Below are positions 1-38,498 of a stretch of 38,498 nt of DNA, piece after piece (the stretch's first letter is position 1; each line of letters opens with the position of its first letter). The DNA is taken from contig VXTP01000020.1 in assembly GCA_009837395.1 (NCBI GenBank), positions 1 to 38,498 of the forward strand. Direction: 5' to 3'. Position numbers and translations under genes: made by a program. The notes under the pieces are model-generated. The model saw only the letters and a list, made by a program, of their open reading frames with translations. It was not told where the DNA came from and searched no databases. This DNA comes from Gemmatimonadota bacterium. GTDB lineage: Bacteria; JAAXHH01.

Positions 1-54
1 GATCGTGCCGATGTTCACGTGGGTTTTGGTACGCTCGAATCTTTCCTTCGACAT
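1..54 (-). CDS. tuf: Elongation factor Tu, N-terminal 18 codons (runs off the window)
   Basis: Reading leftwards from 54, the first 18 codons give MSKERFERTKTHVNIGTI, the typical EF-Tu N-terminus that leads into the first GTP-binding loop (GHVDHGKT would follow outside the window). EF-Tu carries aminoacyl-tRNA to the ribosome as a GTP complex. A clear Shine-Dalgarno AGGAG lies about 8-10 nt upstream of the ATG. It is the last gene of a tRNA-tuf transcription unit, which matches the tufB arrangement of many bacteria. Only the identity of the first residues is seen; the rest is inferred from the family. Confidence 0.93.
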   Translation of the reverse strand, partial: MSKERFERTKTHVNIGTI

Positions 55-125
55 GGAGTCTATCTCCTGAACCGGCTAGGTTAACGAAACGAAAACGTCT
101 TCAAAGTCAGCGAATTTCAGCGCCA

Positions 126-198
126 AGCCCTCGGCCGGACTTGAACCGGCGACCTACACCTTACCATGGTGTTGCTCTACCAACTGAGCTACAAGGGC
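126..198 (-). tRNA. thrT: tRNA-Thr (anticodon GGU)
   Basis: A 73-nt cloverleaf can be folded. The acceptor stem GCCCTTG pairs with CGAGGGC, the D-arm contains AGCTCAGTTGGTAGAGC, and the anticodon stem ACACC/GGTGT closes the loop ATGGTAA (anticodon GGT, reads ACC). The T-arm carries GGTTCAAGTCC and the discriminator is U. CCA is not encoded, so CCA must be added after transcription. It is the fourth tRNA of the cluster, directly upstream of tuf, like E. coli thrT. Confidence 0.97.
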
Positions 199-282
199 GC
201 TTCGTTCAAGGTTCAGATAAGCTTTTACAGTTCTGCGGTAAAAACCTTCAGTAATTCCGAACCTCGGACACGGAACATTTAG

Positions 283-356
283 AGCGGGAAACGGGACTCG
301 AACCCGCGACCCTCAGCTTGGAAGGCTGATGCTCTAGCCAACTGAGCTATTCCCGC
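283..356 (-). tRNA. glyT: tRNA-Gly (anticodon UCC)
   Basis: A 74-nt cloverleaf with acceptor GCGGGAA/TTCCCGC, D-arm AGCTCAGTTGGCTAGAGC, anticodon loop CTTCCAA (anticodon TCC, reads GGA/GGG), T-arm GGGTTCGAGTCCC and discriminator U. CCA is not encoded. It lies between tRNA-Tyr and tRNA-Thr(GGU), matching the E. coli glyT position. Confidence 0.97.
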
Positions 357-404
357 CGGTTTTCGTTCTGAAGCTGCTGGCCAGCCGGGCCCCGTAGCGA
401 AACA

Positions 405-487
405 TGGGGAGGGCAGGATTCGAACCTGCGAAGGCTGAGCCAACGGATTTACAGTCCGTCCCATTTGACCGCTCTGGAACCTCCCCT
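405..487 (-). tRNA. tyrU: tRNA-Tyr (anticodon GUA)
   Basis: An 83-nt class II tRNA with acceptor GGGGAGG/CCTCCCC, anticodon stem-loop ACGGACTGTAAATCCGT (anticodon GTA), a long variable arm and T-arm CAGGTTCGAATCCTG. The discriminator is A and CCA is not encoded. The long variable arm together with the GUA anticodon is diagnostic for bacterial tRNA-Tyr. It is the second tRNA of the cluster, like E. coli tyrU. Confidence 0.97.
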
Positions 488-499
488 GGCTGCCTGAAA

Positions 500-571
500 G
501 CCACCACTCGGATTCGAACCGAGAACCTACTGATTACAAATCAGCCGCTCTGCCATTGGAGCTATGGTGGC
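500..571 (-). tRNA. thrU: tRNA-Thr (anticodon UGU)
   Basis: A 72-nt cloverleaf with acceptor GCCACCA/TGGTGGC, anticodon stem CTGAT/ATCAG enclosing TTGTA (anticodon TGT, reads ACA/ACG), T-arm CTCGGTTCGAATCCGAG and discriminator U. CCA is not encoded. It is the first tRNA after the cluster promoter, corresponding to E. coli thrU. Confidence 0.97.
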
Positions 572-626
572 CCATTATAATCAGTACGGATCCGCATCTT
601 GAGCAGCTCAAGAACACAGACAGGTA

Positions 627-655
627 AATATAATCAACATCCCTGCCATTGTCAA
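627..655 (-). promoter_or_regulatory. Sigma-70-type promoter of the tRNA-tuf cluster
   Basis: On the minus strand a perfect -35 TTGACA (650-655) and a -10 TATATT (627-632) are separated by exactly 17 nt. Transcription would start near 620, about 50 nt before tRNA-Thr(UGU), leaving a short 5' leader for RNase processing. The near-consensus hexamers fit the strong expression needed for tRNAs and EF-Tu. It sits between the aspS stop and the first tRNA, so the cluster need not depend on aspS read-through. Confidence 0.85.
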
Positions 656-690
656 GGGTGTAAGTAAAATAAAACGAAGGCGGGGCCGGG

Positions 691-2463
691 CTACCGCCGA
701 AGGCGGATGTGGAGTTCCCGGAGCTGTTTTTCACTGACCTCCCCCGGCGCGCCCATGAGCAGGTCCTGGGCGTTCTGGTTCAGGGGGAAGGCGATGACCT
801 CCCGGAGATTGGTCTCGTCGGTGAGGAGCATGACGATACGGTCGATGCCCGGGGCGATGCCGCCGTGGGGCGGCGCGCCGAACTTCAGCGCGCTGATCAT
901 GCCGCCGAACTCCGCGTCGACCTCGGCGGCGGAGTAACCGGCGATTTCGAAGGCCCGGTACATGATGTCCGGCCGGTGGTTCCGGATGGCGCCGCTGGAC
1001 AGCTCCGTACCGTTGCAGACGATGTCGTACTGGTAGGCCAGGACCTCGAGGGGCGGCGTGGTCTCCAGGGCTTCGAGGCCGCCCTGGGGCATGGAGAAGG
1101 GATTGTGCGAGAAGATCACCTTGCCCGATTCGGCGTCGTGCTCGTACATGGGGAAATCGACGATCCAGCAGAAGCGGTAGGCGCCCGGTTCCCGCAGGTC
1201 GAGCAGATCGGCGAAATGCAGCCGAAGCCGGCCCGCCACGTCGACGGCCCGCTCCTCCGTGTCGGCCACGAAGAACCACGAGGCCCCCGTTTCGGGCTCG
1301 ATGACGGTTTTAAGCCGTTCGAGGGTCGACTCGTCCAGCACGCGGGCGATGGATCCCTTGACCCCGTCCTCGGTAAAGGAGATGTACGCTGCGCCCCGTC
1401 CCCCGAATTCCTCTTTCACGGTCCGGTCCAGGTTGTCGAAGAAACTGCGGGGCCGCGCGGCCACGCCCGGGACGGCCAGGACCCTGACGATGCCGCCCTT
1501 TTCGACGATCTGGCGGAAGGCGTTGAATTCCGACGCCCGGAAGGCCTCGGTGACGTCCTCGATCTCCAGGCCGAACCGGAGGTCGGGCTTGTCGGTCCCG
1601 TAGCGGAGCATCGCGTCGCGATAGGGGATGCGCGGGAAGGGCGGGGCGGTGACGTCCCAGTCGCTGAACTCGGTGAACAGGCCGTGGAACAGGGTCTCCA
1701 GCGCTTCGAAGACGTCGTCCTGCTCGACGAAGGACATCTCCACGTCCAGCTGGTAGAACTCGCCCGGCGACCGGTCGGCCCGGGCGTCTTCATCCCGGAA
1801 GCACGGGGCGATCTGGAAGTACCGGTCGAACCCCGAGATCATCAGGAGCTGCTTGAACTGCTGCGGCGCCTGGGGCAGGGCGTAGAATTTCCCGGGATGC
1901 ACGCGGCTCGGGACCAGGTAGTCCCGGGCGCCCTCGGGCGAACTGCTGGTGAGGATGGGCGTGTTGAACTCGTTGAAACCCAGTTCCGTCATGCGGCGCC
2001 GAATGCTCGCGATGATGCGCGACCGCATGATAATGTTGTGGTGCAGCCGCTCCCTGCGCAGATCCAGCATGCGGTAGGTCAGCCGGGTGGCCTCCGGGTA
2101 TTCCCGCTCGTCGGCGACCGACAGGGGCAGGGGGTCCGCGGCGCTGAGCACCGTCATGGAATCGGCCTTCACCTCGATGTGCCCGGTGGGCAGGTTTGGA
2201 TTGATCGCATCCTCCGCCCGCAGGATCACCTCGCCGGTAAAGGTGGCGACGCTCTCCGAACGCAGGTCTCCCGCCTCCTCGTGGAACCCGCTCTCCGGCG
2301 TGATGACGACCTGCGTGACCCCGTAGTGGTCTCTCAGGTCGATGAAGAGCAGGCCGCCGTGGTCCCGCTTGCGGTGCACCCAGCCGGCGATCCGCACCCG
2401 CATTCCATCGTCGGTCTGCCGCAATTCGCCGCAGGTGTGCGTCCTGTACGGGTGGTCTTTCAT
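691..2463 (-). CDS. aspS: Aspartate--tRNA ligase (class II)
   Basis: This 590-aa protein charges tRNA-Asp with aspartate in the cytoplasm. It begins [15 protein letters not shown], followed by an OB-fold anticodon-binding domain with [19 protein letters not shown]. The catalytic core has motif 2 [20 protein letters not shown] and motif 3 [19 protein letters not shown] near the C-terminus; the length and internal insertion match the bacterial rather than the archaeal type. Whether it is Asp-only or also charges tRNA-Asn cannot be read from the sequence. The start is supported by a purine-rich GAAAGGGAA just upstream. It follows the TIM-barrel gene by 50 nt and is probably in the same minus-strand operon. 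Confidence 0.97.
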
Positions 2464-2513
2464 CTTATTCCCTTTCTTCCCTTTCCTGTTGAACCGCGAC
2501 TCGGGTCGGTGCG

Positions 2514-3407
2514 TTACGCGGACCGGCCGGACCGCTCCACGCCCAGGTCGGCCAGGAGGTCCAGCGTGTTCCGCATGCAGATCCTGGAGGCCGCTTCGCC
2601 GGCCTCCGAAAACTGTTTTCCACCGGGCAATTCAAGCAGGGTCTGTTCGATCTGCTCCGGTCCGATGCGCCAATGGGTCTCGAGTGACACGCAACCCTCG
2701 TAGCCCTGCTCGACCAGGTCCGCGAACTGTCCCCGATAGTCGATTTCGCCTTCGCACATGGGAACATTGACATACCCCCCGTCCGTGCCCCTGGCACCAT
2801 CCTTGATGTGCATGTGATACATGTCCGACCGGATGTGATCGTAGCCGTCGGGATAAGGTGCGTGACCGTCGTCGTCGAACAGTTCGTTGCAGGGATCCCA
2901 GAGGGGTTTGATGACCGGTGTATCCAGGACGTCGATCAAACGCCGGGTTTCCGCGCCGGTGCCGATCATGGTGGACATTTCGTTTTCCAGTCCCAGCACG
3001 ACGCCCTCGCCCTCGGCGATCCGGACAGGTTCAAGGTACCGGTCGACAATCCGGTCCCAGTATATGTCGAGGGGATCCTGTTTCCAGAAGGCGAAGACGC
3101 GGACCAGCGGCGTGTCCAGTCCCCGGGCGACCCGTATGCTCCTGCGCAGGATATCTAGATGTTCGCTACAGGAGGCGTCGTCGTCTATGTCGCACTTGTA
3201 GAATGGTGGCGCCACTCCGATGACCGCCAGTCCGGCTTCACCGGTCCGGTCCCTGATCCGGGCGATCTCGTCGTCGTCAAGATCCTGGGGCGGCTTGTCC
3301 CAGATCGATCGGATCTCGATCCCGTCCAGGTTGAAATCGCGGGCGAAGTCGACGACCGTGTCCAGGTCCTGGGACACCTCGTCGGTGATTACGGCGATCG
3401 TGAACAT
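2514..3407 (-). CDS. Sugar phosphate isomerase/epimerase-like TIM-barrel protein
   Basis: A 297-aa protein of the xylose isomerase-like TIM-barrel family (AP endonuclease 2/IolE fold). Visible metal-site motifs are [10 protein letters not shown] (Glu), LWDPCNELF (Asp), MHIKDGARG (His/Asp) and SLETHWRIG (Glu), as expected for a divalent-metal isomerase or epimerase. The N-terminal [11 protein letters not shown] and DGIEIRSIW are typical of the first strands. No signal peptide is visible, so it should be cytoplasmic. The substrate is unknown: neighbours (aspS, a phosphatase, tmk) give no sugar pathway. The family also contains hydroxypyruvate isomerases and endonuclease IV; the Glu/Asp/His/Glu set favours an isomerase or epimerase. 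Confidence 0.85.
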
Positions 3408-3454
3408 GGGGCTGCATGCCTCCCTTGCGCGTCCTGTCCTGCGCGCGTCTTGTC

Positions 3455-3958
3455 CTACGCTTTGTGCGCTTTGTGCCCGGCCATGGATTCGGCGAACCGG
3501 AAGATCGACGATTCCTGATCGAAGGTCTCCACCGACCCGGGCCGGCTGTTTCTGATTTCCGCTATGGCGTCTTCGGGCGAGGATCCCCGCCAGACGAGAT
3601 ACCCGGCCAGCACGGTTCCGGTGCGGCCTATGCCCGCCATGCAGTGAACGACCACACCGCCCTGCTCCACATGCTCATCGATATACCGGACGGCCCGGAG
3701 GATCTGTTCCGGAGAAGGCGCCGTCATGTCCTCTACGGGGATGTGCAGGCTGTGGATCCCGCAGTGGTCCAGTGTCCCTTCGTGGAGCGGTTCGCGCGTC
3801 AGGGACACCACGGTGTCCACGCCCAGTTCCTTCAGGCGCGTCAGGTCCTGCGCCAGTGCGGGGTCCGCCGCAGCGTCCGCGCGTCCTCGAAGGGCGCCCG
3901 TCGGCAGGGCCATGCCGGCCAGCCTTTGGGGTATGATCCAGGTGAAGTTTCTCAGCAT
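3455..3958 (-). CDS. Dual-specificity protein phosphatase, DUSP23-like
   Basis: This 167-aa protein carries the cysteine phosphatase signature HCMAGIGRTGT, with nucleophile Cys106 and phosphate-binding Arg112, and a candidate general acid Asp77 in PVEDMTAPSPEQ. The N-terminal NFTWIIPQRLAG and the segment after the P-loop (AIAEIRNSRPGSVETFDQE) closely resemble the small atypical phosphatase DUSP23 (VHZ), from memory of that family. It has no extra domain and no signal peptide. Substrates could be phosphotyrosine proteins or a small phosphorylated molecule; the context does not decide. It lies 48 nt downstream of a small membrane protein gene and 47 nt upstream of the TIM-barrel gene, so it is probably cotranscribed with both. 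Confidence 0.9.
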   Translation of the reverse strand: MLRNFTWIIPQRLAGMALPTGALRGRADAAADPALAQDLTRLKELGVDTVVSLTREPLHEGTLDHCGIHSLHIPVEDMTAPSPEQILRAVRYIDEHVEQGGVVVHCMAGIGRTGTVLAGYLVWRGSSPEDAIAEIRNSRPGSVETFDQESSIFRFAESMAGHKAHKA

Positions 3959-3962
3959 CCTC

Positions 3963-4012
3963 TGCTCACGGTGTCACTTTGCTCACGGGGTCACTTGCCC
4001 CCGGTGTCACTT
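3963..4012. repeat. Three tandem copies of a 17-bp unit
   Basis: TGCTCACGGTGTCACTT (3963-3979), the same with one change (3980-3996), then a diverged 16-bp copy (3997-4012). The array fills the gap before the phosphatase gene and its last copy overlaps the 3' end of the 70-codon gene, suggesting slippage-driven duplication of a gene end. Confidence 0.8.
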
Positions 4013-4219
4013 GCCGGGAATGTCCTCGAACTTGCCTTCCTCGATATTCCTCGGATTGATGGTCGTCTTCGGCTTCTGCGGCGTCCGGGACCGGGGTTCG
4101 GGCTCCGGACGGGCCGGCCGTGGGGGACGCATGACCATGGCGGCCAGGAAACGAAGGACCTGCTGGATCAGGATCCCCGCGAGGAATCTCACTACGAACC
4201 TGAGTATGTAGGTCAACAT
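4007..4219 (-). CDS. Small membrane-anchored protein of unknown function
   Basis: A 70-aa product not recognised as a named family. Residues about 4-30 (ILRFVVRFLAGILIQQVLRFL) are hydrophobic with scattered Arg and look like one membrane helix or an amphipathic hairpin. The remainder is Pro/Arg/Glu-rich and charged (RPPRPARPEPEPRSR), likely disordered on the cytoplasmic side. The ATG is 4 nt past the tmk stop, which suggests translational coupling, but there is no strong Shine-Dalgarno. Position, coupling and the sensible hydropathy pattern support a real gene, though conservation cannot be tested here. Confidence 0.55.
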   Translation of the reverse strand: MLTYILRFVVRFLAGILIQQVLRFLAAMVMRPPRPARPEPEPRSRTPQKPKTTINPRNIEEGKFEDIPGK

Positions 4220-4223
4220 GGCG

Positions 4224-4886
4224 CTATCCGCTACAGGAGTGTTGCATCACTTCTTCCACCCGCGCGCGCGCTTCCTCCTGCACTTCATCGGGCGTGCGCG
4301 CGCCGTCGATGATCCTGATGTGATCCAGGGCGCTTCTCCGCCGCGCCAGTTCCAGGTAGTTCTGGCGGATGGCGCTGAGCGTTTCGAGATCTTCGAACAG
4401 TTCGGTATCCGGCCGCGACCGGCGTATTCGGTCCATGCAGACTTCGGCGGGCGCGTCGATCAGCAGGGTCAGGTGGGGGTGGATCGCCCGGGCGTTGATC
4501 GACTCGATCCAGTCCAGTTCGCCGGGCATCTCCCGCCACTGGTAGGCGAAGGACGATAGGAAATACCGGTCGCACAGCACGGGGATTCCGCGGTGTATGT
4601 GGGATTCGATTTCTGTTTTGACGTGGTCGATCCGATCGGCCGCGAACAGCAGCGCGTGACAAATGCCGTCGAGCTCCACCCGGCGCTGAAGGGCGTCCTT
4701 CAACAGTCTTCCGATGGGGCGGTTCGTGGGTTCCCCCGTGGTATGGACCGGACCGCCGAAACGGGTTTCCATCCACTGCCTGAGCCGCTTCAACTGGGTC
4801 GTCTTGCCCGCCCCGTCGATCCCTTCGATCACGATGAACGGCGCGGTGGCCTCCCCGGCGTCGCCGCGGGCCTCCTTCCCCATCAT
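4224..4886 (-). CDS. tmk: Thymidylate kinase
   Basis: This enzyme phosphorylates dTMP to dTDP with ATP. The 220-aa product has the P-loop IEGIDGAGKTTQ (residues about 20-31), the DRYFLSS motif that binds the nucleotide, and a LID region around RRSRPDTELFEDLE. The chosen ATG at 4886 overlaps the upstream stop codon in an ATGATG context (ATGA overlap) and has GGGGG about 7 nt upstream. In-frame ATGs at 4883, 4898 and 4919 are also possible. The start at 4919 would add 11 residues and overlap the previous gene by 37 nt. Its place in an operon with unrelated genes is common for tmk. Confidence 0.95.
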   Translation of the reverse strand: MMGKEARGDAGEATAPFIVIEGIDGAGKTTQLKRLRQWMETRFGGPVHTTGEPTNRPIGRLLKDALQRRVELDGICHALLFAADRIDHVKTEIESHIHRGIPVLCDRYFLSSFAYQWREMPGELDWIESINARAIHPHLTLLIDAPAEVCMDRIRRSRPDTELFEDLETLSAIRQNYLELARRRSALDHIRIIDGARTPDEVQEEARARVEEVMQHSCSG

Positions 4887-5563
4887 GAGTACCCCCATGG
4901 GCGGAGCAGGTCCCGCCATCCACGCGCTTCCTCCAGGACGCCGGTTTCCCCCTGTTCATATCGTTTCAGGATTTCCCTCAGCCCGGTGCTGAACAGGACG
5001 CCGATGGCGCCGAGGCCCAGAAAGAGCAGCCCGATGCCGCTGGCGAGGCTGAAGGCCATGACGAGGGAACCGGCCAGCAACAGCGCGAAGGAACGCCGCG
5101 GGTTGTCCACGACCAGGTATACGCCCGTCCGGACGATCCGCCTGACCGGTACTTGTTCGCGCAACATGAGGGGCAGTGCGTATACGGCCGTCATGCAGAC
5201 GAAGACGATCAGCCACATCATCACGCCGCTCAGTATCGCCCCCGTCCATGGCCAGTCTTCCATGAGCCGCACGTAGAAGAGCACGTTGGCCGCGAGGAGG
5301 ATCAGGACGCCCGCGTACAGGCCGCAAAGCAGAAAGCTCCGGCGAAGGTCCCCGCGGGAGTTGGCGAAGAAGTCCCTGATGCCCGTTTCTTCATAGGCTG
5401 CGATGCGTCCGGTGACCCGGAACAGTCCGGCGAAGGCGAGGGGAAGGGTTACCAGCGGCAGGGCAAGCAGCAACCAGAGGATGTTGATCACGATCAGCGT
5501 TCCCAGATAATCATAGGTATTCCAGAACCACTTCCTGAACAGACCGGGTTCCCTGTCCCGCAT
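4883..5563 (-). CDS. YesL/DUF624-like integral membrane protein
   Basis: A 226-aa polytopic membrane protein. It opens with a short charged segment and FRKWFWNTYDYLGTLIVIN, then runs of hydrophobic residues at roughly 22-47, 75-95, 110-135 and 165-200, giving about five or six membrane segments. The pattern of an aromatic N-terminal amphipathic stretch, then LWLLLALPLVTLPLAFAGLF, resembles YesL/DUF624 proteins, which are often found near sugar transport genes; function is not established. The ATG at 5563 was preferred because it begins where family members usually begin; longer in-frame starts (5617, 5779) would add sequence without family-like character. Its stop overlaps the tmk start. Confidence 0.75.
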   Translation of the reverse strand: MRDREPGLFRKWFWNTYDYLGTLIVINILWLLLALPLVTLPLAFAGLFRVTGRIAAYEETGIRDFFANSRGDLRRSFLLCGLYAGVLILLAANVLFYVRLMEDWPWTGAILSGVMMWLIVFVCMTAVYALPLMLREQVPVRRIVRTGVYLVVDNPRRSFALLLAGSLVMAFSLASGIGLLFLGLGAIGVLFSTGLREILKRYEQGETGVLEEARGWRDLLRPWGYS

Positions 5564-5615
5564 ATTCGGCGCACCCCGATTCCAACGGCCGACTCGGACG
5601 CTCAACAACGCCAGC

Positions 5616-5644
5616 ATGGTACAGGCTGCCCCCCGAATTCGCAA
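5616..5644 (-). promoter_or_regulatory. Weak candidate promoter for the DUF624-tmk-aspS operon
   Basis: On the minus strand TTGCGA (639-644 of the 5.6 kb region) and TACCAT (616-621) are 17 nt apart, each matching consensus at four of six bases. It is the best-placed pair upstream of the minus-strand operon, divergent from the trp promoter. Confidence is low because both hexamers are weak. Confidence 0.3.
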
Positions 5645-5668
5645 CTGTTTTCTTGGTGAGAAAAAACC

Positions 5669-5697
5669 TTGACTTTGCCGCCGTACCGCGCTATAAT
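5669..5697 (+). promoter_or_regulatory. Sigma-70-type promoter of the aromatic superoperon
   Basis: TTGACT (5669-5674) and a perfect TATAAT (5692-5697) are separated by exactly 17 nt. Transcription would start near 5704. It lies about 48 nt before the leader peptide and about 320 nt before trpE(G). The 454-nt gene-free stretch 5564-6017 is therefore occupied by two divergent promoters, the leader peptide gene and the attenuator. No operator palindrome overlapping this promoter stood out, which fits control by attenuation. Confidence 0.9.
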
Positions 5698-5751
5698 GGC
5701 GCATTCGACAAACGGCAGCCGAACGGTTATCACATCGAGCAATGGACTGAA

Positions 5752-5871
5752 ATGACAGCCGCAAGTTCCTCCCGGTCATCCCGATTCTACGCTTGGCGGA
5801 AGCAGAGCGATCTGTTTACCTGGTGGCCTTTTTATGGGACGAGGCGGCATGTCATGCGAAGCGGCGCCTGA
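5752..5871 (+). CDS. trpL: trp leader peptide with Trp, Trp-Trp and Phe/Tyr codons
   Basis: A 39-codon reading frame between the promoter and the terminator of the aromatic operon. It contains Trp15, the tandem Trp24-Trp25, and a dense aromatic context (RFYAWR and LFTWWPFYG): three Trp, three Phe and two Tyr in 17 residues. Tandem Trp codons ahead of a terminator are the hallmark of ribosome-mediated trp attenuation. The ATG at 5752 has a modest GGA 7-9 nt upstream; no earlier in-frame ATG lies within the predicted transcript. The peptide itself probably has no function; its translation senses charged tRNA. The extra Phe/Tyr codons could widen the signal to other aromatic amino acids, which is inference. 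Confidence 0.85.
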   Translation: MTAASSSRSSRFYAWRKQSDLFTWWPFYGTRRHVMRSGA

Positions 5872-5909
5872 TTGAAGTAGATTCATCCTTCGTTGATTTG
5901 ACCGGCCTC
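5841..5909 (+). promoter_or_regulatory. Candidate antiterminator pairing of the trp attenuator
   Basis: GAGGCGG (5841-5847) can pair with CCGGCCTC (5902-5909): seven base pairs with one bulged G. This uses the left arm of the terminator hairpin, so the two structures exclude each other. A ribosome stalled at Trp24-25 (5821-5826) would leave 5841 onward free, which is the classical geometry. A second option is GTAGA (5877-5881), just past the leader stop, pairing with TCTAC (5908-5912). Which one operates cannot be decided by eye. Confidence 0.55.
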
Positions 5910-5940
5910 TACCCTCACAAGGTAGCGGCCTTTTTTGTTT
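5904..5940 (+). terminator. Rho-independent terminator (trp attenuator)
   Basis: GGCC-T-CTACC (5904-5913), a 7-nt loop CTCACAA, then GGTAG-C-GGCC (5921-5930): nine base pairs with one T/C mismatch, followed by TTTTTTGTTTT. It lies 33 nt after the leader peptide stop and 78 nt before trpE(G). A strong terminator inside the leader of a biosynthetic operon, behind Trp codons, is best read as an attenuator. Confidence 0.92.
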
Positions 5941-6017
5941 TATGGGGTGAATCGAACACGGCCGCTAAAGGGTTGGGGATACTTTAAGGATCGGTTCACC
6001 GGAAGCGGGACAGGACC

Positions 6018-8243
6018 ATGCGAGTTACCCACATACACCTGGAAGCCATCGAATACCAGACCGGAGGCGGCGTGTCCGTCAAGCGATACGCCGAGCATCT
6101 GCCACCGGACGAAGCCATCGAACCCGTAATCGACGCGCTCGATGCCCGCCTGGGCGCCCTGTTCGCGTCCGGTTACGAGTATCCCGGCAGGTATACCCGG
6201 TGGGACATGGGGTTCTTCGATCCGCCGATCCGGATCGAAACACGGGAGAACGCCTTTCGTATCGAGGCCCTGAACGCCCGGGGCAGGATGTTGCTGCCGG
6301 CGATCCTCGCGCAGGTCGAAGGCCTGCGGGCCACGCTTACCGTTGACCGTCACGAAGACCGCGTCTCCGGCGAGGTGCATCCGCCCGGCGAACATTTCCC
6401 GGAAGAGCAGCGCAGCCGGCAACCCTCCGTTTTCTCGATCCTGCGGGGGATCATCGACCTCTTCTCCTGCCCGGATGAGCATCATCTCGGCCTCTACGGC
6501 GCCTTCGGCTACGACCTGGCCTTCCAGTTCGAACCCATGGACTACCGGCTGAGCCGTCCGGCAGACCAGCGCGACCTGGTGCTCTACCTGCCCGACCGGC
6601 TGGTGACGGTCGATCACAACCGCGAGGTGGCCGTCCGGTACGATTACGAGTTCGATACGGGCGGCGGGTCTACCGTGGGCCTGCCCAGGGAGGGCGCCGT
6701 CCAGCCCTACCGCGCGGGCCAGGCCACGGCCGCCAGGGAGTTCGAGAAAGGCGCCTATGCCGACGTCGTCTGCAAGGCGCAGGAGTACTTCAGGCGAGGC
6801 GACCTGTTCGAAGTCGTACCCAGCCAGACCTTCTACGAGTCATGCCCGGACCCGCCTTCCGAGATCTTCCGCCGCCTGAGGGAACGGAATCCCGCGCCGT
6901 ACGCCACGCTCATCAACCTGGGACAGCGCGAATACCTGGTCGGCGCGTCGCCTGAGATGTTCGTCCGGGGCGAAGGGATCCGTATCGAGACCTGTCCCAT
7001 TTCAGGCACAGTCAGCCGGGGGAACGACGCGTTGAGCGACGCCGACCAGATCCTCAAGTTGCTGAGCTCGGAGAAAGAAGAGTCCGAGTTGACCATGTGC
7101 ACGGACGTGGACCGGAACGACAAGTCGCGGATCTGCGTGCCCGGCAGCGTCCGGGTCATCGGACGGCGTCAGATCGAGATGTACTCGAAGGTGATCCACA
7201 CGGTCGACCACGTGGAAGGCATCCTGCGGCCGGAATATGACGCGCTGGACGCCTTTCTCGCGCACACCTGGGCGGTCACCGTCACCGGCGCGCCGAAGAT
7301 CTGGGCGATGCGGTTCATCGAAAGCAACGAACGGTCGTGCCGGGCCTGGTACGGCGGCGCGATCGGATTCCTCGGATTCGACGGGAACATGAACACGGGG
7401 CTTACCCTACGCACCATACGCATCAAGGACGGGATCGCCGAGGTGAGGGCCGGGAGCACGCTGCTGATCGACTCCACACCCGAGGACGAGGAGCGCGAGA
7501 CGGAACTCAAGGCCATGGCGTTCATCGATGCGATAGGGCGTCCCCGTGAATCCCGGGAGGGAAGCGCCCATGCCGGATTCGCCGAAGACGCCGGATCGGG
7601 AAAGCGCGTGCTGCTGGTGGATTATGAAGATTCCTTCGTGCATACGCTGGCCAACTACCTGCGGCAGACCGGCGCCGACGTCATGACGGTCCGGACGGGC
7701 ATCTCGCGGTCCAGGCTGATGGAACTCATGGACGCCTACGACCCGGACCTGGTCTTTTTGTCGCCCGGTCCCGGCCAGCCGTCGGATTTCGACGTGGCGC
7801 TGGCCATCGACGCGGCGCTGGAACGGTCGCTGCCCATCTTCGGCGTCTGCCTCGGGCTGCAGGGTATCGTCGAGTATTTCGGCGGCACCCTGGGTGTGCT
7901 GCCCTATCCCATGCACGGGAAGGAGTCGCGCGTGACCGTCCGGGCCGGGGGGGCCGGGGCCCTGTTCGAAGGGTTCCCCCTGTCCTTCACCGTTGGCCGC
8001 TATCACTCACTGCACGCCGAACTAGATCGGCTGCCGCCGGAACTTACGGTCACGGCGGAGACCGAGGACGGCGTCGTCATGGCCATCGAACATCGCACGA
8101 TGCCCGTGGCGGCGGTGCAGTTCCATCCCGAGTCCATCATGACGCTCAAGGACGAGATCGGCCTCCGGCTCATCGACAACGTCTTCAGAAAACTGGTCAA
8201 AGCGGCCGATGCGGTGGACGCGAACCGGGAGGGCGGCCCATGA
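6018..8243 (+). CDS. trpE(G): Anthranilate synthase, fused TrpE-TrpG
   Basis: This 741-aa fusion makes anthranilate from chorismate and glutamine, the first committed step to tryptophan. Residues about 1-510 are the TrpE component with the chorismate-binding signature SELTMCTDVDRNDKSRICVPGSV, HTVDHVEG and GAPKIWAMRFI...YGGAIGF. A linker of about 20 residues leads to the class I glutamine amidotransferase from residue 529 (VLLVDYEDSFVHTLANYL). It has SPGPGQP, nucleophile Cys611 in GVCLGLQ, and His703/Glu705 in QFHPES. The single-chain layout and the DVDRNDKSR sequence resemble rhizobial TrpE(G); phenazine-type PhzE is excluded by the complete trp context. It is the first structural gene after the attenuator and overlaps trpS by ATGA. 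Confidence 0.96.
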   Translation: MRVTHIHLEAIEYQTGGGVSVKRYAEHLPPDEAIEPVIDALDARLGALFASGYEYPGRYTRWDMGFFDPPIRIETRENAFRIEALNARGRMLLPAILAQVEGLRATLTVDRHEDRVSGEVHPPGEHFPEEQRSRQPSVFSILRGIIDLFSCPDEHHLGLYGAFGYDLAFQFEPMDYRLSRPADQRDLVLYLPDRLVTVDHNREVAVRYDYEFDTGGGSTVGLPREGAVQPYRAGQATAAREFEKGAYADVVCKAQEYFRRGDLFEVVPSQTFYESCPDPPSEIFRRLRERNPAPYATLINLGQREYLVGASPEMFVRGEGIRIETCPISGTVSRGNDALSDADQILKLLSSEKEESELTMCTDVDRNDKSRICVPGSVRVIGRRQIEMYSKVIHTVDHVEGILRPEYDALDAFLAHTWAVTVTGAPKIWAMRFIESNERSCRAWYGGAIGFLGFDGNMNTGLTLRTIRIKDGIAEVRAGSTLLIDSTPEDEERETELKAMAFIDAIGRPRESREGSAHAGFAEDAGSGKRVLLVDYEDSFVHTLANYLRQTGADVMTVRTGISRSRLMELMDAYDPDLVFLSPGPGQPSDFDVALAIDAALERSLPIFGVCLGLQGIVEYFGGTLGVLPYPMHGKESRVTVRAGGAGALFEGFPLSFTVGRYHSLHAELDRLPPELTVTAETEDGVVMAIEHRTMPVAAVQFHPESIMTLKDEIGLRLIDNVFRKLVKAADAVDANREGGP

Positions 8244-8299
8244 ACCGGCCCATGAATCGACCCATGAATCGACCCATGAACCGGCCCATGAACCGGCGT
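8240..8299 (+). repeat. Five tandem 12-bp units encoding MNRP
   Basis: ATGAACCGGCCC and close variants (ATGAATCGACCC) occur five times head to tail, the last ending CGGCGT. Each unit supplies a start codon in the trpS frame. The natural enzyme begins near REVILTGIKPTG, so the repeats are an added N-terminal tail or a set of alternative starts. Confidence 0.95.
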
Positions 8300-9379
8300 G
8301 AAGTCATCCTGACGGGCATCAAACCGACGGGCAGTCCCCACCTCGGCAACTACATCGGCGCCATCCGGCCCGCGCTGGAACTCGCGCGGCGGTCGCCCGA
8401 AGCCCATGCCATGTATTTCCTGGCGGACTATCACGCCCTGACGCTTGTGAAGGACCCCGTGCGCTTCAGGGGCCTGTGCCACGAACTCGCCGCGACCTGG
8501 ATCGCCTGCGGGCTGGATCCCAAACGCCAGGTCTTCTACCGCCAGTCGGATGTGCCCGAGGTCTTCGAACTGTCCTGGATCCTGTCCTGTTCGACGTCGA
8601 AAGGCCTGATGAACCGCGCCCACGCGTACAAGGCGCTGGTGGACCGACACACGCGGGGCCACACGCGAGGCGGCGGGGACGCAGACGCAAGGGGTGTCGA
8701 CGCCGGTGATACGGACACCGGAGCCGGCGACGCCGGGGACACGGACGCCAGGGACGCGGACGCCGGGGTGAACATGGGACTGTATTCCTATCCCATACTC
8801 ATGGCGGCGGACATCCTGCTGTTCCAGGCGAAGTACGTTCCGGTGGGGCGGGACCAGGAACAGCACATCGAGATCGCGAGGGACATCGCCGCGCGTTTCA
8901 ACCGGAGCTTCGGCGACGTGCTCACCCTGCCGCAGTACCTGTCCGATCCTTCAACGGCAGAAATACCCGGTACGGACGGCAGAAAGATGAGCAAGGCCTA
9001 TAACAACACCATACCGCTTTTCGGGTCGCGCGAACTGTTGCGCAAGGCCATATTCGGGATCAGGACGGATTCGAGTCCGCCCGGCGCGCCTAAGGACCCC
9101 GGGACGTCGCTCGTATTCCAGATCTACAGGCAGTTCGCGGACGGGGACCGGACCGAGGTGATGCGAAGCCGGCTGGTGCGGGGCCGGATTACCTGGAAAG
9201 CGGCCAAGGAAGAGTTGTTCGACCTCATCGACGGTCTACTGGAACGCCCCAGGGCGGTCTACGAGGAGTTGATGGCCGACCGGTCCCGCATCGATCGCTT
9301 GCTGGAAGCGGGCGCCTGCAGCGCGCGGGAACTGGCCCGCCCGACCATGGATATCGTGCGAGAAGCGGTCGGGCGATAG
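8240..9379 (+). CDS. trpS: Tryptophan--tRNA ligase with repeat-expanded N-terminus and loop
   Basis: A 379-aa class I synthetase that charges tRNA-Trp. The HIGH-type motif is PHLGNY (His34-Asn37), followed by SYPILMAADILLFQAKYVPVGRDQEQHIE, and the KMSKS-type loop reads KMSKA (249-253) in GRKMSKAYNNTIPLF. Two oddities stand out. The N-terminus is MNRP repeated four times plus MNRR, so five in-frame ATGs are possible starts. Residues about 137-176 are a low-complexity Asp/Ala/Gly/Thr insertion where relatives have a short loop ending DPDxGV. ATGA overlap with trpE(G) couples translation. Placement in the attenuated operon means low charged tRNA-Trp should raise both the synthetase and Trp synthesis (inference). 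Confidence 0.95.
   Translation: MNRPMNRPMNRPMNRPMNRREVILTGIKPTGSPHLGNYIGAIRPALELARRSPEAHAMYFLADYHALTLVKDPVRFRGLCHELAATWIACGLDPKRQVFYRQSDVPEVFELSWILSCSTSKGLMNRAHAYKALVDRHTRGHTRGGGDADARGVDAGDTDTGAGDAGDTDARDADAGVNMGLYSYPILMAADILLFQAKYVPVGRDQEQHIEIARDIAARFNRSFGDVLTLPQYLSDPSTAEIPGTDGRKMSKAYNNTIPLFGSRELLRKAIFGIRTDSSPPGAPKDPGTSLVFQIYRQFADGDRTEVMRSRLVRGRITWKAAKEELFDLIDGLLERPRAVYEELMADRSRIDRLLEAGACSARELARPTMDIVREAVGR
8648..8767 (+). repeat. Low-complexity expansion inside trpS
   Basis: About 120 nt of degenerate repeats built from GACGCCGG and GACAC/GATAC-type units, in frame, encoding an Asp/Ala/Gly/Thr-rich segment of about 40 residues after two copies of HTRG. The reading frame is intact on both sides. 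It looks like a repeat expansion in a solvent-exposed loop. Confidence 0.8.
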
Positions 9380-9432
9380 CGTTCTTCATGCCGGGGTCCG
9401 GAGTTCAAGCGACGCGAAGGAGACAGGGTTCC

Positions 9433-10443
9433 ATGATACAGCAAGCCATTGCGAAGGCGATTGAAGGGACTTCGCTGACCGAAGCGGAAGCCGTGGAGGT
9501 CATGAACGGGATCATGTCGGGGGACGCCACGCCGGCGCAGATCGGCGCCTTCCTCGTCGCCTTCCGGCTGAAGGGCGAGACCATCGAGGAGGTCACCGGG
9601 TTCGCCCGGGTCATGCGCGCCAGGGCCACGAGGATCGACTGCAAGGCCTATCCCATCGTGGATACCTGCGGCACGGGCGGCGACGGAAAGCATACGTTCA
9701 ACATCTCGACGGCGGCGGCTTTCGTCGCCGCGGCCGCGGGCGCGTCCATCGCCAAGCACGGCGGCCGCGCGGCGTCCAGCAAAGCCGGCAGCGCCGACGT
9801 GCTGACGACCCTGGGCGTCAATATCGAAACACCGCCGGAAAGGGTTTCCGCCTGTATCGACGAGATCGGCATCGGGTTCATGTTCGCCCCTGCCCTCCAC
9901 TCGGCCATGCGGTTCGCGAGCGGTCCGCGCCGGGAACTCGGCGTGCGGACGGTGCTCAACCTGCTGGGACCGCTGACCAATCCGGCCGGGACCACGGCCC
10001 AGGTCATGGGCGTATACGACGCGAGCGTCATCCAGACCGCCGCCCACGTGCTGAACAACCTGGGGGCGGAGCACGCTTTCGTGGTGCACAGCGCGGACGG
10101 GCTGGACGAGTTCACCACCACGGCGCCGACCCACGTGGCGGAGGCCCGGGACGGCGTCGTGAGGACCTATGACGTCGCGCCGGAAGATTTCGGCCTGCCG
10201 CGGGCGTCTATCGAGGACCTCAGAGGGGGCGAGGCGGAAGAGAACGCGGAGATCATCCGGTCCGTGCTGGGCGGGGAGTCCGGTCCCCGGCGGGACATCG
10301 TCCTGCTCAACGCGGCGGCGGCGATCGTGGCCGGTCGCGCCGCGGAGGATTTCGACGAGGGCATCGAAAAGGCGGCCCGGGCCATCGACACCGGCGGGGC
10401 GCGGGAGAAACTCGCCGCGCTGGTCCGCATGACCGGCGAATGA
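9433..10443 (+). CDS. trpD: Anthranilate phosphoribosyltransferase
   Basis: The enzyme transfers phosphoribose from PRPP to anthranilate (second Trp step). The 336-aa product shows the PRPP-binding glycine loop CGTGGDG (79-85) in DTCGTGGDGKHTFNISTAAA, KHGGRAASSKAGSADVL and the anthranilate-site RRELGVRTVLNLLGPLTNP. It lacks a TrpG domain, consistent with TrpG being fused to TrpE here. The ATG at 9433 is chosen because AAGGAG lies 10 nt upstream and MIQQAIAKAI aligns with family starts; an earlier in-frame ATG at 9388 would add 15 residues without family character. The gap to trpS is 53 nt. Confidence 0.97.
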   Translation: MIQQAIAKAIEGTSLTEAEAVEVMNGIMSGDATPAQIGAFLVAFRLKGETIEEVTGFARVMRARATRIDCKAYPIVDTCGTGGDGKHTFNISTAAAFVAAAAGASIAKHGGRAASSKAGSADVLTTLGVNIETPPERVSACIDEIGIGFMFAPALHSAMRFASGPRRELGVRTVLNLLGPLTNPAGTTAQVMGVYDASVIQTAAHVLNNLGAEHAFVVHSADGLDEFTTTAPTHVAEARDGVVRTYDVAPEDFGLPRASIEDLRGGEAEENAEIIRSVLGGESGPRRDIVLLNAAAAIVAGRAAEDFDEGIEKAARAIDTGGAREKLAALVRMTGE

Positions 10444-10513
10444 CCTTCCGGACCGCGTGCGCCGAACCCCGCGCGTCGGCCCCGGGAAACGGGATGGGAA
10501 AGACTCGAAAGTC

Positions 10514-11347
10514 ATGAATATCCTTGATCGGATCGTAGCGCATAAAATCGAAGAGGTCGAAGACCGGAAGCGGCGTGTGCCCCTGCCCAAAGGCGAGCCC
10601 GTTCGCCGCCGCGACATCCGCCCCTTCGACCGCGCGCTGGAACTCGGAGACGGTATCGGGGTCATCGCCGAATTCAAGAAGGCCTCGCCGTCGAAGGGCG
10701 CGATCCGTCCCGACGCGGCGCCCGCGGAGATCGGACCGGTCTACGCGGCCCACGGGGCTTCGGCCATATCGGTGTTGACGGACCGGCGGTTCTTCCAGGG
10801 TTGCGACGAGGACCTGGCGGTACTCCGGCGATGCGTCCCCGTGCCCGTGCTGCGCAAGGAGTTCATCGTGGACGAGTACCAGGTCCACGAGACCGCGGCA
10901 TTGGGCGCGGACGCCATGCTGCTCATCGCGGCCATCCTGGACGACACCCGCCTGGCGGCCCTGCAGCGGACCGCGGCGGCCTGCGGCCTGCACTGCCTGG
11001 TGGAGGTCCACGACGAGGGGGAACTGGACCGGGCCCTGGCGGCGGGCAGCCGCATTATCGGCATTAACAACCGGGACCTGACGGACTTCACCGTTTCGCT
11101 GGAAACGTCACTGCGACTCAGGCCGCGCATCCCCCCGGGCATCGTGACCGTCAGCGAGAGCGGGATCCATGGGCGCGAGGACGTCCTGCGGCTGCAGGAG
11201 GCGGGATTCGACGCCGTACTCGTGGGCGAGTCCCTGATGGGGGCGGAGGAGATCGGCGGACAGCTGGACGCCCTGCTGGGCCGGTCCGCCGCGAAGGCGC
11301 AACAGGGGATCCGAAGTCGAACGGCTACCCCGGGGGCAGGGCGATGA
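10514..11347 (+). CDS. trpC: Indole-3-glycerol phosphate synthase
   Basis: A 277-aa TIM barrel that closes the indole ring from CdRP. Conserved catalytic segments are IAEFKKASPSKG (Glu53, Lys55), VLRKEFIVDEYQ (Lys), CLVEVHDEGEL (Glu), GINNRDL (Asn) and VSESGI (Ser). The start at MNILDRIVAHK fits the family; an in-frame ATG at 10457 is possible but adds 19 basic residues. The Shine-Dalgarno is weak (GGGAAAGA). The C-terminal 20 residues after LLGRSAA are extra and Arg/Ala-rich. It overlaps trpF by ATGA. Confidence 0.97.
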   Translation: MNILDRIVAHKIEEVEDRKRRVPLPKGEPVRRRDIRPFDRALELGDGIGVIAEFKKASPSKGAIRPDAAPAEIGPVYAAHGASAISVLTDRRFFQGCDEDLAVLRRCVPVPVLRKEFIVDEYQVHETAALGADAMLLIAAILDDTRLAALQRTAAACGLHCLVEVHDEGELDRALAAGSRIIGINNRDLTDFTVSLETSLRLRPRIPPGIVTVSESGIHGREDVLRLQEAGFDAVLVGESLMGAEEIGGQLDALLGRSAAKAQQGIRSRTATPGAGR

Positions 11348-11958
11348 GCACGGTCAGGATCAAGATCTGCGGCATCACGAACGAGGGGGACGCCGCCGCG
11401 GCCGTTCGCGCGGGCGCGGACGCGCTCGGGTTCATTTTCTATACGGGCAGTCCCCGGTACGTGGCGCCGGAACGGGCCGCGGAAATCGTGGCCGGACTGC
11501 CGCCCTTCGTCGTGCCGGTGGGCGTATTCGTGAACGCGGCGGCGGGCGACGTCGACGAAATCTGCGAAGCCGCGGGAATCCAGGTCGTGCAGCTCCACGG
11601 CGACGAACCGCCCGGTTTCTGCGACGCGATGAAGCGTCCGGTCATCAAGGCCTTCCGCGTCAGGGACGCATCGTGGAAATCCGATGCCGCGGCCTACCCC
11701 GTCGGCGCGGTACTGCTCGATACGTTCGCCGAAGACCGGTACGGCGGCACGGGGACCACCTTCGACTGGCGGTTCGTGGAAGACAGTCCCCACCGCGTCA
11801 TCCTGAGCGGCGGACTGAATCCGGACAACGTGGCCGAGGCCGTGCGCAGCGTGCGGCCCTACGGCGTGGATACGGGCAGCGGCGTGGAGCGGGAACCGGG
11901 CCGCAAGGATCACGGCAAGATCCGGGATTTCGTGGAGGCGGCGAGGCGGACCTTATGA
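11344..11958 (+). CDS. trpF: Phosphoribosylanthranilate isomerase
   Basis: This 204-aa TIM barrel carries out the Amadori rearrangement of PRA to CdRP. It has VRIKICGITNEGDA with the general base Cys9, VQLHGDEPP, the general acid Asp in AVLLDTF, LSGGLNPDNV and a phosphate-binding end GVDTGSGVERE (DTGSGVE rather than the common DVSSGVE). It is monofunctional and distinct from TrpC. It starts in the trpC stop and ends in the aroE start, ATGA overlaps on both sides, so the three genes are translationally coupled. Confidence 0.96.
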   Translation: MSTVRIKICGITNEGDAAAAVRAGADALGFIFYTGSPRYVAPERAAEIVAGLPPFVVPVGVFVNAAAGDVDEICEAAGIQVVQLHGDEPPGFCDAMKRPVIKAFRVRDASWKSDAAAYPVGAVLLDTFAEDRYGGTGTTFDWRFVEDSPHRVILSGGLNPDNVAEAVRSVRPYGVDTGSGVEREPGRKDHGKIRDFVEAARRTL

Positions 11959-12842
11959 TCTCTACGCATGAAAACGGGCCCAACGGCCCCGCCATATCGG
12001 GTTCAACCCGCGTGGTCGGCGTATGCGGGCAGGGCATCGGATATACGCTATCGCCGGCCATGCATAACGCGGCTTTTCGCCATTGCGGTCTGGATTACGT
12101 GTATGTAACCTTCGAAATCGCGGAATCTGAAGTGCGTCGGGCCGTCGACGGCATCCGGGGACTGGGTCTGGCGGGGGTCAACGTGACCAAGCCGCTCAAG
12201 ACGGACGTGCTGCCCTACCTGGACGAGGTGTCCGAAGAAGCCCGAAAGATCGGTTCGGTCAACACCATCGTGAACCGGTCGGGCCGCCTTGCCGGCTCGT
12301 CGACGGACGGCGCCGGACTGTTGCGCGCCCTTGGGGAAAAAAGCGTTGCCGTCGCGGGTTCGAGGATGTTGATCCTGGGTGCGGGCGGCGCGGCCCGGGC
12401 GGCCTGCGCCATGGCCCGCGGGCAGGGGGCCGCATCGATTACCATTGCCGCGCGCAACGCGGACCGTGCCCGGGACACGGCGTCGGTGGGTGGCGCGGAG
12501 GCGACCACGCTTTCGCCTTCCGACCTCGGCGTCGCGGTCCGGGAGGCCGACCTGGTGATCAACGCGATCCCGGGGGACCTGCCGCTGGAAGGCGACTGGT
12601 TCACCGGCGGACAGTTCGTCTACGACACGCGTTACGACCAGGCGGAGACCGGGCTGATGCGATGCGCACGGTCGCGGGGCGCGGAGACCTCGAACGGCAT
12701 TGGCATGCTGCTGTTCCAGGGTGCGGCGTCTTTTGAAATCTGGACTGGCCGCGAGGCGCCGGTCGAAGTGATGAGAAGCGCATTGGAGGAACAGCTACGG
12801 CGCAGGACGGCCCGGGAGGAGAAGGCATGTTGCGATACCTGA
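11955..12842 (+). CDS. aroE: Shikimate dehydrogenase (NADP+)
   Basis: This enzyme reduces 3-dehydroshikimate to shikimate. The 295-aa product has [13 protein letters not shown] (substrate site), [17 protein letters not shown] with the catalytic Lys, [16 protein letters not shown] with the catalytic Asp, the NADP-binding [12 protein letters not shown] and a C-terminal [19 protein letters not shown]. Start at 11955 overlaps the trpF stop (ATGA); the first about 20 residues before [15 protein letters not shown] are longer than usual. The 3' end overlaps aroC by 16 nt. YdiB- or RifI-type paralogues are less likely given the shikimate genes that follow. Confidence 0.95.
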
Positions 12843-13984
12843 CCGCAGGCGAATCACACGGACCGGCCATATCGGCGATCCTCGAAGGACTGCCCGCGGG
12901 GCTGCCGGTGGCCGCGGAAGACATCGACCGGGACCTGAAACGGCGTCAGGGCGGCTACGGACGGGGCCGGAGAATGCAGATCGAGACCGATACGATCGAG
13001 ATCCGAGGCGGCGTGCGCCACGGCAGGACCATGGGCGGACCGGTTTCTCTCGTCGTGCAGAACCGGGACTGGCAGAACTGGACGGACGTGATGGCGATCG
13101 AGGAGACCGACGGTCCGGTGCGGCGGCGGGTGACCCGTCCCCGCCCCGGCCACGCCGATCTCGCGGGCGGACTGAAGTACGACCGCCGCGATCTGCGGGA
13201 CATCCTGGAACGGGCGAGTGCGCGGGAGACGACCATGCGCGTCGCGGTCGGCGCGATCGCCCGGTCCCTCCTCGGGGCCTTCGGCATACGCGTGCTCAGC
13301 CACGTGGTGCGGATCGGTCAGGTGGACGCGGACGTGAGCGGCCTGTCGAACGATGAGATCATCGAACGGGCCGAGGCCTCGCCCGTGCGCTGCGCCGACG
13401 AAGACGCCGCGCAGAAGATGATCGCGGAAATCGACCGGGCGAAGTCCCTCAAGGACACCATCGGCGGGGTCTTCGAGGTCAAGGTGCTGAACGCGCCGCC
13501 CGGTCTCGGCAGCCACGTGCAGTGGGACCGCAAGCTCGACGGCCGCCTGGCCCAGGCCGTCATGAGCATCCAGGCCGTGAAGGGCGTGGAGATCGGGTTG
13601 GGCTTCGGCGTGACCCGGGTCCTCGGTTCCGAGGTCCACGACGAGATCTTCTACGAAGGTGGACGGTTCTACCGCGAAACGAACCGGGCCGGCGGCGTCG
13701 AGGGCGGCATGACCGAAGGCGAGGAGATCGTCGTCCGCGGCGCGCTCAAGCCCATCGCGACGCTCATGCGTACGATCATGTCGGTGGATATCGAGACCAA
13801 GGAGGCCTTCGATTCCGCCAAGGAGCGGTCGGACGTGTGCACCGTGCCCGCCGCAGGCGTGATCGGCGAAGCGGTAGTGGCCTTCGTCGTCGCCGACGCC
13901 ATGCAGGAGAAATTCGGGGGCGACAGCCTGGAGGAAATGCAGCGCAACTACCAGGGCTACATGGACCAGCTGGCGCGTTACTAG
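12827..13984 (+). CDS. aroC: Chorismate synthase
   Basis: This 385-aa FMN-dependent enzyme converts EPSP to chorismate. Signatures include [17 protein letters not shown] at the N-terminus, [45 protein letters not shown] and GVEIGLGF. The length is at the upper end of the usual 350-390. The start lies inside the aroE 3' end and the stop is 2 nt before aroKB. Its product is the branch point used by TrpE(G) and the chorismate mutase encoded in the same operon; its substrate comes from EPSP synthase (aroA), which is not in the window. Confidence 0.97.
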
Positions 13985-13986
13985 CG

Positions 13987-15624
13987 ATGGAAACGGCACG
14001 GGCAACAGGCGGACGGGAAGTGGCTGAACCTGGAAAACATCAGACCGGCGGCATTGTCCTGATCGGCTTCATGGGCACGGGCAAGACGGCGGTAGGCTGG
14101 CGCCTCGCGCGCGCCCTGGGCGTGCCCTTCGTGGATACCGATGCGCTGATCGAGAAGAAGGCGGCGGCGCGTATCCCGGAGATCTTCGAGCAGCAGGGGG
14201 AGTCCGGTTTCCGGGCGATCGAGAAAGCGGTCATCCGGAGCCTTGCCGACGGGGTTCGGAGGGTGGTCGCCACCGGCGGCGGCGCGGTGCTCGATCCGGA
14301 CAACTTCGCCGTGCTGCGGTCGCTGGGTCCGGTCATTCACCTGAAGGCGCCGGCAGAAACGGTCCTGGCACGCACGCGAGGCGATTCAGGGGTAAGACCG
14401 CTCCTGGCCGGAAACGACCCGCTCGAACGGATCCGGTCGCTCCAGCGCGAGCGCGCGCCGGTCTACGGCCGGGCGGACCACGAAATCGATACGTCGCGGC
14501 ATACGATCGAGGAAACGGTGGGAATGGTCAAGACCTGGGCAGAAAGTGAAGAACGCGTGATCCGGGTGGACCTCGGCCCCGACAGCTATGATATCGTGAT
14601 CGGGCCCGAGGTGCTCGACCGGCTGGGACAGCGGATGAAATCCTTCGATCTGACCGGCCGCGCGCTGGTCGTGACCCATCCGGGCATCGCGGAACGCTAC
14701 GGTGGCCGGACGACGGACTCGCTGCGGGCGGCCGGCTTCGAACCGGACTTGGTCGAAGTGCCGGAAGGCGAGGCGCAGAAGTCGCTTCCCTGGGCTGAAA
14801 AGCTCTATGACGCCATGCTGGACCACGGGATGGACCGCCGTTCCCCCGTCATCGCGCTGGGCGGCGGGGTCATTGGAGACCTGGCCGGTTTCGCCGCGGC
14901 TACCTTCCTGCGCGGCGTCCCGTTCATCCAGGTCCCCACCTCGCTCCTGGCCCAGGTGGACGCCAGCGTGGGGGGCAAGGTGGCCGTGGACCACCGCCGC
15001 GGGAAGAACCTGATCGGCGCGTTCTACCAGCCCCTGCTCGTGCTGGCCAGCCTGGATACGCTCGACAGCCTGCCGGACCGGGAACTGCGCGCGGGCATGG
15101 CGGAAGTGATCAAGTATGGCGTCATTGCAGACCCCGGCCTGTTCGCCTATATTGAGGGGCGCCTGGACGATATACTGAAGCGCGATCGCGGCGTGCTGGC
15201 ACACCTCGTGGCGCGGTCCTGCGAGATCAAGGCGGAAGTGGTCGCCGGCGACGAGCGCGAACAGGGACGGCGCGCCATACTCAACTTCGGCCATACCATG
15301 GGCCACGCCATCGAGACGCAGACGGGCATGCTGCACGGCGAGGCCGTAGCCATCGGCATGGTCTACGCCGCACGGGTAGCGGAACGCATGGAAATGCTGG
15401 ACGGCGAAAGCGTCCGGCGACTGATCGAACTGGTGCGGCGCACGGGCCTGCCCGACCGGTGCGACGGGTTGGACGTCCCGGCAACGATCGAGACCATGAA
15501 GTTCGACAAGAAGTCGGTGGGCGGCCGTCCACGTTTCATCCTGCCCGGCCGCATCGGCGAGGTGGCCGTCCGCGACGACGTGCCCGCCGAATACATCCGG
15601 TCCGTCCTTGCGACGGGGAACTAA
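13987..15624 (+). CDS. aroKB: Shikimate kinase / 3-dehydroquinate synthase fusion
   Basis: A single 545-aa reading frame contains two shikimate-pathway enzymes. Residues about 22-185 are shikimate kinase: P-loop [11 protein letters not shown] (Lys33), [19 protein letters not shown] and [10 protein letters not shown]. Residues about 189-545 are dehydroquinate synthase: [60 protein letters not shown] and [11 protein letters not shown] with metal-ligand His. No stop or frameshift lies between them, so the fusion is real in this sequence. AroKB fusions are known, for example in Thermotoga. The ATG is 2 nt past aroC without a clear Shine-Dalgarno, suggesting coupling. The two activities are not consecutive pathway steps. 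Confidence 0.95.
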
Positions 15625-15668
15625 AGGACGGCGCACCGGCGGCACACTGGCGCCGGATCGGCGAAACC

Positions 15669-16118
15669 ATGATGAAAATACTCGTGTTGCACGGCCCGAA
15701 TCTGAACATGCTGGGCGTCCGGGAACCGGAAGTCTACGGTACGGATACGTTGGAGGACATCAACCGGTCCCTCAAGACAGCCGCGGCGGGACGGGGGATC
15801 GAGATGCGCATCCGCCAGTCCAACCACGAGGGTGTGCTGGTGGACGAGATCCAGCAGGCCCTCGGCTGGGCCGACGGCATCCTGATCAATCCGGGCGCCT
15901 ACACCCACACGAGCATCGCCCTGCGCGACGCCATCGTCGCCGTGGGCCTGCCCGTCGTGGAAGTCCACCTGTCGGACATACACGCCCGGGAGACGTTCCG
16001 GCATCATTCCTATATCGAGCCCGTGGCGCTCAGGCAGATCTGCGGACACGGAAGCGACAGCTATCGACTGGGCCTGGAGGCCCTGATCGACCACCTCGGG
16101 AACGGGAGCGAAGGATGA
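15669..16118 (+). CDS. aroQ: 3-dehydroquinate dehydratase, type II
   Basis: The 149-aa product removes water from 3-dehydroquinate. It is a short type II dehydroquinase: [23 protein letters not shown] with the active-site loop, [32 protein letters not shown] and [19 protein letters not shown] are all hallmark segments. Two adjacent ATGs (15669, 15672) are possible; the first is used. It follows aroKB by 44 nt and overlaps trpB by ATGA. It sits inside the trp genes, between trpF and trpB, together with aroE, aroC and aroKB. Confidence 0.97.
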
Positions 16119-17341
16119 CGGCGACCACGCTGCCCGACCAGCGCGGACATTTCGGGATATTCGGCGGCCGCTACGTTCCGGAGACGCTGATGACGGCCCT
16201 GGACGAGCTGCTCGAAGTGTACGAGACGGCGAAAACGGACCCGGAATTTGAGGAGGAGTTCCGGTACTACCTCCGGGACTACGTGGGCCGTCCGTCCCCC
16301 CTCTACTACGCGGAGCGGCTGACGCAGACCCTCGGCGGCGCGCGGATCTATCTCAAGCGGGAGGACCTGAACCACACGGGCGCCCACAAGATCAACAACA
16401 CGATTGGCCAGATCCTGCTCACCCGGCGCATGAAGAAACCGCGGGTCATCGCGGAGACCGGGGCGGGCCAGCACGGCGTGGCCACGGCCACCGTGGCCGC
16501 ACGTTTCGGCCTGGAATGCGACGTCTACATGGGTTCCGAGGACATGGAACGCCAGGCGCTGAACGTCTTCCGCATGCGCCTCATGGGCAGCCGTGTAATC
16601 GCCGTCGACGCGGGCAGCCGCACGCTGAAGGACGCGTTGAACGAGGCCCTGCGCGACTGGGCGACCAACGTCCGCCATACCCATTACATCATCGGGTCGG
16701 TGGCAGGGCCCCATCCCTTCCCCATGCTGGTGCGTGATTTCCAGTCGGTCATCGGCCGGGAAGCGCGGGAGCAGGTCCTGGAGAAAGAAGGCCGGCTCCC
16801 CGACGTGCTGGTCGCCTGCGTGGGGGGCGGCAGCAACGCCATCGGACTCTTCCATCCCTTCCTCGACGACGGCGTTCGCCTGGTCGGCGTGGAAGGCGCG
16901 GGGCACGGGCTGGATACGGACATGCACGCGGCGACGCTGGGCCTGGGCACCCCGGGTGTGCTGCACGGCGCCATGAGTTATACCGGACAGGACGCGAACG
17001 GCCAGATTCAGGTGGCCCATTCCATCTCCGCGGGACTCGACTATCCCGGCGTGGGACCCGAGCACAGCTACCTGAAGGACTCCGGCCGCGCGGAGTACGT
17101 GAGCGTGACCGACGACGAGGCACTGGATGCCTTCGAACTGCTCTCAAGAGTCGAAGGCATCATACCCGCGCTCGAAAGCGCCCATGCCATTGCCCATATC
17201 GCCCGGATCGCCCCGGAAATGGACCGGGAGGAGGTCATCGTCGCCGGGTTGTCGGGCCGCGGAGACAAGGACGTCGAGCAGGTGGACGGGTTACTGGCCC
17301 GGAACAGTGAGCGTGGAGAGCGCGCAGGAGGCGCCGAATGA
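16115..17341 (+). CDS. trpB: Tryptophan synthase, beta chain
   Basis: This PLP enzyme condenses indole with serine to tryptophan. The 408-aa product is the classical TrpB1 type: [15 protein letters not shown] at the N-terminus, the PLP lysine Lys92 in [26 protein letters not shown], the phosphate-binding [10 protein letters not shown] and LSGRGDKD near the C-terminus. The Shine-Dalgarno GAAGG is directly upstream and the start overlaps the aroQ stop; the stop overlaps trpA (ATGA), as expected for subunits of one alpha2beta2 complex with channelled indole. Confidence 0.98.
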
Positions 17342-18159
17342 ACCGGATCGAAGAGACCTTCGCGTCGCTGAAGTCAGCGGGTCGCAAGGCGCTGATTCCC
17401 TACGTAATGGCGGGGGACCCGGACCTGGACACGACGGCCGCGCTGGTCGCTGAACTGGACCGACGCGGGGCCGACCTGGTGGAACTGGGCGTGCCCTTCT
17501 CCGATCCCATCGCCGACGGCCCCACGATCCAGCGCGCCGCGCTTCGGGCGCTGAACGGGGGCACGACCCTGCGGTCCATCATCGAGACGGTCGCTTCCAT
17601 CCGGGAACATACCGGCATACCGGTGGTACTGATGACCTACTACAACCCGGTCCTCGCCTACGGGATCGGGGACTTCTGCCGGGATGCGGCCCGCGCGGGG
17701 GTGGACGGGCTGATCGTGCCCGATCTCCCGCCGGAGGAGGGGGCCGATCTGTCCGACGCCTGCCTTAAGCACGGCCTCACCGTCGTTTTCCTGGTGGCGC
17801 CCACGAGCACTTCGGCACGGATCGACCTGGTGAACCGCCACACCACGGGATTCGTCTACTGCGTCTCCCTGATGGGCGTCACGGGCGCGCGGGGAGAACT
17901 GGCGGACGGGGTGGACGTGTTCATGGCGCAGGTGCGGTCCCGCACGGACCGGCCCCTCGGACTGGGCTTCGGCATCTCGTCGCCCGAGCAGGCCGGAGAG
18001 GCCGCCCGCCTGGCCGACGGCGTCATCGTGGGCAGCGCCATCATCAACGTGATGGAAGCGCACGCAGGCGAGCCCGATATGCTCCGGTCCGTCGGCGAAT
18101 ACGTGGCTTCACTGAGGGCGGGCATGGACCGGGAAACGCCGGTCGCCGTGCAGGGGTAG
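17338..18159 (+). CDS. trpA: Tryptophan synthase, alpha chain
   Basis: The 273-aa TIM barrel cleaves indole-3-glycerol phosphate and passes indole to TrpB. The two catalytic acids fall at the textbook positions: Glu49 and Asp60 in [14 protein letters not shown]. Other family segments are [23 protein letters not shown] and [10 protein letters not shown]. It starts in the trpB stop (ATGA). It ends the Trp-specific part of the operon; the next gene is 196 nt away. Confidence 0.98.
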
Positions 18160-18162
18160 CAT

Positions 18163-18179
18163 ACCGGATCGGATCCGGT
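18163..18179. repeat. Perfect inverted repeat after trpA
   Basis: ACCGGATC-G-GATCCGGT begins 4 nt after the trpA stop: two 8-bp arms around one base. As RNA it could form a short GC-rich hairpin; as DNA it has the symmetry of an operator. No T-run follows, so it is not a normal terminator. Confidence 0.6.
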
Positions 18180-18215
18180 CGATGCCCGTACGCATGGTAC
18201 GCATGGAGCATTGAA

Positions 18216-18317
18216 ATGATACAGGTTTCACGTCGAAAGGGTGATGCGTGTGGGCGTCCAGGAGACCGGTCAGGTCTTCGTGGCGCCCACGTATTCACCT
18301 CCCTTTTCATGCTTTGA
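18216..18317 (+). CDS. Possible short leader-type ORF between trpA and aroH
   Basis: ATG at 18216 has GGAG seven nt upstream (18205-18208) and opens a 33-codon frame ending VFTSLFML. It passes through the hairpin at 18250-18290 and the CCTCCC at 18298-18303, and stops 39 nt before aroH. The short size and overlap with RNA structure suggest a leader peptide if translated at all. The codons are not strikingly rich in one amino acid (two Phe near the end). No homology is recognisable. Confidence 0.25.
   Translation: MIQVSRRKGDACGRPGDRSGLRGAHVFTSLFML
18250..18290 (+). ncRNA. Stable stem-loop in the trpA-aroH spacer
   Basis: GTGGGCG (250-256) pairs with CGCCCAC (284-290), CCA with TGG directly inside, and AGACC with GGTCT around a 5-nt loop: 15 base pairs with one bulge and one small internal loop. 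This is much stronger than expected by chance in a 196-nt spacer. No U-tract follows, so it is not a simple terminator. It may be an mRNA processing or stability element or part of a regulatory leader for aroH-aroF. Confidence 0.6.
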
Positions 18318-18351
18318 TCGGGTAATATCCAGCGTTCACTGTCCCGGGAGG
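18298..18351 (+). promoter_or_regulatory. Candidate Shine-Dalgarno-sequestering pair ahead of aroH
   Basis: CCTCCC (18298-18303) is exactly complementary to the aroH Shine-Dalgarno GGGAGG (18346-18351), with 42 nt between. Pairing would hide the ribosome site. It follows the stem-loop immediately and is overlapped by the possible short ORF, so ribosome movement could open or close it. The six-base match is short, hence modest confidence. Confidence 0.35.
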
Positions 18352-18355
18352 AATC

Positions 18356-18721
18356 ATGGTCCGAGGCATTCGCGGCGCGATAACCGTTGAATCGAACACT
18401 TCCGAAGCCATTTGCGAGGCATCGCGTCGGTTGCTTACTACAATAGTCGAACGGAACCGCATCGAATTAGAACACATCATCAGCGTCTTTTTTTCGTCGA
18501 CGAAAGATCTCGATGCACAGACACCCGCCTACGGCGTGCGCCAGATGGGGTGGACAGCGATCCCCCTGTTCTGCACGCAGGAGATGGAGGTTCCCGGGAG
18601 TCTTCCCGGGTGCGTTCGGGTGCTGGTTCATGTAAATATGGAAAAATCGCAGGATGAAATACGGCATGTCTACCTGGACGGCGCCGTCGTGCTCCGGCCG
18701 GACATTGCCGAGGGAGGCTGA
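18356..18721 (+). CDS. aroH: Chorismate mutase, AroH class
   Basis: This enzyme converts chorismate to prephenate, the entry to Phe and Tyr. The 121-aa product matches the trimeric Bacillus subtilis AroH type rather than the helical AroQ type: it begins VRGIRGAITVE and ends with IRHVYLDGAVVLRPD. Expected active-site residues are present: Arg6, Glu76 in CTQEMEV, Arg88 and Tyr106. GGGAGG lies 4 nt before the ATG. Its stop is followed after 1 nt by the DAHP synthase start, so the two are coupled. It is monofunctional; the mutase is not fused to PheA, TyrA or the DAHP synthase. Confidence 0.96.
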   Translation: MVRGIRGAITVESNTSEAICEASRRLLTTIVERNRIELEHIISVFFSSTKDLDAQTPAYGVRQMGWTAIPLFCTQEMEVPGSLPGCVRVLVHVNMEKSQDEIRHVYLDGAVVLRPDIAEGG

Positions 18722-18722
18722 A

Positions 18723-19739
18723 ATGGTGGTTGTGATGAAACTTCATGCAACGGAAGACGAGAAGGAGCACGTCCGGGAGACGATCCGGGCCTTCGGCTGT
18801 AAACCACGGGACATCCAGGGCGACGAGATGTCCATCATCTGCGTGATCGGCAATACCCTGAGCCTTTCGCCCGAACAGTTCGATATCCTGGACGGGGTGG
18901 ACCGCGTTCAGCGCATCCAGCGGCCCTACAAGCTGGTAAGCCGGGAGGTGCAGCCGCACAAGACCCGTTTCAAGGTGGGCGACGTGACGGTCGGCGGCGA
19001 CGGCATTACCATCATCGCCGGTCCCTGTTCCGTCGAATCCTACGACCAGTTCCTGGAGGCGGCGCAACACGCCCGGACCGCGGGAGCCCACATCATACGC
19101 GGCGGCGCGTTCAAGCCCAGGACCTCGCCCTACAGCTTCCAGGGGCTCGGCGAGGAAGGCCTGAAGATCATGGCCCGGGTCAGCGAGGAAACGGGCCTGC
19201 CGACCATCTCGGAGGTGATGGAGCCCGAGATGGAACCCATGGTCTCGGAATACGTGGACATGCTGCAGGTCGGTGCGCGGAACATGCAGAACTATCCGCT
19301 GCTGAACGTAGTGGGACACAGCAGCAAGCCCGTCATGCTCAAGCGGGGCATGTCCGCCACGCTCGAGGAGATGCTGCTGGCGGCCGAGTACATCCTGGCG
19401 GCGGGGAACCACAATGTCATCCTGTGCGAAAGGGGTATCCGGACCTTCGAGACCTGGACCCGGAACACGCTCGACATCTCCGCCGTGCCCGTGCTGCAGA
19501 AATACACCCATCTGCCCGTGTTCATCGACCCGAGCCACGGGACCGGAAACGCCGATTTCGTGGGACCGGCCGCCCGGGCGGCCGTGGCGGTGGGCGCCGA
19601 CGGACTCATGATCGAGATGCATCCGACGCCGGAACGCGCGCTGTCCGACGGGGACCAGTCCCTGACTCCGGAAGCGCTGACCTCCCTGATCCCGGAACTG
19701 CAGGCGGTCGCGACGGCCGTCAACCGAACTATCGGCTGA
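18723..19739 (+). CDS. aroF: 3-deoxy-7-phosphoheptulonate (DAHP) synthase, type I-beta
   Basis: The 338-aa product condenses PEP and erythrose 4-phosphate, the first shikimate step. Residues about 1-75 form the extra ferredoxin-like N-terminal domain of the Thermotoga-type enzyme (MVVVMKLHATEDE ... YKLVSREVQPH), which in that family mediates Tyr/Phe feedback inhibition. The barrel follows: TIIAGPCSVES, RGGAFKPRTSPYSFQGLG, QVGARNMQNY, CERGIRTFETWTRNTLDI and IDPSHGTG. The ATG at 18723 has GGGAGG upstream; ATG at 18735 is a minor alternative. Domain layout suggests inhibition by Phe/Tyr rather than Trp (inference). tyrA follows after 8 nt. Confidence 0.97.
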   Translation: MVVVMKLHATEDEKEHVRETIRAFGCKPRDIQGDEMSIICVIGNTLSLSPEQFDILDGVDRVQRIQRPYKLVSREVQPHKTRFKVGDVTVGGDGITIIAGPCSVESYDQFLEAAQHARTAGAHIIRGGAFKPRTSPYSFQGLGEEGLKIMARVSEETGLPTISEVMEPEMEPMVSEYVDMLQVGARNMQNYPLLNVVGHSSKPVMLKRGMSATLEEMLLAAEYILAAGNHNVILCERGIRTFETWTRNTLDISAVPVLQKYTHLPVFIDPSHGTGNADFVGPAARAAVAVGADGLMIEMHPTPERALSDGDQSLTPEALTSLIPELQAVATAVNRTIG

Positions 19740-19747
19740 GTTGGCCT

Positions 19748-20611
19748 ATGCGCATCACCATTATCGGCGTGGGACTGCTGGGCGGTTCCTTCGGCATGGC
19801 GGTCCGTAAGGCGGGGGTTGCGGAACGCGTCGCGGGCGTCGACCTGGACCGGACCGTGCTGGACCGGGCACAGGAGCGCGGCGCCATCGACGCGGGATAC
19901 CTGGAAACGGCCGAAGGGGTGGAAGGGGCCGACCTGGTCGTCCTCGCCATGCCCGTGCGGTCCATTTTGGACATGCTGCCCGGCCTCGCGACGCTGCTCG
20001 GTCCGGAGACCATCCTCCTGGACCTGGGCAGCACGAAGGAGGCGATCGTTTCCGCCGTCGCCGGCCAGGCCGGCATCAGGAGATACGTCGGCGGACACCC
20101 CATGGCGGGCACCGAGCACACCGGCATCGAGCACGCCGATGACGGGTTGTTTCAGGACGCGACTTTCGCCCTGGTTCCGCCCCCCGGGGTGGATGAAGGC
20201 GCCCTCGACCTGCTCAAGGACCTGGTCCGCCGGATCGGGGCGCGTCCCGCCGTCATTCCCGCCGATCGCCACGACCGGATCGTCTCCGTTACCAGCCACC
20301 TGCCCTACCTGCTGTCCGCAGTGCTGGCCCTGGCCGCGGAGAAGACGGCGCGCGAGGAAGAACGCCTGGGCGAGTTCGCCGCGTCGGGATTCCGGGACAC
20401 GACCCGCCTGGCCGCGTCCACCGTGCGGGTGATGGCCGACATCTGCCTGACCAACGGGCGGCCCCTGCTGCGCGGCATCGAGGAAGCCAGGCGGTTGCTC
20501 GACGACCTGGCGGCGCAGATCGAGGAGGGGCGCGAGTCGGAACTGGTGAAGACGCTGACGAAGGCGAAGGAAAGCAGGGCCGCGTTGCTGCGTGAAAGGA
20601 GGACCGATTGA
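19748..20611 (+). CDS. tyrA: Prephenate dehydrogenase
   Basis: A 287-aa NAD(P)-dependent enzyme oxidising prephenate to 4-hydroxyphenylpyruvate. The Rossmann motif is IIGVGLLGGSFG (residues 5-16), the catalytic His117 lies in GGHPMAGTEHTG, and SHLPYLLSAVLA is the second conserved His segment. There is no mutase or ACT domain. Arogenate could be an alternative substrate, which cannot be decided here. The start 8 nt after aroF was chosen because the Rossmann motif begins at residue 5. The stop overlaps the pheA TTG start; AAAGGAGG inside its end serves pheA. Confidence 0.95.
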   Translation: MRITIIGVGLLGGSFGMAVRKAGVAERVAGVDLDRTVLDRAQERGAIDAGYLETAEGVEGADLVVLAMPVRSILDMLPGLATLLGPETILLDLGSTKEAIVSAVAGQAGIRRYVGGHPMAGTEHTGIEHADDGLFQDATFALVPPPGVDEGALDLLKDLVRRIGARPAVIPADRHDRIVSVTSHLPYLLSAVLALAAEKTAREEERLGEFAASGFRDTTRLAASTVRVMADICLTNGRPLLRGIEEARRLLDDLAAQIEEGRESELVKTLTKAKESRAALLRERRTD

Positions 20612-21450
20612 AGAAGTACAGGACCGGCTTCCAGGGCGAGTTGGGAGCCTTCAGCGAGATGGCCGTGCTCGCCTATTTCGGAGACGCGGCAGAACCGGTT
20701 CCCCACGGATGGTTCGACGACGTGTTCCGCGCCGTGGACGAGGGCAGCTGCGATTACGGCATGCTGCCTATCGAGAACACCCTGGCGGGCAGCATCCACG
20801 TCAATTACGACCTGATGCAGGAGCACGACCTGCAGATCGTGGGTGAAATCGTGCTCCGCATCGTCCACAACCTGATGGCGAAACCGGGCGTCCGGCCGGA
20901 GGAACTCCGCCGGGTCCAGTCTCATCCCAAGGCGCTCGAACAGTGCGTCCGGTTCTTCCGTGAGCATCCGTCGATGAAACCCGAAACCGTGTACGATACC
21001 GGTGGCGCGGCCAAGATGCTCGGTGAGGGAGAAGGCCGGGACATCGGCGTGATCGCGAGCACGCGGGCCGCGGAGCGGTATGGACTGGAGATCCTTGAGC
21101 GCGGGATCGAAGACAACCCCCAGAACTATACACGTTTCCTGGTTTTGGGCAGAGCGCCCGAACCATCGGAGGGCGAGCGCATGAAGACCTCCATCGTCTT
21201 CTCGGTGCCCCACGAACCCGGCATGCTGTTCAAGGCCATGAGCGTCTTCGCCCTGCGGGACATCTCCATCAACAAGATCGAATCGCGGCCCCTGGTCGGA
21301 TCCCCCTGGGAGTACCTGTTCTACCTGGATTTCGAGGGGCACGCCGAGAGCCTGCTCTGCAGCCGGGCGCTCAACCACCTCAGGGAGATCGCGGCCAACT
21401 TCAAGCTGCTGGGCTCCTACGCCGAGGGCCGCATCGTGGACCGGGTCTGA
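20608..21450 (+). CDS. pheA: Prephenate dehydratase with ACT domain
   Basis: This 280-aa enzyme makes phenylpyruvate from prephenate. It has GFQGELGAFSEMAV, PIENTLAGSIHVNYDLM, QSHPKALEQC and the signature NYTRFLVLG (Thr175, Arg176, Phe177). The C-terminal ACT domain from about residue 192 contains the Phe-binding ESRP motif in INKIESRPLVGSPWEYLFYLDFEG, so Phe feedback is likely. It begins with TTG, placed in a TTGA overlap with the tyrA stop and 5 nt after a full AAAGGAGG. It is the last gene of the superoperon and converges on the rqcH-like gene. Confidence 0.96.
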   Translation: MKKYRTGFQGELGAFSEMAVLAYFGDAAEPVPHGWFDDVFRAVDEGSCDYGMLPIENTLAGSIHVNYDLMQEHDLQIVGEIVLRIVHNLMAKPGVRPEELRRVQSHPKALEQCVRFFREHPSMKPETVYDTGGAAKMLGEGEGRDIGVIASTRAAERYGLEILERGIEDNPQNYTRFLVLGRAPEPSEGERMKTSIVFSVPHEPGMLFKAMSVFALRDISINKIESRPLVGSPWEYLFYLDFEGHAESLLCSRALNHLREIAANFKLLGSYAEGRIVDRV

Positions 21451-21470
21451 ACGGGTCGTGCCTATCTCGG

Positions 21471-21590
21471 CTGGACGTCCCCGGCGGATCGTGTCAACCC
21501 CGTCTGGACGTCCCCGGCGGATCGCTTCAACCCCGTCTGGAAGTCCCCGGCGGTCGGGTCAACTCCGTCAGGCCGTCCCCGGCGCGTCGG
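21471..21590. repeat. About 33-bp tandem repeat, 3.6 copies, between convergent genes
   Basis: Units at 21471-21503, 21504-21536 and 21537-21568 share CTGGACGTCCCCGGCGGATC-type sequence (33, 33, 32 bp), with a diverged partial fourth copy at 21569-21590 that lies in the 3' coding end of the rqcH-like gene. The whole 117-nt space between pheA and the convergent gene is this array. No terminator with a T-run is seen. Confidence 0.9.
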
Positions 21591-23361
21591 CCTGCCGTAG
21601 AGTCAGCCCGGGCTCGACGAAGAGTGTTTTTTCGCGGGTGAACACGACCTGTCCGGGGCTGCCGTTTTTCATTTTCCGGACGTAACGGCGCTCCGTGTAG
21701 TCCACCGGCACCGTGGTGGATCCCCGGCCCTTGCTATACCATGCCGCCAGGCAGGCCGCTTCGTGGAGGGTCTTTCTGCTCGGCATCTGGGTCTTGTCCT
21801 CCCGCCGCAGGATCACGTGGGAACCGCCGAGGTTCCGCGCATGCAGCCAGATGTCGTCCGGCGCCGCCGATTTCGTCAGCGCTTCGTTCTCCCGGCTGTT
21901 GCGGCCGACGAGCAGCAGGTGTCCACTGGAGGTGAGGTACCTCCTCGGATGGATGTCCTGCCCGGCCTTCTTGCGCGGCCGTTTCGAAGCGCCGGTTTTC
22001 GAAGTGCCGGTTTCGCGGGGCGCCTTGACCAGATCCAGCCTGATGCAGGCTCTGTAAACCTCCTCCAACCTCTCTTCATCGGCGTCGCATCCCAGCTTCG
22101 CGCGGATGCCCGTGACTTCTTCCAGGCGTTTCCGTGCTCGGGCGATGCGTTGGGCCACCGCCTTCCGGCCGTCTCTGGCCTTGCGGGCCTGCCGGAAGTA
22201 CCACCGGGCGTTCTCCGCCGGCGACAGGTTGGGCTTCATGGGAATGGCGACTTCCTCCCGGTCACTGCTGAAGTAGTCTTCGACCAGGGCTTCCGTCGAC
22301 CCCGCTTTCAGCCGGGCCAGGTGAGAGGTGATCAGCTCGCCGAACCGGCGGTATTCTTCTTCCTGTTCCACGTGAACCAGGTCCTTTCCCAGGTTCTCCG
22401 CCAGGCGTTCCAGGCGCCGGATCTCATCGCGCAGGGCCCGCTGCACCTTCTGCAATCGTTGCTTGAACGCTTCTTCGGCCATCCGTTCTTCGTAGAAACG
22501 TTCCACGGCGTTGCTGACGGATTCGTGCCGTTCTACCTGCGCCGCGGGCAGGGAATGGACCGGGACCGCGGAAAGGACGCGGGCCCGGCCGTCCTGCGAT
22601 CTTCCGATGCAGGGCGTCCAGTCCCGTGCCCTCACGCGGCGGACAAATTCCTCCAGGCTCCTCCAGGTCCGGGCGACGCGGTCCTCCCCGTCCGTGTCCG
22701 CAGAGCCCGTCGCGTCCGACAGGCCCGCCCGGGCCAGGACCTCCCGGGCCATATCCCTGGACAGACCCGCGAAGACGGCGGTCAAATGCCGCGCCAGTGC
22801 TTCAGGCGTCTCGAGGCTGTCCGTCCCGGCCAGCAGTTCGCGCGTGGCTTCGCCGAGCGGTGTTTTCTTCATCGGTGGCGGGAACGCGTAGGTCTCGCCG
22901 GGGACCAGTTCCCTTTCCGTGCCCCGGATGCGCCGGAGGGTCTCCAGGATAACGCGGTCCGGATCGGAAAGGAAGACCATGATCCCCCGGTTCCCGATGA
23001 GTTCTGCGATCAGGCGGTAGCGACCGGGGCCCGGTGAGGACCGGCCCCGGCAATGGAGTTGCACCACCCGTTCGAAGGGGGCCACGTCGACCTTCTCCAG
23101 CGTGCCGGGAACGAGATGGTCCCGCAAAACAGCGAGCAGCGCGGACGAGGCCGCGCCTTTCTCCGCACCCTTCTTCACGACATCCGACAGATGTACCCGG
23201 GAGAAACCCGGTTTCACGGAAAGCGATAGCACGCGCCGGCCCGTGCCTGTCTTCAGGACGAGGTCGATTTCCATGGGTGCGTACTGCTCGACGGCCACAA
23301 TCCGCGAACCCTCCAGCTCCCCGCATTCGTCTTTCACGGCCTGTAACACCAGGGCGTCCAT
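21568..23361 (-). CDS. rqcH: NFACT-family ribosome quality control protein (RqcH/Rqc2-like)
   Basis: This 597-aa protein belongs to the family that binds obstructed 50S subunits and recruits tRNA-Ala to add C-terminal alanine tails. The order is an NFACT-N domain (residues 1 to about 170), helix-hairpin-helix, a long coiled coil (about 290-420, with RLQKVQRALRDEIRRLERLAE) and an NFACT-R domain from about 502 (DDIWLHARNLGGSHVIL ... VPVDYTERRYVRK). By my alignment to B. subtilis RqcH, the key Asp97-Arg98 pair is Glu97-Arg98 here. The ATG at 23361 has GGATGGAG upstream; a longer start at 23481 would add 40 non-family residues. It is monocistronic and divergent from yicC. Confidence 0.92.
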   Translation of the reverse strand: MDALVLQAVKDECGELEGSRIVAVEQYAPMEIDLVLKTGTGRRVLSLSVKPGFSRVHLSDVVKKGAEKGAASSALLAVLRDHLVPGTLEKVDVAPFERVVQLHCRGRSSPGPGRYRLIAELIGNRGIMVFLSDPDRVILETLRRIRGTERELVPGETYAFPPPMKKTPLGEATRELLAGTDSLETPEALARHLTAVFAGLSRDMAREVLARAGLSDATGSADTDGEDRVARTWRSLEEFVRRVRARDWTPCIGRSQDGRARVLSAVPVHSLPAAQVERHESVSNAVERFYEERMAEEAFKQRLQKVQRALRDEIRRLERLAENLGKDLVHVEQEEEYRRFGELITSHLARLKAGSTEALVEDYFSSDREEVAIPMKPNLSPAENARWYFRQARKARDGRKAVAQRIARARKRLEEVTGIRAKLGCDADEERLEEVYRACIRLDLVKAPRETGTSKTGASKRPRKKAGQDIHPRRYLTSSGHLLLVGRNSRENEALTKSAAPDDIWLHARNLGGSHVILRREDKTQMPSRKTLHEAACLAAWYSKGRGSTTVPVDYTERRYVRKMKNGSPGQVVFTREKTLFVEPGLTLRQADAPGTA

Positions 23362-23447
23362 GCCTGCTCCATCCTGATTCCGGTTCCGGTGCGATCTCGA
23401 TACGATGACGTTCCGCGGCGTCGGGACCGCCGCGTTCCGCCTTTTCG

Positions 23448-23474
23448 ATAATATAACGGCACCGGTTGCGTCAA
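23448..23474 (-). promoter_or_regulatory. Candidate promoter of the rqcH-like gene
   Basis: On the minus strand TTGACG (469-474) and TATTAT (448-453) are separated by 15 nt, slightly short. It lies about 90 nt before the ATG in an A/T-rich patch of otherwise GC-rich sequence. Confidence 0.5.
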
Positions 23475-23515
23475 GGGTCATGAATCTTCTTTTCGGCGTG
23501 CCCGGGGCGTGCCCG

Positions 23516-23559
23516 GGGTGTTCCGTAGGCTTGCCGAGGGTGTTCCGTGGGCTTGCCCG
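23516..23559. repeat. Two tandem 22-bp repeats flanked by GCGTGCCCGG units
   Basis: GGGTGTTCCGTAGGCTTGCC(GA) at 23516-23537 is followed by a close copy at 23538-23559, flanked on both sides by shorter GGCGTGCCCGG copies. Together with the two divergent promoters this fills the 325-nt gene-free stretch 23362-23686; no gene is seen there. Confidence 0.75.
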
Positions 23560-23610
23560 GGGCGTGCCCGGAAGGGGAAGGAAAGCCGCCGGGCGACCGC
23601 CAATATGTTA

Positions 23611-23639
23611 TTGACAAATCGCCGTTTAGCGTGTATTTT
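23611..23639 (+). promoter_or_regulatory. Sigma-70-type promoter of the yicC-rnhB gene run
   Basis: Perfect TTGACA (23611-23616), 17-nt spacer, TATTTT (23634-23639). Transcription would start about 40 nt upstream of yicC. No other clear promoter was found in the following 15 kb, so this may drive much of the 18-gene run, though internal promoters could be hidden in coding sequence. Confidence 0.8.
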
Positions 23640-23686
23640 CATGTTTCTTGGAAACAGGCCGATCAACGGGGATTCAGGGGCTTTGA

Positions 23687-24565
23687 ATGATATGCAGCAT
23701 GACTGGATACGGCGCCGGGGAATCCGACCTCGCCGGCGTCCGCACCGTCGTCGAACTGCGTTCGGTTAACGGCCGGTTCTGCGACATCGCGGTAAGGCTG
23801 CCGAAGTCTCTGGGTTCGCTGGAAGGCCGCGTGCGCGCGTACGTGCAGGACCACGTGACGCGGGGCAACGTTTCCGTATCCGTCCGGTGCGACGACGGCG
23901 ATGCCGCCGCCCACGGTATACGGATCGACGCGGAGGCCGGAAGGAAGTACTGCGACGCGCTGAGGCAGATCAAGGACGAGCTCGGCGTATCGGGCGAGGT
24001 CACCCTCGAAATGGTCGCCGCCTACCCGGGCCTGGTGACGCCGGAAGCCGACGAAGTCGACCCGGCCGAACGCTGGAAGGGTATCGAGGCCGCCCTCGAG
24101 CGTGCGCTCGCCGCCTTCAAGGACATGAAGCGAAACGAAGGGAAGGCGCTCGAAACCGACCTGCGCGGCAGGATCCAGGCCATTCAGGCCTTGCTGGGGT
24201 CGATCGAGGAGCGGGCGCCGGACCGGGTGGCCGAGTACCGGGAACGCCTGCGCCATCGGATCGACGGCCTGCTCGACGATGGACCGGTCGATCCGCAGCG
24301 CGTGGCCATGGAGGTCACCCTGTTTGCGGAACGGAGCGACGTGACCGAGGAATGCGTCCGCATGGACGCCCATTGCGGCGCTTTTTTGGAAGCGCTGGGG
24401 GACGATGGGAGTCCGGGCAGGCGCCTCAATTTCCTCATCCAGGAAATGAACCGGGAGATCAATACCATCGGTTCCAAGGGCAACGATACGGAAATCAGCC
24501 ATTCCGTCATCCAGGCCAAGGAAGAGTTGGAGAAAGTCCGCGAACAGGTACAGAACATTGAGTGA
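23687..24565 (+). CDS. yicC: YicC-family endoribonuclease
   Basis: A 292-aa protein of the YicC/YloC family, shown in E. coli and B. subtilis to be an endoribonuclease. The N-terminal MICSMTGYGAGESDLAG and VELRSVNGRFCDI are diagnostic, and the C-terminal GRRLNFLIQEMNREINTIGSKGND segment is the conserved DUF1732 end. Full length for the family. It directly precedes gmk with an 8-nt overlap, the usual arrangement of yicC-gmk-rpoZ in many bacteria. Confidence 0.95.
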   Translation: MICSMTGYGAGESDLAGVRTVVELRSVNGRFCDIAVRLPKSLGSLEGRVRAYVQDHVTRGNVSVSVRCDDGDAAAHGIRIDAEAGRKYCDALRQIKDELGVSGEVTLEMVAAYPGLVTPEADEVDPAERWKGIEAALERALAAFKDMKRNEGKALETDLRGRIQAIQALLGSIEERAPDRVAEYRERLRHRIDGLLDDGPVDPQRVAMEVTLFAERSDVTEECVRMDAHCGAFLEALGDDGSPGRRLNFLIQEMNREINTIGSKGNDTEISHSVIQAKEELEKVREQVQNIE

Positions 24566-25181
24566 ATCCGTCGCGCCCGGCCTGACGGAGGCAAAGGGGT
24601 TCTGCCTGGTCCTCTCCGCGCCGTCGGGTACGGGAAAGACCACGATCGGCGAGTTGCTTACGACCGGAGACCCGACCATCGTCCGGTCCGTATCCATGAC
24701 GACCCGGAAGAAGCGGCCGACCGAGCAGGACGGGATCGATTACCAGTTTGTCAGCGCGGAGGAATTCAAGGAGAAGATACGCCAGGGCGCCTTTCTCGAA
24801 TGGGCGGAAGTCTACGACGGCGTGCTGTACGGCACCCCCAGGGACGCCGTCGAACGCGTCATCCGGTCCGGGGGCGTGGCCCTGCTGGTCATCGACGTCC
24901 AGGGCGGAGGAGCCGTCAAGGCCATATTTCCGGAGGCCGTTCTCGTTTTCCTGATACCGCCTTCCCTGGACAGCCTGTCGCGGCGGTTGAAACAGCGCGG
25001 CCTGGAAACGGACGAACAGATCCGTAAGCGATTGGAAAAGGCGCGCACCGAGATGAAGTATCTGCCCGCGTATGACTACGGGGTCGACAATGAAGATGGC
25101 AAGCAGCAGTCCACCGTTGACGCCATTCGGGGGATCATAGCCGCCGAACGGCGTCGCATCAGCCGATGGGAGCAGTCATGA
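24558..25181 (+). CDS. gmk: Guanylate kinase
   Basis: The 207-aa product phosphorylates GMP/dGMP. It has the P-loop LSAPSGTGKTTIGE, RSVSMTTRKKRPTEQDGIDYQFVS for GMP binding, EWAEVYDGVLYGTP and LVIDVQGGGAVK. The start is a TTG at 24558 inside the yicC end, with AGGT about 10 nt upstream; no in-frame ATG exists before the P-loop, so a non-ATG start is required. It overlaps rpoZ by ATGA, which ties it to the transcription gene cluster common in bacteria. Confidence 0.95.
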   Translation: MSESVAPGLTEAKGFCLVLSAPSGTGKTTIGELLTTGDPTIVRSVSMTTRKKRPTEQDGIDYQFVSAEEFKEKIRQGAFLEWAEVYDGVLYGTPRDAVERVIRSGGVALLVIDVQGGGAVKAIFPEAVLVFLIPPSLDSLSRRLKQRGLETDEQIRKRLEKARTEMKYLPAYDYGVDNEDGKQQSTVDAIRGIIAAERRRISRWEQS

Positions 25182-25420
25182 ACGCCACCAAATCGACACA
25201 GTACATTTCCCAGGAGCGCATGAGGGACGTCGCGGAAAATATCTACGAGGCCGTCATGGTTACGGCCATGGAGGCGCGGCGAATCAACCTCCACAACAAG
25301 ATGCTGGGCACGCAGGACGACCGCGCCGAGAAAGTGACGTCCCAGGCGCTGGACCGGTTGCTCGGCAATGAGCTGAACTACGACTACCAGCCGGCCGAGG
25401 AAGACGAGGCCGTGGAGTAA
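25178..25420 (+). CDS. rpoZ: RNA polymerase omega subunit
   Basis: An 80-aa RpoZ/RPB6-type subunit that stabilises beta-prime. The core is NIYEAVMVTAMEARRINLHN, the equivalent of the R(F/Y)ELVLVAAxRAR segment, followed by the (E)KVTSQALDRLLGNEL helix and an acidic tail. The ATG at 25178 overlaps the gmk stop and has GGGAG just upstream; an ATG at 25166 would add four residues. Context yicC-gmk-rpoZ-coaBC supports the call as much as the short sequence does. Confidence 0.9.
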   Translation: MNATKSTQYISQERMRDVAENIYEAVMVTAMEARRINLHNKMLGTQDDRAEKVTSQALDRLLGNELNYDYQPAEEDEAVE

Positions 25421-25428
25421 GGCAGCGG

Positions 25429-25460
25429 TTTTCGATGTCCAGGAGTTTTCGATGTCCAGG
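25429..25460. repeat. 15-bp duplication spanning the coaBC start
   Basis: TTTTCGATGTCCAGG occurs at 25429-25443 and again at 25446-25460, separated by AG. The first copy provides CAGGAG as the Shine-Dalgarno for the ATG in the second copy; its own ATG is out of frame. Confidence 0.9.
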
Positions 25461-26669
25461 TTGAAAGGACGCCGGATCGTCCTCGGCGTGACCGGCAGCA
25501 TATCGGCCTACAAGGCGGCCGAAGTAGTCCGCGGACTGGTCCGGGAAGAGGCGGACGTGCGGGTGGTTATGACCCGCGAAGCCGGCGCCTTCGTCGGCGC
25601 CGTAACATTCAGCGCGCTGACCGGGCATCCCGTGGCCGTCGAGCAGTTTCCCGATACCGGGATGGCCGGTGAAGAACACGTCGACCTCGCGGTCTGGGCC
25701 GATACGGTGGCCATCGCGCCTGCCACGGCCAATATGATCGGCAAGATGGCGAACGGGCTGGGCGACGACCTGCTTTCCACCGTGATGCTGGCCTGCGAAG
25801 CGCCCTGCTGCCTGGCGCCCGCCATGAATTTCCGCATGTGGAGAAACGAGGCCGTCCAGTCGAATCTCGACCGTCTCAGGAGCAGGGGCGTTCACGTCAT
25901 CGAACCGGAATTCGGCCTGCTGGCCAACGGCGAAGAGGGGGACGGGAGGCTGGCGGCGCCTGAGCAGATCGTGGAAGCGGTCGCCATCCTTGCCGATCCC
26001 GACCATGACCTGGCCGGATGCAACGTGCTGGTGAGCGCCGGCCCCACGGCGGAGGACATCGATCCCGTCCGGTGCGTCACGAACCGCTCCAGCGGAAAGA
26101 TGGGTTACGCCCTCGCAAGGGCCGCGGCCCGGCGCGGCGCGTCGGTCACGCTCGTAGCGGGACCCACGCACCTCCAGGATCCTTACGGGGTCGCCGTGGA
26201 ACACGTCCGGACCGCAGGTGAAATGCGCGAAGCCGTTCTGGCCAACCGCGAAGGCCAGCATGCCGTGATCATGGCGGCGGCCGTGGCGGACTACCGGCCG
26301 GGCGACCAGTCCCCCCGGAAGACGAAGAAGACGGAGGAACGTCTTACGCTGGAAATGACGCGGACCACCGATATTCTCGCGGAAGTGGCCGCCGACCGGC
26401 CGCCCGTGCTGATCGGCTTTGCCGCGGAGACCCATGACGGTCTCGACTACGCGCGCCGGAAGCGGTCGGACAAGGACCTGGACCTGGTGGTCTACAACGA
26501 CCTCACCACCGAGGGCGCCGGGTTCGAGACGGATACGAACATCGTCACCCTGATACACCGCGACGGCCGCGAGGAATCCCTGCCCCTGCAATCCAAGTCC
26601 GACGTGGCGGACCGCGTCATGGACGAAGTCGCCGCCCTGCTGAGAAACCGGGAAGTCGTTCCCGCATGA
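25452..26669 (+). CDS. coaBC: Bifunctional CoaBC (phosphopantothenoylcysteine synthetase/decarboxylase)
   Basis: A 405-aa cytoplasmic enzyme of coenzyme A synthesis. Residues 1 to about 185 are the flavin-dependent CoaC part: GVTGSISAYKAAE, catalytic His76 in EEHVDLAVWAD and PAMNFRMW. The substrate clamp reads LLANGEEGDGRL, with Asn159 where E. coli has the essential Cys158. The CoaB half follows with VSAGPTAEDIDPVRCVTNRSSGKMG, AAVADYRP and GFAAET. Both halves are intact in frame. The start is supported by CAGGAG 6 nt upstream; the 3' end overlaps udg by ATGA. Confidence 0.95.
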   Translation: MSRLKGRRIVLGVTGSISAYKAAEVVRGLVREEADVRVVMTREAGAFVGAVTFSALTGHPVAVEQFPDTGMAGEEHVDLAVWADTVAIAPATANMIGKMANGLGDDLLSTVMLACEAPCCLAPAMNFRMWRNEAVQSNLDRLRSRGVHVIEPEFGLLANGEEGDGRLAAPEQIVEAVAILADPDHDLAGCNVLVSAGPTAEDIDPVRCVTNRSSGKMGYALARAAARRGASVTLVAGPTHLQDPYGVAVEHVRTAGEMREAVLANREGQHAVIMAAAVADYRPGDQSPRKTKKTEERLTLEMTRTTDILAEVAADRPPVLIGFAAETHDGLDYARRKRSDKDLDLVVYNDLTTEGAGFETDTNIVTLIHRDGREESLPLQSKSDVADRVMDEVAALLRNREVVPA

Positions 26670-27595
26670 AAACGCAAGCGTCGCTGTCCGACCTGATACG
26701 CCAGACCGTCGAGGCCGTGAGGCAGGAAGAAGAGCAGGGTCTCGAATCGCTCTACCTGCCGGAGGGCCTGGACGGGGCGCTTCCGCTGCCGGAGCGGAGT
26801 GGGCTCGAACGGCCCGAAGGTCCCGGTCAATCCGTGCTGCCCGGCCAACCTGCCGGAGCCGGCCAACCTGCCGGAGCCGGGCAACCTGCCGGGACCGGAC
26901 GGGCGGCCCAACCAGCCCAGTCAGGCCAGTCGGGCCAGTCGGTCCAGTCAGCCCAGTCGGCCCAGTCGGCCCAGTCGGCCCAGTCGGCCCAGTCGGCACA
27001 GGTATCGTCCCTCGAGGCCCTGTATGCGAAATACCATCGCTGCACGGCCTGCGCGCTGGGATTCAAGCGAAAGCACTTCGTATTCGGATCCGGGAACGAG
27101 CACGCCGACGTGATGTTCGTGGGCGAAGCGCCCGGCGCCCAGGAAGACGAACAGGGCCAGCCCTTCGTGGGGCAGGCGGGAAAACTGCTGACCCGCATCC
27201 TGAACGCCATCGATTTCACCCGGGACGAGGTGTACATCACCAACATCCTGAAATGCCGGCCGCCGAACAACCGCGACCCGATGCCCGAAGAGATCGACGC
27301 ATGCGACGCCATCCTGAAGGAGCAGATCCGGCTCGTCCGGCCCCGGCTGATCTGCGCCCTCGGCCGCGTCGCGGCCCAGGCCCTGCTCAAACAGAACAGT
27401 TCGATCCGAGCGTTGCGGGGCAGGTTCCACGACTATCACGGCATCAAACTGCTGGTGACGTACCACCCCTCCGGCCTGCTGCGCAATGCGGCTTACAAGC
27501 GGCCGACCTGGGAAGACGTGCAGCTGTTGCGGAAGGAATACGACCGCATCGTGCAGTCCGATGCGCAGGCGACCCCGGGAACTGAGGTCTCATGA
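26666..27595 (+). CDS. udg: Family 4 uracil-DNA glycosylase (Fe-S type) with repeat linker
   Basis: This 309-aa enzyme removes uracil from DNA. The catalytic part starts near residue 115: YHRCTACALG with two cluster cysteines, FVGEAPGAQEDEQGQPFVGQAGKLL, ITNILKCRPPNNRDPMPEEIDAC with the other two cysteines, and YHPSGLLRN. Four cysteines fit a 4Fe-4S cluster. The N-terminal 60 residues resemble a helical segment found in many bacterial members. Residues 60-110 are a Gln/Ser/Ala/Gly repeat linker of variable-looking copy number. It sits between coaBC and dnaB with ATGA overlaps on both sides. Confidence 0.93.
   Translation: MKTQASLSDLIRQTVEAVRQEEEQGLESLYLPEGLDGALPLPERSGLERPEGPGQSVLPGQPAGAGQPAGAGQPAGTGRAAQPAQSGQSGQSVQSAQSAQSAQSAQSAQSAQVSSLEALYAKYHRCTACALGFKRKHFVFGSGNEHADVMFVGEAPGAQEDEQGQPFVGQAGKLLTRILNAIDFTRDEVYITNILKCRPPNNRDPMPEEIDACDAILKEQIRLVRPRLICALGRVAAQALLKQNSSIRALRGRFHDYHGIKLLVTYHPSGLLRNAAYKRPTWEDVQLLRKEYDRIVQSDAQATPGTEVS
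26843..26997 (+). repeat. Tandem repeats in the udg linker (18-bp and 9-bp units)
   Basis: Three 18-bp units of GGCCAACCTGCCGGAGCC type (26843-26896, encoding QPAGAG) are followed by about nine 9-bp units of CCCAGTCGG type (to 26997, encoding SAQ), the last five almost identical. All are multiples of 3, so copy-number change keeps the frame. Confidence 0.93.
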
Positions 27596-28953
27596 ACAGC
27601 CAGAGCGACGGGGCGGAACGACTTCCGCCACAGGCCGTGGAAGCGGAGGCGGCTGTCCTGGGCGCCATGCTGCTGGAGCAGGACGCCATATCGATCGCCC
27701 TCGAGATCCTCGACGATACCGCGTTCTACCGTGATGCGCACCGCAAGATCTTCAGCGCCATCATTGCCCTGTACGACCGGAACGAACCCACCGACGTGAT
27801 CACGCTGAGCGAAGAACTGGAGAAGCGGCACGAACTGCCCGCCGTGGGGGGATCGTTCTACCTGGTCGGCCTGACGGAGGGCGTTTCGACGGCGGCCAAC
27901 GTGGAATACCACGCCCGTATCGTGCACGAGAAGTCCCAGGGGCGCAAGCTGATCAACGTGGCGACCCAGATCGCCTCCCGGGCCTATGAATCGTCGGAAG
28001 ACACCGCGGAACTGCTGGACGACGCCGAGCGGATGGTATTCTCCCTGTCCCAGCGCGACGCCCGCCGCGGTTTCACCCAGCTCAATCCCATTCTGCACGA
28101 CACCTTCGAGAATATCGAGAAGCTGCACGAGCAGGACACCACCGTGACCGGCGTCCCCACGGGCTTTACCCGGCTGGACGAGATGACCGCCGGCTTCCAG
28201 CGGGGGGACCTGGTCATCATCGCGGCCCGGCCGGCCATGGGGAAGACGGCCCTCTGCCTGAACATCATCCGCCACGTCGCGGTGGAGGCCGGAATCGGCG
28301 TCGGACTCTTCAGCCTCGAGATGACCAGCCACCAGCTGGCCCAGCGGATGTTGTGCAGCGAGGCACGGGTGGATTCCCACCTGATGCGCACCGGCCGGCT
28401 GCCGGGAGACGCGTGGTCGAACCTGAGCATCGCGGTGGGGGCCCTCGCCACCGCGCCGGTGTACATCGACGAGACCCCGGCGTTGTCGGTCACCGAAATG
28501 CGTTCCCGGGCGCGCAGACTGATGTCCGAGCATGACGACATCGGCCTGCTGGCCGTCGACTACATGCAGCTCATGCGGGGACCGAGCGACGCGGAGAACA
28601 GGCAACAGGAGATCTCCGCCATCTCCCGGAACCTGAAGGCCCTGGCCAAGGAGCTGGACGTTCCGATCGTCGCGCTGTCGCAGCTTTCCAGGGCGGTGGA
28701 GACCCGCGGCGGGGACGGCCGGCCCCAGCTGTCGGACCTGAGGGAATCGGGCGCGATCGAGCAGGACGCCGACGTGGTGCTGTTCATCTACCGGCCCGTC
28801 CGTTACGCAGAAGACGAGGAACAGGACCAGAACCAGGCGGAAATCATCATCGGCAAGCAGCGAAACGGTCCCGTCGGTACGGTGGACCTTATCTTCGTGG
28901 ACCGTTTCGCCCGTTTCGAGAATCCGGATCTCTATCACGAAGACCCGGGCTGA
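27592..28953 (+). CDS. dnaB: Replicative DNA helicase
   Basis: The 453-aa hexameric 5'-3' helicase of the replisome. The N-terminal domain begins PPQAVEAEAAVLGAMLLEQDAI; the RecA-like domain has PTGFTRLDEMTAGFQRGDLVIIAARPAMGKTAL (Walker A), GLFSLEMTSHQLAQRML, LLAVDYMQLMRG (Walker B), SQLSRAVETR and SDLRESGAIEQDADVV. The length excludes an intein. It overlaps udg by ATGA. The residual spacer to the next gene is 33 nt without a terminator. Confidence 0.98.
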   Translation: MNSQSDGAERLPPQAVEAEAAVLGAMLLEQDAISIALEILDDTAFYRDAHRKIFSAIIALYDRNEPTDVITLSEELEKRHELPAVGGSFYLVGLTEGVSTAANVEYHARIVHEKSQGRKLINVATQIASRAYESSEDTAELLDDAERMVFSLSQRDARRGFTQLNPILHDTFENIEKLHEQDTTVTGVPTGFTRLDEMTAGFQRGDLVIIAARPAMGKTALCLNIIRHVAVEAGIGVGLFSLEMTSHQLAQRMLCSEARVDSHLMRTGRLPGDAWSNLSIAVGALATAPVYIDETPALSVTEMRSRARRLMSEHDDIGLLAVDYMQLMRGPSDAENRQQEISAISRNLKALAKELDVPIVALSQLSRAVETRGGDGRPQLSDLRESGAIEQDADVVLFIYRPVRYAEDEEQDQNQAEIIIGKQRNGPVGTVDLIFVDRFARFENPDLYHEDPG

Positions 28954-28986
28954 CCGTTCTTCCCGCGTTACGTTCTCTACTCGCTC

Positions 28987-29733
28987 ATGATCGAAATCGT
29001 ACACCTGAGAAAAGCCTTCGGGAAACCGGTGCTGACGGACGTCAACCTGACCATCGAGTCCGGGGAGACCATGGTCATCATCGGCCGGAGCGGATGCGGC
29101 AAGAGCGTGCTGCTCAAGCACATTACGGGATTGCTGCATCCGGACGGCGGCACGCTGCTGGTGAACGGCAGGGACGTGACCAGGCTGTACGGCACGGAGC
29201 TGGACGAAATCCGCAAGCGCTTCGGTTTCCTGTTCCAGGGCGGCGCCCTCTTCGATTCCATGACCGTGGGCGAGAACGTGGGGATCGGCCTGAAAGTACA
29301 CACCGACCGGACCGAGGCGGAGATCGGCGAGCGGGTCCGGACCTGCCTCCAGATGGTCGGCCTTTCCGACGTGGAGGAACAGAAGCCGGCGGAGCTTTCG
29401 GGCGGCATGCGCAAGAGAGTGGGACTCGCCAGGGCGATCGCCATGAATCCGGAATACATCCTATACGACGAGCCCACCACGGGCCTGGATCCCATCATGG
29501 CGGACATCATCAACGACCTGATCCTGGACATGAACCAGCGGCTGTCGGTGACGGCGATCGCGGTGACCCACGACATGATCAGCGCGTACAAGATCGCGGA
29601 CCGCATCGCCATGCTCCACGACGGGGTGATCCACATGGTGGGGACCCCGGACGAGATCCGGAACTGCGACGACGCGCTGGTGCAACAGTTCATCCAGGGC
29701 CGCGGCGAGGGCCCCATCAAATCGCTGGAATAG
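28987..29733 (+). CDS. ABC transporter ATPase, MlaF/Ttg2A-like
   Basis: A 248-aa ABC ATPase with Walker A IGRSGCGKSVLLKH, Q-loop FLFQGGALFDSMTV, signature ELSGGMRKRVGLARAI, Walker B YILYDEPTTGLDP and the switch His in AVTHDM. GGALFDSMTVxENV and GGMRKRVGLARAIA are typical of the MlaF group that moves phospholipids between membranes with a MlaE permease and MlaD. No permease or MCE-domain gene is next to it, so partners must be encoded elsewhere. Possible alternatives are other lipid or organic-solvent resistance transporters. It lies between dnaB and tgt, spaced by 33 and 39 nt. Confidence 0.88.
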   Translation: MIEIVHLRKAFGKPVLTDVNLTIESGETMVIIGRSGCGKSVLLKHITGLLHPDGGTLLVNGRDVTRLYGTELDEIRKRFGFLFQGGALFDSMTVGENVGIGLKVHTDRTEAEIGERVRTCLQMVGLSDVEEQKPAELSGGMRKRVGLARAIAMNPEYILYDEPTTGLDPIMADIINDLILDMNQRLSVTAIAVTHDMISAYKIADRIAMLHDGVIHMVGTPDEIRNCDDALVQQFIQGRGEGPIKSLE

Positions 29734-29772
29734 TCATGGATCATTCGACAGGAGGACCGCGGGTCTCGCGCT

Positions 29773-30945
29773 ATGGCTTCGCTGGCGTTTAATCTGCTCG
29801 CCCGGGATCCGGCTTCGAACGCGCGGGCCGGCCACATGAAGACCCCCCACGGCGAGATCCGCACGCCGGTATTCATGCCCGTGGGGACCCAGGCGACGGT
29901 GAAGACGCTGACGCCGGAGGAACTCGAAGCCGCCGGCGCTCAGATCATACTCGGCAACACCTACCACCTGTTTCTCCGGCCCGGACATGCTTTGATCAAG
30001 GAGATGGGCGGGCTGCACGGCTTTATGAACTGGCGGCGGCCCCTGTTGACCGACAGCGGGGGCTACCAGGTGTTCAGTCTCTCGGACCTCAAGTCCATCC
30101 AGGAAGAGGGGGTGACCTTCCAATCACACATCGACGGCTCGCGGCACCTGTTCACACCGGAGTCTGTCATGGAAATCGAGACCGCTCTCGGCGCCGATAT
30201 CATCGCGCCCCTCGACGAGTGTCCGCCCTATCCCTGCGACTACGGTTACGCGAAGGATTCCGCCGCCCTGACGCTGCGATGGGCTGAGCGGTCCCGGAAG
30301 CGTTTCGACGAACTGGAAGGAGAAAGAACGCATCCCCAGGCGCTGTTCGGCATTGTGCAGGGCAGCGTGTACGAAGACCTCCGGGTCGACTGCGCGCGGT
30401 CGCTGGTCGACCGGGGATTCGACGCCTACGCCATCGGCGGGATGTCGATCGGGGAGCCGAAGCGGGCCATGGCCGACCTGATCGACGCTACCGTCGAACA
30501 CCTGCCGGAAGACCGGCCCCGTTACCTGATGGGCGCCGGGACGCCGGAAGACCTCGTCGACGCCGTGGGACGGGGAATCGACATGTTCGACTGCGTCATT
30601 CCCACCCGCGAAGGCCGGAACGGCGCGCTTTACACACGCTCCGGACGCATCAATATCTATAACGCCCGCTTCAGGGCCGACGCCGGACCGATCGATGCAT
30701 CCTGTTCCTGTTATGCCTGCCGGACCTTCAGCCGTTCGTACGTCCGGCACCTTTACCGCGCGGGAGAAATACTGGGTCCGAGAATGGGGACCCTGCACAA
30801 CATCCACTTCTACGTCGGCCTGCTCTCCGAGATGAGAGAAGCCATCGTGGAAGGCCGTTTCGGCGCGTGGAGCCGGTCGTTTCTGACCGCGTATCGCAGT
30901 GAGACCGCAAGAAGTGAGACCGCAAGAAAGGAGCAACCCCAGTGA
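29773..30945 (+). CDS. tgt: tRNA-guanine transglycosylase (queuosine)
   Basis: A 390-aa enzyme exchanging guanine for preQ1 at wobble position 34 of GUN tRNAs. It shows FMPVGTQATVKTL, LGNTYHL, the catalytic Asp94 in LLTDSGGYQVFSL, GIVQGSVYEDLR, GIDMFDCVIPTREGRNG with the nucleophilic Asp, and the zinc site CSCYACRTFSRSYVRHL with a downstream His. The AGGAGG at 29750-29755 is unusually far (17 nt) from the ATG, but no closer start codon is in frame. The C-terminal tail holds a duplicated SETAR. It overlaps yajC (GTGA). Note tRNA-Tyr(GUA) in this window is a likely substrate. Confidence 0.96.
   Translation: MASLAFNLLARDPASNARAGHMKTPHGEIRTPVFMPVGTQATVKTLTPEELEAAGAQIILGNTYHLFLRPGHALIKEMGGLHGFMNWRRPLLTDSGGYQVFSLSDLKSIQEEGVTFQSHIDGSRHLFTPESVMEIETALGADIIAPLDECPPYPCDYGYAKDSAALTLRWAERSRKRFDELEGERTHPQALFGIVQGSVYEDLRVDCARSLVDRGFDAYAIGGMSIGEPKRAMADLIDATVEHLPEDRPRYLMGAGTPEDLVDAVGRGIDMFDCVIPTREGRNGALYTRSGRINIYNARFRADAGPIDASCSCYACRTFSRSYVRHLYRAGEILGPRMGTLHNIHFYVGLLSEMREAIVEGRFGAWSRSFLTAYRSETARSETARKEQPQ
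30898..30927 (+). repeat. 15-bp tandem duplication in the tgt tail
   Basis: AGTGAGACCGCAAGA occurs twice head to tail, in frame, giving SETARSETAR just before the tgt stop. It extends the C-terminus by five residues. Confidence 0.95.
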
Positions 30946-31277
30946 TTCAAGATGCCTTTGCCATGGGTCCCGGTGGCGGCGGAGACGCTTCCGGACCGGG
31001 TTTCCTGATCTCCATGATCCCCATCCTGTTGATGTTCGCGATCATCTACCTGTTGCTGATCCGTCCCCAGCAGAAGCGCCAGCGGGAACACCAGACCATG
31101 CTGGACGCCCTGCAGAACGGGGACAAGGTGGTGACGCAGGGCGGGATCATCGGGGTCGTTACCGGACTGAAGGCGGACACGGTCACGGTGCGCATCGCCG
31201 ACGACGTCCGGATCGACCTGCAGCGCAGCGCCATTTCGCGCCTGATCAGCAGCAAGAAGGGCGGCAAGGAAGAATAG
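30942..31277 (+). CDS. yajC: Preprotein translocase accessory subunit YajC
   Basis: A 111-aa single-span inner-membrane protein of the SecDF-YajC complex. It has one hydrophobic helix (FLISMIPILLMFAIIYLLLI, residues about 21-40) followed at once by RPQQKRQREHQTMLDALQNGDKVVTQGGIIGVV, the YajC signature. The N-terminal Gly-rich stretch is usual. It starts with GTG overlapping the tgt stop, with GGAG 8-9 nt upstream. tgt-yajC is a common pair; the secD-secF genes that usually follow are missing and def follows instead. Confidence 0.95.
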   Translation: MIQDAFAMGPGGGGDASGPGFLISMIPILLMFAIIYLLLIRPQQKRQREHQTMLDALQNGDKVVTQGGIIGVVTGLKADTVTVRIADDVRIDLQRSAISRLISSKKGGKEE

Positions 31278-31286
31278 GTAGCAGTC

Positions 31287-31841
31287 ATGGCCGTCAGACC
31301 CATACGAATATATGGCGACCCGGTACTCCGGGAGAAGTCCCGCCCGGTGGGGGAGATTTCTTCGGCGCTGCGCCTCCTTGCCGGGGACCTGGTCGACACC
31401 ATGTTCGACGCGGAGGGCGTCGGGCTCGCGGCTCCCCAGGTCGGCGAGCCCGTCCGCATGTACGTGGTGAACCTCGGGGCGATCGGACCGGAACTCTTTC
31501 TGGACCGCCGGGGGCCGGCACTCGAGGGAGAACCGGAATACCTGGTTCTGGTGAACCCGCGCGTCGTCAAGCGGGAAGGCGCGCAGACGGGCGACGAGGG
31601 GTGCCTGAGTTTTCCCGATCTGTTCGACAAGGTGACCCGGCCAGAGGTCGTGCGCGTCGAGGCGACGGACCTGGACGGGCGCCCCATCGAGATCGAGGGC
31701 AGTGGACTGCTTGCGCGGGTCCTGGTCCACGAGTACGACCACCTGGAAGGCGTCCTGTTCATCGATCACCTCAGCAAGCTCCGCCAACAGTTCATCCGGG
31801 GCAAACTGCGGAAGCTCAGGGAGAGCGGTCAGGCGGTCTGA
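31287..31841 (+). CDS. def: Peptide deformylase
   Basis: A 184-aa metalloenzyme that removes the formyl group from nascent proteins. All three motifs are present: GVGLAAPQVG, EGCLSFP with the metal Cys, and HEYDHLEG with two metal His and the catalytic Glu. It starts 9 nt after yajC and stops 1 nt before the fmt ATG. Pairing with fmt is functional: one enzyme adds the formyl group to initiator tRNA, the other removes it. Confidence 0.97.
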   Translation: MAVRPIRIYGDPVLREKSRPVGEISSALRLLAGDLVDTMFDAEGVGLAAPQVGEPVRMYVVNLGAIGPELFLDRRGPALEGEPEYLVLVNPRVVKREGAQTGDEGCLSFPDLFDKVTRPEVVRVEATDLDGRPIEIEGSGLLARVLVHEYDHLEGVLFIDHLSKLRQQFIRGKLRKLRESGQAV

Positions 31842-31842
31842 T

Positions 31843-32784
31843 ATGCGCGTGGTCTACATGGGTACGCCCGCCTTCGCGGTGCCAAGCCTCGAGGCGCTGA
31901 TCAGCCGCCCGGAACACGAGGTGGCCGGCGTCGTCACCGGCCCTGACCGGCCGAAGGGGAGGGGATTGAAGACCGCGCCTACACCAGTGAAGGAAACCGC
32001 CCTGCGGCACGGCATACCCCTTTGGCAGCCGGAGAAGCTGCGCAACCCGGGTTTCCTGGACGCCCTTCGGTCCCTGGACGCCGGCCTGTTCGTGGTCGTG
32101 GCCTTCCGCATCCTGCCCGACGAACTGCTGGCGATCCCCCCGGGTGGCACGATCAACCTGCATCCTTCGCTCTTGCCCCGCTACCGCGGCGCGGCGCCCA
32201 TCCAGTGGGCGGTGATAAGCGGGGACGAGGTTACGGGCGTCACCACGTTCCTGGTCGAAAGGCGGGTGGACACGGGCGACATCCTCTGCCAGGAGACCGT
32301 GCCGATCGGACCGGAAGAAACGGCCGGCGAACTGCACGACCGCCTGTCCCGCACCGGCGCGGACCTGCTGCTGCGCACGGTGGACGGGGTGGCGGACGGT
32401 CGAATAACGCCGCGGCCGCAGCGGGGCGAAGCGTCTCCGGCGCCGAGGATCTCCAGGGAGGACGGCCGCATAGACTGGCGGCTGCCGGCCCGTAACATAC
32501 ACAACAGGATAAGGGGCCTGAACCCAATCCCCATGGCCTTCACCACCTGGCGCGGCCAGCGCCTCCGGATCATCTCGAGCCAGCCCGTCCGCCTGGAAGG
32601 GGAAGGAGGGAGGCCGCCCGGAGAGATCGTCTCCGCCGACGAACGCCGGGGCGTCACCGTGCAGACCGGTGAATGCGGATTGAGACTGGACCGGGTGCAG
32701 CCCGAGGGCCGGAGCCGGATCGAAGGCGCGGAATTCGTGAGAGGATACCGGCCCGCGGCGGGCGACCTTCTCGGCGACTCCTAG
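31843..32784 (+). CDS. fmt: Methionyl-tRNA formyltransferase
   Basis: The 313-aa enzyme formylates Met-tRNA(fMet) with 10-formyl-THF. It begins MRVVYMGTPAFAVPSLEAL, has the catalytic segment INLHPSLLPRYRGAAPIQWAVISGD (Asn, His), VERRVDTGDIL with the conserved Asp, and a C-terminal OB-type domain with IHNRIRGLNPIPMAFTTW. ATG is 1 nt after the def stop, so translation is coupled. The next gene is 61 nt away. Confidence 0.97.
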   Translation: MRVVYMGTPAFAVPSLEALISRPEHEVAGVVTGPDRPKGRGLKTAPTPVKETALRHGIPLWQPEKLRNPGFLDALRSLDAGLFVVVAFRILPDELLAIPPGGTINLHPSLLPRYRGAAPIQWAVISGDEVTGVTTFLVERRVDTGDILCQETVPIGPEETAGELHDRLSRTGADLLLRTVDGVADGRITPRPQRGEASPAPRISREDGRIDWRLPARNIHNRIRGLNPIPMAFTTWRGQRLRIISSQPVRLEGEGGRPPGEIVSADERRGVTVQTGECGLRLDRVQPEGRSRIEGAEFVRGYRPAAGDLLGDS

Positions 32785-32845
32785 CGCCCGCCGTCCGCGT
32801 TCGAGCGCGGCCGGACAGCACCGTCCTGAGCAGGGAACCCCGACC

Positions 32846-34249
32846 ATGGTACGATCTCTCCACGACACACCGGCCAATGCCGAAGGGAACGCTCCGCCGT
32901 CGCAAGGGAACGCCCCACCGGTGCGCGAGATCGCGTTGAAGGCGCTGCATCGCGCGGAAACGCGGGACGTGCTGCCGAGGGACGCCCTCAATGCCCTCTT
33001 CCGGCGATACGGCTACCCAGCCCGAGACCGGGCCTTCGCTACCGAACTGGTGTACGGCACCATCCGCTGGCGACGCCGCCTGGACTGGACGCTCAGCCGG
33101 CTGTTGCGTGGCAAACCCGAGTCGCTCACGCCGTGGATCCGCCTGATCCTCCGCATGGGCCTGTACCAGTTGATGATGATGGACCAGGTCCCCGATTCCG
33201 CCGCCACCCATGAATCCGTGCAACTCGCCAAGCGGTACGGGCACGAGGGCACCGTCCGTCTGACCAACGCGGTGCTTAGGACGGCCATCCGGCAAAGGGA
33301 ACGTCTGTCGCGGCCGGCGCGCGGGGGAGACCCCGTCGCGGAGCTTGGCGTCACCCACTCCTATCCCGATTGGCTGGCGAAGCGATGGATCGAGCGGTAC
33401 GGCGTGGAATCCGCCGCCGCCCTCATGGAGGCCGGGAACCGGCCGCCGCCCCTGTCCGTCCGGGTGAACACGGTGAAGTCCACGCCGCAAGACCTGGCCG
33501 CAGCGCTGGCACCGCACGGCATCCAGGTCGAACCGGGGCGGTGGCTCGATGATTACCTGATTTTCCGGCACGCGGGCGACCTGCACACCCTGGCCTCCCA
33601 CGAGGCGGGCCTGTTCCAGGTTCAGGACGAAAGCGGGGGCCTCGCGGTGAGACTTCTGGGCCCGCAGGCGGGCGAGACCGTTGTCGATTTATGTTGCGCT
33701 CCGGGCGGAAAAACAACATATATTGCGCAAATTGTGGGCGCGGGCGGAAGGGTATTCGCCTGCGATTCGTCACTGCATCGACTCCGCCGCGTGGAGGAAC
33801 ACCGGCGGCGAATGGGGTTGGGGCAGGTGCGTCTTGTCGTCATGGACGGCCGGTCGCCCGGCCTGGATTTCAAGGCCGACCGGGTCCTGGTGGATGCGCC
33901 CTGTTCCGGTCTCGGCACCATCGCGCGCCGTGCCGATCTTCGGTGGCGGAGAACGGCGGAGGACATCGGCCGGCTCCGCGGCGAGCAACTGGCGTTGCTG
34001 GAGAAAGGCGCCGGCATGGTGAAACCGGGCGGCGTCCTGGTGTACAGCACGTGCACCATCGAGCCTGAAGAGAATGAGGACGTCGTGGCCGCGTTCCGCG
34101 AAAGGCATCCCGGTTTTCGGCCGGACAGCCCAGGCGGCTGGCCGGCGGAACTGGCCGGGGTCATGGACGGCGCGGGCCGGATCGCCACGCTTCCGCCGGT
34201 ACACGGCGTAGACGGGAGTTTCGCGGCTCGATTGAGAAATACCGGCTGA
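32846..34249 (+). CDS. rsmB: 16S rRNA (cytosine-967-C5) methyltransferase
   Basis: A 467-aa SAM-dependent m5C methyltransferase. Residues about 25-160 form the NusB-like RNA-binding domain (REIALKALHRAETRDVLPRDAL, AFATELVYGTIRWRRRLDW). The Rossmann methyltransferase domain has VVDLCCAPGGKTTYIAQ (SAM), VDAPCSGLGTIARR with one catalytic Cys and YSTCTIEPEENEDVV with the other. The first 25 residues include a repeated GNAPP. The order def-fmt-rsmB is classical. The 3' end is part of a tandem duplication running into the spacer before ffh. Confidence 0.96.
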   Translation: MVRSLHDTPANAEGNAPPSQGNAPPVREIALKALHRAETRDVLPRDALNALFRRYGYPARDRAFATELVYGTIRWRRRLDWTLSRLLRGKPESLTPWIRLILRMGLYQLMMMDQVPDSAATHESVQLAKRYGHEGTVRLTNAVLRTAIRQRERLSRPARGGDPVAELGVTHSYPDWLAKRWIERYGVESAAALMEAGNRPPPLSVRVNTVKSTPQDLAAALAPHGIQVEPGRWLDDYLIFRHAGDLHTLASHEAGLFQVQDESGGLAVRLLGPQAGETVVDLCCAPGGKTTYIAQIVGAGGRVFACDSSLHRLRRVEEHRRRMGLGQVRLVVMDGRSPGLDFKADRVLVDAPCSGLGTIARRADLRWRRTAEDIGRLRGEQLALLEKGAGMVKPGGVLVYSTCTIEPEENEDVVAAFRERHPGFRPDSPGGWPAELAGVMDGAGRIATLPPVHGVDGSFAARLRNTG

Positions 34250-34326
34250 CCGTTTAAGGGCGGCGCGGCTGAGAAATACCGGCTGACCGTTTGGGGCGGC
34301 CAGCCTCGGAATAACCGGCTGACCGC
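34234..34326. repeat. Three copies of a 37-bp unit between rsmB and ffh
   Basis: GAGAAATACCGGCTGACCGT begins at 34234 (within the last rsmB codons and stop), again at 34271, and in diverged form near 34308. The spacer thus consists of extra copies of the rsmB 3' end, including its stop codon. Confidence 0.9.
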
Positions 34327-34339
34327 ACTGGAGCGCATC

Positions 34340-35674
34340 TTGTTTGAAGAACTGACCGGCCGCATGGAGGGCATCGTCCGGAATCTCCGCGGCCAGGGCA
34401 AGCTGACGGAAAAGAACATCGACGACAGCCTCCGGCAGGTGCGCCGCGCACTGCTGGAAGCCGATGTGAATTTCAAGGTAGCCCGGACCTTCATCGACTC
34501 GGTCAAGGTAAAGGCCCTGGGGCAGGGCGTGCTCAGGAACCTCTCCCCGGGGCAGCAGATGGTGGGGATCGTCCACCAGGAGCTGATCTCCCTGATGGGC
34601 GAGGAAGCCGTCGAGGTCGCCATCGCGGAATCGCCCCCGACTATCGTCATGCTGGCCGGCCTGCAAGGGTCAGGAAAGACGACGGCGACGGGGAAGCTGG
34701 CCCACCACTTCATCGGTGCGGGCCACCGGCCCATACTGGCCGCGGCGGACGTCTACCGGCCCGCGGCGGTGAAGCAGCTGCAGGTGCTCGGCGAACAGCT
34801 GGACGTGCCGGTCGTGGCCCTGGAGGACGGCCGGTCTCCCCTTGCCATCTGCAGGGTCGCCGTGGACCGCGCAGGCCGGGAGGACCGCGACGTCGTCATC
34901 CTGGATACCGCGGGTCGCCTGCACGTCGATGAAGAGATGATGGAAGAACTCCGCGGGATCCGCGAAGCGGTCCATCCCCACGAAATCCTGCTCGTGGTGG
35001 ACGGGATGACGGGACAGGACGCGGTCAACGTGGCCGAGGCCTTCGACCAGGACCTCGACATCGACGGCTGTATCCTGACGAAGATGGACGGGGACGCCCG
35101 CGGCGGCGCGGCGCTGTCCATACGGCAGATCACCCGGAAGCCCATCAAGTTCGTGGGCGTCGGCGAGAAACTGGACGCCCTGGAGGTGTTCCACCCCGAA
35201 CGGATGGCGTCCCGGATCCTGGGGATGGGCGACGTGGTCTCCCTGGTCGAGCGCGCGCAGGCCGCCATCGACGTGGAGGAAGCGCGCAAGCTCGAAACGA
35301 AACTGCGCAAGCAGACCTTCGACCTCGAGGACTTCCGGTCGCAGCTCCAGCAACTGGGCAAAATGGGTTCCATGCAGGAACTGGTCGAGATGATGCCGGG
35401 TTTGAACAAGAAGGCGATGAAGGATATGGACATGGATGAGAAAGCGCTCGTTCGCATGGACGCCATTCTGAGTTCCATGACCAAACACGAAAGGGCGCGC
35501 CCCGTGGTCATCAACGGCAGCAGGCGCCGCCGGATCGCGCGGGGAAGCGGCACGAGCGTACAGGAGGTGAACCAGTTACTGAAACAGTACAACATGATGC
35601 AGAAGATGATGAAGCAGTTGAACCGGCCAGGCGCCCTCGAGCGGCTCGGCCAGAGTATGCTGCCTTTCAGGTAG
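34340..35674 (+). CDS. ffh: Signal recognition particle protein (SRP54)
   Basis: A 444-aa GTPase that binds signal sequences and 4.5S RNA and delivers ribosomes to the membrane. The N domain starts MFEELTGRMEGIVRNLRG; the G domain has LAGLQGSGKTTATGKLA, DVYRPAA, LDTAGRLHVDEE and TKMDGDARGGAALS. The C-terminal M domain is Met-rich (YNMMQKMMKQLNRPG) with GSRRRRIARGSGTS for RNA binding. The start is TTG with TGGAG 6-7 nt upstream; MFEELT is the family N-terminus, so TTG is well supported. rpsP follows by 15 nt, the usual ffh-rpsP-rimM-trmD-rplS order. Confidence 0.97.
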   Translation: MFEELTGRMEGIVRNLRGQGKLTEKNIDDSLRQVRRALLEADVNFKVARTFIDSVKVKALGQGVLRNLSPGQQMVGIVHQELISLMGEEAVEVAIAESPPTIVMLAGLQGSGKTTATGKLAHHFIGAGHRPILAAADVYRPAAVKQLQVLGEQLDVPVVALEDGRSPLAICRVAVDRAGREDRDVVILDTAGRLHVDEEMMEELRGIREAVHPHEILLVVDGMTGQDAVNVAEAFDQDLDIDGCILTKMDGDARGGAALSIRQITRKPIKFVGVGEKLDALEVFHPERMASRILGMGDVVSLVERAQAAIDVEEARKLETKLRKQTFDLEDFRSQLQQLGKMGSMQELVEMMPGLNKKAMKDMDMDEKALVRMDAILSSMTKHERARPVVINGSRRRRIARGSGTSVQEVNQLLKQYNMMQKMMKQLNRPGALERLGQSMLPFR

Positions 35675-35689
35675 CCTAAGGAGCGGAAC

Positions 35690-35974
35690 ATGGCAGTGGC
35701 CATACGGCTTCGCCGCACGGGAGCCAAGAAGAGACCCTTTTACCGGATCGTCGTTACGGACAACCGGACACGCCTGGGCGGTAAGTACATCGAGAGCCTG
35801 GGTTACTACAACCCCATTTCGCCGGAACAGCTGGAGATGGACGTGGACAAGGCCGTCGATTGGCTCAACCGCGGCGCCAGGCCGAGCGAAACGGTGCGGT
35901 CGCTCCTGGTGAAGAGCGGCGCGATTCAGAAGTGGCGCGGCGACAACGAGGAAACGGCCGAAGCGGCCGAGTAA
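35690..35974 (+). CDS. rpsP: 30S ribosomal protein bS16
   Basis: A 94-aa ribosomal protein with the full bS16 pattern: AVAIRLRRTGAKKRPFYRIVVTD, YIESLGYYNP and AVDWLNRGARPSETVRSLLVKSG. AAGGAGCGG lies 6-8 nt upstream of the ATG. The acidic tail (EETAEAAE) is encoded by the sequence that is duplicated downstream. It belongs to the rpsP-rimM-trmD-rplS group; the small KH-domain gene often found after rpsP is absent. Confidence 0.98.
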   Translation: MAVAIRLRRTGAKKRPFYRIVVTDNRTRLGGKYIESLGYYNPISPEQLEMDVDKAVDWLNRGARPSETVRSLLVKSGAIQKWRGDNEETAEAAE

Positions 35975-36053
35975 CCCGAAGCGGATCGGCCGACGGTGCG
36001 TCAGTGGGACCGAAAGCGGCCGAGTAACCCGAAGCGGATCGGCCGATGGTGCG
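35961..36053. repeat. 40-bp direct repeat of the rpsP 3' end
   Basis: Positions 35961-36000 (last rpsP codons, stop and flank) recur at 36014-36053 with one change (C to T), period 53 bp. The rpsP-rimM spacer is largely a second copy of the rpsP end. Confidence 0.95.
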
Positions 36054-36069
36054 CCGGGGCGGGGTATAA

Positions 36070-36582
36070 GTGAGCGAAGACCGGATCAATATCGGATTCA
36101 TCCGCAAACCTCACGGCCTCAAGGGTTACGTCCGCGTGGAAGGATTGTCGGACGCTCCGGACCGGTTCGCGGACCTGGACCGGATCGGCGTGGAACTGCA
36201 GGACGGCCGGCGGGAGTCGCTGGAGATCGAACGCTGCAGCCGCGACGGGAACAGCTGGCGGATGAAGTTCCGCGGGATCGATACGACGGAGCACGCGGAA
36301 CGGCTCCGCGGTGCGTACATCCAGGTGCCCGAAGAAGCCGTCGCCCCGTTGCCCCGTGACGCGTACTATGTCTTCGAACTCGAAGGCTGCGCGGTCGTTT
36401 CCGATGAAGGAGAGGAGATCGGGATCCTTCGCGAGGTCATGTCCATGCCCGCGAACGACGTGTTTGTGGTGGACACGCCGACCGGTGAAGCGATGATCCC
36501 GGCGGTCCGGGACGTCGTGGTGGAACTCGATCCCGGGGAGGACAGGGTGGTCATACGGAAGATCCCGGGGTTGATCTCGTAG
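36070..36582 (+). CDS. rimM: Ribosome maturation factor RimM
   Basis: A 170-aa 30S assembly factor that acts with bS19 on the 16S head. It has NIGFIRKPHGLKGYVRVEGLSD at the N-terminus and a PRC-barrel with YYVFELEGCAVVSDEGEEIGILREVMSMPANDVFVV and MIPAVRDVVVELD. The start is GTG at 36070 with GGGGCGGGGT upstream and no strong AGGAGG; the family N-terminus supports it. It precedes trmD by 11 nt, a conserved pair. Confidence 0.96.
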   Translation: MSEDRINIGFIRKPHGLKGYVRVEGLSDAPDRFADLDRIGVELQDGRRESLEIERCSRDGNSWRMKFRGIDTTEHAERLRGAYIQVPEEAVAPLPRDAYYVFELEGCAVVSDEGEEIGILREVMSMPANDVFVVDTPTGEAMIPAVRDVVVELDPGEDRVVIRKIPGLIS

Positions 36583-36593
36583 CGGAACAGACC

Positions 36594-37349
36594 ATGCGTA
36601 TCGACATTCTTACGGCTTTCCCGGGTGTATTCGCGGGACCCTTCGGCGAGAGTATCGTGGGCCGGGCGTGCCGGCGGGACCTGGTGGACGTCTTCGTACA
36701 CGACCTGCGGGCGTTTACGACGGACCGCCACAAGACCGTCGATGACTACGCCTATGGCGGAAGCCCCGGCATGGTGCTCAAGGCGGAGCCCATATTCAGG
36801 GGCGTAGGGCATCTCCGGCGACAGGTTGACGCGTCGTCCCGGCCTGACCGCTCCCGTATCGTGCTGTTGTCGGCCGGGGGCAGGCCCTTCGTTCAGGATA
36901 CGGCCAGGTCCTTCGCGGAACTGGACCAGCTGGTCCTCATCTGCGGGCATTACAAGGGCGTCGACGAACGGGTGGCCACGGGCCTGGGCGCCGAGGAGTA
37001 CTCCGTGGGGGATTTCGTCGTCACCGGCGGCGAGATACCGGCCATGATGATCGCGGACGCCGTGATCCGTCTCCTGCCGGGGGTCCTGGGTGAAATGGCT
37101 TCCGCGGTCACGGATTCGCACTACGAAGGACTGCTGGGCAACGCCGTGTACACGCGGCCGGAGAACTACCAGGAGTGGCGCGTGCCCGAGGTGCTGCTTT
37201 CCGGGCACCATGGGCGCATCGAACGATGGGAAAGGCAGGACGCCCTGAAGAAGACATACCAGCACCGCCCCGAGTTGCTGGAAACCGTGGAATTGACTGG
37301 AGAGGATCTGACTTATCTGAGAACCCTTCAACGGAACGAAAACGGGTAG
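36594..37349 (+). CDS. trmD: tRNA (guanine-37-N1)-methyltransferase
   Basis: The 251-aa knotted SPOUT enzyme methylates G37 of tRNAs. It begins [25 protein letters not shown] and contains [19 protein letters not shown], the SAM-binding knot [12 protein letters not shown] and [23 protein letters not shown], then [18 protein letters not shown]. The knot has Lys where E. coli has Glu (GRYEG); similar Lys forms are familiar from Bacteroidetes-type TrmD. rplS follows by 38 nt. Confidence 0.97.
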
Positions 37350-37387
37350 CTCACCCGTGGTCGTTCGAAAGGACGGAAGTTTCAAAC

Positions 37388-37732
37388 ATGAACGCACTAG
37401 ACACGATCACCCAGGACCAGTTGCGGACCGACCTGCCGGAATTCCGTGCCGGAGACACCATTCGGATGGAGGTCAAGGTCCGCGAAGGCGACAAGGAACG
37501 CGTACAGCTCTTCCAGGGCGTTGTTATCCAGCGGTCCGGCCACGGCATCGGCGAGACCGTCACGGTCCGCAAGATCTCGCAGGGGATCGGCGTCGAGCGC
37601 ATCTTCCCCCTGCATTCGCCGTCGGTTGGTAAAATCCAGGTGTTGCGCAAGGGCAAGGTACGGCAATCACGAATCTACTACCTGAGGAAGCTCAAGGGCA
37701 AAGCCGCCCGGATCGCCGAGCGGCGCAACTGA
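37388..37732 (+). CDS. rplS: 50S ribosomal protein bL19
   Basis: A 114-aa ribosomal protein at the 30S-50S interface. It contains the bL19 core [50 protein letters not shown] and a C-terminal [16 protein letters not shown]. The ATG at 37388 follows AAAGGACGGAAG; longer in-frame readings lie inside trmD and lack family character. It ends 2 nt before rnhB. Confidence 0.97.
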
Positions 37733-37734
37733 GC

Positions 37735-38379
37735 ATGATAAAGGGCGACGCGGAGCGGGAGAGACTCCGGGCCATGGCCCGCTTTGAACGGTCCCTCCTC
37801 GGTCATGACGCGCGGTCCGCGGCCGGTGTCGACGAAGCCGGACGGGGCGCGCTGGCCGGCCCCGTGATCGCGGCAGCCGTGATGTTGCCGGATGATGCCG
37901 TGATTCCGGGCCTGGACGATTCGAAACGCCTTACGCCCGCCAGGAGGGATGTCCTCTACGAAAGGATCACGGCCATTGCCACGGCCATCGGCGTCGGCCG
38001 GTCCGACCCGGCCGCGATCGACACCGTGAACATCCGCCGGGCGAATCTTCTCGCCATGAAAGAAGCCGTGGAAGCCCTCTCGCCGCCTCCCGGCCATCTG
38101 CTTGTCGACGGGATCGACCCCATCGACTGGCGGGGCCCCCAGACCACCGTGGTGGGAGGCGATGCACGCAGCCTCTGCATCGCGGCCGCGTCCGTCATCG
38201 CGAAGGTGACGCGGGACCGGATCATGATCGCGTGCGACCCGGACTTTCCCGAATACGGCTTCGCCCGTCACAAGGGTTACGGCACGGCGGCGCACCTGGC
38301 CGCGCTCGAGGACCATGGCCCGTCGGCCGTGCATCGCCGCTCCTTCCTGCGGAAGAGATTCGATTTCACCTCCGTCTGA
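37735..38379 (+). CDS. rnhB: Ribonuclease HII
   Basis: A 214-aa enzyme that cuts RNA-DNA hybrids and single ribonucleotides in DNA. The active-site motif GVDEAGRGALAGPV holds Asp33 and Glu34; the remaining acids are in LLVDGID and AASVIAKVTRDRIM. GYGTAAHLAAL and SFLRKRF complete the family pattern. ATG lies 2 nt past the rplS stop. rplS-rnhB adjacency is common in bacteria. It is the last gene in the window; the DNA after it is tandem repeat. Confidence 0.97.
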   Translation: MIKGDAERERLRAMARFERSLLGHDARSAAGVDEAGRGALAGPVIAAAVMLPDDAVIPGLDDSKRLTPARRDVLYERITAIATAIGVGRSDPAAIDTVNIRRANLLAMKEAVEALSPPPGHLLVDGIDPIDWRGPQTTVVGGDARSLCIAAASVIAKVTRDRIMIACDPDFPEYGFARHKGYGTAAHLAALEDHGPSAVHRRSFLRKRFDFTSV

Positions 38380-38410
38380 CTACCGGCCCGCTTCTTATGT
38401 AAGGCAGGTC

Positions 38411-38443
38411 ATCCCGCGTAGATCCCGCGTAGATCTCGCGTAG
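38411..38443. repeat. Three tandem 11-bp units downstream of rnhB
   Basis: ATCCCGCGTAG at 38411-38421 and 38422-38432, then ATCTCGCGTAG at 38433-38443. It leads directly into the 13-bp array. Confidence 0.93.
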
Positions 38444-38446
38444 ATC

Positions 38447-38498
38447 ACGGGCATTCATCACGGGCATTCATCACGGGCATTCATCACGGGCATTCATC
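38447..38498. repeat. Four perfect 13-bp tandem repeats at the window edge
   Basis: ACGGGCATTCATC repeats four times without a mismatch, and the fourth copy ends on the last base of the window, so the array may continue. There are no spacers, so it is not a CRISPR. Confidence 0.97.

Follow-up and report, generated by a model that had tools for sequence, protein, structure and literature searches.

Textbook transcription attenuators respond to a single amino acid, or to several from one branched pathway, and multi-amino-acid leaders are known for the branched-chain operons. The common-pathway aro genes of Thermotoga run in the order aroE-aroC-aroKB-aroQ. They are clustered with tyrA, and two of them are fused (PMC1173090). 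The part of the same paper that treats such clusters also places the trp operon of Bacillus inside an aro operon, under regulation by TRAP, and describes for Desulfovibrio vulgaris a 12-gene supraoperon, aroA'-aroB'-aroQ/pheA-aroF-tyrA-[trp operon], with a putative attenuator (PMC1173090).

The window analysed here (the whole stretch of DNA, 38,498 nucleotides) carries 15 genes, all on the forward strand between 6018 and 21450, in the order trpEG-trpS-trpD-trpC-trpF-aroE-aroC-aroKB-aroQ-trpB-trpA-aroH-aroF-tyrA-pheA. Our comparison set consisted of 16 genomes of Candidatus Latescibacterota, the little-studied phylum to which the window belongs, with the window genome designated G000. The features are as follows.

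5669..5697, forward: sigma-70-type promoter TTGACT-17-TATAAT, 11/12 match, spacing identical in the 11 congeners checked
5752..5871, forward: leader ORF of 39 residues, MTAASSSRSSRFYAWRKQSDLFTWWPFYGTRRHVMRSGA, with 3 Trp, 3 Phe and 2 Tyr; comparable ORF in 16/16 Latescibacterota genomes
5836..5913, forward: predicted antiterminator (folding; statistical support modest), its 3' strand being the terminator 5' arm
5904..5930, forward: intrinsic terminator hairpin, GGCCTCTACC-loop-GGTAGCGGCC, then a T run; the exact sequence pattern occurs a single time in each of 15 genomes, the remaining genome of the 16 having a one-base variant
6018..8243, forward: trpEG, fused anthranilate synthase (NF010081 / TIGR01815 above cut-off)
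8240..9379, forward: trpS, second tryptophanyl-tRNA synthetase (TIGR00233 above cut-off)
9388..10443, forward: trpD (TIGR01245)
10457..11347, forward: trpC (NF001377)
11344..11958, forward: trpF (NF002298)
11955..12842, forward: aroE (TIGR00507; best start used)
12827..13984, forward: aroC (TIGR00033)
13987..15624, forward: aroKB, fused shikimate kinase / dehydroquinate synthase (TIGR01357 above cut-off; the N-terminal part matches kinase families; best start used)
15669..16118, forward: aroQ, type II dehydroquinase (TIGR01088; best start used)
16115..17341, forward: trpB (TIGR00263; best start used)
17338..18159, forward: trpA (TIGR00262)
18250..18290, forward: hairpin in the trpA-aroH gap, no T run after it; single copy in the genome
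18356..18721, forward: aroH, chorismate mutase (TIGR01796)
18723..19739, forward: aroF, DAHP synthase (TIGR01361 above cut-off; best start used)
19748..20611, forward: tyrA (matches to prephenate dehydrogenase families reach 198 bits, each staying below the cut-off of its family; PF02153 above cut-off)
20608..21450, forward: pheA, prephenate dehydratase (NF008865 above cut-off)

NCBIfam profiles name the expected family for each of the 15 genes, and besides a second TrpRS the block encodes enzymes for six of the seven steps of the shikimate pathway and for the whole of Trp synthesis, together with the branches through chorismate mutase, prephenate dehydratase and prephenate dehydrogenase; another TrpRS gene, distinct from the operon trpS, is present in all 16 Latescibacterota genomes. 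A sequence-only reading of this DNA had proposed just such a one-strand aromatic block, with the shikimate genes inside trp and aroA missing from it. All of the genes and their order are indeed present, and aroA is found elsewhere in the genome (G000:C24, TIGR01356); a second EPSP-family match in G000 is murA. That reading had noted neither the Phe, Tyr and Trp codons together in the leader nor the status of the operon trpS as a second TrpRS. The description of the junctions as mostly ATGA overlaps fits five of them but was somewhat overstated, since only six of the 14 are 4-base overlaps (five ATGA and one TTGA, at tyrA/pheA), alongside a 16-base overlap at aroE/aroC, gaps of 1-44 bases at six junctions (best starts used) and a 196-base spacing at trpA/aroH (18160-18355).

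Like the D. vulgaris cluster, the block joins Phe, Tyr and complete Trp genes behind a putative attenuator; in D. vulgaris, however, the aro/tyr/phe genes precede an uninterrupted trp operon, and aroE, aroC, aroK and an aroQ-type dehydroquinase are not named for the cluster in the part of the paper that describes it (PMC1173090). The Thermotoga cluster also groups common-pathway aro genes with tyrA and includes a fusion, but is not said in that account to include trp genes (PMC1173090). The Bacillus supraoperon groups aro, trp and tyr genes as well, but its layout, with trp inserted in aro and aro/tyr genes flanking, is not that of the window, in which aroE-C-KB-Q lie between trpF and trpB behind a predicted leader-peptide attenuator. 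As in trpL, pheL and ilv-type attenuators, a short leader ORF with regulatory codons and a terminator stand ahead of the first gene; unlike in those leaders, there are codons for three aromatic amino acids serving one operon.

We consider it probable that a single ribosome-mediated transcription attenuator, reading Phe, Tyr and Trp alike, governs this block as a pan-aromatic superoperon. Were any charged aromatic tRNA scarce, the ribosome would stall at its leader codon, the downstream RNA would fold as an antiterminator holding the terminator 5' arm, and polymerase would read into the operon. With Phe, Tyr and Trp all plentiful, on the other hand, the ribosome would reach the stop codon and cover the antiterminator segment, whereupon the terminator would form and transcription would end. 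Under such attenuation, shortage of any aromatic amino acid would therefore switch on the whole pathway, from the shikimate steps to all three products, via a single 39-codon peptide.

The promoter at 5669-5697 is the only match in 5500-21700, which by itself is no proof since shuffled sequence averages 2.0 matches; the element is conserved at the same place in relatives. A strong ribosome-binding site was not found ahead of the leader ATG, where the start context is weak, and translation is predicted. When the region was shuffled and searched identically, a tri-aromatic leader with a terminator arose in 1 of 2000 shuffles; among the Latescibacterota, every one of the 16 genomes has a leader ORF containing Phe, Tyr and Trp, followed by the terminator. 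Apart from tRNAs, no Rfam-described leader or T-box exceeds its gathering score in the window, the best score in 5650-6030 being SAM_alpha at 19.6 of 36 bits, and an Rfam riboswitch or T-box was rejected as the leader on this basis.

An antiterminator is predicted in G000, G012, G013 and G014, with folding z-scores of -0.50, -0.35, -4.0 and -2.4, respectively, and RNAalifold returns one antiterminator over six sequences, with both partners replaced in 2 of its 19 base pairs and a slightly unfavourable covariation term of +0.34. With a 13-base ribosome footprint on G000, the predicted terminator probability is 0.00-0.15 for a ribosome at F12, Y13, W15, F22 or W24 and 0.93-0.99 for one at W25, F27, Y28 or the stop, although the E. 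coli trpL control shows no switch at all (0.84-0.97). Because that control fails to switch, the equilibrium folding test does not discriminate, and it was set aside as proof; by its measure G000 switches clearly and G013 and G156 for the most part, G014 and G059 do so in part, and G012, G087, G141, G134 and G102 show a weak switch or none. Within the sensitive part Tyr is encoded at Y13 alone, and stalling at Y28 should favour termination.

The gene-order search in relatives that the earlier reading had proposed as a check comes out in its favour: the order recurs in the Latescibacterota, with no conflicting order in the 16 genomes. The whole series lies on one contig in 11 of them and is split over contigs in the other five (tyrA of G012 and G015 having been checked separately). 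Recurrence in these other assemblies rules out a chimeric contig. What does vary is the operon head, either fused trpEG (usually with the second trpS) or split trpE-trpG, with the leader and terminator unchanged. Counted by hand, there are at least three exchanges of this head on the tree, and the operon would offer an example of a control region that outlives its first enzyme genes, these having apparently been exchanged behind the leader (split trpE-trpG vs fused trpEG(-trpS)).

That the host controls this output largely as one unit, as first proposed, is something we continue to infer; one conserved promoter, the Phe/Tyr/Trp leader and the nature of the trpA-aroH gap speak for it. The alternative, which we think unlikely, is that there are two or more transcription units, with a trp-aro block and an aroH-aroF-tyrA-pheA block controlled from the 196-base gap by way of its conserved hairpin. 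This hairpin is present in one copy in G000, which led us to reject a dispersed repeat, and it can be aligned in nine of 12 congeners with paired base changes; in G012 an ornithine cyclodeaminase gene occupies this place. As a terminator it was rejected, the T run being absent. Against gap control, there is no promoter match (sigma-70-type scan) or terminator match in 18160-18355 and no further promoter match inside the operon in the same scan of 5500-21700, and the gap is only 30 bases in G001, 22 in G004 and about none in G009 (from match ends), which leaves these three no room for it. A single transcription unit would fit the gene spacing, the promoter scan and the gap comparison.

Less probable still, in our view, is an ordinary Trp attenuator, in which the Phe and Tyr codons have no regulatory role and Trp control simply carries along the aro genes, tyrA and pheA. 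W15 and W24 do fall in the sensitive stretch, and F and Y might be chance neighbours. However, a Tyr codon is retained between Phe12 and Trp15 in 12/12 congeners despite its shifting place, residues 13-14 being YA, YY, NY, HY or DY. The KSB1 genomes bear on the same question. Here, 51 genomes have a TrpE match; we read one region in each of 40 of them, and that of G059 in addition, and called a leader in 29 of the 40. Leaders such as FGFWFWYWYYYY precede KSB1 operons with tyrA, which argues against control by Trp alone, whereas those of trp operons without tyrA are mostly Trp runs. Taking a leader as tri-aromatic when it has at least two Trp, two Tyr and one Phe, a criterion chosen after the leaders had been seen, the called leader is tri-aromatic in 6/6 operons that include tyrA vs 2/15 that lack it (Fisher p 0.0005, for a post hoc criterion and non-independent genomes). 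One of these two stops at a contig edge; some leaders of tyrA-less operons do also carry F or Y, and that of G064 (WWWYY) counts as tri-aromatic, as chance neighbours would allow.

That the leader peptide is itself the effector, as a TnaC-like nascent-chain arrest peptide or a trans-acting peptide and not a codon counter, is very improbable: across the genus the peptide hardly varies, even in the non-aromatic C-terminal stretch GTRRHVMRSGA, but the DNA encoding that part is almost invariant too, as expected if an RNA fold is kept, and the peptides of G012, G013, G014 and G015 are widely divergent yet aromatic-rich.

The predicted pan-aromatic attenuator has parallels elsewhere. The KSB1 superoperon, trpE-G-D-C-F-B-A-aroF-tyrA-aroE-aroC-aroK-aroQ in G085, G087, G129 and G130 (with trpS between aroF and tyrA in G059), is likewise pan-aromatic and is preceded by a Phe/Tyr/Trp leader and a terminator, but its aro genes come after an unbroken trp operon, and the leader and terminator sequences differ. 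Outside the phylum, G156 has trpC-trpF-aroE-aroC-aroK-aroB-aroQ-trpB-trpA-aroF in the same order as the window, with a Trp/Tyr-rich leader and terminator; unlike in the window, tyrA adjoins trpE, aroK and aroB match separately, and aroH, pheA and trpS have no match in the stretch. From the TrpE matches listed, we chose eight candidates across the domain, and 52 controls, by eye. The idea that superoperons throughout the domain have tri-aromatic leaders as a rule is unsupported, because no leader was called in six candidates (G024, G153, G174, G235, G186 and G292) and the call in G150 is doubtful; among the controls a leader was called in 2/52, neither of them tri-aromatic by the same criterion. 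Of 80 named loci, eight are Latescibacterota, and among the other 72 (many of them short) trp lies near aroC in three, L065, L069 and L080; L069 (Acetothermia) was rejected as a superoperon because its aro genes lie on the opposite strand from its trp genes and no leader was found.

Our literature search, in which subscription journals were thinly covered, found no title or abstract on a Phe/Tyr/Trp leader or a Latescibacterota superoperon, and the portions of two Latescibacterota papers covered by a term search make no mention of such an operon (PMC12993501, PMC4454575). The window system is not unique but a variant of already known aromatic superoperons, and the earlier statement that no operon this complete had been described is weakened by the G156 core, by the superoperons in KSB1, G024 and G153, and by the D. 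vulgaris cluster (PMC1173090).

We lean neither for nor against the broader reading that tri-aromatic attenuators are a recurrent device, found in Latescibacterota, KSB1 and at least one further lineage, whose leader codon set co-evolves with the operon genes, the leader being the conserved core and the first enzyme genes exchangeable cassettes. Phe and Tyr codons would then appear and vanish as tyrA and the aro genes join and leave. Since KSB1 and Latescibacterota supply related operon pairs with and without tyrA/aro genes, they offer a natural test of this joint evolution of leader codons and gene content, the closest pair being G141 vs G134.

The superoperon is genuine and of long standing in its phylum. 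All 15 genes of the aromatic order proposed by the sequence-only reading were confirmed in place by NCBIfam, with starts and junctions recomputed, and because TrpEG and AroKB are fusions, they encode 17 enzyme functions. Among 16 Latescibacterota genomes, including the window's own (G000; 3.8 Mb, 47 contigs, of which the window is C12), the trpE-to-pheA series is complete on a single contig in 11 (G000-G006, G008, G010, G011 and G013); in G007, G009, G012, G014 and G015 it is split across contigs, its order without conflict and some genes not recovered. Close named relatives by AroC comparison are Candidatus Latescibacterota bins (98, 96, 92 and 91% identity); AroC is also 99% identical to a record titled Gemmatimonadetes bacterium, which we take as an older label.

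The aroA gene, correctly said to be missing from the cluster, was found on contig C24 of G000, with no identified aro gene adjoining. As to second copies, TrpB gives one match per genome (16/16), AroC a single match in 15/16 and none in G009, and Chorismate_bind a single match in G000. The Pfam family PF00793, which also takes in KDO8P synthase, has two matches in G000: the aroF of the operon and a second at another locus.

The reading of the superoperon as a single unit is well supported by its anatomy, as judged from sequence. A promoter (TTGACT-17-TATAAT) is followed by a 39-codon leader ORF, then a hairpin (GGCCTCTACC/GGTAGCGGCC) and a T run; these ORF and terminator features are those of a trpL-type attenuator, and the control region would appear to work like one. 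The G000 leader carries aromatic codons F12, Y13, W15, F22, W24, W25, F27 and Y28. The leaders of G012 (MSFMLPVFFSYSFRPFWQAFRFVWRPFYPAIARRDTTRS), G013, G014 and G015 (MTFIVSPISVYRIQAWLWRVFPFTRWFFTGLR) are divergent in sequence and still aromatic-rich; against a 5.8% background taken from operon proteins, the binomial chance of such content is 0.0013 (G000), 9e-7 (G012), 0.0009 (G013) and 1e-5 (G014). Fifteen of the 16 genomes each contain a single exact copy of the terminator pattern. A tri-aromatic leader explains why three branches could share one control. Upstream of the promoter, CGCAACTGTTTTCTT (window 5632-5646) is invariant in 11 aligned congeners and almost unchanged in G012 and G013; it is perhaps a regulator site.

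When the ribosome is modelled as masking RNA up to 13 bases past the point where its A-site codon starts, the terminator of G000 is predicted to form with a probability of 0.02 at F12, 0.10 at Y13, 0.00 at W15, 0.12 at F22 and 0.15 at W24, and 0.93 at W25, 0.95 at F27, 0.99 at Y28 and 0.99 at the stop. Each aromatic amino acid thus has at least one codon where a stall should favour read-through. A footprint of 10 shifts the probability to 0.15 at W25 and 0.43 at F22; one of 16 shifts it to 0.93 at W24. Against this prediction, antiterminator folding z-scores are weak in G000 and G012, and 2 of 19 predicted pairs have both sides changed (covariation term +0.34). Nor did the trpL control switch at equilibrium, as expected if the real folding choice is kinetic.

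Related arrangements occur in the phylum KSB1. Record L065 extends upstream (G059:C75) into trpE-trpG-trpD-trpC, preceded by a leader (MKISLSTYFVNFGFWFWYWYYYYARGGKAMSGLT) and terminator. Among 40 further regions read, four (G085, G087, G129, G130) carry trp-aroF-tyrA-aroE-aroC-aroK-aroQ and two (G140, G141) trp-aroF-tyrA; the leaders of these six and of G059 contain Phe, Tyr and Trp (the G130 terminator, missed by the script, is readable in the sequence). In KSB1 operons without tyrA (at least 8 kb read), leaders are mostly Trp runs, and 2/15 have Trp>=2, Tyr>=2 and Phe>=1, a criterion chosen once the KSB1 leader data were known; these are G064 and G084, the latter cut by a contig edge after aroF.

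In a domain-wide sample of 220 genomes (16 Latescibacterota), TrpE and TyrA lie close on the same strand in eight non-Latescibacterota genomes, picked by eye among the matches listed. One, G156, repeats trpC-trpF-aroE-aroC-aroK-aroB-aroQ-trpB-trpA-aroF and has a leader containing 5 Trp, 4 Tyr and 3 Phe; the gene order therefore also occurs outside Latescibacterota. G024 and G153 have near-complete superoperons in which the leader search made no call, so not every superoperon has such a leader; G174, G235 and G150 have partial ones. Controls without TyrA nearby gave a leader call in 2/52.

Behind the same leader and promoter stand two heads. Fused trpEG occurs in ten congeners; split trpE-trpG without trpS occurs in G004 and G005 of the window's genus and in G012, G013 and G014. 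Split TrpE is 93% identical between G004 and G005 (operon mean 89%) and 75% between G004 and G013 (mean 72%), close to the operon means in both comparisons; fused TrpEG of G000 and G008, at 86%, equals the mean. On a tree of 13 operon proteins, at least three head changes are needed (counted by hand). The operon trpS, present in 9/16 genomes, always with fused trpEG (G011 is the fused congener lacking it), encodes a second TrpRS, another being present in 16/16 and 32-42% identical to it across two segments. The two G000 loci are:

window 8240-9379, operon trpS
G000:C34:166194-167150, the other TrpRS gene

The operon trpS may, at a guess, protect against a Trp analogue. Streptomyces has known cases of auxiliary TrpRS genes controlled by attenuation, such as trpS2 of S. 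avermitilis (PMC1262725). At the trpS start (8234-8297), a 12-base tandem repeat creates five in-frame ATG codons (MNRPMNRPMNRPMNRPMNR), and a low-complexity insert lies at 8674-8768.

The trpA-aroH gap is 22 to 243 bases in the window's genus (about none in G009). In G012, of a related genus, an NPN-dependent ornithine cyclodeaminase gene (TIGR00300; L118, about 13794-15274) separates the two genes within the superoperon; G013 has a similar ORF there, and in G014 and G015 the gap, known by size alone, is about as long. The window's gap holds a single-copy hairpin (18250-18290), present in 9/12 congeners, with stem pairs exchanged among them (GGGCG/CGCCC vs GGGAG/CTCCC). A 33-base tandem repeat of 3.5 copies (window 21471-21584) lies in the space separating pheA from a convergent NFACT/RqcH-like gene. 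The contig start carries:

window 126-572, minus strand, four tRNA genes (Thr, Gly, Tyr, Thr)
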